Part shown: positions 1 to 64,000 of the stretch, one piece after another
How positions within the stretch are numbered: position 1 is the stretch's first letter
Layout: each line of letters opens with the position of its first letter
Assembly (NCBI GenBank): GCA_949751835.1
Contig: CATKHK010000050.1
Location: 124,001 to 188,000 of the forward strand
Direction: 5' to 3'
From: Blepharisma japonicum
Lineage: Eukaryota; Ciliophora; Heterotrichea; Heterotrichida; Blepharismidae
DNA length: 64,000 bases
Translations under genes and position numbers: made by a program
The notes under the pieces: model-generated
Databases searched by the model: none
Told to the model about the DNA's origin: nothing
What the model saw: only the letters and a program-made list of their open reading frames with translations

Positions 1-114
1 TCAGACGATAAAATTTGATTATTGTGTATATGAACTGGAGCCAACTAAAAATTTAATTTATATGTTAGATTTTATTAAAAAACAGATATATATTTATAAA
101 CTCTTGCAACTCAT

Positions 115-465
115 ATGTCAAAGCCAGAAGAAGAACCCTTCATAGAACAAGAGAACGCAGATAACGCAAAAGAAGTCAAAGATCAGCCTTCACAAGCACT
201 AAAAGATGAAAAAGGCCTTTCCTTTTACGGAGTTTATCATCCTGAAAAACAATCCAAAAGTGAAAGTTTATTATGCCCTGAATGTCATAAACAAACTTGA
301 AGCAGAGTTGAGTCAAGGCCTGGAAAACTCACATATGGATGTTGCTGTTATCTTTGTTTAATAGGTTGGTGTCTCTGCTTATGCTATGTTCCTTTTTGCA
401 TTAAACGATGCAAAGACACTTATCATTTTTGTGCAAACTGTAATGCACCTTTATCAATCACTTAG
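115..465 (+). CDS. LITAF-domain (zinc ribbon) membrane protein
   Basis: The 116-residue protein has an acidic, disordered N-terminus followed by a LITAF-type domain. A CPEC pair (C54/C57) and a terminal CANC pair (C106/C109, just after a His) flank a Cys/Leu/Ile-rich hydrophobic hairpin around residues 75-95. In known LITAF/CDIP proteins the two CxxC halves form one zinc site and the hairpin inserts into endosomal or lysosomal membrane. The frame crosses TGA at 298-300, read as Trp62; the second half of the zinc site exists only if TGA is read through. The gene ends in TAG. Tail-to-tail with the aminopeptidase gene, 20 bp between stops. Confidence 0.85.
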
Positions 466-485
466 TATAATTTAAGAAACATTGA

Positions 486-2306
486 CTAATTAATAATTTG
501 ATTTATAGGAGTTGTCGCTTCTCTTAACCATTCTAAAGCAGCTGTTTCTCCTCTATTTTCCAAAATTGGACTTAAGTTTTGCCAAATCTTACTATGATAA
601 GCGTTAATGTATTCAATATCTCTTTGTGATAACAGCTTTAAATCTAATAGATTTTTATCATATGGAACCATAGTTACATTTTCAAATCCTAGCAATCCTG
701 GCACCAGTGGATGCATAACGACTAATAGGATATTTTCAATTCTGATACCAAAATGCCCTTCTTCATAATATCCTGGCTCATTTGCAACATTCATTCCTAC
801 TTGAAATGGCTCAGTGCTTCCTTTGCATATACGATGTGGACCTTCATGCACATTTAAAAAATAGCCAACCCCATGTCCAGTTGCATGAGGATAGTCAAGG
901 CCTGCTTCCCAAAGCCATTTTCTTGCAACCACATCAATTTCATTTCCACTCATCCTATTATACTCAGGCCATACAAGTCTTTCTACACCTAAATTTCCTA
1001 GTAGCACTCTAGTATAGCATTCTTTTTCCCAATCCGTTGGAGTACCAAAGTGCATTGTTCTTGTCGTATCAATAGTCCCATCTAAATATTGACCTCCTGA
1101 GTCCAGTAGGTACATTTGATCATTTGTAATCTTAGCTGCAGTTTCTTGAGTTGGTGCATAATGGATTATAGCTGCATTTGGCCCTACAGACGAAATATTT
1201 TCAAAAGACAGCCCTGAATTTAGCTCTTCTAATGCTCTGAATTCGTCTAGTTTTTCAACAGAAGTTCATTCATTGAGATCTGCTCCAGAGTCTAATTGCT
1301 GCTTTAACCAGGCAAAATACTTGGATATAGCTACCCCATCTCTAATATGGCTTTCTCTGAATCCTTGCATTTCTCTTGGATTTTTAATTACTTTAATTTT
1401 AGCAATTAATCCAGGGTAGTGTATAGGTGTTTTAATTTTTTGATAAAAACTGTAGCTGAGTTCATTTTTGTCAATTATGATACTTTCTTCAATTGTACTT
1501 AAATAGTCTCATGCAGACTCATATGGGCGCACTTCTATATGGTTTTGAGATAAATATTCGTCGAGTCCATTTGTTTTTTCGGGATTTATAAATAAATTTA
1601 TTTGATATCCTGCACTTGTAGCATGCAAGAGTAAAAATGAGTAAAACAGTGGATTATATTGAATGTCTTTTCCTCTCAGATTAAGCAGCCATGCTATTTC
1701 ATCTAAGGCTGAAGTAAAAAGGTAATTTGAACCAAGTCTATGCAATTGGTTCAATACTATAAATATCTTTTGTTCAGCAGAAACTCCTACATACTTAATA
1801 TCATGAATGAATAACTTTTCATTTGGAATTTTAGGTTGATCAGTCCAAATTGAGTTAACTAAATTCTTAGACAAAGGCTTAAAAGTGAACCCTTTATCAT
1901 TAAAATATATTGTTCTTGCTAACACACTTTCTGTGCATATTAAAGCTGGATCATATCCAATTATGCTTCCAGTAGGCAAATTATGTGTAATTCAATCACA
2001 ATAAGTAGGGTAACCGATTGCCATCTTCATTACTGTCCACCCTTGATCAAGATCTTCTTCAGCCTGAATAAAGATTACCTTTTGTCAAAATCTTCCATCA
2101 GTTCATAATAAAGCATGCTCTTTGGTTATTAAAATTTGTCCATTTGATCCTTGAAATCCTGATACAAATTCTAGTCTTTTGTCGTGGTCACATAAGTTTT
2201 CGTTCTGATTATTTTTTACATTGTGAAAGTCATTATTGGGGAGAAAATAAGCATCAATACTTTCCGAGCACATTAATGCCCTTATTTGAGTCAGCTTCTC
2301 CGTCAT
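486..2306 (-). CDS. XPNPEP1: Xaa-Pro aminopeptidase (aminopeptidase P, M24B)
   Basis: A 606-residue cytosolic-type aminopeptidase P, which removes N-terminal residues preceding proline. It has creatinase-like N-terminal domains and a C-terminal pita-bread domain. All five dinuclear metal ligands are visible: D402 and D413 (spaced 11, in LLDSGGQY...DTTRT), H478 (ATGHGVG), E510 (NEPGYY) and E524 (GIRIEN). Spacing and length match human XPNPEP1 (about 620 aa). Several Trp are TGA codons, for example at 2103-2105 in the conserved motif ALLWTDGRF, and at 1992-1994, 1509-1511 and near 1270. No intron is needed. It stops with TAG. The start MTEKLTQIRAL matches the family N-terminus. Confidence 0.95.
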
Positions 2307-2446
2307 TTTTATGATGCTTTTTCGTAATTTTCATGATTTCTCAAATTAATTTGTAAAATGCATATATATCATTACTATGAAATAAGAAAAGAAGCATTTA
2401 AAAAAATTAATTTTAATATTCTGCGACTTCAATGAAATTTATTAAT

Positions 2447-5400
2447 TTAGAAATTACGATTTCTTATCATATCTTTCAAAGACTTTTCTGGATCAATTTT
2501 TATATCTGATTTGAGCTTTGGTAACTTTGGCAGATTGATGTCAGTTCCTGAAGTTTCGCCCCAGTCTGCAGATTTTTCGACGCTTGTGCCAAAAGCTTGT
2601 CCCTTAACTCTAACATTTGGTTTAAGCGCTCCTCTTCCATGAAGCTTAAGACTTTCATCATTAATAGCATCAAATTCTGATTCATTTACTACATTTGCAA
2701 AAATTGGTATCTTATAAATTTCAGCTTTTGTTGCAACTTCAAACTCGACTTCTACCTTTTCAGGATGATTTGCATTGAGTTCTACAACTAGCCTCGTAGT
2801 CATCCCAGGTGCTATAGGAGTTGGTTTATAAACGATTTTTACATTCTTCTTTGGCGGCTGCCTTATCGTGAATCTTAACAGCTGATTATCTTCATTTTTA
2901 ATGACAATCTGCATTTCATATACTTCCCCATCCTTTACCACTCCGAATCTAACTGAAGCTGGAATAATCTGCAAATTTCTCTTAAGTGGATCTGCTGTAA
3001 AAGCAGTGATCATCATATTTTGAGTATCAATCATTTCTCTATACGACTGCTTTTTCATAAGTGCTTTATATAAAATTGTATGTGTCCCTTCTCTCCTCAT
3101 TTCTTGTACAGTTGGAGCTTTTATTTGTGGTCGGCCAGACTGCGAAATTGTTCTGATTCTTCTATCTGTAGCACTTTCAGTTAATATGAATTTTTCATTA
3201 GGAACTCTTGCAGGTGAAGTGCTTCTAATAGAATGAACTGCAGGCCTGATTTCTCTTGGCTGCCCATATACGTCAAAATTGTTTGATTTTAATAAGACAT
3301 ATTCTTGGGCTTCTTCTTTTTCTGCTTCTTCTTTGAGGATTTGAAGTTTCTCCACTTCTGCAAAGCAACTTGGTTTTGTGACTGGTTTAAGAATAACTGG
3401 CCTTACCTTGTATTTTTGGGTTGAACTTTTTTCTGGCTCAAGTGCTATAAATGGATTATCGGATGCTTCTTGGGAACCTAAGTTGTTATCTTTTGAAGTA
3501 ACAGAGGCCATTTGGCTTAAAGTTTCTTTCATACTGTGGTAGTGTTCAGCTTCTTCAGGCGGCAAATCGTCAGGATTGATTTCTACAAGTTCTTTTGGAG
3601 GAGATGGAGGTCTTTCTGGCGCAGGATTGTAGACCGAAAACTCAATTCCTTCAGGAGAGTCAAAATAATTTAAAAACCCAAGCTCATGGTATGACATATC
3701 TCTAGGATTTTTTTCCAAATGCAAAGAAACAGTACTCGAATAGCTTTTTACAGGCCTTGTTGCTGGTACATCTTCCATGAAACTTTCACTTCTTATGCTT
3801 TTTAGTGTTCTTGTATACTGCACTTTGTCTTCTTCGTCATTTTTTCTGCTTTGCTCAATTATTCCAATCATTCTTTCTCTAAAGCTATCAGCAGATTCTA
3901 TTTCTCCCAGTGGTTTCTCTTTCCTTAACTCCAGAATTTTCTTTTTGACACTGAAATCCAATGCTTTTACGCTTTCATTCCTAACGTCTTCTACTCCAAA
4001 TTCAAACCTCACAGTCATTTGTTCAGTTTTCCAGTTTTGGTAGTCTTCTACACACCTTAAGAATTCCTCACGATTTTCAGGAGAAAATTGAGGATGTTTG
4101 ATAAATCCACGATATATAAAATATTCAGGCTCACCTTCTTGAGGAGGGCTTGGCTCTGATTTTATGTAAGAAGCGATTTTGGAGTTAACAGATTGAAGAT
4201 GAGGGGAATATGATAAGTGGCCTTGCTGTAGAAGGGTTAGAGATACTGGACGGAGATAGGTAAAATAGGTAAGAGGGCCATCTTGGTAGGAAAGCTGATA
4301 AGTGGATGAAGGAAGTGTCAAGCAAAAACTGTCGATTTGGGATTGATTTAACATTTCGAAGCCTTCTCCATTGTTATAAATCACAAATAGTCTGGTCACA
4401 ATTTTATTCTGGTTTTGGTCTTTTGCAGCGTCTATTTCAAGTTTAGGACTTTCTAAGTTTTCTACTTCTGTAGGCTGCTCAATGATCTCTTGGCTTTCCT
4501 GTGCAGGTGGCGGAGGAGGGATATTCATTACTTGTTTTGATCCTCCATGCATATCAATCTCAAAAAAGTTTCCTGCATCATCTTTATTTGATAAGGTTCC
4601 TTTAATACAATCTGCCATCAATATTCCAGGTCTCTTATTAAGGATTTCATTTTCAACCGACAATTCTTCACTTTCTATTACAGTTTTAGTTTCACCAGTT
4701 ACTAGAGCAACTTGACCTTGAGCTGTTGAGGAAATAACGCTTAAACAGGAAGCATAAAATGTGCTTTCCCAGCATTCATTACCGTTTCTTCCCTTTACAA
4801 TTGACTCGTCTGGCAAATGGATTTCGTACTCTTTGAAGCCTCCATCGTAATACAAATTTATTGGGCAATAGCCTGGAGATTCTATTAAAATTTCTGACTT
4901 GTCTGGAGAAATAAAATATTTAGTCCCATCTGAGTGCTCAGTGATTTGCTCTCCAGTAGGGAATTCTACGATTTTTACTGAGTCTTCTCTGATAATGGTC
5001 CTGATTTTGGTTTCTGGGTCAGTTACTCCAAGACAGGGTATAGAGTCAAGCTGCTGGATATTTCCTTGTGAGTCTTTTGATATTCTATATCCTTTATTAT
5101 TTGTAATGATCCAAAGTCCATTGATTAATTCTGCGAAATTTCCATTAGCAAATAGCAACTGGATTTTATCTTTCATATATCTTATAATAGTCCCTTCAAG
5201 AGTAATGATTCTATTGATTTCTGCCACAGACTGTTCAGACTTTAATAGACTTAGCCTCATCCTCATTCTTGATGGAGTCAATTCTTGGATTATGTCTCCA
5301 GAGGGCAAAAGCTTAAGATGAAGGCCATTTGTTTGTGCTATTGTCATAGAAGCTAAGGAATTTTCGATTTCGACAAGAATATTTGTGGAATCAGGAAGAT

Positions 5401-7834
5401 GAGCCCAGAATTCTCCAAATTCTTTTCCTTTTCTTATTCCTAGGAATGTGTTGTCTTTGTAAACTAAGCTTTGAAATCGGCTTGAATACAATAAATCCCG
5501 CTGATTTTCGTTTGAAATTGTAGGTCCAATTGCATATTCTTTAATTTTAAAGACACTTCCATCCGTAGGAAACATTAATTTGGTTTTCTCCAAAATTGGG
5601 CCTACTTTTCCTTCAAAAATATCATAAAATTCAGCTGGGGCATTCTCAACATCTTTAAAATACTTGTGCCACTGATGAAAATTGGGACGAACTCTCCATT
5701 GTCCTTCCCATACTCTTTGGTTGTTTCTTCCATCTAATATTTTATATTGCAATGCAAGTAATAAAGAGTCATCTCTTTGGTAATATCCAGTAATGATATC
5801 AGGCTCTGAGAGCAGAGCTTTACTTATAGTCTGGCCAAGTATCAACTCATTCATTTTTTCTGTATATTCTCTGTCAGAGAAATCAAAACTGCATCCTGTA
5901 AACTCAGCCATGATTTGTTCAAATTTCGTAATCAGTAAAGCTCTTTCTAATTCAGGGTATTCTAAGGACGAAAACGGATAAATTTCGCATCTCTCTGCAT
6001 CTCTGAGAACTTGAGATTTCTGAGGAATATCTGGCATCATATAACGTTTAGTCCCTGGAACTCTTAGATTTTTAATGAATTTATTTTCAATATCTTGAAT
6101 AAGATCTCCCATTGGGAATCTTTTATCTCGTGAGGAAGCTGCTGCAGAGTTATTTCCATCATATATATCAGCAGATTTAGCATCAGAATATAAAGGATTT
6201 TGAGAGTCTTTATAAAAAGTGTTCATTACTTTAGAAGCATCTGTGTAAAAGTGATCAAGAACTTGATTTGGAAATGCAAGTTGCTGTAGCATGCACGCCA
6301 AAACGTATTCTGGGCCTGCACAATTTTCATCTTCTTTGTGTATGAGACTGGCATAAACTCTGTTGTCTCAGACTTTAGGTGCGTCATCGTAGCTTGGATA
6401 TATTTTTTCTGCTGGAATTACTGGCTTTGGGATTGGGGGAGCTTGTTGGGCTGCTTGTGCTTGAGATGCAGCTTGTTTAGGGTCAACAGGTGGTGGAGGA
6501 GGAGGGATAATTTGGGCTTGATATTGCTGTTCTTGAAGTATGCTATTTTCAATATCAAAGGAGCTTATAGGGTAAAGTGGCTTGATGAGGATAACATCTT
6601 TTCAGTTGTTATATTTTATAAAATGCTCCCCGAGCTCTGCAATCTTGACTCCTAAATCTCTGACAAAAATTTGCTTTGGGTCTAAGATGACAGGCTCAAC
6701 GACTTCCACTTTTTCTTCTTCTTTAGGTGGCTTTCCTGCATCTTTTCCTCCTTTGGCATCTTCTTTCTTTTTCTTTTCTTCATCAGCTTTTTTCTTTTTC
6801 TCTTCTTCCACTTTTTTCTTGTCATCTTCTGCTTTTTTCTTTTTTTCCTCTTCTGCTTTTTTCTTATCTTCTTCTGCTTTTTTCTTTTGATCTTCTTCCG
6901 CTTTTTTTGCATTTTCAGGCTTTTTAATTTCTTCTTTTTTCTTGTTTTCTTCTTTCTTTTTGTCTTCAGCCTTTGGCTCTGCCTTTTTTCCTTCTTCTTT
7001 TGATCCAGGTTCCATAACTTGTCTTTTTCCGAGCTTAACTTGTTTGCTGCTTCTTCTTTTCTTTTTATCGTCTTGTGGCTCTTCTTTAACTTCCTCTTTG
7101 ACTTCTTCTTGCTTTTCTTTGAATTCAGCAATTAAAGTCATTAAGTTTCGTAGTGGAGAACCTTTTGGACTTTTCCAAAATGCATTTTGAATTGCTTTCC
7201 AATGAGTAGGAAACTCAGGAGGCAGCTCAGGCTCTTTCAGTTGGTCAGAAGCTCCTTCTTCTAGCTTTTTTACAAATTCTTTACACATATTGTCGTACAT
7301 TTCTGCCAGTTCTGTTTTTTCTGGCTTGACGTAAAGAGAAAGGTTAATTCCATAGCCTAGTTTTCCTAAGACCTCAGCTTCATCTGTAGTTTGCGGGTAC
7401 CCAGACACCAAATAAAATATGTCTGGCTTTGTATTATCAATAACAGGGACAGGAATTTCAGGAACCGGCTGTCCTTTTTCCATCGCTTCTTGCTTCGTTT
7501 TTTCTGCTTGTTCAATTTTGAGGATCTTTTCTTTTTTAAGCTTGCGATTTAAGATATCATTTGTGAATACTTTTTCTCTGAACGCTCTACCTAAAAGTTC
7601 TGGAGCTATAGAATCATCGGCATTTTCGACCCAGAAGCCTTTTTCTTTCGCATAAGCTATAAGTTCATCTCTGGTTATATTTGTAAATTGTGAAGTGTTG
7701 AAAAAGTTTTTGAAATCTGAAATAAAAGGATGCCACTCTACGAGCACAAAAAATGCTGTCCAAGGTGGAAGTGTAGATAAATCAATATCTTCATCTTGCT
7801 TCTTATCGTCTTTTTTCTTCCCTTGTGGTGGCAT
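2447..7834 (-). CDS. SPAG17: SPAG17/PF6 central-pair C1a protein
   Basis: About 1795 residues, one frame across TGA-Trp codons at 6602-6604 and 6368-6370. The N-terminus has the SPAG17-type start (LPPWTAFFVLVEWHP), then a K/E-rich charged low-complexity stretch (about residues 280-380), a Pro-rich linker, a long middle region with repeated LP.G-type beta motifs, the segment YNPAPERPPSPPKE, and a C-terminal ASH/MSP-like beta domain. SPAG17 (Chlamydomonas PF6) scaffolds the C1a projection of the axonemal central pair and is needed for ciliary motility. Human SPAG17 is about 2,220 aa, so this copy is shorter. CFAP20 lies 115 bp upstream on the same strand. Confidence 0.9.
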
Positions 7835-7949
7835 ATAACTGACAAATAATAATTATTTCATATTGATGAAGAAAATTAAAGTCATTTAGATAGAAAATTA
7901 GAATTAGAAAATTAAATTTAAGTAAAATTTATGTTCTCTTTTAAGTTAA

Positions 7950-8525
7950 TTAGCTCTGTTTCTGGAGTGGTAAAAAGAGCTTGAATTCAGGCGGCAATTC
8001 TTCTTCAGAGTACAACCGATCTGAGAAATAAATTCTTCTCATTCTGCAGTTCGCATGAATTTGTACTCTTAGAGTTTCAATATAGTTGGTGCCATAAGCT
8101 CTTCTAGTAAAATCGGATAAATTAAATTGGATTTGGTTCCAACCTTCATCTAGCCTCATAGGCATTGTACAAATAAATGGCTTCACTCTTGTAGTGCTTT
8201 GGTAATTGGATGCTCGAAACCGTCTACGAATATTCTTGTCGTCCAAGACTTGGACTTCAAAAGTGAAATATTTCTTTAAGTTTTTGATGATCATGACAAG
8301 AAATGGCAGTTTTATTCCTAAAGTGCTGTTCGGGTCGGCTGGACATGTTATGAAAGTTGTGCTTACGTTTGTTCCCATGATTTCTAACACCGAGCTCTGG
8401 ATATCTTGATCAGTTATCCTTTTTATGTGTCCATTGCGCACACTTTTGTCCCAGATCTGCAAAGGCTTACTTCCTATGCTATACAAGATAGACAAAAACC
8501 CAGACTGGAACGTGTTCTTAAACAT
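7950..8525 (-). CDS. CFAP20: CFAP20/BUG22 axonemal inner-junction protein
   Basis: 191 residues, full length against a family size of about 193, starting [19 protein letters not shown] as in other eukaryotes. It carries the family core around [18 protein letters not shown] and ends near [22 protein letters not shown]20 (Bug22/GTL3) sits at the inner junction between A and B tubules of axonemal doublets and affects ciliary beat and tubulin modification in ciliates. There is no intron and no in-frame TGA. It precedes SPAG17 on the same strand. Confidence 0.97.
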
Positions 8526-9115
8526 TTTTCAGCTATTCTTTATGAAATTCCATTTAAATGATTTTTCATAAATAAGCTAAGGCTATTATATTTAATTATG
8601 CTTATTTAAAGGAAAATTTAAATCATCATTTCGGATATTTATCTTAATAGTTTTAATCAGCAATAAGAAAAATCTGAGACATTAGCAAAAAATGTGTTAC
8701 AAATTTACCATTTAGATGCTTCAAAAATTACTATTAAATAGAATAATCCTATAAAATATAATAATTTTATTAATTGCAATCATAGAAGATTAAGTTCAAA
8801 CCAAATTTTATAAAGAGTTTGTTAATATCATTTTTCATACCTATTAGAGACTGCAGAAATTAGGAATTATTTATAAAAGGTATAGAAATGTTTTAATATT
8901 TCGAAAACTCGTGAGTTTTTTTGATCCAACTATAAACAAAAAAATCACCCATAGCTACTTAGGTATAAAATATTATCAAATTCATATACTAAAATTATCC
9001 AGGTAATATAGGACTCATAACTATGTTGAAGAAAAAGAATAAATATGGTTTTCAAAAAAATTAAATAAATCTCTAAAATTATAAGTATTAATTCTTAATA
9101 ATTTTTTGTTAATTA
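8526..9115. other. Intergenic, no gene seen
   Basis: About 590 bp of AT-rich DNA between CFAP20 (upstream side) and the end of the first SDR copy. Stops occur in all frames and I see no RNA gene or repeat. Confidence 0.6.
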
Positions 9116-10012
9116 TTAGAAAGGAAAAGAACTGATCCAGTCTAAGAATTTATGAGTTGGGGTGTAATGATATAGGTCAGCAAATCTCTTAGATAAAAGT
9201 TGCTGATCAAAACTATGAGCAAATAAAAATAATCCATATTCCGCAGCTTGAGTCATTGGATTTTCAATTCTTTCTATTTCATGAATATCTCCAAGAGTTG
9301 AAACCTTTTCAATCACAGTTTCCAGAGGTATAGCTTCTGGCTCAGTCCCATTAAATATCCCAAAAGCCCGATTTTCTATAAGAATTCTATACATATCAGC
9401 TAAATCTTCATGGTGTATAAAGCCAATATGATTATTTCCTGTTAGGGCAACAATTTTATTGTGAGATTTGCAAGCTCTTATCCATTGATCAACAAAACTT
9501 TTCCCATAAACCCAAGTAGGTCTAATAACAACACCTCTTAAATTTCCTGCAGTTGCGTTTACAACTTTTCTATCTCTCACAATTCTTAGAGCTGTAGTCT
9601 CCCATGTATGAGACGTATCTTCATGGTCTTCATCCTGAACTCCATTAGTGTTTCCATACACCATGCATCCTGAGCTATAAAGAAGAGTAACAGGCTTAGT
9701 TTCTGCTGTTTTTTTTGCTGCACTAATTAAGGCATCAACTGTTACTTCCTCTGTCTTGTATCCATTTTCATCCCACGCCTGTTGCACACAGTGGACAATA
9801 GCATCATAGCCAGCAGCTAAATCAGCAAGTTGATGAGCTGTATCAAGAGTTATATCAAAAATAATAAAATGTGAGCCTGAACCCTTGTTTGCTACTTCTT
9901 CTCCCTTTTGAGTACTTCTTACTGTTGATGTAACGTCATGTCCGTGAGCTAGTAAATTATCTAAAAGAGAGCTTCCAATAGATCCTGTTGCTCCTGTTAA
10001 GAAAATTCTCAT
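9116..10012 (-). CDS. NAD(P)-binding SDR/epimerase-like protein, copy 1
   Basis: 298 residues with an N-terminal Rossmann motif GATGSIGSSLLDN directly after the first strand MRIFLT, typical of extended or atypical SDRs (NAD-dependent epimerase/dehydratase family). The central block VVIRPTWVYGKSF and the C-terminal KFLDWISSFPF are shared with the copies at 11.6 and 13.5 kb. At the place of the SDR YxxxK catalytic pair the Lys seems present (RDRKVVNA) but the Tyr is not obvious. Substrate is unknown. The start is set by the shared MR(I/V)FLTGATG and by a conserved 16-nt element immediately upstream. Ends in TAA. Confidence 0.88.
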   Translation of the reverse strand: MRIFLTGATGSIGSSLLDNLLAHGHDVTSTVRSTQKGEEVANKGSGSHFIIFDITLDTAHQLADLAAGYDAIVHCVQQAWDENGYKTEEVTVDALISAAKKTAETKPVTLLYSSGCMVYGNTNGVQDEDHEDTSHTWETTALRIVRDRKVVNATAGNLRGVVIRPTWVYGKSFVDQWIRACKSHNKIVALTGNNHIGFIHHEDLADMYRILIENRAFGIFNGTEPEAIPLETVIEKVSTLGDIHEIERIENPMTQAAEYGLFLFAHSFDQQLLSKRFADLYHYTPTHKFLDWISSFPF

Positions 10013-10013
10013 A

Positions 10014-10029
10014 TTTATTATTATAATTG
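10014..10029 (-). promoter_or_regulatory. Conserved AT-rich element before SDR copy 1
   Basis: Read on the minus strand, CAATTATAATAATAAA sits one base before the ATG. The identical 16-mer stands one base before the ATG of SDR copy 2, and a close variant precedes copy 3. It could be a core promoter or transcription start element with a very short 5' UTR, or simply leftover similarity from duplication. Confidence 0.45.
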
Positions 10030-10221
10030 CTGCTTTAGTTTGATCAAAAAATTCATTTAATTTTTAAAATAGTGATAAAAATTTCTCCAATATGAATTAG
10101 TTTTTCTTTTAATATTAAATTTTAGAAATAGTGATGAGTCCTTAAGTCAATATAGAGTTTAAAAGAATTAGCTATATATAAAGAAAGATTTGCTGAAACG
10201 TAGCATCTTTATGTCAGTCAA

Positions 10222-10667
10222 CTACAAATGGTGTAAGTTCCCAGAACTTGCGTTTACAAATTTTTTTCTTACTATTCTCGGGACTAAAAACGGAATGTAG
10301 CGAGAAATATCGTCATGATTTTCATCGGAATTTCCATTTAGTGAGCAATCTGAGTTAAAAAAAAAGGACAAGCTTAGTTTCAGCAATTTTCTGCCTACAT
10401 TAATTAAGTAATCTATAAAAATATCTTCTTCCAGAGCTCCAGCTTCATCAAATGATGATGCCATGCAGTGAAAAATTGCATCATAGCCAGCAGTCAACTC
10501 TGCAAGTTGATGAGCTATTTCAGAAGTCAATTCATAGACAGCAAAGTGTGATTGGGGACTTTTGCCAGCTATTTCTTCTTTTTCAGCGCTTCTTAATGTT
10601 GATGCAGCATCATGGCAAGAGCTAGAAAATTGTCTAGCATTGAGCTTCCTGCCAAGAAAACTCTCAT
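10222..10667 (-). pseudogene. Truncated, frameshifted SDR paralog
   Basis: A decayed fourth member of the SDR family. It begins MRVFLAGSSMLDNFLA, so part of the Rossmann loop (GATGAIGG) is deleted, and the frame is soon lost. Similarity resumes with AGKSPQSHF, YELTSEIAHQLAEL and FVNASSGN, closest to copy 3 (which also has PQSH). The C-terminal half of about 140 residues is missing. The region of the conserved upstream element is also changed. The longest remaining open stretch (10222-10530) is 102 codons. Confidence 0.85.
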
Positions 10668-11567
10668 TTTACTTTTCTGAGATGGGATAGAAATATCTCA
10701 ACAAAAAGGCTAAAATAATTTATAATTTCGAAACTATTAATTGCCAGCTTAAAAGCGAAAAATAATTGATTACACTTAAACACACATGTCAAATAATAAA
10801 ATACATTTTATGTGATTAAAATTGTTTAACAGTAATTATATTACATATTATCACACTATTGTTTTAATTGTATTAAATGATGAAAGAAATTTATCGATGG
10901 ATTTGAGAAGTTGGAGATTTAGGGTAAGAGATAGAAAAACTCAGGATTTCCTCTGATAAACTCTTGATTAAATATAACAAAAGCATATAGGTGTGCCAAA
11001 ACCAAGATTGTATTTCAATTTCTTATCTCGGAAATGATTTGAGGCAATATGAGAGATACGCAAAGATATCGGAAGTGGGTGGCATACTGATGATTTAGGG
11101 TTTTAAAATAGAATTAAGAAAAGTCTAGTAAAGGATATTTCCATTTGTGGCTATCACCTTTTTTATAGACATATTAATTCTAACAGATGTAAAAATATAA
11201 AATTGCATTAAAATTTATTTTTCAATAAATCAACTTTTTATAAGCCTTGTAGATTGAGAGGGTAATACACAGATTTTTATGCATCAAAGAATAAATACAT
11301 CTGTACTTTATTAAGATGTATTGGATATCTCGTCAAAATATATTATTAAGATAAACCTTATGCTAAATTAAAAAAAATAATATGAAACTATTTATAAGAT
11401 TGTCGCTGAATTTATAGTGCTAAACATTCTAAGAGAGTTAGTCCCTTATGGATATAGGTCAATTTAGCCATTTAATTTCCTAAATGCTAATGGATTTATC
11501 TAATTTTCATTATATATTCAGTTTATGCAATATTTATGCAAGAAGCTTAAAAGCTTTTAGTTTTTAG
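10668..11567. other. Intergenic spacer within SDR array
   Basis: About 900 bp, AT-rich, stops in all frames, no recognisable gene. It separates the pseudogene from the 3' end of copy 2. No clear similarity to the next spacer was noticed by eye. Confidence 0.5.
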
Positions 11568-12467
11568 TTAGAAAGTAAAAGAATTTATCCAATCTAAAAA
11601 TTTATGAGTTGGGGTGTAATGATAGAGATCTAAAAATCTCTTAGGATAAAGCTCTTGATTAAAACTATGAGCAACCAAAAATATTCCATACGGGCCGAAT
11701 GCTTGAGTCCATGGATTGTCAATTCTCTCTATTTCTTGGATATGCCCAAGTTTTGAAACTCTTTCAATTACAGCTTCTAGTGGCACAGACTCTAGCTCAG
11801 TTGCATTAAAATACCCAAAAGCCCTATTTTCAATGAGTATTCTATACATGTCTGCTAAATCCTCATGATGTATAAAAGGAATATTGTTATTTCCTTGAAC
11901 TGCAACAATTTTATTCTGAGACTTGCAAGTTCTTATCCAGCGATCAACAGTACTTTTCCCATAAACCCAAGATGGCCTAATAACAACGCCTCTTAAATTT
12001 CCTGCAGTAGCGTTCACAACTTTTCTGTCTTTTATAACCCTTGGAGCTACAAGATCTATGCAATGAGATGTATCTTCATGGTCTTCATCCATAATCCCAT
12101 TAGTATTTCCATATACCAAGCATCCAGAGGTATAAAGAAGAGTGACAGGCTTAGTTTCAGCTGTTTTTCTTGCTGCACTAATTAGAGCATCAACAGTGAT
12201 TTCTTCAGCCTTAAAGCCAGCTTCATCTAATGTCTGCTGCGTACAGTGAACAATAGCGTCATAGCCAGCAGCTAAATCAGCAAGCTGATGAGCTGTATCA
12301 AGAGTGATCTCAAAAATGGTAAAATGTGAGCCTAGGCCTTTGCTTGCAACTTCTTCTCCTTTTTGAAGACTTCTTACTGTTGACGTAACATCATGTCCGT
12401 GATCTAGCAGATTATCTAGGAGACTGCTTCCAATAGCTCCAGTTGCACCTGTTAAGAATATTCTCAT
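11568..12467 (-). CDS. NAD(P)-binding SDR/epimerase-like protein, copy 2
   Basis: 299 residues, colinear with copies 1 and 3: Rossmann GATGAIGSSLLDN at the N-terminus, SGCLVYGNTNG, VVIRPSWVYGKS, and C-terminal HKFLDWINSFTF. As in the sister genes the YxxxK Tyr is not evident (VAPRVIKDRKVVNA). By eye it is closest to copy 1: the two share the pentad of residues DTAHQ where copy 3 has ETAHQ, and both have LADLAAGYDAIVHC. Substrate unknown. Ends in TAA. Confidence 0.88.
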   Translation of the reverse strand: MRIFLTGATGAIGSSLLDNLLDHGHDVTSTVRSLQKGEEVASKGLGSHFTIFEITLDTAHQLADLAAGYDAIVHCTQQTLDEAGFKAEEITVDALISAARKTAETKPVTLLYTSGCLVYGNTNGIMDEDHEDTSHCIDLVAPRVIKDRKVVNATAGNLRGVVIRPSWVYGKSTVDRWIRTCKSQNKIVAVQGNNNIPFIHHEDLADMYRILIENRAFGYFNATELESVPLEAVIERVSKLGHIQEIERIDNPWTQAFGPYGIFLVAHSFNQELYPKRFLDLYHYTPTHKFLDWINSFTF

Positions 12468-12468
12468 T

Positions 12469-12484
12469 TTTATTATTATAATTG
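12469..12484 (-). promoter_or_regulatory. Conserved AT-rich element before SDR copy 2
   Basis: Exact second copy of the minus-strand 16-mer CAATTATAATAATAAA, one base before the ATG. The flanks further upstream differ from copy 1, which suggests the element has been kept while neighbours drifted. Confidence 0.45.
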
Positions 12485-13479
12485 TTGGAGGTTAAAATGG
12501 CAAATTATCAACTAACAAAAGTTTTCTCCAATTGATAAAAATCTGCAATTGAAGCTTAAGATGCGATAATAAATAGAGAAATTATATTATAGATATAATT
12601 ATCATCATGTTCAAAGAAATATATAGATTCTGGATGCTTTATATATTGCTTGGGTATTTTTTAATTCTTAGCACCTAGATAGTTATCACATGATTTAAAA
12701 TGCTTACAAAAGATTGGTAAATTGATCAAAATTGATATAGTCTGTGATTTCTTGTCTCAGTCTTCACTAGGTGCAATTAATTAAGACTAATGGATGGAGC
12801 TGCTTCTCATATTTTAGGAGTGCAGGTTCGCTATATATTATAATTCAAGTGGATTTATAAATTATCTTGGATGCTCTTTATTTATGCCACCAATCCCTAC
12901 AGTCTCAAGTATTAGAGTGCCAGTACTAGTATGATTAAATAGTTTATCTTTTAAAATTTCTGAAAGATGAAATTAAATTAAAGTATTCTAGATTTGATAC
13001 CTCCGCCATTTTACCATAGATGCACCAGCTAGGGAGGGTTTGCAGTTCTTGTTTGAGCATCAGTCCTCTCAAAATTGAGCTTGTACCATAGAACCTTGAA
13101 TTCTAAAGGTTACTAAGACTCATCGGTTATTTCACTATCGGCTATATGGAGATATTTTATTGATGAATCCAAAGGATTTTCGCTCTCATCAAGGATTGGA
13201 GACATGCAGGAAAAGATTGTGTCTCAAGAGCATAGAATCGTCGCCTAAAAACTTCTCAGATATTTAATACTTGATTTCAGAGCAGCAGCGATCTTCGGCA
13301 AAAGTATTAATGAATTCTTACAGTAATTAGAGAAAATAAATAGAAATTTGAAGTACAGAATAGGCTAGATCCAAAATTGAATTGCAACTCTGCATCAAAT
13401 GCAGTTATATATTTTTAGATTATTCTTTATTAGAAATTTGAAATATTGAACGACAAATAAATCTTAATGCTTATATTAA
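12485..13479. other. Intergenic spacer with possible coding relics
   Basis: About 1 kb between SDR copies 2 and 3. It has a higher GC content in parts (around 12900-13270) than other spacers. A plus-strand open stretch near 13118-13230 reads TIGYMEIFYWWIQRIFALIK-like residues when TGA is Trp, but it is closed by stops on both sides. I could not assign a family; it may be a decayed gene. Confidence 0.3.
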
Positions 13480-14379
13480 CTAGAAAGCATAAGAATTAAT
13501 CCAGTCTAAAAACTTATGAGCAGGAGTATAATGGTAGAGGTCATTGAGTCTCTTAGAAACAATCTGCTGATCAACACTCTGACCAAATATAAAGAATCCA
13601 TATGGTCCTGAAGTATGAGCCCATGGATTGTCAATTCTTTCTACTTCATGGATATTTCCAAGTGTTGAAACCCTTTCAATAACAGTTTCTAGTGGCACAG
13701 CTTCTGGCTCAGTTGCATAGAAAATCCCAAATGCATGATTTTCAATAAGGATTCTATACATTTCAGCTAAGTCTTCATAATGAATAAAAGGAATATGATT
13801 ATTTCCAGTATGCGCAAGAATTTTATTATGGGTTTTACTAGCTTTGATCCATTGATCAACAAAACTTTTCCCATATACCCAGCTAGGTCTAATAACGACT
13901 CCTCTAAAGTTCCCAGAACTTGCATTGACTATTTTTTTTTCTCTTACAATCCTTGGAACTACAAATGGAATACAACGAGAAGTATCGTCATGATCTTCAT
14001 CCATAATCCCATTTGTATTTCCGTTGATTAAGCATCCTGAGGTAAAAATAACTGTGACAGGTTTAGTTTCAGCTGTTTTTTTGCCTACATTAATTAAAGT
14101 ATCAACACAGAGATCTTCTAACTTTGCCCCATTTTCATCGAATGATGGCATTACACAGTGAATAATTGCATCAAAACCTACAGCTAGCTCTTCAAGCTGA
14201 TGAGCTGTTTCAAGGGTAATCTCATAAATCACAAAATGTGATTGAGGACCTTTGCTAGCTATTTCTTCTCCTTTCTGAGCACTCCTCACAGTTGATGTGA
14301 CTTCATGGCCATGAGCTAACAAATTGTCTAAGATAGAACCTCCAATTGCCCCTGTTGCTCCTGTCAGAAAAACTCTCAT
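13480..14379 (-). CDS. NAD(P)-binding SDR/epimerase-like protein, copy 3
   Basis: 299 residues starting MRVFLTGATGAIGGSILDN. An in-frame ATG 51 bases further upstream exists but gives extra residues absent in the sister genes, so the inner start is used. Contains SGCLINGNTNG, VVIRPSWVYGKSF and KFLDWINSYAF. The expected SDR YxxxK region reads VVPRIVREKKIVNA, with Lys but no Tyr at the usual spacing. The truncated pseudogene at 10.2 kb is most similar to this copy. Ends in TAG. Function beyond NAD(P) binding is unknown. Confidence 0.87.
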   Translation of the reverse strand: MRVFLTGATGAIGGSILDNLLAHGHEVTSTVRSAQKGEEIASKGPQSHFVIYEITLETAHQLEELAVGFDAIIHCVMPSFDENGAKLEDLCVDTLINVGKKTAETKPVTVIFTSGCLINGNTNGIMDEDHDDTSRCIPFVVPRIVREKKIVNASSGNFRGVVIRPSWVYGKSFVDQWIKASKTHNKILAHTGNNHIPFIHYEDLAEMYRILIENHAFGIFYATEPEAVPLETVIERVSTLGNIHEVERIDNPWAHTSGPYGFFIFGQSVDQQIVSKRLNDLYHYTPAHKFLDWINSYAF

Positions 14380-14380
14380 T

Positions 14381-14396
14381 TTTATAATTATAATCG
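14381..14396 (-). promoter_or_regulatory. Variant of AT-rich element before SDR copy 3
   Basis: Minus strand CGATTATAATTATAAA sits one base before the ATG, matching the CAATTATAATAATAAA element of the other two copies at most positions. Confidence 0.4.
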
Positions 14397-14835
14397 ATGG
14401 AAGAGAAAATGCAAACAAAAGGACATACAATAATTTTCGCTACTAGAAAATTAACTACTTTAAAAGTTAATTATTAATATTTGTAAAGTTAAGGATTGCT
14501 CTCCTCAATACAAAAATAATTTTTTATATAAAAGTATTTATAGCAACTGTTGCTTTTAGAGACTTTGCAAATAAATTTAGAAAATATTTAATGCAATGCA
14601 ATTTAAAGCTGCTTATCATTAAAAGATTAAGAATTTGTAATATAACTGATTTTCTAGAATATCTATAACATTTTCTTTTTGTTATCTTAATTCAGTAATG
14701 CGATATATTGTGTAGAGCTTATTTGATTACATTTTTGTTTTATTTTCTTATATGATATCATATTTTTCAATCATGAATATTTTTTAGCAATTTAGCTAGA
14801 AATTATATTATTTAAAACTCAAAAGCATTTCATTT
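14397..14835. other. Intergenic, no gene seen
   Basis: About 440 bp of AT-rich DNA between SDR copy 3 and the 3' end of the next minus-strand gene. Nothing recognisable. Confidence 0.55.
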
Positions 14836-15411
14836 TTATATCTTCAGCTTAGGAACAACAAATCTCTTTTCTACTGGCGGTTTTTCCTCTGTTTTCGTTT
14901 TTCCCTCTTTGGCAGCCATAAGTTCCTTTACTAGCATATCAAATTCTTGCCTTAAATTTTCAACAGTTTTTTGTGTCTCAATTCTTAAATTTTCCGCATT
15001 TTCCAATTGAGTCCTACATAAAATTTACTTTAACAGTTGTCTGAGCTTTTTATTATCTTCAGAAAGCTTGGTTATTTTTTTCTTATATTTTTCATCAGAT
15101 GGGATTCCTTTTTCAGCATGTGCTAAAATTTTTTCTGAATAATTTAGTAAAGCTTCTCTGGATTTTTCTAATTGGATTTTCAGCTGATTTCTTTCACTGA
15201 TAAGCTCTTCCAGAGATGATAAAGAAAATGAGGATTGTTTTACTTTTATTGCAATTTGGGTGGGATTTGATACTTCATTTATAGGCACTAAGGCAAAAAG
15301 CTCGATTTCTTGGGGGTTGATTCCTAAATTTTGAGAACAAAATGAGTAATATGAGGAAGAGTCTGGAAATGAATACGTGAAAGCAGGCGCAAGTAGAGAG
15401 CAAAGGGACAT
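14836..15411 (-). CDS. Small coiled-coil protein, one 15-nt intron
   Basis: 186 residues from two exons (15029-15411 and 14836-15013, minus strand). Without removing the 15-nt intron the frame ends at residue 128; after splicing the coiled coil continues (TQLENAENLRIETQKTVENL) to a basic C-terminus RFVVPKLKI. The N-terminal 65 residues are globular-looking (aromatic/Ser-rich), and residues about 70-165 are a Glu/Lys/Leu coiled coil. No family recognised. Confidence 0.7.
15014..15028 (-). other. 15-nt spliceosomal intron
   Basis: Minus strand GTAAATTTTATGTAG, with GT/AG ends and A at position 10. It contains the stop that would otherwise truncate the coiled coil, and removing it restores a Lys codon (AA|G). 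Confidence 0.8.
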
Positions 15412-16125
15412 TTTAAAGGAATTATTGAAATTAAATTTAAGTTAATTTATAGTATAAGATATACGAAGAAGAAGTTAAAAAAGTTTTAAAGTTAAGAAAT
15501 AATGAGATATTAAGATTTTTAAGCAACAATATGCATATTTTAAGTATGAAAAAAATAAAATTAAAAGTTTTAGCGTAGTTATTTGATTATTAAAAACTTT
15601 ATTTTGTTTATTATTTTTCCTAAATTCACTTCTAATCTTATCCCAAATAAAGTATATGCATTTAAATTATTCTTTAATTGTTAGCAAGTTAAATACTCAA
15701 CCTCTTCTCAACCTTTAGTATTTTTTACTACTATACACAATCAAGTATTTCGAATAGTTTACTTGATAATTTTATTGGAACAGTAAATATTCACATTTTT
15801 TTACAAACATTTTAATAAAATCAAAAATAATTTAATATTTATATTTTTACCTGACAAAAACCCTAAGCAAAATTAAGTCTTACATTAAATTGCTCGAAAA
15901 GTGCATGCATTATTCGTTTTCAATTATTCAATCAAAGATCTTTATTTTTTACTTTTATACAAACTTGTTGCTAATAATACAGACCTTAATTAAAACTACT
16001 AATTTTTACCTTTAAGCTTATATTTAGTTCATAGGAAACTAATAGCAAAATTCTATTAACCAGCCATGTTAAAAGCTGAACTTATAAATTATACGAAAAT
16101 TTTCCAGTATTAGATAGAATTAAAT
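15412..16125. other. Intergenic between divergent genes, no gene seen
   Basis: About 710 bp, very AT-rich, presumably holding the promoters of the coiled-coil gene (minus) and the C2 gene (plus). No element recognised. Confidence 0.5.
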
Positions 16126-17058
16126 ATGAACAAAATTACCATTAGCTCCGAATGCGCAAAACTGAGTTTTTCAAAAGATATTCTAACCAAAATAGATGTT
16201 CGTGTTATATATAGATTGGAATCTTCAGAAGATAAAACAGATATATGTGTAGGTGCAGGAAAGTTTCCTACCTGAAATAAAGTATGTAATCTCCAAGGGC
16301 GAGGTTCTAAGATACTTCTCCAAGTTATCGGATCAGACTCCAATGGGCCAGCACTTATCGGAGAAGCTCAAATTGATTTAAAAGAAGGTGAAAACTGGTT
16401 TGAGCTCTCTCGAAATGGGGAATCTGCAGGGCAAATTAAATTAAAAATCGCAGTTAAAAAAATAGAGGAAACTCATCAAAGTTTTTCTAACGAGACTCCT
16501 CTTATTAATCAAGGCATGCCACAAGGAATAACGGAACCACAAAGAATGCCTTTACATCAGCTTGGGCCATATGGATATCCGATGGGGTATCCAACAATGC
16601 AAAATATTCAAATTTCGCAACTACCTCAAGTTATGACTATGCCTCCAAATGGATATAGGCAAACATATAGCCAAGAAAACCCTCAGCAAATGCTATCACA
16701 GACCAGATTACCACCTCCTAATATACCAAATCAAGAATTCATGCCAATGCAAGGAGGACATATATCGGGCATTATGAGAGGCAGCACTGGGACTATCCCT
16801 ACAGCTATGCCTCCTCAGCAGGTACAAATTTGTGATATGGGCTATGATCATCAATTACCTCATTATGTTTTACCAATGCGGCAAGATTATAGCTGATGCC
16901 CTGTTTGCTATAATAATCAACAAGGACAGTTCCAATATTATCATCAACAGCCTAATTATCAATGCTACTATCAGAATCGAGCTATAAGCCAGACAAGCTC
17001 AGTTCAAGGTCCTAGTCCTGATAGGACTCAAGCTGGTGGGCGGCAAGATTGCTTTTAG
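16126..17058 (+). CDS. C2-domain protein with Pro/Gln/Tyr-rich tail
   Basis: 310 residues. Residues 1-115 look like a C2 domain: alternating beta strands, KTDICVGAGKFPTWNKV (the PxWN pattern of C2 strand 4) and a closing strand AGQIKLKIAVKK. The Trp in that PTWN motif is a TGA codon. Residues 130-310 are disordered, rich in Pro, Gln, Met and Tyr, with a short CPVCYNN patch and a final DCF. C2 domains usually bind acidic membranes, often with Ca2+; acidic loop residues are not clearly all present, so Ca2+ dependence is uncertain. Ends in TAG. Confidence 0.7.
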
Positions 17059-17264
17059 GGAAACTGATAAATGTAAAGGCTAAAATCTGAAATAAAATTT
17101 AAATAAAAATATAAGTACATATAAAAGAAGCAAGGATTCCAAATAGTGGCTGACAATAATGGAAAAAAAAATCAGCAAGGAATTTAACTGGCTAACTATT
17201 GATTAAAGATATTAAATAAATATGCTTAGACATTTATGCTTAGCTATAATTCCTAAAAATCAGA

Positions 17265-18468
17265 ATGGCTTCAGCCGAACAATATACATACGAAATCCAA
17301 AAAAAGCGGCTTGATAAAGGTAAAATCCTACACAGAAGTCCAAATGCTTGAGCATGTCACTCCAAATATAGTAACATCCCACAAGAAAAGCAGCTTTGGC
17401 TTGATAATTCGTGTAGAGCTCCAATCACCGCTATTAACAGGCCTTCCTTTCACATCCTTTTACTATGATATTCACCTCGAAGGAAAATATCCATTCCAAT
17501 CTCCTAAAGTTCTTTGTGAGACGTCATTTCCTTTCCCATCCCTATCAGATGGCAGAGATCTCTTATCAGGCATAATTAAAAGAAAATGGACTCCTAGCAT
17601 TACTTCCTTAGACGTTATTAACGCCTTACCTGCTTTTACTGCAGAATTATATCAAAAATGAACTGAAGGGCTTCAAGCTGACATAGGAGTGTTTCATTTA
17701 GGTCATCCAATGCCTCTAGAAGTATGGGAAAATAAAGAAGGAATGAAATGCTTTATGTGTGTAGAAATTGATATAAATGATGATAGAAATACTAAAGAGA
17801 AAGTGATTGTTGTGACCAATTTAGTTATTTTGCAGCTTGATGTCAACCCTGACTTCCCTATGATTGGCTATCTTACAAATTGGGCTACCTTGCCGTCCTT
17901 AAATGCAATTAACAGATCAAGAAGTGATAGAAATGTGCTTGTTTTTGACTGAAAAGAAATGGAAGAAATTCCTGCATGCAGCCAAAAATTTAATTTTTCT
18001 GAATCTGAAGAATGCATTCAATTGATAACTCAAAACATACACAAGCTAGGCACTATCATTAAAAAACAAAGCAAAAAAACCCTCCAAGAAGAAGAGGTCA
18101 AGCCAGAGCATATAAAAAATATGCACATTGATGATATTTTAGTAAAAACCTCAGAATTTGAAAATAAACTGCTGAAAGGGACAGTAAATATAGAAATTAT
18201 TAATAGTCTCGTAAATCTTTATCAGCAAGCAATTGAATATTTTTCTGCACTGAATGATGACAAATTTCAGGCATTTTTAAATAAAATGCATAAATTGTTG
18301 TCAAATCAGCTCATACAAGATGTGATGCAAGGCAGAATTAGTGAAGTTAGTGGCATTGCTGCTTTTGAAGAAGAAAAGATAGAAGAAGAAGTTAAAGTAC
18401 TTGATGAAAACAAGAAAGATGTAGAGCTAAAAGAAATAGATTCAGAACATAAAAGTGAAGATCAATAA
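17265..18468 (+). CDS. UEV-type (inactive E2-like) protein with PH-like middle domain
   Basis: 395 residues, exons 17265-17319 and 17336-18468. Residues about 5-130 follow the E2 fold: N-terminal helix KKRLDKEVQML, beta sheet ending in GKYPFQSPKVLCET, then DGRDLLSGIIKRKWTPSIT and a following helix. The HPN motif is absent and the active-site Cys position (NGxICLDIL in E2s) reads DGRDLLSGI, so it is probably a catalytically dead UEV. Residues about 140-230 (VNPDFPMIGYLTN...VLVFDWKE) look PH/GRAM-like. The C-terminus is helical and acidic. TGA-Trp at 17659-17661 and 17950-17952. Possible role in ubiquitin recognition or trafficking is inference. Confidence 0.65.
17320..17335 (+). other. 16-nt spliceosomal intron
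   Basis: GTAAAATCCTACACAG, phase 1, in the N-terminal helix of the UEV gene. Splicing joins KKRLDK to EVQMLEHV and gives the gene an ATG start; without it the ATG frame closes down within a few codons of mismatch. Confidence 0.8.
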
Positions 18469-18499
18469 TAACTATTAATTTTTCTAGGAATTATACGAC

Positions 18500-20593
18500 T
18501 TAAATAAAGTTACGCCATATAAAGGATACTCCAATGGTCAAAAGAATCAAAAGTATTAGCATTCCTTCCATTCTATTCAGTGAATTAGACGATTCTAGCT
18601 TTGTATTCAAAATAGCAATTTGATCATCTAAAGCTTTGATTCTAGCGTCACCTTCTTCAAGCTTCTTCCCAATTTCTTCTTTTTCATCAATAATACTCTT
18701 CCTTTTTTCTTCATGCCTTTTTGTGCTCTTCGATATTGATTTTTTCAATGAGTTTACTTCTTTAGTTAAATCCCCGGCAAGATCTTGCGACTTCTTTAGC
18801 TCATTTTCAACCTTCAATGTTCTATCTTGAGACAGTTCAATTTCTTCTAGTTTTTTAGCAAGGTCTGCATTTAAAACTGTTATAATTTTAGCAAGCTCTT
18901 CATTTTTCTTTTCTAATTTTTCTAACTTTGATGCAGAATTTTCATGAAGTTTGCTTGATTCTTCGATTTGAGATTTTTGAGCATCATATTCTTCTTTAAG
19001 CTTTTTATATGACTCGAAGCCTTTTTTCAGCTTATTTTCAAGCTTGGCTGATTTTTCTTTTTCAGCTTCCCAGACTTTTTTGTTTTTCAAACTTTTTTCT
19101 TTAGCATCATTTGCATCTTTTTCACGCAGTTCTGCTATTTTTGCATTTTCAGCTTTAAGCTGATTGATTGTTTCTTGCAAATTAATAATTTCTTGAGGGT
19201 CTGCTTGTCGTCCTAGAGCATCAGCTAAAAGTTTGTCATATTTTTTGCATTCAGCTTGCAAAGCAAAAACTTTTTCTTTTTCTAGCTCATTTAAGCTATT
19301 TATTTCTATCATTTTTTCTTCAAGCTCATCGATTTTTAGATTTAATTCTTCATATTTTTCTTTATAATTGATATTTTCTTCATGTTGGCTTGATAAGTCC
19401 TTATGAGCATGGTGGAGTTCTTCTAGCTGTTTATTAAGTATATCATTAAGACTCTTTGAGCTTATAAGTTCTTTATCTAAACCTGATATTTTTTCATTTA
19501 AAGTTCCAATAAAAGTGTCATGCTCACCTTTAAGGCTTTCTATCTGAGAGCCGTGGCTTGAAGATAAGTTTTCTACTTGTTCTTTCAAGCTTTGATTTTC
19601 ATCTGCTAGCTTCTTTACGTGTTCCAGCTGAGATCCATGATTTGAAGATAAGTTTTCTACTTGCTCTTTCAAGCTTTGATTTTCATCTGTTAGTTTCTTT
19701 GTGTTTTCTTTTTCTTTGGCAATTGTTTCTGTATAGTCATCAATAATATTCTGATAAGAACCACGCATTGACTCCATTTCTCCTTTTTGCGAAGCTATTG
19801 TTTCATTTAAAGATTGAAGCTCTTCAGTGATTTTCTGAATTTCTGCATCTTTTGCTGATAATTTTCCATTTAATTCAGAAATTTCATTTTGAAAAGCTTC
19901 TTTTTCAGCCTTAAATTTGCCCTCAGAATCCGCAAAATTTTCTAATTGTTCTCTTTTCTCACGAATTGCTAATTGGTGATTTTCTAGCTCCAAAAGTATT
20001 TCTGAATGCTTTTCTTGCAGCTTTTTATGCTCGTTGCTTTCTTTTGACAGCTTTTCAGCCTCAATTTCAATGTGCTTTTCAAGATCTAAAATTTGATTCT
20101 CAAGACTCGAGATTTTTTGAGTTGATTGCTCATGTTGTTCTTTATATGTGGAGAGCTCTGACTGTATTACAGTTATATCATCATGTTCCTTCTTGATTTC
20201 TTCAATTTTCTTATTAAGGGACTCATTAGCCGTTTTTATGATTTCAAGCTCCTTCTCTGATTCCTTAATTTTTTCATTCAATAACTCTACCTCTGACTTG
20301 TGACTGCCCTTTAGCTGTTCGATCGACAATCCATGATTCTCCTCCAAATTCTTTATTTGCGACTTAAGGCCTTCATTTTCCATTTCAAGCTTTTTTATAG
20401 CCTTTTGGTCTTGCTCAAGAATTTTGGATTCTTCTTCTCCTTCATGGTCTGATTTAGAAGATTTAGAAGATCTTGAAGATTTTGAAGATTTAGAAGATTT
20501 AGAATGATCTGACAAGTGTGAATCTGAAATGTGATCAATATCTCCAGATGGCCTCTGAACATCTACTTTGCCTGAGGTCGAATTTTCGTCCAT
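18500..20593 (-). CDS. Golgin-like coiled-coil protein with C-terminal membrane anchor
   Basis: 697 residues. N-terminal 60 are acidic with a Ser/Lys repeat (SKSSKSSRSSKSSKS); residues about 65-665 are continuous heptad coiled coil; the last 20 residues (MLILLILLTIGVSFIWRNFI) form a single membrane segment. This is the layout of tail-anchored golgins (giantin, golgin-84) or similar tethers, but no family motif confirms it. A 28-residue unit (KKL.DENQSLKEQVENLSS.HG) is repeated twice in tandem with a third divergent copy near the N-terminus. No in-frame TGA. Confidence 0.75.
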   Translation of the reverse strand: MDENSTSGKVDVQRPSGDIDHISDSHLSDHSKSSKSSKSSRSSKSSKSDHEGEEESKILEQDQKAIKKLEMENEGLKSQIKNLEENHGLSIEQLKGSHKSEVELLNEKIKESEKELEIIKTANESLNKKIEEIKKEHDDITVIQSELSTYKEQHEQSTQKISSLENQILDLEKHIEIEAEKLSKESNEHKKLQEKHSEILLELENHQLAIREKREQLENFADSEGKFKAEKEAFQNEISELNGKLSAKDAEIQKITEELQSLNETIASQKGEMESMRGSYQNIIDDYTETIAKEKENTKKLTDENQSLKEQVENLSSNHGSQLEHVKKLADENQSLKEQVENLSSSHGSQIESLKGEHDTFIGTLNEKISGLDKELISSKSLNDILNKQLEELHHAHKDLSSQHEENINYKEKYEELNLKIDELEEKMIEINSLNELEKEKVFALQAECKKYDKLLADALGRQADPQEIINLQETINQLKAENAKIAELREKDANDAKEKSLKNKKVWEAEKEKSAKLENKLKKGFESYKKLKEEYDAQKSQIEESSKLHENSASKLEKLEKKNEELAKIITVLNADLAKKLEEIELSQDRTLKVENELKKSQDLAGDLTKEVNSLKKSISKSTKRHEEKRKSIIDEKEEIGKKLEEGDARIKALDDQIAILNTKLESSNSLNRMEGMLILLILLTIGVSFIWRNFI
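19541..19708 (-). repeat. Tandem 84-bp coding repeat in golgin-like gene
   Basis: Two adjacent copies encode KKL(T/A)DENQSLKEQVENL..., 28 residues each, so the coil grows by whole heptads (four). Nucleotide identity is still high, pointing to a recent duplication. Confidence 0.7.
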
Positions 20594-20999
20594 ATTGAAT
20601 TATAGAGTGATCGAGAAAAATTATTTTCATGATTAGGGTTAAGCTTGAGCAGCAAGGGAATTTTAATTGGGGCATTTAATAATAAAATTAGTAGATTTTT
20701 GATGAGCAAGCATTTTAAAAAATATGGATAAATTTAGAACCATTTTCTAATAAAATGAAATATTAATTCAATATAATACGTTGACTGATTAGTGTATCAT
20801 TTTGGACAATTAATATCATAATAATAGAAATTGTCGACTAGTTGATAAAATATTGTATTTGAAATTAATTCCTACTCAGAATAATCATTCAAAAATTTTG
20901 TGTTTATTTTTCTTTTTTCCAGTGTTGATATTTTTCCCTCTAATATGGAAATTAATAAAAATTATTTTATCACACAAATTAACCGATTAATTAATATAA
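20594..20999. other. Intergenic, no gene seen
   Basis: About 400 bp AT-rich stretch between the golgin-like gene start and the 3' end of the next minus-strand gene. It should carry the former's promoter; nothing recognised. Confidence 0.5.
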
Positions 21000-21383
21000 T
21001 TACAACAAACACACAAAACTGGAATTTTCAGAGCTTCCGCAAGTACTCAATGAAGAGTTCAATTCTTGGAATTTTTCATCGTGAACTATTGGATTTATTT
21101 TTAGACTTGGAGGGCGCTCAATTTGATGCTTTTGGACAAAACCTGGAGACGGCACTTTTTTACCAAGTGGAGGCAAAGATATGGAGGGTTTACTGAGGAT
21201 TGTATTGAGTTCTTTTAACAAAGAATCTTCTTCTTGATTATCATGAGCATACGTTTTTAATGGGGGAAGTCGAGCTTCATAGAATGGGTTGCGCTTAGTA
21301 TAGGATCCTATACTAGCGTCTATGTGAGTAGGTTTTGGGAAAAGAATAGTCTGTAGTGGCTTTTTTTTACGCGAATCGCCCAT
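21000..21383 (-). CDS. Hypothetical basic protein
   Basis: 127 residues, MGDSRKKKPLQTILFPKPT at the start, Pro/Ser/Lys-rich and probably disordered, ending SSFVCLL. No domain recognised. No TGA codon inside. It lies on the same strand as the next hypothetical gene (21467-22060), 83 bp apart. The frame and minimal spacing support it being real, but it could be part of a longer spliced unit. Confidence 0.55.
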   Translation of the reverse strand: MGDSRKKKPLQTILFPKPTHIDASIGSYTKRNPFYEARLPPLKTYAHDNQEEDSLLKELNTILSKPSISLPPLGKKVPSPGFVQKHQIERPPSLKINPIVHDEKFQELNSSLSTCGSSENSSFVCLL

Positions 21384-21466
21384 TAAAGTTTATGATGTTG
21401 ATTTTTATGATGGTAATGGGACATTAAATAGATCATCATAAAATCTAATAGATCTTTAAAGAATTA

Positions 21467-22060
21467 TTATATTAATGTAGAATTTCTTTCTGGAGACTTC
21501 GGGTTTAAGCTTAAAATTTGTTTCGACGATTTTAAATTTACTTCTTTTCGGAATGATCTTGATGGGGATATACTTGTAGGCACAATTTTAATATTCATAG
21601 AGGTGAGTTGGACTATTTTGTTAGGCATTGGTGATAATTCTTTTCTAGGCGTTCTAATTAGTTTCTCCTCTACACTTCTATTTAATTTTCTCCTATGTTT
21701 TCTAAGATAGGGTAACGGATCTATTTTTGGACAGCTTGGACGTCTTTTTCTTATAAATTTTGAGCTTTGCTCATGAAGAAGTTTTTTAAGTTTAATTTGA
21801 AGTAGTAAGCTTTCTTCTGCCTTTTGGTGCATTTTTTCTTTGGATTTTCTATAAGAAACTAATTCTTTATGTTTTCAAGCATCCTCTACTTGCGATATTA
21901 AATCGTTGACTCGCTTTGTATTTAAAGCCAACGATAATGCAGGATTTGATTTATTTCTTTGGCTAGCTTCGCGCATTTCCTTCTTTTCGATCCTTATATC
22001 CTCAGCCTTTATAAACTTTTCAAATACGATTTTATCTTTAGATTGAATCCATGATTTCAT
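21467..22060 (-). CDS. Hypothetical basic helical protein
   Basis: 197 residues across one TGA-Trp codon (21875-21877, SQVEDAWKHKELV). It is Lys/Arg/Ser-rich with an N-terminal helical half and a basic, Pro/Ser-rich C-terminal half (SPERNSTLI at the end). No family recognised. Could be a cytoskeletal or nucleic-acid-associated protein, but this is only from composition. Confidence 0.6.
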
Positions 22061-22261
22061 AATTTTTCATAAAATTTAGACAACCGAAAAGTGAAAATAA
22101 ACAATATAAAGTAAATTTATTTTATAAATTTAGAATAATATTTAAGGTATGATATTTCATAAATACTAACAGAATTATATTAGAGGGGTTTCAATAATAA
22201 ATAGATTTTATATATATGGATGAGCAGTGTCATTAAGCTGGGTTGTATCATATATGTTCTT

Positions 22262-22852
22262 ATGACTGATAATAAACCCTGCACACGAACACTTTATTTC
22301 TATCTACTACTATATGCTACCTGTGAAATGTATGAAATCTTATTTTCGCTAATTATCCTATTCCATCGATGATGCTATGAAAGAATTCCACGATCAATGC
22401 TTCAAACAGGTCAAATCAGTTATGAATGGTAAAATAAAATTAGCTTAAGAGTTATCCTTACGATAGCAATGACTGTTGATATACTGAAAGACTACAATTG
22501 CAATTTGTATTCCATGATCGGAATTTTATCAATTAGCTTATGTGCATTTGTATATGTGAAATATACGTTTATCATCTTATATTTTATTATCTACTTATGC
22601 TGGAATAGAAGAAATAGAGTAGTGAATCTTCAAAATAATTCACGGAACCAAAGTGATTTTGTAGGGTCATCACTTAATGAACACTTAGCACCTCTCCCTG
22701 AAGGAGAAAGATGCCCTATATGTATGGAAATAGAAGGCGGAGAAAGTGTAGTTTTACCTTGTGGCCATGGGTTTCACTTAGACTGCATCAAAGATTGGCT
22801 TACAATTAATAGAATTTGTCCTATGTGCCGAGCTCCATATGAAGATGAGTAA
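22262..22852 (+). CDS. Membrane RING-H2 E3 ubiquitin ligase
   Basis: 191 residues from exons 22262-22428 and 22444-22852. The N-terminus MTDNKPCTRTLYFYLLLY and two or three hydrophobic segments (about residues 8-35, 82-105) precede a C-terminal RING-H2: CPIC (146-149), CGHGFHLDC and CPMCRAPY, with Cys/His spacing C-x2-C...C-x-H-x2-H-x2-C...C-x2-C. A membrane domain before the RING resembles plant and protist multi-pass RING proteins that begin DN.PCxRPL. The upstream exon carries one TGA-Trp. A start at 22469 would lose the first membrane segment. Ends in TAA; QTRT2 follows 21 bp later on the same strand. Confidence 0.8.
22429..22443 (+). other. 15-nt spliceosomal intron
   Basis: GTAAAATAAAATTAG, phase 2 (TG|C), A at position 10. 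It joins an upstream membrane-segment exon to the RING exon. Confidence 0.7.
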
Positions 22853-22873
22853 ATTAACTGTATTATAATAAAA

Positions 22874-23935
22874 ATGGATATTTTCTTTTACACAGGCAGA
22901 GGTCTCCCTCCTTTCATATCAAATTCGTCATTTAAAGCTCTGCAGCTTGCTCTCCCTCATTTTTACAACAATCAAGAAATTTTTGATAAAATTTCCCTGC
23001 CTGAATATGTAGGAATTCAAGATTCTTTATCATATTTAACAATCCGTGATATCATGAACCCTAGATGCCATGTATTAGGAGGAGCAAAGCCAGATTCCAT
23101 AACAGTCGGAATTCCAAATAACCAAAAAATTACTATTGAAGAATACATGTCATTTGTAAATAAAAGCAAAGTTGATATAGCTCCCAGCTTATCAGAGGAA
23201 GCAAGCTTATCTTGCGGAAATCATCGGTCAAAACGCTCAGCCAAAAATGCAATAGTAATGCTTGATTCTTGTTTGGAATTAAAAAATCCTGCATTAAAAC
23301 TCCTTGGGAATATCCAGGGTGGAAAGGATATAGAGGCCAGAGAATTTTGTGCAAAAGAAATGAAAAAGCGATCTGTTGATGGTTTTGTAATAGGAGGAAT
23401 TGATATAGAGGAAAGTGGAGCTCAGCTTAGAAGAGTTGTTGACGCAGTCTATAATGGATTAAGTGGAGATTCAAGGATGATTGTCTTATCTGGCCCTGGC
23501 AGGCCTTTAGACATTGTATACGCTGCTCAGCATGGTATCACATTTTTTGAAAGCTGCTGGCCTTTTATATTAGCTGAAAAAGGAAAAGCCTTAGATTTAC
23601 CATTAACAGCTTTTGAAAACTCTGAAAATATTGAAGATAGTGATTTTTATGAACCTGAATTAGACCTAAATGACGAAAAATTTGCCATGCAAAAAGGAGC
23701 TTTAGTGGAAAACTGTGAATGCTTAACTTGCAAGCAGCATCATAGAGGGTACATTTATCATCTCTTAAGGGTAAAAGAGATGGGAGGAAACACATTACTA
23801 GCAATACACAACTCATTTGTAATGAAAAAACTAGTCGAAATGCTAGTTAAAGCTAAAGAAGAAGGCAAATTAGGAAGCGTTTATGCAGATTTTGTGAATA
23901 AATACTGCATGGGGAGTCTCAATATAATAAACTAA
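22874..23935 (+). CDS. QTRT2: Queuine tRNA-ribosyltransferase accessory subunit 2
   Basis: 353 residues of the TGT family. Zinc ligands are visible as C281, C283, C286 (CECLTCKQHH) and a His near residue 312 (LLAIHNSF). Barrel motifs include GFVIGGIDIEESG and the block RMIVLSGPGRPLDIVYAAQHGITFFES. The weak conservation of the catalytic Asp region and the N-terminus fit the non-catalytic QTRT2 (QTRTD1) partner, which heterodimerises with QTRT1 to exchange queuine into the wobble position of GUN-anticodon tRNAs. No TGA or intron. Convergent with the next gene: 46 bp between stop codons. Confidence 0.88.
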   Translation: MDIFFYTGRGLPPFISNSSFKALQLALPHFYNNQEIFDKISLPEYVGIQDSLSYLTIRDIMNPRCHVLGGAKPDSITVGIPNNQKITIEEYMSFVNKSKVDIAPSLSEEASLSCGNHRSKRSAKNAIVMLDSCLELKNPALKLLGNIQGGKDIEAREFCAKEMKKRSVDGFVIGGIDIEESGAQLRRVVDAVYNGLSGDSRMIVLSGPGRPLDIVYAAQHGITFFESCWPFILAEKGKALDLPLTAFENSENIEDSDFYEPELDLNDEKFAMQKGALVENCECLTCKQHHRGYIYHLLRVKEMGGNTLLAIHNSFVMKKLVEMLVKAKEEGKLGSVYADFVNKYCMGSLNIIN

Positions 23936-23981
23936 CGATTTTAAGGCAAAATTAATCTTTAAAGGTAATATTACATTAATT

Positions 23982-24578
23982 TTATTTTGAACTCCACCGA
24001 AGCATGTCTATTATATATTTATAAAGACGCTTTCCCATGTTTAGCTCAGGAGTTTCACTTGGATCTGCATACAACTCATCTTTATGCTCATATGCCCATT
24101 CTAATATTTCATGAAACCCTTTGTCAGTTTTAGATTCTGACCCAGGAAAAGTTATGAGTTCTACAATAGTTTCAGATTTTTTATTATCGCTGTGTGCTAA
24201 ACTTATAATTTTTTCATCTCCTAATAATACTCAAAACCCATTTTCTGAGTAGTCAATAATAAGGCTATATAAAAAATACCTGATATTTTCCAGTCTTTCT
24301 TCATTTATAAGTTTTTCCCCGGTAATAAGGATAAAAGAGTGCCTAGATGAAGAGTCGTTAAGATACCTTTGACACCGAATATCAGCTGGGATATAATTAA
24401 AAATTAAATCTTTTGTATCTTCAATCATTTCTATGTCTTTTATTTTTTTGGAATAATCTTCAAGTCGGAAATTAGGGACTTCAAAAACATAATAAGAAGG
24501 TTCCGCTAGCTTAAATAGCAATGATTCAGTGTTTTTAATAATTTCCTTTTTATGTTTATATCCATAGCACGCACCCAT
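23982..24578 (-). CDS. Hypothetical protein with MGAC acylation signal
   Basis: 198 residues across a TGA-Trp at 24231-24233. It begins MGACYGYKHKK, a Gly2/Cys4 pattern typical of N-myristoylated and palmitoylated membrane-associated proteins. The rest is a mixed alpha/beta globular sequence with FEVPNF, LITGEKLINEER and a C-terminal helix RLYKYIIDMLRWSSK. No family recognised. Ends in TAA, convergent with QTRT2. Confidence 0.65.
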
Positions 24579-25457
24579 TACTGCTATTTTTATATTTATT
24601 ATTGAGAAAACGTTTCATATTTATTCATAAAAGATAATAAGATTACGGTTACCACCTCTCACTTTAAATAGTATTATGTAGTTCAATACAATAACACAAA
24701 ATAATGAGATGGAATTATAAGGACTCATAATTATTATTCAAACGGCTATTCTTCTGCTGTAGGGAAAATACTTTTCAAAATTATTCTCAATTTTCAAATC
24801 AAATTCCGTTTCAGCTTCTCTTTCCGACTAATCATCACATATTCCTCATTCCATATTCAGCTTTATTCATATTGAATTTATTTCCTTCATAACTCACTCA
24901 TCCACAGTTCTTAACTTCTCTTTTCCATTTCAAAGTTTAATGATTTGCCATTATCATCATCATTTTCCCTCCAAATTTCTAATTCATTCATCAACGATAT
25001 ATTCCCTCGGCTTCATCTTTATCAATTCCTCACACCTTTACATTCGCCTTTATCTTCATCTTCATATCTTTCCAATGGTTTTCTTAATAGTCAAATTTAT
25101 CTTCAAAATTTTTATCTCGACCATAATCTCCATTTTATCATTTTCAAGCAAATTATTTATCAATTATTAGATGATAGCTGACTCTTGAAATATCTGTTAA
25201 CCTGCAGTTGCAAATAGGTTTAGATAAAGCTCAAACTTGTCAAGTCATTTGCTATGAGGTGCTCTATATCAATCTCTCCAAATCCATTAGAGATTTTGTA
25301 AGAGTTTCATTAGCTTCTAGTGACAACTTCAGCTCCTTATTTAGGAATTTATTTTTTTAAGCTTTAGAAACTGATTCATATTTCCGCTAAAATATTTTTA
25401 GAATTCTTATTATAAAATCATAAAACTATAATCCTATTTGTAACAAAATTTTATATT
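24579..25457. other. Spacer with pyrimidine-rich strand
   Basis: About 880 bp with no confident gene. From about 24740 to 25160 the plus strand is strongly pyrimidine-rich (runs of TTC, TCA, CTT) and two overlapping plus frames stay open for about 75 codons, but the resulting peptides (Ser/His/Phe/Leu-rich) look like translation of simple sequence. Confidence 0.45.
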
Positions 25458-26219
25458 TTATTCTTTTTGTTTATTTATTTTTTCATATTTTTGCTCCTTT
25501 GCGTTTGCCAATCTTCTTGTGTAAGGTGTTGAATATGTTTTTCTAGGAGGATGCAGAGCATATACATCCCTCATATAACCTCTTAGTCCAGCAGGAGTTA
25601 GCAGAGATCCATTCATAAAAGTGCTCATAAACCTAACGAAATGTTCTTCTGTTATAGTTGATATAGAAAATTCACAAATACGCGAAGAAATTTGAGAAAT
25701 ACATAAAGATTTTACATGGAGTAAATCTGTGATATATTTTAAATTTTTCAATTCATTTGAACTAGGGTAAATAGCGTTGCAATATAAGCTTCCCAAAGTA
25801 ACTAAACTATTTTTAAACATTTTTTCTAGGATTTCTGATTCCAGCTTCTCTTTAGGAATGCTATTTTCCATTTTTTCATCAAATGCTTGATAAATTAATG
25901 TAGCCTTTTCTTCATTAGTCCCTTTTCCTAATAAAATTCCAATTACTAATAAATCTTGTAAATAACAATTACCCTCTTCATTACGAATTTTGTTAAGCAT
26001 ATCATTGATGTTTTTATAAATATCATAATTTGTTGTATTGATTTTAAGCAAAGCTGAGCAGTTATTGAGCTGAGCCTCAGTTAAAACCCCATTAGTTGAA
26101 AATTTCCTTAAAACTGCATCTATTTTCTCAGATTTTTGTGTATGAAAGCCTAAGCATTTTTCTGATTGTACTATTCCATTTTCTTCAGCTGATTCTGGGC
26201 GAGTTTGGACACACCCCAT
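25458..26219 (-). CDS. Hypothetical MGC-acylated, possibly EF-hand-related protein
   Basis: 253 residues beginning MGCVQTRPESAEENG, an N-myristoylation/palmitoylation signal as seen in ciliate kinases and calcium sensors. The body is all-helical; LLVIGILLGKGTNEEKATLIYQAFDE and the following region resemble the layout of EF-hand proteins (calcineurin-B/KChIP-like) but I cannot see intact 12-residue Ca2+ loops. The C-terminus is basic (RRLANAKEQKYEKINKQKE). No intron or TGA. Second acylation-type gene within 1.7 kb. Confidence 0.6.
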   Translation of the reverse strand: MGCVQTRPESAEENGIVQSEKCLGFHTQKSEKIDAVLRKFSTNGVLTEAQLNNCSALLKINTTNYDIYKNINDMLNKIRNEEGNCYLQDLLVIGILLGKGTNEEKATLIYQAFDEKMENSIPKEKLESEILEKMFKNSLVTLGSLYCNAIYPSSNELKNLKYITDLLHVKSLCISQISSRICEFSISTITEEHFVRFMSTFMNGSLLTPAGLRGYMRDVYALHPPRKTYSTPYTRRLANAKEQKYEKINKQKE

Positions 26220-26322
26220 TATTTTCGTTTAAAAATTATTAACAGAATTTATATTTAAATTTTAATCTCTCGATCTGTTTCATTATTAAATTTATACACT
26301 TTTCATATTTTATATATGATTT

Positions 26323-27346
26323 ATGTTCAAAATTAATAAAAGATGCAACTCAATAAGCTTAGCTTCCTCGTCAGTTTCAAGTGATCCACAAAAATCTATA
26401 GCTCCTAGGATGCGTGCTCGAGTTTCTTCATTTCAGAGAAACTATATAATACATTCTCGATCATATTCTCAGCTTTCAAATTCTCAAAAACAGATAACTA
26501 TGATTTCTACGATGAATTCTGAAGAAAGCCCATTACGGCAAACTCAGACATTTTCCAATGACAATCCTCAGCCATTTCATGCGAAATTTCGTTTATCATT
26601 TGATTTATCACAAAACCAGAGAATACACGATCTTTTAGGCAAAACAATAACAAAAGAGCTAGAATCATTGCCTAGCGCAGCTCATATAAAAAACCGAACT
26701 AAAAAAATTGAGAATTTAATGGTCGATTGCAAAGACCGCATAGATAAAGCTTTAGAGCATGCCTTTCGTGATAAAAATGACTATAATGAAGTAATTTTTA
26801 AAAATACCTACGAGCATCCTTTATCAAACAAATTTTTTAGTTTTATAAAAGTAGGGGACATAAAAACTGTTAGAGATATGATTATTGAAAATCCTGAACT
26901 GCTTAGAACAGTTGATTCTGTATGCATTATTTTAGACTCAGCAAACAGCCTTGCATTGGGCCTGCAGAAGAAATAATTTAGAAATGGCACAGTTTTTGGT
27001 TTCCTGCAGAGCAAATATGAAAGCTACCGATATTGCTGGGAGAACTCCAGAAGATATAGCGAAAAGACTGAACCATAAAGAAATTTATGCGTTTTTAAAA
27101 TCAGCAGCTGTAAAGGCAAGGAGAAGGAGCGTTAGAATTATGCCAGGGGCTGCTGCATATTTTGCGAACAGAGGTTATGGGATTGATATTTTGAAAATTA
27201 AAAAAAGTGATGCAGGAGTTGAAGGAAGGTTTACTAAATTGCATAGAGCGTTGAAAAAGCAGACAAAGACTATTACAGACGCATGGTCTAAAAGTTTAAA
27301 GCTTAACCGGCTAATTGAAAGGCTATTACCTGAGGTTCCTGAATAA
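26323..27346 (+). CDS. Ankyrin-repeat protein
   Basis: 335 residues from exons 26323-26919 and 26936-27346. The N-terminal 170 residues are Ser-rich and disordered. Residues about 170-250 form ankyrin repeats: FFSFIKVGDIKTVRDMIIENPELL, then TALHWACRRNNLEMAQFLVS and AGRTPEDIAKRLNHKEI. The canonical TALHWA motif is only complete after the 16-nt intron is removed, and a stop inside that intron would otherwise end the frame. The C-terminus is basic. A role as protein-interaction scaffold is inference. Confidence 0.85.
26920..26935 (+). other. 16-nt spliceosomal intron
   Basis: GTATGCATTATTTTAG, phase 0, between VDS and TQQTALHWA in the ankyrin gene. It starts GTAT rather than GTAA. Confidence 0.85.
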
Positions 27347-27433
27347 TTAAATGTATTATGCTGAAAATTTAAAAATATTTTTATGTTAAATAATACATAT
27401 ATTATTAGTCCCCCAATAGATTAGTCATTAATG

Positions 27434-29416
27434 CTACAGGTTAAATTTAGCATTTATAAGTTCTTTTAATTTTTGGCATTTTGATGATGGAACTCCTAGT
27501 GACTTAAAAAGTTGCAAAAGCTGAGGAGGAAATCTCAGCAATAAAGAAAAAGAAAGGCTTTTAGATTGATAAAGCCCAGATAAAAGCTGTGCACTATAGA
27601 TGTTAAACTCTTCACATTCTATGATAAGTGATGATATATCATTCATATCATCAATCAAATATTCCTGAGTTTGTAGCCAATGGTCTTTGGAATTAATTAA
27701 TTTTATATATTGTTCTATAAACATCTCAATAATTTCTTCTGTCTGGCCAAATGATTCAGCAATTTCAATATGAAGCGTGCATCCAAGTTTCTCACATAAG
27801 CTACTAAAAGCAATCATTCTGCATAACCCAGACATTTCTTGTTTTCGCTCGCCGTAAAAAAATAATAAAATCGTATCAAATCTATTAATAATTTCACTTA
27901 AATTTCTGCATAGCTCTGACACTAGAGAATCTGAATATAAAATGTCAATACCACAAATCTTTATTCCTGTTTGCCAAGTAACTATGAGATCCATACAATG
28001 CATAAATTTATTTTCTGTTTCTAATGACACGAAATAGAAATTTTCTGGTGCTTTCATTTTGAGAATTAATGATAATGCTAAATCAGATGCTGAATTTGTG
28101 AAAACCTTAAAAGGCAAAAGATCAATTTGGGTTATAGGGTTTGTTTGAGAATATTCGAAGTTTAAAAACTGGCTTGAAAAGCGGACTTGCTTGCTTTGAG
28201 GAGTTTTAATCGAAGGAGATTCATAAAATAATGGGATTTGAGGGTCTTGGGGAGCTTCTTTTTCAGCGAATAGAAGTGTCTGAGGGATGAGAGGGTCAGA
28301 AGAAAAGGCATTAAATTGAGACTGAATAGTAAAAGGTTTGATTTGATCAGGAGAAGATTCTGCCAAGTGTAAAGGAATTTTAATATGGCTGTTTAAATTG
28401 TTAGATTGGCTTAATCTTTCAATGTTAGTTTGCTTTTCTTGGGTAAGTAAATGATTTATAGCTTCGTAATCAACCTTAACTGTTTCATAAGTATAATCTT
28501 TAGGGACTTCTGATTTCTTAGGTATCTCCCTAATTTGATCGGTAAATTCATTCTCTTTGGCAGTTACTTTTATTTTCTCTGAAGGTTTACTGTCAATATT
28601 TATAATTTTTGGAAGTTTGTGACTATGGGCTTCAAAATTTGGCTTTTTATATGTTTTTTTCTTCAGCCTGATATCATCGATCTGAATTGTAAATGGTTTT
28701 GGATCTAAAAGCATGCTTATATCTCAAACATTTTGGAATCGCTTTTCATTATTTTCAGTCTCAAAGCAGCTAGAGCTCCATTCAATTTTATTAAATTTCT
28801 TATTGAGTATGTCATACTTTTGACAATTTTCAATTATTGGCATTTCAACCTGCTCATAATCAATTCCTTTTATATCAAATAAGCTGGAATCATCAGCTAA
28901 GTATGGTGAGAAAAAATTTAAATCGAACTCTCTTTTTGAAAAATTGTGTTTTTCTTCATTTTCTATAAACTCACAGTAAATTTCTTCAAAAACCCTTGTG
29001 TCTCGTTGATAATTTTGGCTAAAATTACTTAGCTCTGGAGGCTCAAGAATATCATCCCATTCATTATGATTTATAGTAAAAAGATCTTTCAAAGGTTTCG
29101 GTTTGCACAAAATTTTTATGATATAGATTGCTTTTTCTCTTAAATTGTTTGAGTTTTCTTTTGGCTCATTCTTAAAGACATTTTTTAGTATTTCAATTAT
29201 AGAATGCGGTAAATATGAGTCATACTTAAAAGATATAGCTACTAACTCTGGAAATTTTATTTCATACAATCCAAAAGCTGAAAATTCAGGAACTCGACGC
29301 TTCAGATCTTCACTAAATATTTTTTACAATTTTGATATTGAATAATCTCTATCTTGCTGATTTAAACTAGAAAATTTATATTCATTTCCACTGTATCTTA
29401 GTCTCCTTATTTTCAT
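27434..29416 (-). CDS. Uncharacterised protein, possible XPF-like (SHOC1/ZIP2-type) C-terminus
   Basis: 655 residues from exons 29328-29416 and 27434-29312, one TGA-Trp at 28724-28726, TAG stop. The first 400 residues are charged and mostly disordered. The C-terminal 230 read as alternating strands and helices (FDTILLFFYGE; a helix-strand-helix around LCEKLGCTLHIEIAES) followed by a possible helix-hairpin-helix, FKSLGVPSSKCQKLKELI. That order resembles the inactive XPF nuclease-HhH core of the meiotic proteins SHOC1/ZIP2, but I see no ERK-type nuclease motif and the match is by eye only. Divergent from the giant coiled-coil gene, 75 bp between starts. Confidence 0.6.
29313..29327 (-). other. 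15-nt spliceosomal intron
   Basis: Minus strand GTAAAAAATATTTAG, phase 2, A at position 10. Splicing reveals an ATG exon (29328-29416) with MKIRRLRYSGNEYKFSS; the second exon alone has no ATG near its start. Confidence 0.75.
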
Positions 29417-29491
29417 TTTATATTTTAATAAAAAGCTTTAGTTTGATAAAAACCTTGAGCCATTTCAAAATTATTTTATTATCAATTCAAG

Positions 29492-32400
29492 ATGATCAAA
29501 AACTCTGAAAAACACCAAAAAAGGCCAGATCGGAATTCTATCAACGAGGTTGTTTCAAATCTTCAAGCACGAATTGTGGCCTTGCAAAATCAATATCTAA
29601 ACTTTGTCAGCTTCTGTGTAGAAATGATAAAAAATCATCGACTAAATGTTGATCACACGCTTAGATTAGAGCCAAATACACCTAGAAATTTATTTGATAT
29701 ATTAGCTAGAGAAGGTGAACTATTAGAACAAAGTTTAAAAGCAGCAGGAAACATGAATACAAAAATGTTTGAAGGAAAAGAGTTTCAAAAAGCCTTTGAG
29801 CAAGCCCAAACAGATGTTTTAAAAATTTTGACTGAAGATATGCCAAAATCATATCAAAAAGCCTATATTCATGGAATTTTTAACTCTCTTGCTGATATTT
29901 GCATAAGCCAAAATCGAACAAGAAGTTTTGATAGTGATTTAAGACAAAATTTAAAAGAATCAGAAAATAAAATCAGTCAATTGATGGCGGAATTAAGAGA
30001 ATTGAAAGAGGAATCAAGAAAAAAGGATATTCATGTTGATTTAATGCAAGAGGAAATAGAAAAATCAAATCAAACTGTTAAGGTGTATCAAACAAAAATT
30101 TCTGAGCTCTCAGCAAAATTAATGTCAAAAGAAGATGAAATTAAATTATTAAACGAAAATTCTCAAAAAAGAGATGAGGAAGATTTTGGGAAAAGTTTAA
30201 GTAGATTAAGAAAATTCAGGAGTCCAGATGGGCTAGATTGCAGAAAAACTTTTACTAATACTTATGAATTCCAGCAAGATTCATTTAAGAATAGTGAAGA
30301 TTTAAAAAGAGAAAATTCTTTATTGAAAGAGAGGCTGTTAAAAGTTACCAAAGAAAGAGATAAATATAAGAATTCAAATAAAAGCAAGGAATTTGATGAT
30401 TATAAAGTATTTTATGAAAATCTTGGTGAAAAATTAAGCGAGCTATCAATAGCTATTGAAAAATTTATTGAAAATTCCAGGTATTTGTATGATTCATCAG
30501 CACAAGCACAAATTTCTGCATTTTCTAATGAATATGCTGAGATAATGAATAAAATTATAGAAATAATGCGAAGTAAAACAAAACATAAGCCAAGATCAAG
30601 TAGTCCATCGAAAAATAAAGAAATACAGTTAAAAATACCAAACTCTCAGAAAGGATTTGAAACTGAGTGCACTTCAACTAAAGACTTTGGCGACTTAGAA
30701 AATGAGCATAAATTAACAGTAGAGCGTTTTATTTGTGAAATAAAGGAATTAACTGACAAAAACAATATACTAGTTCGAGAAAACGAAAATTTGAAAAATA
30801 AAAGAAATGCTTCACAATCAAAACAAAGAGAGGAAATTTTATTTACAGAAAGCCAAAACAGTTTTGACAAAAATAGAGCTAAAAGGGACATTAAGGCTAA
30901 AGAAATGACAGTTTTATTTGAGAAAGAAGAAGAAATCAAAAGGTTAAAAGCAGTTATACAATACTTTGAGTATAAAAATAAAAAACCAGAGCTGAGAATA
31001 CAAAATGAAGGAAAAATAAAGATAGACCAGCCTTATAGGACACAAAATGTTTTGGAGCATATAAGAAAGCAGCTTAATGATAAAGAAAAAGAAAATCTGA
31101 TTTTGCTGGATGACATAAATAAAGCAAGAGGACAAATCAAAGAGCTCGGAGAAATACAGATTTTCAAAGAAAAATCATTTGTGATGATGAAAGAAAATTA
31201 TGAAAAAATGATAAGTCTTAATGAAAATGCAGAAAAAGTAGCATCTAATTATATCACTACAATTGCAGATTTAAATGATAAGTTAGAAAATGAAAAGAAA
31301 AATACATTAGAGCTTAAGCAAATCATAGAATTGGCAAAAGAAAATAAGGAAAAGCTTGAGTCTTCTATTAATTTTATGAATGCAAAATATAATACAGAAA
31401 AAGAATTTTATCAGAAATCTTTGGACGAAGATGAGAAAAAAATAAAAGAGCTCAGTTCAATAATTTTGGAAATGAAAAATGCTATAGATTTAAATGAAAA
31501 ATACAGGGCTGAAAATATTTTTTATGAGAAATCTTTAAAAGAAAATGAAACTAAAATTTTAGAAATGACAATAAATATTGAAAATTTTGAAAAAAATAAA
31601 AAAGAAACTACTGATGAGCTAAAAAAACTGCAAATTATTAATAGTGGGCTGATTTCTGAAGTTAAATCACTGAATTTGAAATACGAATTTCTTAAATCGA
31701 AAAATGAAGAATCCATTAAAAGCAATCAAGAAGCTTTAAAACAGCAAGTTTTAACAATTGAAAAATTAAATATAATTGATATTGGAGAAGAGAAATATTC
31801 CACTACAGATCAAGCTACAAGTCTCTCAAGCATATTTATAAAGGACAATGATTTTGAATGTGCTAATATTAAAAGTTTAATAATTTCATTTTTTGATGAT
31901 TTCCATGAGAAACTGAAATTAAAAACCTCTGTTGAAAATGATATTCGTCAAAAATTAGCAAAAATCGAAAATCTCTCTAAAAAACTATTGAAAATAAAAG
32001 AAAAAATGACTAATAATGAAAAAATTATTTCGGAGTTGAAAGAAAATATTAAGATTCTGGAAAACAAACTGGATATGTCTCAACTAAGCTGCGTGAAATT
32101 AGAAAAAGAGAAAAGCGAATTGGACTTAGAAATTGATCATCTTTCTCATATTTATACCTCAAAAATCAGAGAAAATGAGGATATAAATAGAAGTTTAGGG
32201 CTGTTAAGAATTGAAAATGATTCGATGAAGTCGGATCTAGCCAAAACAGTTGAAGAAAGCATAAAGTTTAAAGACGAAAATAAAAACTTACAAATTCTTA
32301 ATGAAAAATTAAATTCTGACATTTTGAAACTGAGAGAAAATAATCTCGAAATCAGCAACCAGAATCAGAAATTAGCAAAAGAATTGAAAAACAGCGAAAT

Positions 32401-33796
32401 TAATTTTAAATTAATTGATCATGAAAAAGAAAACTGGAAACAAAAATTCGAACAAAAAGTAACAGAATTTGAGTGTTTATCACAAACTTCAGAACAAGAA
32501 AAAGAGAAAATACTAATTGAATCATCAAATTTAAAGCAGTCATATATAGATGAAAACTTGCAATTAAAGAAAAATAATGAGGATTTGATATTCGAAAATT
32601 CCAGACTACAAAATGAAATTAAAAAAATTGAACAACAATATGAAGCATTAAAATCTCACCCCAATCATGAAGAGAATAAAGAAAAGCATGACAAAAAAGA
32701 CCAAGAAATAAGGACCACAATAATCTCAATTGAAGGGAAAAATAAGCAAATAGCCTCTCTTTTAGAAGAAAATTCTAAGCTTAAGTTAAAAATCCATTTT
32801 CTCAGTGAAGTTCCAGATAAAGAGCTTAGAGAAAGACTAGCTATATTAACCAATCGTAATCGAGACCTTGAGCAAATAATCCAAAATCGCAGTATCGATG
32901 AAAACACGACAGAAATCCGAAAAATGAAAGAAATTTTTACCAAACAAATAGAGATACTTACCAGAGACTGCGAGACTTCACAAAAATTGCTTCAAGAAGC
33001 CAATAAAAGGACAGCCCAAGAGACTGCAGAACTACACAAAATTATTGAAAAATTAACAAAAGAGCTAGCAGTTAAGCAAGTCCAGTTAACTCATAAGGCC
33101 GTTGATGGATGCAATATTATAGCAGTTTATAAAAAAGTGAAACATGAAAGCCAAACATGGTTTTTAGCCAAAATTGAGCAGCAATCAGATCTTCTTTGGT
33201 TAAAACAAAATGAAATCGATAAGAAAGAAGCGGATTTTATTGATTATTGCAAAGATTATGAGCTACTTTATGAAGAATTGAAGTCGAGATATGAAAATGC
33301 CTTAAAAGAAGTCGCATTTTTGGAAAAAGAGTATTTAAAAGCAAAATTGCTGATAGACAAAATTGAAGAAAATTTAGAAGAGCAGAACTGCATTAAAGGA
33401 TTTTTGAATATCAAAAAAATTGTGGAAGATAATAAAACTTCTGAAGAAATCCCAGAGGTATTGCCAACCCCTAGAAACTATCAACCTTCAGCTTTAACTA
33501 ATCGCTCAGATCCTTCAAATACGCTTGAACAAGTGATAAATCAATTGAAATCACCGCGAATGGTTGTAGATGAAACTGATATCATTTCTCTGCAACAAGG
33601 ATTTTCTAATGTTGTAGGGGATGAAAGCATTTTTAATGCTTCCAGTAAATCTTCATCCTTGATTTCAGATAATTCATTATCACAAGACCTCCAGAAAATA
33701 ATCCAAGAAAAAAATGAAGAACTTCTTGATAAAGATGAAAAATTAAAAGATTACGAAGAACAAATTCAAAAACTCAAGTCCCAGCTGAAAAATTAA
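29492..33796 (+). CDS. Giant coiled-coil protein
   Basis: 1434 residues, single exon, no TGA. The first 150 residues are helical but not obviously coiled coil (SNLQARIVALQNQYLNF, a Pro-containing segment TPRNLFDILARE); residues about 155-1290 are nearly unbroken Glu/Lys/Asn/Leu heptads, with a short break near 760-800; the last 150 are Ser/Pro-containing with a final short coil. Such proteins in ciliates are often basal-body, cortical or kinetodesmal components, but no family motif is visible. Gene 33828-34979 starts 31 bp downstream. Confidence 0.8.
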   Translation: MIKNSEKHQKRPDRNSINEVVSNLQARIVALQNQYLNFVSFCVEMIKNHRLNVDHTLRLEPNTPRNLFDILAREGELLEQSLKAAGNMNTKMFEGKEFQKAFEQAQTDVLKILTEDMPKSYQKAYIHGIFNSLADICISQNRTRSFDSDLRQNLKESENKISQLMAELRELKEESRKKDIHVDLMQEEIEKSNQTVKVYQTKISELSAKLMSKEDEIKLLNENSQKRDEEDFGKSLSRLRKFRSPDGLDCRKTFTNTYEFQQDSFKNSEDLKRENSLLKERLLKVTKERDKYKNSNKSKEFDDYKVFYENLGEKLSELSIAIEKFIENSRYLYDSSAQAQISAFSNEYAEIMNKIIEIMRSKTKHKPRSSSPSKNKEIQLKIPNSQKGFETECTSTKDFGDLENEHKLTVERFICEIKELTDKNNILVRENENLKNKRNASQSKQREEILFTESQNSFDKNRAKRDIKAKEMTVLFEKEEEIKRLKAVIQYFEYKNKKPELRIQNEGKIKIDQPYRTQNVLEHIRKQLNDKEKENLILLDDINKARGQIKELGEIQIFKEKSFVMMKENYEKMISLNENAEKVASNYITTIADLNDKLENEKKNTLELKQIIELAKENKEKLESSINFMNAKYNTEKEFYQKSLDEDEKKIKELSSIILEMKNAIDLNEKYRAENIFYEKSLKENETKILEMTINIENFEKNKKETTDELKKLQIINSGLISEVKSLNLKYEFLKSKNEESIKSNQEALKQQVLTIEKLNIIDIGEEKYSTTDQATSLSSIFIKDNDFECANIKSLIISFFDDFHEKLKLKTSVENDIRQKLAKIENLSKKLLKIKEKMTNNEKIISELKENIKILENKLDMSQLSCVKLEKEKSELDLEIDHLSHIYTSKIRENEDINRSLGLLRIENDSMKSDLAKTVEESIKFKDENKNLQILNEKLNSDILKLRENNLEISNQNQKLAKELKNSEINFKLIDHEKENWKQKFEQKVTEFECLSQTSEQEKEKILIESSNLKQSYIDENLQLKKNNEDLIFENSRLQNEIKKIEQQYEALKSHPNHEENKEKHDKKDQEIRTTIISIEGKNKQIASLLEENSKLKLKIHFLSEVPDKELRERLAILTNRNRDLEQIIQNRSIDENTTEIRKMKEIFTKQIEILTRDCETSQKLLQEANKRTAQETAELHKIIEKLTKELAVKQVQLTHKAVDGCNIIAVYKKVKHESQTWFLAKIEQQSDLLWLKQNEIDKKEADFIDYCKDYELLYEELKSRYENALKEVAFLEKEYLKAKLLIDKIEENLEEQNCIKGFLNIKKIVEDNKTSEEIPEVLPTPRNYQPSALTNRSDPSNTLEQVINQLKSPRMVVDETDIISLQQGFSNVVGDESIFNASSKSSSLISDNSLSQDLQKIIQEKNEELLDKDEKLKDYEEQIQKLKSQLKN

Positions 33797-33827
33797 TATG
33801 AAATTTCTTATTATTTATAATTTTAAT

Positions 33828-34979
33828 ATGGCAGTTGCTATAAAACCTCATGAAGCTTTTCGTGTGCAAGTAGTTCTTCGAGATTGTGTCAAGAAATTGC
33901 AGTTCTTAGGAACTGTCATGCAAACTTTAAAATCTGAAGGTAGAGATGACGCTACTGAACTAATGGGCGATGAAATCTCTCGTATTATTTCGGAGCAGCG
34001 CAGTCTTGAACAGCAATACGCTCTACGTGTAAAAGAACGCTCCTCTCTTACTGGCATCGCCAATAAACAAAAATCGCTTGAAGTCAAAGACAAAATTAAA
34101 GAAATTGCCAACGCTTTGAGGGAAAATACGAGACATTTGTGCAGGGTTTTAAAAGATAACCCAAATCTCCAGGATAATTTGTTAAAAATTGAAAGGGATA
34201 GACAGCAACTTGTAGTAGTTTTAGAAGACTTGATGAATGATATGTTCTCTATGAATTATCATTCATTTGCGTATAAAGTGTCTGAAGAGCTGCAGTTACA
34301 AGACCTTTTAGGGAAGAAAAAGCAGCAGGAAAAAGAAACCTCGACAAATGCCAAGCAGCTACAAGAAGATTATAAAAAGGAACTGCAAGAGTACCAGAAT
34401 GAGACAAAAGAAGCACAGCTAGAAATACAGAGAAGGAGAGATGAACTTGCTGAGGCGAAAAAAGCTCAGAATTTTCAAGTGAAATATAAGGATAAAGATT
34501 TAAATGCAAATTTTGGGAGCCAGTATAGAGGGTATCAGGAGGAAGAAAAGCAGTGACTAGATCAAATTGAGGATTTGAAGAAAAAAAAAGAAATGGAGCT
34601 AAAGGTCCATCAAAGACTTTCTGCATTTATGGAAAAAGGAAGAGTCAATATGCAAAAAGACATTGAAGAATGGAAACAAAAAAAGGAATCCGATGTAAAA
34701 GATCTAGTACTAAGAATCAATCAAATTAGCACGAAAAAAGAAAACGCCAAAAAGAAACTGGAAGCTCTTACAGAAGAAATTGAATCTGAAAAGAAAAGGC
34801 TAACAGAGAAAGAAAGAGAAGAAAAAGAACGAGAAGACAGACTCAGAGAAGAGCGAGAAGATAATGAAAGAAAATACAAAGCCTGTCAAGTTCTCGCAAG
34901 AGAATTTTTGAAATACAAAGAAATTATGAGTAAATTAAGACCAAAAAAGAAAAAAGGGGGAAAGAAAAAGGCTAAATAA
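33828..34979 (+). CDS. DRC9: DRC9/IQCG nexin-dynein regulatory complex subunit
   Basis: 383 residues. I start at MAVAIKPHEAF rather than at the in-frame ATG at 33798, which lies one base after the stop of the preceding gene. The protein is helical, with LQDNLLKIERDRQQLVVVLEDLM matching the conserved core of IQCG (in which KI.R.R..L..VL.DL is typical), then a long coiled coil and a Lys-rich end KKKKGGKKKAK. Human IQCG is 443 aa. DRC9 is part of the nexin-dynein regulatory complex that controls ciliary bending. One TGA-Trp at 34554-34556. The IQ motif is not obvious here. Confidence 0.75.
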
Positions 34980-35017
34980 AATTTATTATAAGATTTGTCA
35001 TAATATCTACTTATTTA

Positions 35018-36040
35018 TTATTCTCCTTCCTTATACTTCCATAGCATTGGGATTTCTTTTTTGATAAACGCCATAACTCCAGTTGATAGTAAACACATAG
35101 GAACTAAATATAAAAGTGCCGGCTGTTCTTTTTCCATCAATATCATTGCTAAATTAGTCATCAAAATCCCGATTGAGTATCCTACAATTGTTGTGAAAAA
35201 ATAAAGCTTTTGCTCCTTCATTTCTTTCTTATTTTCTCTGAATAAATCATAACGAAGAGCTAATGCAATAAAAATTCCAGGTAAAATAATATCACCAAGC
35301 CCGATCATAGAAAAATCTCCTGTGCCTTTAGGGAAAAGCAGCTTAATAGGTCCATCAATTGATTTTGCTACAGTTATCATGATGTCAGTGCCGAATACAA
35401 AGAAAACATCGTATACGATTAAACCTGCTAAAAGCCCATAGCCGACTTTAAATGATCCTAAAGGCATATTTTCTATTGCGTGAATGGTAAAAGCAATTCC
35501 AAAAACATTGTTTAGGACCCAATTTTTGGTAAAAATGTATAATAGGCCTATAGGGGTAGCAATTAAATAGGAAATGATGTCTTGCTTGGTAACTTCAAGA
35601 ATTTCTGGTTTAGGGACGAAATAAGGGATGCAGATGGTTTTGGTCCATTTAAAAGTGCTTTCACAGAATTTTAAGTGCTTGAAATAAAGGTAAATATATG
35701 ATTTTAAGCAGTAAATTCCTATAATAAGGAAATATATGGATAGAAGGAAATTGACCAATTCTGGATTGATATATTTGATGCAGACATAAAGGCCTATAAG
35801 AACACTTGCAGCCACCAAAGGAAATCTTAAAGCTTCTGCAGTATCAAGGGGTTCGATTTCTTGTTCTTCTTCATTAGAACCATGGTAGAATGGGGATAAT
35901 TTTCTTGATCGCATTGACCCTATGTAAATAGGGACCAGTGAAAAGCAGAGGAGATTGAATGAGATAGGAAGTGGATAAAACTGCAAAATTGTGGTGACAA
36001 TAGCCAATAAGCCAAAGCCGATCAAAAATGACTTTGACAT
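35018..36040 (-). CDS. HM13: Signal peptide peptidase (presenilin-type aspartyl protease)
   Basis: 340 residues, about nine membrane segments. Catalytic motifs of the SPP/SPPL family are all present: YD (D211 in GLIVYDVFFVFG), GLGD (D250 in MIGLGDIILPG) and QPALLYLVP (PAL at 307-309). These intramembrane proteases cleave signal peptides and type II membrane proteins in the ER. Length is typical of SPP (about 340-380). The C-terminus lacks an obvious KKxx retrieval motif (ends KYKEGE). No TGA or intron. Confidence 0.93.
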   Translation of the reverse strand: MSKSFLIGFGLLAIVTTILQFYPLPISFNLLCFSLVPIYIGSMRSRKLSPFYHGSNEEEQEIEPLDTAEALRFPLVAASVLIGLYVCIKYINPELVNFLLSIYFLIIGIYCLKSYIYLYFKHLKFCESTFKWTKTICIPYFVPKPEILEVTKQDIISYLIATPIGLLYIFTKNWVLNNVFGIAFTIHAIENMPLGSFKVGYGLLAGLIVYDVFFVFGTDIMITVAKSIDGPIKLLFPKGTGDFSMIGLGDIILPGIFIALALRYDLFRENKKEMKEQKLYFFTTIVGYSIGILMTNLAMILMEKEQPALLYLVPMCLLSTGVMAFIKKEIPMLWKYKEGE

Positions 36041-36359
36041 GACTATATTTATTATTAATCTGACTAAAAATGGAATATTAAGCTTAACTATTTAAACTTT
36101 AATTCTGAAAAAGTTTTTATATTAATTGCCAATGATTAAAATAAAATAATCATAAGTGATTTTGCTTCAATTAATATATTAGCTTGACTTATACTGAATT
36201 ATGATTTAATTTTAATAATAAATCTTATTGATTAATTTTGATAAAATAATTAGATCTGTCTGTTATTAAAGACATGCTTTTTTGATATATAATTGTTCCC
36301 CAATTAATAAAAATGCTTATATGCCTAAAAGATAATCTTGAATACCTCTTTTATAAAAT
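36041..36359. other. Divergent intergenic region, no gene seen
   Basis: About 320 bp AT-rich spacer between the starts of the SPP gene (minus) and the 303-residue gene (plus). Confidence 0.5.
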
Positions 36360-37271
36360 ATGGAAACAGTCGTTACAAGCATCAAACTAGGCTTCGGGAT
36401 TCCCTTTGATATTCCTTGCGGAGAAATAAAAACCTTTATAGCAACGAGCTCTGATGAAACTTCTCAATTCCACTCAGAAATCCAACAAAAAACAGGTCAA
36501 TCCTTTTCTGAGTTTACCACATATATAATTATCCCTTGCATATCTCCAGATGCTGCAACCACTCTTCAAAACCTATTTTCACAGCATTGGCAATCTTCAT
36601 TATCTCAACAACCCTCCTCTGATCCTTTAGTAGAATTCATAAAAAAGCTTTCGAAATCTGACGATTCTGAAGGAAGAATTTTTGATGCTGATTTTTCAGT
36701 TAATACCAAAAATTTACTTATAAAATTAACTCCAGTATCACAGAAACTTGAACAATACCACGGTATGTATGAGATGGTAAAATCTATGGCACAGAAAATA
36801 CTTTCATCTAAGCAGCACGCATCATTAAATATTTCATTAGGAAGAAGTATCACTGATATTTTAAGCTCAAGAAATGTCCTTATTGGGTTATGGCAATCTA
36901 TGAAAATAGAGTTTGATTTGAATTATAAATCAAGCTTATCTGAAGATTTAATGACTTTAAGCCAGCAAATGGGAGGAACTGAAGGGTTAAGAGATAAATT
37001 GCGAGTTCTTGCTGCATATGAAGGGATGACAATTAATTTGAATTTTTGCGACATTACTCAGATTCCACAAATAATCAAAGACTCTTTGAAAACCCAAGTA
37101 AATTTTGATGCCCCAAGAACCATGCTTAACCGTGCCTTCTCAAATTTGATGCCAACACTAATTCAATGTGTTGAAGGGGAAGTTACTTTCATGGTAGGTA
37201 CAGCAGATGCGATTGGAGAACTGAAAATTAGACTTCCTGGATTTTCTGAGTTTTTAAGCTTAACTAACTAG
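36360..37271 (+). CDS. Hypothetical protein, 303 residues
   Basis: Single exon, no TGA, TAG stop. The sequence is a well-mixed globular alpha/beta protein starting METVVTSIKLGFGIPFD, with helices such as NVLIGLWQSMKIEFDLNYKSS and a closing beta segment EVTFMVGTADAIGELKIRLPG. No signal peptide or membrane segment. I do not recognise a family; composition and even codon use suggest a real, folded protein. Confidence 0.7.
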   Translation: METVVTSIKLGFGIPFDIPCGEIKTFIATSSDETSQFHSEIQQKTGQSFSEFTTYIIIPCISPDAATTLQNLFSQHWQSSLSQQPSSDPLVEFIKKLSKSDDSEGRIFDADFSVNTKNLLIKLTPVSQKLEQYHGMYEMVKSMAQKILSSKQHASLNISLGRSITDILSSRNVLIGLWQSMKIEFDLNYKSSLSEDLMTLSQQMGGTEGLRDKLRVLAAYEGMTINLNFCDITQIPQIIKDSLKTQVNFDAPRTMLNRAFSNLMPTLIQCVEGEVTFMVGTADAIGELKIRLPGFSEFLSLTN

Positions 37272-37447
37272 TGAATTATGATTTTAAAAATTTACTACAT
37301 AATCTTGCTATGCAAGAATTTTTGAATGTAATCATGCCAGTTATTAAATGGAATATGCTCTTCGAAAACTTTAGAAAACAGCAAATCGAATGGGATTTGA
37401 CCAATAAAGTCACGCTTTTCACTGTTTATCTTAGCTGCTTCACATGT

Positions 37448-40200
37448 CTAATTATTTAATACCAGTATAAAAAATTGTTTTATAGGGTCTTGAGTAAAAA
37501 TCTTACGATTTTGACGATGATTTTTTTTCGATTTCTTTTTTGGTGACGAATTATTAGTTTCTGAGGATTTTATTGACTTTAAGATGTCAAGTTCTAATAA
37601 TTCTGATTTATGGTCTGAGGATGCAAAAGTTTGAGAAAATTTTGTTTTATTATCGTAATTTAGAGGAATTTGCTTATCATTTGATGATTTTTGAGTTTTA
37701 CCTGATGAATTTTCTATTTGCAATACTTCTCTTTTGACTTCATTGGTATGCCATTGGTCTTTTAATAAATATTTATTCTGAATTTCTACATTATCTTTAG
37801 CTGTTGCAGCAGTTTCCATTGAAAGATGATTTGGATCTATTTTTAGTTCGGATTGAGATTCCATTGTAAAAAATTCTTTTTCGGCAAATTTCGAAGAAGG
37901 CTTTGTTTCTAAAATAACTTCTTTATTTTTTTCTGACTTTATAAAAATGCTTTCAAATTGAATATGAACTTTTAAAGGAGGATTGGATTTAGACTCAATT
38001 TTGATTATGGAAGTAGCTTCTAAAAGCAGTTTTTGAGCTCTCATTGGAAGGAAATATATTTGATTCTGGCTTTGTATTTCTAATATTGGGTGCTTAATAT
38101 TTTTAGTAGTTTTTGATGAGTCTTTATATATTTCTACAGTCAAAATTTGAGATTTGTCAATTGAAAGATTTTGTTTTCTTTTATCAACTAAAGAATGATT
38201 TTGCACTTCATTTATTTCTAAAGTCTTTAGAATTTCATTCATTTCTCCTGCAGGCTCTGCCTTGAATTTCTCAGATTTATTTATTTTAAGGTTTTCATTT
38301 TGTATGAAAATCGTGTTTATATAATTTTCTATTGATAAAAATCCTTGTAATTTTACAGCCGGCAATGCTTCAATTATAAGTTGTTCTTTATTTTTTCTGT
38401 CTATGCATATTTTTGATAATTTTTCTATTGAAAAATGATTATTATTCACTTTTAATGCTATTTTATCTTCTTTTTCGTAGCTATTTTCAATAAATATTGC
38501 TGGATTGTGGCTGATACAAAGCTGAGGCTTGATAGTTCCTACAATTTTAATTGTAGGCATAGTTTTAGTTGAAAATAATTTAGTTATACTCTTTTCAATA
38601 GAAAAAATAGGTACATTTTCAACTGAAAGCATCTCTTGATGCTTTCTTTCAATAAAAACTGCTTTAATTTTTTCAACTGACAATTCTTTTTTATTTTCAT
38701 TCTTTTCAATAGATAAAATAGGTATATTTTCAACTGAAAGCATCTCTTGATGCTTTCTTTCAATAAAAACTGCTTTAATTTTTTCAATTGACAATTCTTT
38801 TTATTTTCTTTCACACTAACATTTACTAAAGTTTCAATTTGAAGTTCGATTATTTCTTTTTTCACAAAAATTTCATCTAATTGTTTACTCATTCTTAATT
38901 TTGAATAGTCTTTAAAAGGCAAAATCTTCACATTATTCAATTTTTCTGTTATAAGCTCGACAAAGCTCAATTTCGATTCTTTCTTTTTTATTTCCACGTC
39001 AACAGTTTTAATTATCTCGTTTTTTCTTTTCATTTTTGCTTCAATCTTAATAGACGGTAAAACTTCATCACTTAAAATTGCTTTTTCTCTGACAGAGTCT
39101 ACAAAACTTTGAAACTGCCCATATTTCGATTTAGGCGAGCTGAGCACAAAAAATTGTTTTTCATCTGGAACCTCTTCGCTCTCTAATGCTTCTCCAAGAT
39201 TTTCTGTCTCAATAGTCATTGTCCTTCTTCAATCCTGCATTTTCTTTTGTCTTAAACTATTAAGATTTTCTTGATCATTAATTTTTATATCTTGCCCAGG
39301 CTCATGTGTAACTATTGTAGTTTCCATTTCGTCTTCAGCGTGATTACTATATCCTGCTTCTGACACAAAAGTGGTCCTCATTTTGTCCTTTTCATGCAAC
39401 TTTTGAAGGTTTTCAATCAAAATCTTTTGATGAATAATTTCATTTCTATAGACCTCAGACTGTTCTTGTAATTCAGATTTTTCGCACTGAAGGTTTTCTA
39501 TTTCTTGATTAGCGTCTTCTAATTCTTTTCTTATAGATCCATTCTGAAATTTCAATCTTTCTGAATTATTTTTTTCAATTTTTAGCGAGTTTTCTAAATC
39601 TTTAATTTGAAAATGAAGACCTTCTGCATCTTCTATTTGTTTTCTCAATTCTATTTGAAGTGCGTTTATCTGCTCCTGTTTTAAATCTGGTGGTAGCCTT
39701 TTAACTTCTTGGCTGGCAGCTCTCGATCTAGTGCCTTGTTCTTTCAAAGAAATTTCTTTTTTCAACATCAAAACATCTCTTTTTAGTTGTTTATTTTCAT
39801 TAACCATATCTTTGAAGCCTTGCTCAATGTCATTTAAGTCATGGGATAAGCTTTCAATTCTTTTTTCTTTAATTATGAATTCGTTTAATTGGTCTTGAAT
39901 TTGAGATTTCATTTCTTCAGTCCGAGTCTTTAATGCTTCATTTTTATATGAAACTCTTTGCAGCTTTTGATTGGTTTTTTCATAGAGTTGGTGGATTTTG
40001 AACGCGACGTTGACACACTCTTTCGCTTTTTTGTAGGCATCCGAAACTTCGGCCATGAGCTCTTCAACTATTTCTTCTGGATCTGATATAGATGTTTTTT
40101 GGGAAATAGTGGCCCTGCTAAAATAAGCGTTAAATTTTTCAAGGTGCCTTATGAGTCCAGGAATCTCTGCCTCGTTTAGTTTAGCTAAAGAACTTGACAT
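37448..40200 (-). CDS. Coiled-coil plus SIEK-repeat protein with one frameshift
   Basis: One gene of about 917 residues. Residues 1-320 are helical/coiled coil (start MSSSLAKLNEAEIPGLIRHL). The frame crosses a TGA-Trp at 39229-39231 into a long beta-like region of degenerate repeats built on hSIEK..I.hhh (LSIEKIKAVFIER, FSIEKLSKICIDR, LSIENYINTIFIQ). Near 38795-38812 the frame is lost by one base in an A-run (AAAAAG versus AAAAAAG in the tandem copy), then the downstream frame continues 448 codons to TAG. It may be an assembly/sequencing indel, a real mutation or a frameshift site. A 20-nt GT..AG segment here would also mend the frame but is longer than the other introns. Function unknown. 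Confidence 0.6.
38597..38818 (-). repeat. Tandem 111-bp coding repeat, two copies
   Basis: Two adjacent units encode KKELS(I/V)EKIKAVFIERK...EMLSVEN(I/V)PI(L/F)SIEK. They differ at few bases, one being the missing A in the upstream copy, so the duplication is recent. Confidence 0.8.
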
Positions 40201-41158
40201 TTTGGGTGAAAAAATATAAACATTTTTAAATAAAATTCGTTTTGATAATAAAATCCAAATTTACTTGAAATATAATCAAAATTTATATATCAAAATTTCA
40301 ATAAGCTTCCTTCAAGCAACAATGAGTTTATAAGTGTTTTATTAAATTTTAAAAATAACTAGTATTGATGTGATCAATAGAATACATAATTTACGTTAGT
40401 ATTAAGATATGAATAAAATTTATAATGAAATTCTAAAGTATCTTTCTTAACCGCGATTTTCTAAAATAATACATTCACATGGGCAATCAGTTTCAAAAAA
40501 CAATTATTAAGATATTTAAATTGAATTACAGTCCTATTATATATGGAAAGCATGCATCTTATTTAATCTCTTTTTAAATTAATAATGAACCTTTCTAAAA
40601 ATTAATGCTACATGTGCTTGAATAGCAACTAAAAATAACTATAGATTTTTTGATTTGTATTTTCTTCAAATCATAATTTATTAAATTATTATAAAATGTA
40701 AAAATGTAGTTTAGCATTTATAATAAAATGCTTAAAAGAAATAAAATAATGCACAATAATCAAATAATATTTTTTAATGAGTTTTGCTTAAATCAAGAAA
40801 AAATATTTTGCTATTAATAGAAAGGATAAGAAGATGCAGAAAAACTTCTTAGCATCTTTTAAAATTCCTAATCAGACTAAATGTCTTTACTAATTCATTA
40901 TATGGCTCTTAAAAGTTTTTCAGGTGGTGCTGCAGTTTTTCGAAAATTATATCTTAAAAATAAAACAGTAAAGTGATATGTTGCTAGCTGGCATAAGGCT
41001 GATGTCTGAACTAGTTTAATCAGCATTTCTTAATTAACTGGTAAGAGGTTAGAAGAGCCATGCTGATTTGCTTACAAATCTAATATTTATCCCTCAATTT
41101 GTTAACTTATTAACTTATACGATCTAAAGCTATTACTGATATAATAAATTTATTAAAT
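40201..41158. other. Intergenic, no gene seen
   Basis: About 960 bp, strongly AT-rich, all frames closed. It holds the promoter of the coiled-coil/SIEK gene at its left side and the 3' flank of MDR copy A at its right. No RNA gene recognised. Confidence 0.5.
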
Positions 41159-42160
41159 TTATGAAGCTCTCCTTAGTCTTACTAGGATCTTTGAATCAGT
41201 TTTTTTATCAGAGTATTGTTTAAAAGCATCTTTAACTCCATCCAGTCCCACTTCAGAGTGATAGTCAGTCTTCAATATGTCTCCAATTAAATCTTGAATC
41301 TCATAGCCAACTTCAATCTTTCTCTCTATAGAAGCTTGTTTTAGCCAAGTCGCTAGTCAAAGTCCTTTAACAGTTTTATCACCCCCAATCAAGGACATAG
41401 GACTAGCTTGAACTGGCTGTCCTGAAAGTCCTCCATAAACATGAACGACTCCTTCATTAGCCAATAAGTCTAGCATATCTTGTGTAGAGCTTCCAGCAAT
41501 TGCATCAAATCCAATTTTAGTTCCAAGCTGGCTGGTTACAGCTTTTACAGCATCTTTCCATCCATCATCTGAAGTATTGAATACATGCTCAGCTCCGATT
41601 GATGCTAATATATCAGCTTGCTCTTGTCTCCTAACTAAATTAACTGTAGTGATACTTAATAATTTGCACCATCTAATAAGCATTCTTCCCAAAGCTGAAG
41701 CGGCAGCATTAATTATTACTGAAGTATGATTTCCTTCTTTTAGCTTTTCTATCATATATGCGACAGTCATAGGATTAACTATCAAACTTGCTCCTTGTTC
41801 AAAAGTGACAGAGTCTCTCAAAGGAAATGCAGTAAATGCAGAAGCAATAGAATAATCAGAGTAAGTCCCTTGGGAATCAGCTAAAAAGGCAACTCTTTTT
41901 CCAACAAGAGATTGAGCATATTCATTACTGCCACTTTTTACTACGATGCCGCTGCCTTCACCTCCAAGGGTATAAGGAAGCGATTTTCTTCAATAAATGC
42001 CTGAAGCTCTCATGAGATCGCTAACGTTTATTGGAGCACACTCGACTCTAATTAAGACCTGAGTGTCCTGAAGATCAGGAATTGGTATTTGCTCAACAGC
42101 GATTGAGTCGAAATCACCGTATGAATGAATTCTTGCACTTGCTGCTAATTGTACTTCCAT
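41159..42160 (-). CDS. MDR-family NAD(P)H oxidoreductase, copy A (MECR/quinone reductase-like)
   Basis: 333 residues across TGA-Trp codons (in GIYWRKSLPYTLGGEGSG and GLWLATWLK). GroES-like N-terminal domain with PIPDLQDTQVLIRVECAPIN; cofactor domain with NAAASALGRMLIRWCKLL in place of the usual glycine-rich GxGxxG loop, then LVRRQEQADILASIGAEHVF and VHVYGGLSGQP. No zinc-binding Cys/His set, so it belongs to the zinc-free enoyl-reductase/quinone-reductase branch (VNPMTVAYM is like the MECR VNP.TA.. motif). Substrate unknown. Copy B lies 0.5 kb upstream. Ends in TAA. Confidence 0.87.
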
Positions 42161-42232
42161 ATTATTTTCACCAACGAATTTACGAATAAATCGTTCTCAC
42201 TAAAAAATGGTACCCATTAATTGCTTTATCAG
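42161..42232 (-). promoter_or_regulatory. Upstream region shared with MDR copy B
   Basis: On the plus strand ccaacgaatttac, aataaa..tcgt and ttgctttatcag occur in the same order before both MDR genes, directly next to the ATG. Similarity fades beyond about 75 bp. It probably carries a core promoter retained after duplication. Confidence 0.45.
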
Positions 42233-42664
42233 ATTAATGATTGGAAAAGAAAAATTGCTTCAAAACACATCATAAAATGCTTCTTCTACGAAATTATCTA
42301 AATTTTTAAATAAAGGGAAAGAGTAAAAAAATCTTCGAAATATTTTCAAAGTTCATTTATTATGTCATCAATATTTGAGGATAAAAACCAATAATAATCC
42401 ATGATTGGTTATAACGTCCTAATAAATTTGAAATTCAATTTTAACGACGACCAAGAAGCTAATTAAGTCATAAATTACAGAGCTTGATAGAATTTAAACT
42501 TTCACTTAAGATATGGGCAATAGATTTTAAATAAACACTAAATTCACTTTATTATAAGCATGAACCTAAATTTTTGAGCCTTGCTATATGAAATGCATAG
42601 TTACTTCTAAAATCTATTATTCAAATAAATTAAAGAGCAAGCTTATAATAATTTATTATCTTTA
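42233..42664. other. Intergenic between MDR copies
   Basis: About 430 bp AT-rich, no gene or repeat recognised. Confidence 0.5.
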
Positions 42665-43663
42665 CTAGGCTCTGCTTGGCCTGATTAAAATTTTAGAGTC
42701 TGTCTTTTTAGCAGAATACTGTTTAAAAGCATCTTTAACTCCATCCAGTCCCACTTCAGAATGATAGTCAGTTTTCAATACGTCTCCAATTAAATCTTGA
42801 ATTTCATTGCCAACTTCAACCTTTCGTTCAGGTGATAGCACCTTTAACCAATTTACAAGCCAAAGCCCTTTAACAGTTTTATCACCCCCAATCAATGACA
42901 TAGGATTGGCCTGTGCAGGCTGTCCTGAAAGTCCTCCATAAACATAGACAACTCCTTCTTCTACCAACAAGTCCAGCATATCTTGTGTTGCGCTTCCAGC
43001 AATTGCATCAAATCCAATTTTAGTTCCGAGTTGGCTAGTTACAGTTTTTACAGCATCTTTCCATCCATCATCTGAAGTATTGAATACATGTTCAGCGCCT
43101 ATTGAAGCTAAAATATCCGCTTGCTCTTGTCTTCTTACTAAATTAACAGTCGTGATATTTAGCAACTTGCACCATCTGATGAGCATTTTCCCCAAAGCTG
43201 AAGCTGCAGCATCAATGACTACTGAAGTATGATTTCCTTCTTTAAGTTTATCAATCATATAGGCAACAGTCATAGGATTTACAATCAAGCTTGCTCCTTG
43301 TTCAAAAGTTATAGTGTCTTTCAAAGGAAAAACAGAGAATGCAGAAGCAATAGAATAATCAGCGTAAGCTCCATAAGAATCAACTACAAATGAAACTCTT
43401 TTTCCAACAAGAGATTGAGCATATGCATGACTGCCACTTTTTACTACAGTCCCACTGCCTTCGTTTCCAAGAGTGAAGGGAATATTTTTCCTTTGATAGC
43501 CTCCTAAAGCTTGAGCAAGATCACTGACATTGATTGGGGCACATTCAACTCTAATTAAGACTTGAGTGTCCTGGAGCTCAGGGATTGCTACTTGTTCCAC
43601 TACTATTGAGTCAAAATCACCGTATGCGTGAATTCTTGCACTTCTTGCTGATTGGACTTCCAT
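42665..43663 (-). CDS. MDR-family NAD(P)H oxidoreductase, copy B
   Basis: 332 residues in one frame with no TGA, TAG stop. Very similar to copy A along the full length: identical blocks include LVRRQEQADILASIGAEHVF, KIGFDAIAGS and KTDYHSEVGLDGVKDAFKQY. N-terminal GroES-like domain (PFTLGNEGSGTVVKSGS) and Rossmann-like cofactor domain with DAAASALGKML. Sites where copy A has TGA-Trp are here either TGG (GLWLVNWLK) or other residues (GGYQRKNIPF), which makes the pair a natural test of the code. Zinc ligands absent. Substrate unknown. Confidence 0.9.
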   Translation of the reverse strand: MEVQSARSARIHAYGDFDSIVVEQVAIPELQDTQVLIRVECAPINVSDLAQALGGYQRKNIPFTLGNEGSGTVVKSGSHAYAQSLVGKRVSFVVDSYGAYADYSIASAFSVFPLKDTITFEQGASLIVNPMTVAYMIDKLKEGNHTSVVIDAAASALGKMLIRWCKLLNITTVNLVRRQEQADILASIGAEHVFNTSDDGWKDAVKTVTSQLGTKIGFDAIAGSATQDMLDLLVEEGVVYVYGGLSGQPAQANPMSLIGGDKTVKGLWLVNWLKVLSPERKVEVGNEIQDLIGDVLKTDYHSEVGLDGVKDAFKQYSAKKTDSKILIRPSRA

Positions 43664-43732
43664 ATTATTTCGCCAACGAATTTACAAATAAAATCGTCAT
43701 CATGCTGAAATGGAGTATAATTGCTTTATCAG
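43664..43732 (-). promoter_or_regulatory. Upstream region shared with MDR copy A
   Basis: Counterpart of 42161-42232: plus strand gccaacgaatttacaaata and ttgctttatcag are conserved in order and distance from the ATG. Confidence 0.45.
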
Positions 43733-44185
43733 AACAACGAATGAGGAAGCAGCTTATTTTGAAGATGCTCTGAGTTGATATGATATAATGAATGTCGTAT
43801 AACCCAATTTAGATGGACGATTTCTTTAGGGAGAATTTCATTAATGAATATTACAGAGAGATTAAAATTAAATTCTAATCCCGAATAATGAATCATTTTT
43901 TATTTGTATAGATGGATATAATTTGGTGTTATTTCCGCACTATATCAATGCTCTAAAATCAGCTTGAAAAAAGTAATTTCAAAAAATTAGATTTAGCTAT
44001 ATAGAGATATTTCTCTAAATACCATATTGATTCCTCAGCTAAGAAATTCTAAGTGCCAAAGAGAGTAAACCACTTATTCAATAAATTTGCATTCTGATAA
44101 TTTAAATAATTAATTTTATAAGCCTCTTATTCATACTAATGATAGAGTAATTTTGATACTTGGAGAATTTTATATAGAATAACAA
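43733..44185. other. Divergent intergenic region, no gene seen
   Basis: About 450 bp AT-rich spacer between the MDR copy B promoter and the PH-protein start. Confidence 0.5.
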
Positions 44186-45589
44186 ATGTCAAATTTTTTT
44201 AATATAAAAAAAGTCAAATGCCTTCTAGCATCCAAAATTAATGATCTCAAGAATTCAATCTATCATTATAAACTTTGCATTTTTTGAAATATTAATTATG
44301 ATAATATGGAGGATTTAATAGATCTTGGCCCTAATGATAATATTTTACTTGATGATCCTAGTGATGAAAAATGTACAATCACAGTCGAATATGAAGGCAA
44401 ACAAACTATAGTGTCATGATACAATGGGCTTGGCTCTGATGACGTAAAAGAAGCTATTGTTTGTGCTTGCGACTGCATAATTGATTCAGGATTCTCACTC
44501 GTAAACTCAGACGGGTTTTTAGTTGATTTTTCTCAAGTAAAGTCAGGTGAGAAATACATCATTAAGCCAGGAGAAGAAATAAAAGGGTATGAAAAAGCTT
44601 TAGGAGACAGATGAAGAAGGATTAATTTAGATATCGAGCCTCTACAGCATGCAGAAAGCATGCGAGCTATAGAAATTATGCAGAACGGTGCAAATCTCTT
44701 AAAACACACTCGAAGGTCAATGCCACACATAAGAATGTTTCAGTTGACACCTGATTTGAAGTTCCTCATATGATACACTTCAGCAAAGTCTCAAACAAAA
44801 TCCTCAGTTCCTTTCCAGCATGTCACACAAATTTCAATAGGACAAACTACACCTAACTTTGGTAGGTACCCACTTCCTGTATTAAGCCATTTGTCGTTTT
44901 CTTTGTTCTATGATGGTAAAACTCTTGATTTGACTTGCAGAGATGAACGAGAATTCGACTTCTGGGTCGCTGGGTGCAAAGCTCTCTATTTTTACTATCA
45001 AAATATGCTAGTCTCTAAACAAATTTTATTAGGACATTCAAGACGATTTAATGAATTTTTGCAAGCAAATAAGCTAGGCTTAGCAACCTCTTCATTATAT
45101 CAAGAACCAGAAACCAAAAAACTTGAAGAGTGCATTATCCGCAAAAGACTTACCAGAGAAGAAGCCTCTAATAAACTGTTAAAAAACAGAGAAAAACTAT
45201 CAAGCTTAGAAAATACTATTAGAGACTTGCCTGAAATAGAGTCTCCTATGATGAATAAGATGCCGAGCAGAAGTGCATTTTCTAGTGATTATGTAGAAGT
45301 GCTACTAGATGATGAAGGGATGGATGAGGTGTACAACACCCAAGAAACTAGGATGCATGAGCTTTCGAAATCTTGTAAAGATAGATTGGAAGCGCTTGAA
45401 AAGGAATTTTCCAATATGTATGGAGTTCCAGCCTGGGAAGAAAATAAGGAATTTGATAGCAATTTGTGAAAATTAGAAGTCGATGTTGAAAATCTTAATG
45501 ATATAGTAAAAAGAATGGAAGATCTTGCAAAACCCAAACTTACTGACAGGGTTAAATCATGGTTTAAATCAAAAGTCTCATTTTTTTAA
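44186..45589 (+). CDS. PH-domain protein with C-terminal coiled coil
   Basis: 467 residues, read across five TGA-Trp codons (for example 45467-45469). After an N-terminal ubiquitin-like/alpha-beta section, residues about 155-275 match the PH fold seen in PH-RCC1-FYVE proteins: NGANLLKHTRRSMPHIRMF, then KFLIWYTSAK (strand-turn-strand with W from TGA), ISIGQTTPNFGR, SFSLFYDGKTLDLTCRDE and a C-terminal helix FDFWVAGCKALY. The remainder is acidic coiled coil ending VKSWFKSKVSFF. A role in phosphoinositide binding is family inference. Start chosen at the first ATG of the open frame; the gene ends in TAA. Confidence 0.78.
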
Positions 45590-45808
45590 TTAAGGTAAAG
45601 AATTGATACCACAAAAAATTATTTTCACATAAGCAATTGCCAATTTTATAAATATTTAGCTTATTTATATAAAAATATTCTGATTTTGGATTTAAATGAG
45701 CAGTCGGGAAAATAAATTTATTAGAATTAATAGGGTTTTAAGGATAAATAAAATCTCATTTTTAATCAGAAAAAAATTCATTTGAGATTTAGCCTTATTT
45801 AGTAGCTT

Positions 45809-46078
45809 TTAAGATGATGACGATGATTTTGGAGGTTTTGCACCAAAGTTATGGAAATTAGGTCTTGGGGATGGTCTTACTCTTGGAACTACTTGAGGAA
45901 TATCATTATTTTTTTTGAAATTTGGTGTGCCTTCTTCTGATATGGGTTCTCCTGTTGTTGTTTGTGGTGGACTTTCTTCATCTGGGAATACTTTTTTTCC
46001 AAAAATCTTATGTGAGAAAAAATAATCATAAGCAACAAGTGAAGTGAGCGCAGTAAATGTCATTATTGTGCTTGTCAT
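45809..46078 (-). CDS. Small membrane protein, hypothetical
   Basis: 89 residues: one N-terminal hydrophobic segment (TIMTFTALTSLVAYDYFF) followed by a Pro/Ser/Thr-rich hydrophilic tail with RVRPSPRPNFHNF and a terminal Ser run. It resembles a signal-anchored small protein. No family. Coding is supported by length, an ATG and amino-acid layout only. Confidence 0.5.
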   Translation of the reverse strand: MTSTIMTFTALTSLVAYDYFFSHKIFGKKVFPDEESPPQTTTGEPISEEGTPNFKKNNDIPQVVPRVRPSPRPNFHNFGAKPPKSSSSS

Positions 46079-46500
46079 TTATATTTATTTTCGGTATCTT
46101 TAATTCACATATTTGCTTAGAAATAAAATACTACAGTATCTTAAATAGTTAGACACTTTATAATAGACATAGTTTATATAAAATTTCTAGCTAATATCTA
46201 ACTATCACAATAAATAATAATCTAGATTAAAGTTTTTTTTATTTTATAGCAAACAAATATACTATTTATTATTTATTTATCTATCAAAATTAAAGGATCG
46301 AGAATATTTTTAATCGGGCATGCTATGCCTATGAATAGTGAAGGGTAGGAATGCTCGCTGGTAAGCTTGAAAAGTAGGTCTTAGGTTGTAAGATTTTCTT
46401 ATAATAAGCCATCATGTATTTATCTAATTCCTCTAATTATACATCTAATAATTTCAAATTCCTTAATTTCTCATGGTTTCATAATTCCTTTCATTAATAA
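46079..46500. other. Divergent intergenic region
   Basis: About 420 bp between the small membrane protein and the USP gene. A GC-richer patch at about 46315-46390 (tcgggcatgctatgcc and following) stands out from the AT-rich flanks; no RNA family recognised. Confidence 0.4.
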
Positions 46501-49500
46501 ATGGCAGCTGCTTGGAGAGGTGAGTATATGACCAGCTCTACACGTTCTCAAAAATATACAGGACTTTGTAACCAAGGAGCTACCTGCTATATGAATAGTT
46601 TACTACAATCACTCTATATGAGTCCTGAGTTTCGTAAAAAAATCTATTCATGGACTTATGATGAGAAAAAGCACGGGGACAAAAGTTCTTGCATTCCTTT
46701 TCAATTACAAGTTTTATTTGGAAAACTTCAAATTTCCGGAGCACCTTATATTGATACTAAAGCTTTGACTAAAAGTTTTGGATGGGATTTAAGAGAAGGT
46801 TTCCAGCAGCATGATGTGCAAGAGTTTTGTCGAGTCCTATTCGATGCTGTAGAAGAGAGTATCAAAGGAACGCCTGAGGAAAATCTTATTAACACGCTTT
46901 ATGAAGGAATACTTACTGACTACGTCAAATGTTTGAATTGTAAAAACCTTTCAAAAAGGCATGACACATTTTTGGATTTATCATTAACTGTGAGAAATGA
47001 GTTCGACAAAATTTATAACGATTCTGTTGAAACTGCATTAAGAAATTATACAAAGCCTGACAACTTAACAGGTGATAACAAATATTTCTGTTCTCACTGC
47101 GATTCCAAGCAAGATGCGTTAAAAGGCCTTTCGATTGAAAGATTCCCTTACATTCTTGTCCTTCAGTTGAAACGTTTTGATTTAGACTATAACACCATGC
47201 AAAGAATCAAACTTAATGACAAAGTAACTTTTCCTCAAATTTTAAATGCAAATCCTTATATAGGAGAATGAAAGCCATCAGTCCCTAAAACTGCACCAGA
47301 AGAAGAAGAAAAGGATGAAGAAGAAGTCAAAGAAAAGGATCAGATTTCTTTTTTCAAGCCTCCAGAAAACATTGATAACCTTGAGCTTAAACAAATGAAA
47401 AATTCTAATTTGGAGTATTTAAAAGACGATCGTGACAAAAAAGCTTTACAAATGGACCAAATGGTAAGAGATAGAATTATTAGCCATCAGACTGAAGAAA
47501 GGAAAAGAGTCCAAAGAGAAGAAATAGAAAAATATTATGTTGAAGGAGAATATGTTTATGAATTATTTTCCATTATGATCCATTCAGGGTCAGCTATGGG
47601 AGGCCATTACTATGCATATATAAAATCTTTTGAAGACTCGAAGTGGCACAATTTCAATGATAGCACAGTTACAGAAATTGAAGAAAAAGATATCAGAAAA
47701 GTATTTGGTGGAGAAACCAGCACAAAATCATGGAGCTCTAATTATTCTGCTAATGCTTATTTGCTTATGTATAGAAAAGTTTCCCCAGAAAACATAATAA
47801 AAATCGAGGATTATGAAGTCCCTTCATACATAAGAGATGAGCTTGTTAATCTGAAAAATAAAGAAACAGTTGAAGCAGCTCAAAAAGAAGAAAAATATAA
47901 AACATGGACGATAAAAGTTTATTATAAGAAAAAAGAAATCACGTTGCAAATCAAAAAAGACAGCCCATTTGGGACAATAAAAGAAGAAGCTACAAAGCAA
48001 TTTGGTATCACTGATTTTTCGCCTGAAAATATTAGAATTCGTGGGTATTCTATGTATTATGACATTTACCAAGAAGTTTATGATGAAACAAAAACAATTG
48101 AACAGCAGCAGATTTGGAACTATAAAGTCATGGCAGTAGAAACAAAAAATCCTAATGATGAGTGACTTCAATACGACCCTAATAAAATCACAGTAAGAGT
48201 AAGCTTATGAACCCCAGAAATGGCTGATGAAACCAAGTCTCTTGACGAAAAAACTTCAAATCCTAACAAAGTTCTGGTCGATAAAAAAGAAACAGTCAGC
48301 CATTTATTAAGCCTTTTAGAAGAAAAATTTGGCATCCCCGTCCAAAATCAATGCATTGTCAAAAAAAGTTATATGGGAATGACAACTAAGCCAGAATTCG
48401 TAAACTCTCCACAAAATATCAACAATTCTTTATCATATGCCAAAATTTATGAAGGAAGCGCGATATATTTAGAAAACTGTGACAGCATTGCTCACTCTAA
48501 ATGGGCTGAACAAATTGAATTGGAGTCCAAAAGATATACAATAAAATTCAACCACCCTGATGATCAGCCAAATGCCATAAATCAAATGGATTATTCTTAT
48601 TCTGTAGTAATTGACTGTAATTCAACAATGCTGCACCTTAAAGAGTCTATAGGAGAAAAATTAAAACTAACTGTAGACGAGTTTGTGATGAAGAGAGGTG
48701 GCAAACATTGCCAAGAAATAAAAGATTTATCATTAAAAGTGATTCAAGCAAATTTAGTGAATAATTCTGTTATTTATGTAGAAAGAGGGAAACCGACTAA
48801 AGCTAACGAATATAGGGTCATTTTTTCGATTGCAACTCCTGCTAAAGAAAATGATGGGGATGCGACACTTAATAGGTTCATTGATGCTTTTGATATCCCA
48901 CTAGATGCTGGGACCAATGTTTTAGACTTAAAGAAACAACTTTGTAAGAAACTTAATGATATGTATCCATCTATGGAGCTGGAAGCTACAAAAATTAGGC
49001 TGAGAGAAAAAAATACTGATAGATTATTAAGGGTTTTTAAAAATAATGATTCGCTGAGAAATTATGCTATGTACGAGAAAAAGAATGTGGCTATCCAAAT
49101 CTTGGAAGAGGACGAAGAAGAAGTTGGGCAAAATCAGATGATTGTGGTTGTAAAAAGGTGGTTCCCTTCAACTTGGGAATTATCGGCAGCAAGAGAGCTT
49201 GTTGTCAAGAAAAACTCACCTTTGGAGGAATTTGGACAAATTTTAGCTGACGCTTATGAGATCCCCGTAATTTTTATTTAGTACGAGAATTTAGAAATCT
49301 CAAAAAATAACTCAACCTGGAATTTCTTCAGAACCGACCTTAAAAAAGAAACCTTCTATAAGACCAAAAACATGCTAGGATCATTAAATCAAAGTCCATG
49401 ATACATAAATCTTGACGGCAGCTTATTTTTGTAATTCTTATTCAGCATCAAAGACTCCACTGAGCAGATAAGAGATTTAACGCCAGAAGAAAAAAAGAAA

Positions 49501-49701
49501 TACGAAAAAACAAGTTATGGATCAAGCAGTAGCTATGGAAGTGGGCAAACTTGGGTTTATAAGCCACCAAAAGAAGAATCAGTCAAAATTAAAGTGAAGA
49601 AACAAACCGTAGAAGATGGAAAGGAGCCAGATCACGATGGAATCGAAGAGAAAAATAAAGAAGATGCTGACGAAGCTATAGATATGGAAGCATTAATCTA
49701 A
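46501..49701 (+). CDS. Ubiquitin-specific protease, USP7/USP47-like
   Basis: 1056 residues, exons 46501-49266, 49282-49430 and 49446-49701. Catalytic USP domain: Cys box YTGLCNQGATCYMNSLLQ (nucleophile C29), QQHDVQEFCRVLFDAVE, a zinc-finger pair (CLNC / CSHC), QLKRFDLDY, an acidic insert, and the His box SAMGGHYYAYIK (H369) with WHNFNDSTV. After it come several ubiquitin-like segments (from about residue 480), as in USP7/USP47, and a disordered acidic tail. TGA-Trp codons include 47269-47271, 48163-48165 and 48208-48210. Without the two introns the protein would end at VIFI, losing about 130 residues. PTRH2 starts 37 bp downstream. Confidence 0.92.
49267..49281 (+). other. 15-nt spliceosomal intron
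   Basis: GTAATTTTTATTTAG, phase 0, between AYEIP and YENLEIS in the USP gene. It contains an in-frame TAG. Confidence 0.8.
49431..49445 (+). other. 15-nt spliceosomal intron
   Basis: GTAATTCTTATTCAG, phase 2, between DGSLFF and IKDSTEQ in the USP gene. It contains an in-frame TAA. Confidence 0.78.
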
Positions 49702-49738
49702 TTATTAAGGATATTTTTAATCAGATCACAATAATAAT

Positions 49739-50182
49739 ATGGAATTCCTATTGATTTTTCTAGGTATAATATCAATCGCTTTATTTTACTTGTACAAAAA
49801 CAAAAAAATCATTCTTTCTGCCAAAGGTGAAGACATCAAAGTCATATTAATTGTGAGAAATGACTTAAACATGGGTAAAGGAAAAATCGCCGCACAATGC
49901 TGTCATGCATGTCTAGGACTTTACAAGCGGCAGATTATTAGAGATAAACCAAGCATAGATTTATGAGAAAAAGAATATGGGAAAAAAATCGTTGTCAAGT
50001 GTAATGATGAAAAAGAAATGTTTCAAATAGCAGAAGCAGCTGAAATGAAAGGATTAGGGACTTATATTGTGTGTGATGCAGGCTTTACACAAGTTGCACC
50101 AAATTCTAACACAGTTTTAGCAATAGGCCCAGCGTCAAGTGAGCAGTTTAAAGACATAACTGGGCAGTTAAAGTTACTTTAA
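49739..50182 (+). CDS. PTRH2: Peptidyl-tRNA hydrolase 2 (membrane-anchored)
   Basis: 147 residues. An N-terminal membrane segment ([16 protein letters not shown]) is followed by the Pth2 domain: [29 protein letters not shown], and [20 protein letters not shown], which carries the conserved catalytic-region Asp (family motif DAGRTQIAPGS.TVLA.GP). PTRH2 cleaves peptidyl-tRNA; animal PTRH2 is anchored in the mitochondrial outer membrane by a similar N-terminal segment. TGA-Trp at 49964-49966. Ends in TAA. Confidence 0.94.
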
Positions 50183-50241
50183 TATAAATTGAATTTTTCA
50201 AGATAAATTAAAAAATAAATGGAAAATCCCTGCAAATTCTT

Positions 50242-51759
50242 TTATCGACTTTTGACTGTAAAGTTGTTAATACTTACACTTTTGGACCGAGAAAAAAGAG
50301 GGCCCAAAATAGAAAGGCGCTTAGGTTTTGTGCTTACATTTGAGGAGTCAAGCTGGTCTGTTATAACAGAATTTGGAGTATAAAGTGGCCTCATTGACTC
50401 AACATACTCAAATGAATCATTATTTGAGGGATTTTTGGTTTTAAGGCTTTGAGAATTTACACTTGCTTTTTTTACAATGATTGGAGGGGGATCATCAACA
50501 AGGTCAATAGGAGTTGGCACTGGCTGTATTTTATATGAGCTTTTTCTGGAGAATTTCTTTTTGTGTTTCTTTTTAGGAGGATTAGTATTTGACACATCAT
50601 TGGTGTTACTAAATGAAAAAGGCTCAATGGTTAAAACTTGTCCTGTTTTGTCGCTAGCACTTATGTCGGCTTCATTCATTATTTTATTGTCTTTTGGGAC
50701 ATATAGAACATCAAGAGAGAATCTTATTATTGAAGATAATGCACCGCCTCATCCTATTCAAATAGCCAAATTATTCATCCCTATTGTTGAATCCCAGTAT
50801 TTATTGTCATAAATGATTGGAATTAATATAAGGAATATCTCTGAAATATGATAAATTATAGTGAAAATGTTATTCCTTTTGCAGAAATATGGAGCGAATA
50901 CTATAATATAAGTCACTATATAAAACTTACCAATAAGTGCTTCAATACTCAGCATTAGGTAACACTGAGCATAAGGATGCTCGTATAAAAATACAAAAAT
51001 CAACCCAAAAATAATCCTTGATCCTATAAATAAAGGGTAATAAAGCCGCGATAGCTTAGAATTTTCAATCAATTCTTCATTAAAAAAATTGTAAAAATTT
51101 TTATTGTCTTTGTTATTATAAATTGCAATAAGCATTAAATAAAGACCCACAACATAAAATATTCCAATAATAAAAGATAGACAATCGCAAGCAATTCCTA
51201 ACACTGACGATGAATTCTCAATATTTTGCAGATTTAAATACACATAAATAGCGAAATCGAGACTTGCTACAGTAAAATATCACGATAAAAGCGTATACTG
51301 CCCCATTGATTTTTTGAAATTTGCTCAAAATAAAGGCAAAAATAGAAAAGCTATTCACAATAAAATAAAGATTAATAATCATTCCTGGGCATTGTATAAG
51401 ATCAAACTTGATTCTATTCGCATATAATTAAAATTAGGCTGCTCAGGCTTTGGATGCTTTGCTCCATAATAAATATAGCCTTGGTATAAATAGGTAAATT
51501 GTTTTCAAAATTCTTTGTAAAAGTCTGACGTCGAAAAATCTAGCAAAGGGATATATCTAGCCAATTGCAAATAAGTCACCAATTGGGTAAAACCTCCATG
51601 CACACCTTTATGGTCTTGGTATAAATATGCAAGAATAAACATCAGAAATCACAGGGCACATATAGTAAACATTGTGGTTAGACCTAATACATATCCGTCT
51701 TGCTTTGTTTCAGTACTGTATGCAAAAGCTCCACTTATTATAAAAATTCACGTTTTCAT
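50242..51759 (-). CDS. Multi-pass membrane protein with disordered tail
   Basis: 505 residues, read across many TGA-Trp codons including 50758-50760. About eight hydrophobic segments lie in residues 1-350, with a soluble loop around residues 45-110 (HKGVHGGFTQLVTYLQ). The last 150 residues are Ser/Lys/Pro-rich and cytosol-like (NPPKKKHKKKFSRKSS). The layout (several TM helices, aromatic-rich) could be a receptor or channel-like protein, but no family motif was recognised. The start ATG lies 15 bp from the divergent RAP gene's ATG. Ends in TAA. Confidence 0.7.
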
Positions 51760-51774
51760 TTATAATCTCTTAAA
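51760..51774. promoter_or_regulatory. 15-bp divergent spacer between two start codons
   Basis: Only TTATAATCTCTTAAA separates the ATGs of the membrane protein (minus) and the RAP protein (plus). Any promoter must overlap coding sequence or be exceptionally small; the TTATAA core resembles the element before the SDR genes. Confidence 0.4.
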
Positions 51775-53031
51775 ATGGTCAAAGGGTTTGCGAAAATTAT
51801 TCAATCTTTTAAGAAAGCTAAAGATATTTCACAAGCCCTTGAAATTTTAGATCAAACTCCCAATAGTATGCTGAATGAAGGTCCGTCACTAGGAATCGAG
51901 ATGATAAAGCTAGCAGCAACAAAGTACAGTAAAAATGATGAAATTTTTCAGGTATTAGAAAGCCCAAAATTTTTTAATGCATTTCGTGGTGACAATTTTT
52001 GATTATATTTAAACCACTTACTTCAGAATAAAAAATCACAAATGAATACAGATTTTTATTTGTCATTAGAAAAGAAAATAATTAAAATGACATCAGATGA
52101 ATTAACATGAAAAGGAATTGGAAATGCATGGAAAATTTTTGCGAAATATTCAATGATTCCTTCATTTCAATGCATTACAAAGCTAGAAGAAGAAATTATT
52201 GAGAAAAAAAAAGAATTTGACTTGGCTAACTATGGAGTAATCATGAATGCTTATGCTAACCTTAGGATTTTAGAAAATCCTGAGCATAAAAACCCTCAAA
52301 GATTTATGAAAGAAATGATAACTAAAAAGAAAATTGGTGAAGATGAGCTAAAAAAACAGTCAACAATGATTTCCTTGGTGGGGATAACTAAATCTCTATG
52401 CATTATGCATTATTTTAACGATACAAGCCTATGGCTGAGTTATTTTAAAAATATAGCAGATGCTTACAGCAGCATAAAAGATGAAGCTACACCTTGGAAA
52501 GCTGATATTGATATGTCTTTACTACATTTAATTGATGCTCATCAAACTTATGCAGCAGAAAGCATGGAAGAATACCAAGAAATTTTGAAACCAATTAAAG
52601 AAAGATGTGTTTATGACCCTGCAAAATTAAATGTGACAGCAAAAAATATGACAAGAAAAGATCTATCAGATGTTTCACTCCAAAGCAGCATAGCCAAAGC
52701 AAATAAATTATCAGATTGGGAAAAAAGCATTGAAGGGATTCTCAAGAAATACTCATTGAAATATGAAGCTGACAAAATTGTTAGTGACTATTATACAGTT
52801 GACTATTTTTTCGATCCTAATATTGCCATAGAAATTTATGGCCCTATTCATTTTTTAAGAAAAATTACAGGAGAAAGCACGAACTTACTAAAGGGAAAAT
52901 CCATTTATAAATCTCAGCTTCTAGGCGCAAAAGGTTTAAAGGTAATAAGAGTCCCATATCACTTGAAGGAAGACACAGAAAACTACATAGTAAAGGAATT
53001 ACAAAGTTTAGGCATTTTAAGTAATATTTAA
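51775..53031 (+). CDS. RAP-domain (FASTK-like) RNA-binding protein
   Basis: 418 residues across TGA-Trp codons at 52000-52002 and 52108-52110. The N-terminal 330 residues are helical repeats of the kind found in octotricopeptide/FASTK proteins. The C-terminal RAP domain is clear: YFFDPNIAIEIYGPIHFL, an intervening TGES..LLKGKSIYKSQLL, then GLKVIRVPYH. In apicomplexans, algae and animals such proteins act in mitochondrial or plastid RNA processing and ribosome assembly. The start (MVKGFAKIIQSFKKAKD) is basic and amphipathic, consistent with a mitochondrial presequence, but this is inference. Confidence 0.85.
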
Positions 53032-53057
53032 TATGGATAATATTTTGAAAAATAAAC

Positions 53058-54299
53058 ATGAGGGAATACATATACCAAAAATTAGTATGACTTGACGAAA
53101 AACACAAAGTTTTAACACCACTGAAAGTAACAATTGACTCTTTACTATGAGACAACCCGCAAAATGGCTACATCTATGAGCTATCTTTAGTAATTGGAGC
53201 CCGGATTAACAGCTCTGACCCATCGTCAGTCACAATAATGGTTTTAGATTCGATAAGCGACACTTTTTTATTCCATCAATTTTGGCTTGCAACCCCTTCA
53301 GAAGCCTCTGAATTAAAGGAAAATTTGCTAGAATTCGCAATAGATGCTACATCTCAAAGAAATATAGCTATTTTCATGAACCCAATTTCTGGAAATCGAA
53401 ATGGTCGCGAAGTGTGGGATCAGCAATTTCAGCCTGCACTTAGATTTACGCCATTTCGTTATTCTTTATTTGAAACAACTGATCATGAATATTTGGAAGA
53501 ATGGGTGCAAAATCATGATATCAAACAATTCACAGATATGGTTTGCTTAAGCGGAGATGGGACTTTGCATCTTCTTATTACAGCTATTAAAAAGTATTAT
53601 CCTGAATTTCTTGAAGACTTTAGATTTGGAATTTTACCGACTGGCTCAACAAACTCATTGGCTTGCGAGCTGGGTGCAAGAAGCATAAAGCAAGGCATTT
53701 TAAATATCATTAAAGGGTACTCTGTAAAAGCTGATCTTCTTAAAATAAAGTTGGACTCTCAAGAAGTGCTTGCCACATGCGCAATGGTATGGGGAGTACC
53801 TAGTGATATTTGTAACGACGCACAGAATTATCGGTTCTTAGGGTCGCTCAGATACGGAGTTGTAGGCTTTATGAAATTTTTTAGAAAATGAAGGAAATAT
53901 AAAGGAAGAGTAGCCTATGAAAACGAGGCAGGAGAAACTGTAGAAATGTCAATAGACTATGTATTCGTTATTGCAAGTAACCACAAAACCCAAAATTCTG
54001 CCAACAATGAAATGTTGACTCCTTTCGGCAGAATAAACGACGGCTTCATCGACATCCAAAGTATGGTATACGGCAGCAGATGAGATATCATCACTTTTCT
54101 AAGAAAATCTGCAAATAGAGGCTCACACACCCATTTATCATTTATCCAGCATTTTAAGACAAAAAGCATCACAATTGAGCCTACAGATTTCCCCATATTC
54201 AATATAGATGGGGAGATTTATAATTCTTCTAGCGCTCAAGTTCAAATAATTCAGCAAGCTATAACATATTTAGGAGTTTTGCATGATGCTAATAAATAA
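53058..54299 (+). CDS. Sphingosine/diacylglycerol-type lipid kinase
   Basis: 413 residues with TGA-Trp at several points (for example 53889-53891). DAGK catalytic domain from about residue 105: IFMNPISGNRNGREVW (phosphate-binding start), VCLSGDGTLHLLITAI (GDG motif) and FGILPTGSTNSLACELG. The C-terminal beta sandwich holds TPFGRINDGFIDIQ and FPIFNIDGEIY (family DGE motif). It phosphorylates a lipid, probably a sphingoid base or ceramide. It starts 26 bp after the RAP gene. The first 100 residues are an N-terminal beta-rich domain, possibly membrane-binding. Ends in TAA. Confidence 0.9.
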
Positions 54300-54326
54300 T
54301 TTTTCTAATGATAATTAATTATAGAA

Positions 54327-55808
54327 ATGGAAGCAACTCGATTTCCTCCTTTTGGTATTAACCAACAATCTCCATCACAAAATAGCCAAAACTTTAACGT
54401 AAGCCAAGCCCCAAATTTGATGAATCCTTCAACGCAAAATCAATTAGGAAACTACCCTTCTCAATCTAATATCTATCCGAAGCCAGGTCAATATATTCCT
54501 GGCCAGCCTCTACAGCCTATGTCTTTAGAGCAAGGTAGACCGTATACACCAGATGGTCAATATCAACAAAACCAACAATCTTCAATGCCGCCTAACTTTA
54601 GACCTCCAGGCACTATAAATCAGTTCTCAGGAAATTCATCAGAAGCAAATCTTCCTATGTCAGGAATCCGACCTCCTTTTATTCCAATACAAGATGCTCA
54701 GCCTATAAATTCTGTTCCTATGGCTCCATCGCGCACTCTTAATCCTAACAATATTCAAGGTAACAGCTTCTCATCTCCCACTCCAATTCCTGGAAATTTA
54801 GCACCAAATCTTAGGCCTCAAACTTTTGTGCCTTCTCCTGGTATTAATCCTCCATTCTCTTCCTCATCACAACAACCTTCAGGAATCAACCCTCCCTTTA
54901 ACTCGGCTCCAGTAAATAACCCAAGTCCTCGCTTTGCTCCTTTCAGCAATCCTCCAGCAAATCCCTCAAATCTTCGATTTCCAAATTTTAATGCGCCTGG
55001 CAATAGCACTCAAGGACAGCCATTTCAGCTATCTCCAAATTTAGGCGGTTCAAGTTTTAATCCTTCTCAACCTCCAAATTTATCAGTTCCATCTCTTATG
55101 CAGCAGCCAACTCCGTCTCTTATACAGAAGCCAAATCCATCTCTTATACAGCAGCCAAATCCGTCTCTTATGCAGATGCCAACTCAAAATTATACAGAAA
55201 ACCAAGCCATCAATCAGCCATTCAAAAACTCTACTTTAAATCAGCCTTTTACTTCACCATCTTTATCACTCAGCCACTCTCAACCTTTTCTTCCAAGTAA
55301 TTCTCTTCTTCCTAACCCAAATAACCCTGCACTTAATAAAGCCCAAATTCTTCAAGGTCCTCCAATTGTAATATCTAATCCTGTAGATGGATCTCCATCT
55401 AGATGAACCTTTATTCAGTCCGGAATGAGCAAAAATTTTAGTAAATCTGAAACTGGAATAATTGAAACAGCTTTCAGAGAAAAAAAAGATTATCTTATTT
55501 TGAAATCGAACGAAGGGACTTTTTTAATTGATTTTAAAACTATGACAAGGAGGAAACTTGATGATAATTCTGAGCCGATAAATAGGGAAGGGGGAGGAGT
55601 CTCATGAAAATGGAGAAATGAAGATGGAACTTGGAGAGATTACTCAGCCGAAGACACTCAAACTATTGAGTCAGGCTATCAAAATTTCCAAAAATATGGA
55701 GGGCCCACAAGCATAATCTTAAATGGCCGTTATACAATTGATTTTTTGATGTCTAAGCAAGTTAATACGAGGACAAAATTTGATAGGGAAATTAAAAGGT
55801 ATTCATAA
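54327..55808 (+). CDS. WWE-domain protein with Pro/Gln/Asn-rich N-terminus
   Basis: 493 residues. Residues 1-355 are disordered, rich in Pro, Gln, Asn and Ser. The C-terminal 135 residues contain a WWE domain, VSWKWRNEDGTWRDY...IESGY...YTIDFLMSKQVN, and just before it a probable second WWE (TAFREKKDYLILKSNEGTF...DFKTMTRRKLD). The first Trp of the WWE motif is TGA. WWE domains bind poly- or iso-ADP-ribose and occur in PARPs and E3 ligases (RNF146, DTX); no catalytic partner domain is seen here. An ADP-ribose reader role is inference. Ends in TAA, and the convergent transporter stop is 14 bp away. Confidence 0.83.
55089..55184 (+). repeat. Four 24-bp tandem repeats in the WWE gene
   Basis: Unit ccatctcttatgcagcagcc plus four bases, encoding PSL(M/I)Q(Q/K/M)P(T/N), four copies at 55089, 55113, 55137 and 55161. 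Confidence 0.9.
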
Positions 55809-55822
55809 TATGATAAAAATTA

Positions 55823-57037
55823 TTATTCTATTAATAAAGTTTCTGCTGGTTTTATGCTTACTTTATCGTCATCTATAGGTTGACGATATATAAAAATGAG
55901 TGGAAGAAAACTAATCATCACCAAAGCCGAAATTGCTCATAATCCAGTTAAATTTGTGAGTTCATAAAAATACTGTACAGGGTAAGTGTAAATAGTCCCT
56001 AATAAATTGGCCATAAAAAAAATCATATTTGTGGTAATTGATTCCTCAATGCTTCTATCTTCTATAACAGCTGCACTTATACCTAAAGGTAAATGGCCTA
56101 TTAGCATAGCGCCAAGAAATCCAGCGCCACTTATGGAGAGTGGAAAAATGGCTCTAATGAAAGCCCAAACAACTGTAGATAAAATTGACCCAATTAAGAA
56201 TATTCTTAATGGTTTGGTGATCGAAAGATAATTTGCAACTAAATAGGTGGCAATTAAGCCTCCTATCATTCCCATCATTACCATATCAAATCCTATTCAC
56301 CCCACTTCTACAGAGCTTAGTCCATCTGGCTCTAGAATTACAAAAATAATTGCAATTACTGTATATCCTGCCCCAATTCCTGAACTGGAGCATAGGACAA
56401 TTCACATAATCATTTTATTTTTTAATGCCTTTTTGAATCCTTCTATTAAACTTTCAGATTTTTGGAATCTTGGCTCTTTTCGCGAGAAAATAATATTTAG
56501 TACAAAAAATACGCTAGCAAATATTGCATGCCATAGATTTATCAAATTCATGTCATTGAGATAAGGACTTGCTATAAAAGATGCTCCCATCCCTACAAAA
56601 TTGCTAATACTTCCTATGCTTGTGGCTAAAACCCATTCATTTTTAGGAAACCACCTTACTGCTAGAGGTGAGCAGCCTGCTAAAACAGGGGCATTCACAG
56701 AAGCTATCAAAAAGATGCCAACACAGGCCAAGGCATAATTATCAAAGGCTAAGTATTTTATTCAACATCCTATAAAGGTAAAAATCCATGCTACAATCAT
56801 TGACCAATAATAAGAAATTCCAAGTCCTCAAGATGCAAGAGGAGCCAGTGGCAGATACATCACAAGAAAACTTACTGCAAACAGGGATACTAAATCCGTG
56901 CTAACATTGTAATATTTTTCAGCAAGATCATTTACAGGAGCCAAAGCACAATAAGTGACTCCATTAATAAAGCTTACAGCAAAATAGAGAATTAGCATCA
57001 CCCAGCGTCTTTTGGAGAAATTTGTGATGATTGTCAT
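55823..57037 (-). CDS. Major facilitator, SLC49/FLVCR-like
   Basis: 404 residues, 12 predicted membrane segments, read across several TGA-Trp codons (for example 55937-55939). The start RRWVMLILYFAVSFINGVTY resembles the conserved SLC49 opening (RRW.ML..F......N), and NLADKY-like APVNDLAEKYYNVSTD and AVRWFPKNEWVLATSIGS (helix 4-5 region with RWFP) are also typical of the FLVCR/MFSD7 group, which carry choline, ethanolamine or heme in animals. The actual substrate here is unknown. Convergent with the WWE gene with 14 bp between stops. Ends in TAA. Confidence 0.82.
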
Positions 57038-57246
57038 TTTAATTTCAACAAAAATGCCACTGAGAGTAAGAGAATTTAATTATAAAAAGAGTAAGAATTT
57101 TTGAGCATATAAATTATTTTAATTAATACAAAATTAGTAATTAAACTATAAAGATAAAGATATGCATCTAAAAACAATTTGATATAAATAATATGCTTAC
57201 TATCATGATCTGTAAAGATTATTATAAATTTTTCATCAGTATTCGA

Positions 57247-57867
57247 TTAATAAATGTATCTCTTTAGAATTTTTTTGTGAAGATCACTTCTCACTGTATC
57301 GTTGATAAACCTTTGCTTCTCTTTAGGTTCTCCTCTTGCTTGATTTCTAAACATAGTTTCTTCAGTCCATTTTCTTTTCAATTGATAGCCTTGTGCAATA
57401 TCAAGCAAAGGATTTCCATTTAAAATTTCTTCTCTTCTGAATTTTTGTCTTTCAATATCTTCCTGTTCCTTTCTTTTTCTTTCAGCTTCAGCTCTTTCGG
57501 CTTTAATTTTTTCTATTTCTGCTCTAAGTGCTTCTTCGTCTTCAGAGCTCTCCTCTTCTGATTGACTTTCGTAATCTTCTGATTCTTCCTGCTCGTCATG
57601 AGCCTCACTTTCCTCTTCGCTTTGTGGATTTTCTTCAAATTTGGATTTTTCTAAAAAATATTCTTTTTCTTTTTCTAATAGCTGAGCTTTGAAATCTACT
57701 GATTTTAATTCTTCGGGGTGGCCTTGACCTTTTTTTCTTTCTTTCAAAACTGTATGCCCTGGGAGATCTTTTGAAGAGTATTGCCTGCTGGGGACCAAAA
57801 TGCGATTCCCACCTTGATCTTTGCCCCCTTGCACTGCGTTCCATGTTGGGCGATGAGCAGTTGTCAT
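57247..57867 (-). CDS. CWC15: CWC15 splicing factor
   Basis: 206 residues. The N-terminus MTTAHRPTWNAVQGG is the signature of Cwc15/Cwf15, a component of the Prp19/NineTeen-associated spliceosome; GNRILVPSRQYSSKDLPGHTVLKER continues it. The middle is an acidic disordered region (EEESSEDEEALRAE), and the C-terminus ends NDTVRSDLHKKILKRYIY, matching the family tail (NDTIRSEFHRKFMQKYI.). I use the inner ATG; an upstream in-frame ATG adds MLINK, absent from the family. Notable for a genome that splices 15-nt introns. Confidence 0.95.
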   Translation of the reverse strand: MTTAHRPTWNAVQGGKDQGGNRILVPSRQYSSKDLPGHTVLKERKKGQGHPEELKSVDFKAQLLEKEKEYFLEKSKFEENPQSEEESEAHDEQEESEDYESQSEEESSEDEEALRAEIEKIKAERAEAERKRKEQEDIERQKFRREEILNGNPLLDIAQGYQLKRKWTEETMFRNQARGEPKEKQRFINDTVRSDLHKKILKRYIY

Positions 57868-58124
57868 TTTATTTATTAACAAATTTTAAAATAAAAAGCT
57901 AATGCTAATTAATAGCTTATTTATGTTAAATTTGCAATAATTTGCCTTTATAGATTAGATATCAGAAATATGTTGAATACTTTCAAACGCAAACTCACTT
58001 AATTATTTTACTTTGCAGAGGTGTAAATAAAATCATTGTAAAAGAAAATTATCTAAGATAAATTAAGATCGTCTTTCCTATTCAAAGCTATTTTCATCTT
58101 TTCTAACTAGATAAATATTTAGAA

Positions 58125-58887
58125 ATGGTAAGTTATTACTTAGTCTCTAAATAGCAGACAACGAGAAAAGCTGGCCCAATTCATATCTATCACAGGAATG
58201 CAAGATACTCCTGCAAAGAAGTATCTGCAATCTAAAAACTGGGACCTTGAACTAGCTGTGGATGAGTTTTACAATTCAGGAGCCCAAATGCCTCGAGACC
58301 AGCCAGCACCTACAAACCAAAAGAACATTGAAAACCTCTTTGCTCGCTACAAAGGCTCCAACCCCAGTCAAATCGAAAGTGAAGGAATCGAGAATTTTTG
58401 CAGAGACTTAGGTATAGAGCCTATGGATGTCGTAATTTTGGTGATCTCTAAGTATTTTAATGCAGCTACAATGGGGATCTATACAAAAGAAGAATTTTGC
58501 AATGGCATGAAATCTCTTGGATGTGACGATGTCAACAAACTTAGGCAAAAAATACCTGAATTGAGGAGAGAACTCAATAATCCTCAAACTTTTAAAGAGA
58601 TTTATAATTATGTTTTCGCATTTAGTAGAGATACAGGGGTAAGAAATTTAGGCTATGAAACAGCTGTAGCATTGTGAAGGTTGTTGCTGACTGATAAATA
58701 CCCAATTGTTAATAGGTGGATTGAGTTTTTGGAAAGAAGAGAAAAAAAGCATGATGTCATGAAAGATACGTGGGAAATGTTTTTAGACTTTGCGGTAATT
58801 TTGGAAAGAGAAGGTCTGCAAGGCTATGATCCTAATGGAGCTTGGCCTGTTTTGATTGATGAATTTGTCGAATATTTAAGACGTTAA
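58125..58887 (+). CDS. DCUN1D1: DCN1-like neddylation E3 co-factor
   Basis: 248 residues from exons 58125-58127 (just ATG) and 58144-58887. N-terminal UBA-like domain SLNSRQREKLAQFISITG and WDLELAVDEFY, then the PONY/DCUN1 domain: IENLFARYK, GIENFCRDLGIEP, and GVRNLGYETAVALWRLLL, WIEFLERREKKHDVMKDTWE, ILEREGLQGYDPNGAWPVLIDEFVEYL. DCN1 proteins promote Nedd8 transfer from UBC12 to cullins. The Trp in AVALWRLLL, conserved in the family (YW.L), is TGA (58675-58677). Length matches human DCUN1D1 (259). Confidence 0.93.
58128..58143 (+). other. 16-nt intron immediately after the start codon
   Basis: GTAAGTTATTACTTAG, phase 0 after ATG, A at position 11. It leaves a 3-nt coding first exon. Without it the ATG frame reads MVSYYLVSK and stops at TAG. 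Confidence 0.82.
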
Positions 58888-59168
58888 TCATAATTCTTTT
58901 AATCAAAGCCCCTTAATATTTTCTTTGCATTATTGAATTAGTTGAGAGCCCTTCTTTAAATGAATTTTCTTTTAAAAATAAATTAATTTTCTTTAAGCAT
59001 GCTTTTGGAAAATAATAGAAAAAATGGTAATATTCCTTAATTTTTATCATTCCTGCTCTATAAATGGAATATATTTTGAACAAAATAATTTCTCTGTTCA
59101 TTAAAGATTAAATTAAAGTTTTAAGCTGATTTTACTGAAATCTATTTGATTATCACAAAAGCAAAAAA

Positions 59169-59251
59169 TGGCTGCTGTGGGGTTCGAACCCACGCGGACG
59201 TTGATCCAGCAGATCTTAAGTCTGCCCCCTTAACCACTCGGGCAAACAGCC
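59169..59251 (-). tRNA. tRNA-Leu(UAA)
   Basis: 83-nt type II tRNA on the minus strand. Acceptor GGCTGTT pairs with AGCAGCC, discriminator A; D-arm TTGCCCGAGTGGTTAAGG; anticodon stem GCAGA/TCTGC with loop CTTAAGA (anticodon TAA, decoding UUA); long variable arm (TGGATCAACGTCC); T arm GTGGGTTCGAACCCCAC. CCA is not encoded in the gene. No intron. Confidence 0.95.
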
Positions 59252-59748
59252 ATGTTGGAATCTATAATAATTTTTATTATTTATACCAGAATTCTTTAGC
59301 CACATTTTCACAAAATTAAATAAAATCACTCAAATATCTAAATTTGATCAATTCTTTTCGTTATCAATAAATAAGTATTTTTGAAGTACACTGCGGATAT
59401 TTCAACACTAGATTGAGTTTTAAATACTTAATAAGGAACTTTTTATGGAATCTATGTGACAATTGATTTATTTTAGATATAAAGACGTTATTTTATTTAT
59501 ACCAAGAATATTTCAGAGTAATTAATTATTCATGGAATATGAAATAATTGCAAAAACGCATAATGTTCAGCACTATTCAACTGCAGCGTCGGCCATTGTT
59601 ATTACTCGAATTTTCTCCAATGAACAATTTTCTGCTAAACTTATCACCAAATTCTTATCTATAAATTCCAACAGTTAAATTTTATCCTTATAAAATATCA
59701 ACCAATCTCATACTAGCAGATTAATTTCTAGCCTTTTGATAATCATAA
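59252..59748. other. Intergenic with a short open reading frame
   Basis: About 500 bp. One 48-codon frame at 59532-59678 (MEYEIIAKTHNVQHYS...) starts with ATG and ends TAA, but nothing beyond length supports it; I do not call it a gene. Confidence 0.4.
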
Positions 59749-60102
59749 ATGGTTACGAAAACATCAGAGCTGATTGACGGATATCTAGGCCGAATAGATT
59801 CAGAGGACATGGACTTCAACCATCTCCCCACAAATGACTTGAATTATCATTTTTACGATGACACAAACTATTTCAGGCATTCCTCCAAATGTTCTGATAT
59901 AGATATGGAGTCTCCATCTCACCCTAGCCAGCTGAGCTCTCATAGAAGAAGCTCATCGTTTGACAGTATCCTTGGGCACTGTCTCAGAAACGCAACGTGT
60001 ATTACATCTCTGAATCCGAGATTCGCTGTAAAATTAGATAGTGCACCTTTACAAGACTTAATTAGTTCAAGAATATTAGAAAGTTCTGCGGAATTCTTTT
60101 AA
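59749..60102 (+). CDS. Hypothetical small acidic protein
   Basis: 117 residues, MVTKTSELIDGYLGRIDSED... acidic and Ser/His-rich with a basic SHRRSSSFDSILG stretch that looks like a phosphorylation (RRxS) site, ending SRILESSAEFF. No domain recognised. Convergent with the aspartyl protease gene, 100 bp between stops. Confidence 0.55.
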   Translation: MVTKTSELIDGYLGRIDSEDMDFNHLPTNDLNYHFYDDTNYFRHSSKCSDIDMESPSHPSQLSSHRRSSSFDSILGHCLRNATCITSLNPRFAVKLDSAPLQDLISSRILESSAEFF

Positions 60103-60202
60103 TTAAGGTATAATTAATAATGCAAATATATTTTGTATAATGCTTTCCCTCAAGAAATTTAAATTTGCTTATTAAATACAAGTTAAGAATGAGAATTTTA
60201 TC

Positions 60203-61315
60203 TTAAACTGCAGTTGAAAATCCAACGCGATTGCCTCCATAATCAAAATAAGCATAATAAGTTCTAATAAACAAGTCTCCCAAAATGACAACGTTCTTTA
60301 ACTGTTCTGGGAAATCCATGCCCATCCAGCCATTATCACACTCAGTTTGTCCATCACTTGTAATTTGGATCACATAGTTAGTTCCAGTAAGAGGATAGTT
60401 AATACCTCCAATAGTGACTGTGACAACAGGAAGCTTAGAAAGATTTGCACAGGTTTGTGAGACTGCTGGGATTTTGGCGTTAATTAAATCGACGATCTTT
60501 TTGTCTCCAACAAGGGCAGTTGTTCCTGAGTCCACAATTCCTTGGATTCCAGTTGCAGCAATTTTGACTCCATTGACTGAGATACTGTCAATGCTGATTC
60601 TCCAATAGGTGTCTTGAAGTAGAGGGAAATAATGCCAATCACCTTTGGTATAGTTAGGGTTGTAGCCTCCTAAAGTCAAGGCACTTCCAGCTGCATTATC
60701 AGTTGAAGTAAGATAAAAAGCAAAAGAGTCTGAAGGCAAAACTCCAAGCTTAAACATTGACTGATAAACTGGAGGAATATTGTCAGCAGAAATTGCTTGC
60801 CAAGCCATACCCAAAATTCCATCAAACTTAGACACCACGAACGAAGTGCCAACCAGTGCGGTCATTTCGCCAAAAGTGATGCTTGGTATTTTGATGCCAC
60901 CCCAAGTCACTACGTCTTGAGAAAGGTAACCAGAAACACCGCCTGAGCCGTATTCAATAGAGATGGCTGTTCCATTGGCTTTATAGGTGCTGGAAGCAGT
61001 GTGGTTGTACCTGTTGTGACGCATGCATGCAATAGAGGTGCAAGATCTTGATGGGACCCACAGATTTGATGAGCCAGTATCGAAAACAACCAAAAAGTTT
61101 TGTGGAGGAGTTCCAATTTGGATTGGGCCGTAATATTGAGCGGTTTGGTAATTTGTGAGTTCAACATCAGTGGTCCCTGCTGAGAGTTGTTTCAATATCT
61201 GGAGACGCTTGAAGTGTGCGTATTTCTCTTCAGGTGTTTCATGGACTGGACGAATAGGGATTTCGACGATGGCAAAAGCTACTGCTAATATGAGAGTGAA
61301 AGCTAAGACTTTCAT
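60203..61315 (-). CDS. Pepsin/cathepsin D-like aspartyl protease
   Basis: 370 residues. A signal peptide (MKVLAFTLILAVAFAIVEI) precedes a short propeptide and a two-lobed pepsin domain: YYGPIQIGTPPQNFLVVFDTGSSN (DTG at 79-81), SIEYGSGGVSGYL (flap), FDGILGM, GIVDSGTTALVG (DSG at 262-264) and a final domain ending FDYGGNRVGF. The second lobe has two Cys (CANL..., TECD). A lysosomal/food-vacuole digestive protease is likely. The in-frame ATG 24 bases upstream would put a hydrophilic MFTCGRNK before the signal, so the inner start is preferred. No intron or TGA. Confidence 0.95.
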   Translation of the reverse strand: MKVLAFTLILAVAFAIVEIPIRPVHETPEEKYAHFKRLQILKQLSAGTTDVELTNYQTAQYYGPIQIGTPPQNFLVVFDTGSSNLWVPSRSCTSIACMRHNRYNHTASSTYKANGTAISIEYGSGGVSGYLSQDVVTWGGIKIPSITFGEMTALVGTSFVVSKFDGILGMAWQAISADNIPPVYQSMFKLGVLPSDSFAFYLTSTDNAAGSALTLGGYNPNYTKGDWHYFPLLQDTYWRISIDSISVNGVKIAATGIQGIVDSGTTALVGDKKIVDLINAKIPAVSQTCANLSKLPVVTVTIGGINYPLTGTNYVIQITSDGQTECDNGWMGMDFPEQLKNVVILGDLFIRTYYAYFDYGGNRVGFSTAV

Positions 61316-61592
61316 TTTATTTCTTCCACAGGTGAACAAAGAAAATGGATTTTTAATTAAGTTATAGAGAAAAGAGTTTTATTCAGAATATAGAGAAAAG
61401 TATAGAAAATCTGGGTGCTTTTATAAGCGTTGAGCCAAAGAATATAAGAGATAAAAATTTAAATTGCAACCATAAGAAATCAAAGGAGTTGTTATAAAAT
61501 TAATTACCTATTTAAGAAGCGTTTAGATTGAGCTATTTTATTCAAAAATGAAGTAAATTTAATTTATTAAGTATTTTAATTTTTTATAAATA

Positions 61593-63917
61593 ATGAATAA
61601 AAAAAGAAGGACAGCTTCTTACATAAATTGCCAATTGCCACCTCTTACTGCAAGAACTGCTGAATCTACTCGACATAAAAAATCTGAGTTTTCACTGTTT
61701 TCTGGAATAAAGGAGCCTATCAATACTTCACTGGATAGTTCAACGGCCTACAAATTTTTTAACTTCACAGAAAAGAAAGAAGAACCTATTTCAGTTTCTA
61801 TGCAAGTCTCTAAATTTCATCTTCGGTCTATTCACACTTCTTATGAAAGTGAAAATGTAGAATCCATTCTAAACTCCTCAATGCAAGCTATGAGAGATCA
61901 TTCCAAATGACAAATTTCTGAACGGTTAGAGGCTTATCAAATGAACCATCAAAAGCAAGCACAAATTTCTTATAATTCAATAGAAAAAGAATTTTCACAT
62001 TGAAATCAATGTTTTGATGATATTTTGCCTTTAATTAAAGAGCAATCTGATGAAATTGCAAACGCAATTTCTAATATTTTTAGAAACATTAAAGATGTAT
62101 TTGATGATTTAAGAGTTTTTCAAGGAAAAAATGATAGTGAAATGAATCATAAATTCTTAGAGTATGAGAAGAAAAGAAGAAAATTGGAAGAAGAAATAAA
62201 AAAAATAAAATTGGAGAAAGAAGAAGTTGAAAAAATTAGGCGAGATGACGATAAGAGAATTCAAGCAGAAATTGATGAAATTTACGGAGATGATGATTAT
62301 TTAGTTTTTAAACAGAAAGCCAAAAGACTACTAGATTTGAGACCTACAGGTGCAGCTGAATTTTTGAAAGAAATTTATAATGAGATGAATCAAGATCGTG
62401 AAATCCCGAAACCGAAAACTTTTGATGGAAAAATCCTTGATCCTGACGATTTAGAAACCAGCCTAAAACTACATTTCAAACTTATCCAAAAATCAACTGC
62501 AAGACGAATTATTCGACTTTTGTATAATAAAATTGAGACAGAATCGACTGAAGTCCAAACAACTGATCCTTTTATAGAGCAAAGCTCTTTTGAAGAAGCA
62601 CAAAAAGCTGCTGAAAAATATAGTCTCTTATACCAAGGACTGCAAGTACAAGAAGAAAGGCTCAGGGAAGAAATTAAAATGAGAGGAAATACGATAGAAG
62701 CTCTTGAAAATGAAAAAAGCCAGCTTTTAAGTGATTCTTTAAGAATAAAGAGAGAAGGAGAAATGAGTGTTAAAGAGATTGCAAACTTGAAAAAAGAAAA
62801 TGAAACAATAAAGAAAAAATTAGAAGAAAATACAACTCTAATAGAGGGTAATGCATATAAAATTGCATTACTTGAAAATCAGCTAGAAACCCAGCTTAGT
62901 AAAATCGCGAGATATGCTAAAGAAAACCCAAAAATTAATGAAATTGGAAGTAATCCTTCAGAGCTGTCAAATATTAAGTTTCAAGATGCTACCCCTAGCT
63001 CACAAAATAGAGGAGAAATAAACAAATCTCAATTTAATACATCTCAAAATCGTGATAAAAGTTCTCTAGAGAGACCTACAAGAAGGCTAAATTCAGGATC
63101 CACCATAAATGACAGAGAAGGAGAGAGCTGAGACCTTGAGGAAGTAAGAGATATTTCTCCATCCCAAGGCCGAGCTAATATTCAAGTGGAAAAACGAAAA
63201 AATAATCGAGACCTCAACAATTCTATAAATGATCACGATGGAGAGCAAATTTCATCATCAAAACTTGCAGATCGCTCTATAGTTTCTGGCTCAAAATCTC
63301 CTAGAAGGAATATCGACAAGTCAGTCCCTTCTTCACGAAATAAAGAATCATATGGAAGTGAGCTAAAAGTCCAAACAAAAATGCCAAGCAGAAGCAGACA
63401 AAATGGCTTTGATTCTCAAAATCAAACAGAAGGAGAAAATGATGAATTTAATGATGAAAGCATGGAGCCTGCAGGGAGTTATAAGAAAACTAGAAAGTCA
63501 AAGCCGCAAAGCATGCAAGAAATTGAGCATGAAAATAAAAATCCTGGAAATTCTAATTTGGTATCAAGCATAGGTAATTTGGACTCAGAAGCATATCATT
63601 CTAGGATTGGAGCAAATGGAATTGAAGTATTTTTCGTTGATAGAGGGCTATGGACTAACGACCTGAAAAATGAAAATTTAATTTCAAACTCAGTTGGGGT
63701 GCAATATGACTGGGAACACCCTGATGAAATAGGTGAAGAAGAAGCTGAGCCAAGCAATTTATATATATTTGCTTATAATCCAAATAATGTCTTTGGGCTT
63801 CGTGGAGATGTGTTTTTCAATAAAAGCACCAGGGTACTTCAGTCACAGCCAAGGATCCCTGAGCTTCAGAAATCCATTATGTTCCAGCCCAACTACCATT
63901 TGGTTGCTAAAAAATAA
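61593..63917 (+). CDS. Coiled-coil protein with disordered Ser/Arg-rich region
   Basis: 774 residues across TGA-Trp codons at 61908-61910, 62001-62003 and 63129-63131. Residues 1-105 are disordered; 150-260 and 330-450 are coiled coils separated by a more ordered helical part (DPDDLETSLKLHFKLIQKSTARRIIRLLYNK); 450-690 are rich in Ser, Asn and Arg (RPTRRLNSGSTINDR); the last 85 residues look folded (EVFFVDRGLWTNDL...LYIFAYNPNNVFGLRGDVFFN). No family recognised. Ends in TAA. Confidence 0.75.
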
Positions 63918-64000
63918 CTGTCATTTCTTCTTATGAAATTTTGATAAGATTTTACACTCAATTAATCAATTCTTAACTAAATCTTTCAAATCCTGTTGGA

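What the first reader, a model, noticed from the sequence alone, without database searches (positions are those of the whole stretch)
14836..58143. Eight 15-16-nt introns with a fixed internal A
Introns at 15014, 17320, 22429, 26920, 29313, 49267, 49431 and 58128 are 15 or 16 nt, begin GTA and end AG. An A lies at position 10 in all five 15-mers and at 10 or 11 in the 16-mers, consistent with a branch point at a rigid distance from the 3' end. Each restores a frame or a conserved motif. This is known for heterotrichs but the set is a clean demonstration.
Basis: partly seen in the sequence, partly recalled or inferred. Interest (0 to 1): 0.7.

Follow-up and report, generated by a model that had tools for sequence, protein, structure and literature searches.

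The report
Heterotrich ciliate's 15-16-nt introns, confirmed
The eight segments are real, exceptionally short introns of a ciliate, with an A at an almost fixed place that very probably serves as the splicing branch point; this is already published for Stentor and, as to length, for Blepharisma.

Summary
Observation confirmed. All eight segments are at the stated places. With TGA read as Trp, each 15-mer carries an in-frame stop and each 16-mer shifts the frame; removal joins open frames. Five junctions have outside support: DCN1, ankyrin, two in USP47_C, and the RING-gene intron at 22429, which recurs at one codon in nine paralogs and is exactly absent from a tenth. The E2-like junction is weaker; 15014 and 29313 rest on frame alone.

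The fixed A is weak evidence in the window (5 of 5 15-mers) but strong genome-wide: GTAANTTTTATNTAG (A10) occurs 432 times, the permuted A11 pattern 10 times. 16-mers occur with A11 and A10 (32 vs 13 control; 22 vs 5), so the distance is not wholly rigid. A gene-finder asked for GTA...AG placed 13 of 20 gaps at 15 nt, decoy ends 0 of 167.

Published already: Stentor lengths and A10/A11 (PMC9505925), Blepharisma lengths (PMC9942806). A lead: a second U1-like snRNA gene complementary to GUAAUU.

The parts
15014..15028 (-). 15-nt intron GTAAATTTTATGTAG, A10, phase 2, in gene 14836-15411 (protein without known domain)
   Evidence: spliced frame 127 codons + 59 aa, unspliced frame stops at once; no Pfam or PDB match, so frame evidence only; preferred a 21-nt gap with the same 3' end
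17320..17335 (+). 16-nt intron GTAAAATCCTACACAG, A11, phase 1, in an E2-like (UQ_con) gene, about 17265-18468
   Evidence: UQ_con match 15-121 begins only four residues before the junction (residue 18) and is weak (E 2e-6); the frame shift joins an upstream ATG
22429..22443 (+). 15-nt intron GTAAAATAAAATTAG, A10, phase 2, in a membrane RING gene (22220-22852)
   Evidence: intron at the same codon in 9 of 10 further paralogs, all 15 nt with A10 and an in-frame stop; absent to the base in paralog L043
26920..26935 (+). 16-nt intron GTATGCATTATTTTAG, A10, phase 0, in an ankyrin-repeat gene (26323-27346); the only one of the eight without A at position 4
   Evidence: Ank_2 match 178-255 spans the junction after residue 199
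29313..29327 (-). 15-nt intron GTAAAAAATATTTAG, A10, phase 2, near the 5' end of gene 27434-29416
   Evidence: placed by each of these gene-finder runs; no Pfam match, frame evidence only
49267..49281 (+). 15-nt intron GTAATTTTTATTTAG, A10, phase 0, in a USP47-like ubiquitin hydrolase gene (46501-49701)
   Evidence: USP47_C match (residues 22-213 of the 242-aa query) spans this junction (after residue 140)
49431..49445 (+). 15-nt intron GTAATTCTTATTCAG, A10, phase 2, second intron of the USP47-like gene
   Evidence: USP47_C match spans this junction (about residue 189)
58128..58143 (+). 16-nt intron GTAAGTTATTACTTAG, A11, phase 0, directly after the start ATG of a DCN1-like gene (58125-58887)
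   Evidence: splicing adds the N-terminal residues that align from residue 3 with DCN1-like protein 1 (8or2_F, E 4e-55); UBA_8 match from residue 6

Best explanation
The eight segments are U2-type spliceosomal introns of a heterotrich ciliate that reads UGA as Trp (probably a Blepharisma or close relative; the species was not determined). Shown from sequence: fixed lengths of 15 and, less often, 16 nt; GTA(A) at the 5' end, AG at the 3' end, an A at position 10 (15-mers) or 11/10 (16-mers), and conservation of one intron at one codon with otherwise free sequence. Inferred: this A is the branch nucleotide, so that U1/U6 pair with GUAA, U2 (GUAGUA present in all three U2 genes found) presents the A, and splicing releases a lariat of about 10 nt with a 5-nt tail. 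The spliceosome then holds both 5' splice site to branch (9-10 nt) and branch to 3' splice site (5-6 nt) almost fixed.
For:: 8 of 8 removals join open frames; a gene-finder asked only for GTA...AG of 10-30 nt placed 20 gaps in 264 kb, 13 of 15 nt (11 after removing tandem duplicates), 3 of 16, 3 of 17, 1 of 11; the same run with 12 decoy end pairs placed 167 gaps, none of 15 nt (tally). All 13 have A10 although A10 was not asked for. GTAANTTTTATNTAG 432 matches against 22 for the reversed control; the permuted pattern with A at 11 has 10 against 36; 16-mers with A11 32 against 13, with A10 22 against 5; 10 of 11 RING family members carry a 15-mer at the same codon; GTAA, A10 and AG are invariant in 10 of 10, positions 5-9 and 11-13 vary; the eleventh (L043) lacks exactly the intron. 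DCN1, ankyrin and USP47_C alignments abut or span the junctions. U2 (3 genes), U6, U1 and U5 present. Published in relatives: PMC9505925, PMC9942806, PMC11441545.
Against: No RNA reads could be examined and no branch point was mapped. With any GT...AG allowed, the length peak is less clean: 6 of 11 gaps (stricter penalty) and 7 of 16 (looser) are 15 nt, and 15014 is taken as a 21-nt gap; in the first, cruder run 8 of 35 (many at stretch ends). The U2-branch complementarity is poor (U-rich instead of UACUAA), and by hand U2 pairing over positions 5-11 would overlap U6 pairing over 4-6. 16-mers use two positions for the A. Two of the eight (15014, 29313) have no homology support. 16-mers are not clearly enriched in the run (3, against 11 over 12 decoy classes). 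The genome counts test one T-rich context only.
Confidence: 0.94

Rival explanations
1. Chance: the reader picked GTA...AG strings that happen to bridge frames.
For: The loose motif occurs 54 times in the window, so picking by eye is possible; five 15-mers sharing an A is weak on its own.
Against: 0 of 167 decoy gaps are 15 nt against 13 of 20; 432 against 10 genome-wide for A10 against A11; conserved intron position in 10 of 11 family members.
Confidence: 0.01
2. DNA-level remnants (retained germline-limited segments, assembly indels, pseudogene frameshifts) or ribosomal bypass rather than RNA splicing.
For: Ciliate somatic genomes do arise by DNA excision (PMC9942856, passages), and no RNA was examined here.
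Against: GT...AG ends with an internal A and two favoured lengths are a splicing signature; indels would have none; snRNA genes are present; in Blepharisma such tiny introns were identified by RNA-seq mapping (PMC9942856, passage).
Confidence: 0.03
3. The segments are introns, but the conserved A is not the branch nucleotide; it is a spacing or 3' splice-site element, or the branch is an A elsewhere in the A-rich introns.
For: Several introns carry further As (for example 22429 and 29313); U2 complementarity around A10 is poor (pairing judged by hand).
Against: A10 is the only invariant base between position 4 and the terminal AG in 22 of 22 non-redundant 15-mers; in 49267 and 49431 it is the only A there.
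Confidence: 0.05

Closest known systems
Stentor coeruleus 15/16-nt introns (PMC9505925, read in part; Slabodnick et al. 2017 known only through citations)
   Same: Lengths 15 and 16; GTA...AG; A10 in 15-mers; no strong G at the last exon base (G in 13 of 100 listed here; 3 of 8 in the window); the most abundant Stentor intron GUAAUUUUUAUAUAG recurs here
   Different: Stentor 16-mers have A11 in 442 of 633; here, in one T-rich context, A11 and A10 16-mers have similar excess over control. This genome reads TGA as Trp.
Blepharisma stoltei ATCC 30299 introns (PMC9942806, passages)
   Same: Predominantly 15 and 16 bp, UGA as Trp, AT-rich compact genome of 41 Mbp
   Different: This assembly is 45.2 Mb in 224 contigs against 64 telomere-to-telomere sequences in the paper; whether it is the same species was not established
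Loxodes magnus introns (PMC11441545, passages)
   Same: Very short introns in the sister group of heterotrichs
   Different: Mode 17, mean 19.3 bp, below 16 bp negligible

Membership tests
Heterotrich tiny spliceosomal introns | Length almost only 15 nt, fewer 16 nt | tested here: met
   13 of 20 GTA...AG gaps 15 nt, 3 of 16 nt, 3 of 17 nt, 1 of 11 nt; decoys 0 of 167 at 15 nt. With any GT...AG 6 of 11 or 7 of 16
Heterotrich tiny spliceosomal introns | GT(A)...AG ends | tested here: met
   8 of 8 in the window; 22 of 22 non-redundant 15-mers begin GTAA. GTA and AG were part of the search, the fourth base was not
Heterotrich tiny spliceosomal introns | A at position 10 of 15-mers | tested here: met
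   22 of 22; 432 against 10 genome-wide for A10 against A11 in a permuted pattern
Heterotrich tiny spliceosomal introns | A at position 11 in most 16-mers | tested here: inconclusive
   2 of 3 in the window; genome excess over control 19 (A11) and 17 (A10) in one T-rich context
U2-type spliceosomal introns | Major-spliceosome snRNAs in the genome | tested here: met
   U1, U2, U5, U6 found; U4 not searched
U2-type spliceosomal introns | Branch region complementary to U2 GUAGUA | tested here: inconclusive
   GUAGUA is present in all three U2 genes found; introns are T-rich at 7-9 and 11, giving only partial or wobble pairing by hand
U2-type spliceosomal introns | Absent from mature mRNA; lariat at the A | not testable with these tools
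   No RNA reads on hand; an intronless paralog (L043) stands in for one cDNA
U12-type introns | Minor-spliceosome snRNAs | not tested
   Not searched here
U1 snRNA (for L034) | Rfam U1 model at gathering score | tested here: not met
   61.8 bits against 69.5, E 6.2e-14, full model length; so 'U1-like', not U1
Heterotrich with UGA = Trp | TGA in coding frames, TAA/TAG as stops | tested here: met
   TGA=Trp joins ORFs of the window; TGA lies inside homologous frames of the RING family (4 in L040, 1 each in L036, L042, L045, L046); 167 TGA and 413 TGG in 102 predicted genes of a model that allows TGA
Genus Blepharisma | Small-subunit rRNA or other marker | not tested
   The rRNA search gave no answer; the genus is inferred from code and introns

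The most novel reading that the evidence does not exclude
The genome carries two U1-type snRNA genes: a canonical one (..ACUUACCU.., L033) and a diverged one (..AAUUACAAU.., L034) whose 5' end is complementary to AUU|GUAAUU instead of AG|GUAAGU. It keeps the U1 layout, the Sm site and the snRNA upstream element at exactly the same distance (-55). If expressed, it would be a second U1 fitted to these tiny introns, in which +5 is mostly U or A (79 of 100 listed; 19 of 22), so that 5' splice-site recognition is shared between two U1 snRNPs.
Probability: 0.1. Interest if true: 0.65.

Novelty: already known. Interest (0 to 1): 0.3.

Why it matters
These are among the shortest spliceosomal introns known (recalled; the Loxodes paper calls heterotrich introns shorter still than its own), and a nearly fixed place for the branch A limits how tightly a spliceosome can fold its substrate. 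The set here agrees with the published pattern by tests that need no RNA reads: permuted pattern counts, decoy end pairs, and an intron kept at one codon in ten family members and cleanly absent from one. The variant U1-like gene, if expressed, would bear on how such introns are recognised.

Tried and rejected
First gene-finder runs forced genes to end inside each 10-kb stretch and gave many false gaps at stretch ends (35 gaps, 8 of 15 nt); replaced by open ends and a dicodon model. With any GT...AG of 9-45 nt that model placed 11 gaps (6 of 15 nt) or, with a looser penalty, 16 (7 of 15 nt); it missed several of the eight window introns, among them 22429, 58128, 17320 and 49267, and took 15014 as a 21-nt gap. 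(GTA...AG) still misses 22429 and 58128, whose first exons are short or atypical.

Two 5' splice-site classes matching the two U1-like genes: in the 100 rows (78 distinct) with flanks listed, of 374 matches in all, -1 and +5 are not associated (T/T against the rest, odds 0.53, Fisher p 0.15; G/G odds 0.52, p 1.0; chi-square p 0.28 on the 92 rows with +5 A, G or T, the 8 rows with +5 C left out). The hypothesis got no support from this test.

A further intron search in the window gave five more weak candidates (1722, 4666, 22952, 37448, 43797), none convincing; the same filter failed to recover three of the eight (22429, 49431, 58128). Gene 37448-40200 needs a frame change near 38.8 kb; the proposed 11- or 20-nt gaps lie in a repeat and were not accepted as introns. 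Three 17-nt gaps (L020 twice, L013) were not accepted; one of them (L020, GTAAGAAATTTACTTAG) looks like an intron with an A followed by 5 nt.

PDB search of the USP47-like C-terminus alone gave no meaningful match; Pfam did.
Full report
What was checked. Five are 15 nt (A at position 10 in 5 of 5) and three are 16 nt (A11, A10, A11). Reading the window with TGA as Trp fuses ORFs into longer ones, and 102 predicted genes in 264 kb use 167 TGA beside 413 TGG codons under a model that allows TGA. In that code each 15-mer carries an in-frame stop and each 16-mer shifts the frame; removing it joins open frames in 8 of 8 cases.

Support from homology. DCN1-like protein: the ATG is followed at once by the 58128 intron; the spliced protein aligns from residue 3 to 247 of 248 with DCN1-like protein 1 (8or2_F, E 4e-55), and the UBA_8 match starts at residue 6. 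Ankyrin gene: Ank_2 178-255 spans the junction after residue 199. USP47-like gene: the Pfam USP47_C match, residues 22-213 of the query (E 1.1e-25), spans both junctions, at residues 140 and 189. E2-like gene: the match begins just four residues before the junction and is weak. The genes of 15014 and 29313 have no match (15014: Pfam and PDB; 29313: Pfam only), so these two rest on frame. For 15014 the exact 5' boundary is not fixed by frame: with any GT...AG allowed, the gene-finder took a 21-nt gap that begins 6 nt earlier.

The strongest single case is the RING gene with the intron at 22429. A search of the genome with the spliced protein found ten further loci matched over most of its length (at least residues 12-200 of 205). 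Counting the window gene, 10 of 11 carry a 15-mer at the same codon, each with an in-frame TAA and each with A10. In these ten introns positions 1-4 (GTAA), 10 (A) and 14-15 (AG) are invariant, while positions 5-9 and 11-13 vary. The eleventh, L043, runs through the same codon without the 15 bases and with no stop: a natural copy of the spliced form. One paralog (L041) has a second 15-mer with an in-frame stop, again with A10.

Is it more than chance? The bare motif is not specific (54 hits in the window), and an all-A column in five 15-mers is weak (0.337 to the fifth power, 0.0043 per column). Three further tests were run. First, a dicodon gene-finder over the window and 200 kb of C1 and C2, asking only for GTA...AG of 10-30 nt, placed 20 gaps: 13 of 15 nt (two pairs are tandem duplicates), 3 of 16, 3 of 17, 1 of 11. 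Twelve decoy end pairs placed 167 gaps, 0 of 15 nt, 11 of 16 nt and 6 of 17 nt. All 13 of the 15-mers have A10, which was not asked for. With any GT...AG of 9-45 nt the peak is still at 15 but less clean (6 of 11 and 7 of 16). Second, over the 45.2-Mb genome the pattern with A10 occurs 432 times (reversed control 22), while the same letters with the A moved to position 11 occur 10 times (reversed control 36); this tests one T-rich context. Third, 22 of 22 non-redundant 15-mers (5 from the window, 7 from the run, two of them in a weak gene model, and 10 from the paralogs) have A10.

The 16-mers. The one search run gives only 3 (decoys: 11 over 12 classes), so their case rests on homology and on pattern counts: 32 against 13 for A11, 22 against 5 for A10. 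Four of the 32 are one string on one contig (C53), perhaps a repeat. Thus 16-mers occur with the A followed by either 5 or 6 nt.

How it most likely works. U1, U2, U5 and U6 genes are present; all three U2 genes found keep GUAGUA and U6 keeps ACAGAGA. The A is most likely the branch nucleotide, giving a lariat loop of about 10 nt with a 5-nt tail, as the Stentor paper proposes (PMC9505925, section 2.1). This step is inferred. By hand, U2 pairing around A10 would cover positions 5-11 and would compete with U6 at 4-6; the T-rich middle (positions 7, 9, 11 and 13 are T in 15, 18, 16 and 17 of 22) allows only partial pairing.

What is known. Read in part: PMC9505925 (abstract and sections 2.1-2.6), which gives 8173 of 8806 Stentor introns as 15 nt, A10 in 8005 of these and A11 in 442 of 633 16-mers. 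Passages only: PMC9942806 (Blepharisma stoltei, predominantly 15 and 16 bp, UGA as Trp), PMC9942856 (tiny introns found by RNA-seq mapping), PMC11441545 (heterotrichs about 95% 15 bp, Loxodes longer), PMC10946202 (B. stoltei 4670 of 25,785 genes multi-exon). Slabodnick et al. 2017 is not held. The finding is thus already known in kind; these introns are further examples, probably of a Blepharisma.

A side lead. Besides the canonical U1 gene (L033) there is a U1-like gene (L034; 61.8 bits, below the gathering score of 69.5) whose 5' end reads CAATTACAATGG where the canonical has CACTTACCTGG. Its 5' end is complementary to AUU|GUAAUU. It keeps the Sm site (AATTTCTGG), and TCCCATAA starts at -55 exactly as in L033 (TCCCWTAA starts between -55 and -61 in 7 of 7 snRNA genes; it occurs 19 times on both strands of 200 kb). 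Against it: the model alignment carries 20 marks of non-standard pairing, against 12 for L033 (counted from the printout); there is no proof of expression; among 100 listed introns -1 and +5 do not co-vary as two U1 classes would predict; and +5 is A as often as U in the local set (10 and 9 of 22). A paper search for variant U1 and ciliates listed 12 of 44 papers; by listing alone, none of the 12 announces one in a ciliate.

Noticed in passing
L034 (G000:C17:419159-419319 +), 1501-1661, compared with L033 (C55:188702-188862 +): Second U1-like snRNA gene with 5' end CAATTACAATGG (complementary to GUAAUU), Sm site and upstream TCCCATAA at -55 kept; U1 score below gathering.
   Followed up: partly
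L009, L010, L011, L032, L033, L034, L035, upstream of each snRNA: TCCCWTAA starts 55 to 61 bases upstream of 7 of 7 snRNA genes: a likely snRNA promoter element of this ciliate.
   Followed up: partly
window 37448-40260 (-), near 38797-38826: A long gene changes frame inside a repeat; no accepted intron bridges it. Frameshift, two overlapping genes, or assembly error.
   Followed up: partly
G000:C53 (rows, e.g. 76796-77146, 47846-48218): Histone matches with several in-frame TAA/TAG on one contig, and four identical 16-mer intron-like strings on the same contig: pseudogenes, repeats or a contig of other origin.
   Followed up: no
L020 3492 and 4593 (-), L013 9391 (+): Three 17-nt GTA...AG gaps in the run; one (GTAAGAAATTTACTTAG) has an A followed by 5 nt, so rare 17-nt introns may exist.
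   Followed up: no
L036-L046 (G000:C50, C58, C40, C45, C47, C111, C12, C30, C62, C110): Family of membrane RING proteins with one intron kept at the same codon in 10 of 11 members.
   Followed up: yes
L017 6314-9002 and G000:C11 133608-149327: Likely tandem duplications that copy introns with their flanks.
   Followed up: no
window 59168-59252 (-): tRNA-Leu (anticodon TAA), the only RNA gene that ARAGORN and Rfam (gathering score) found in the window.
   Followed up: no
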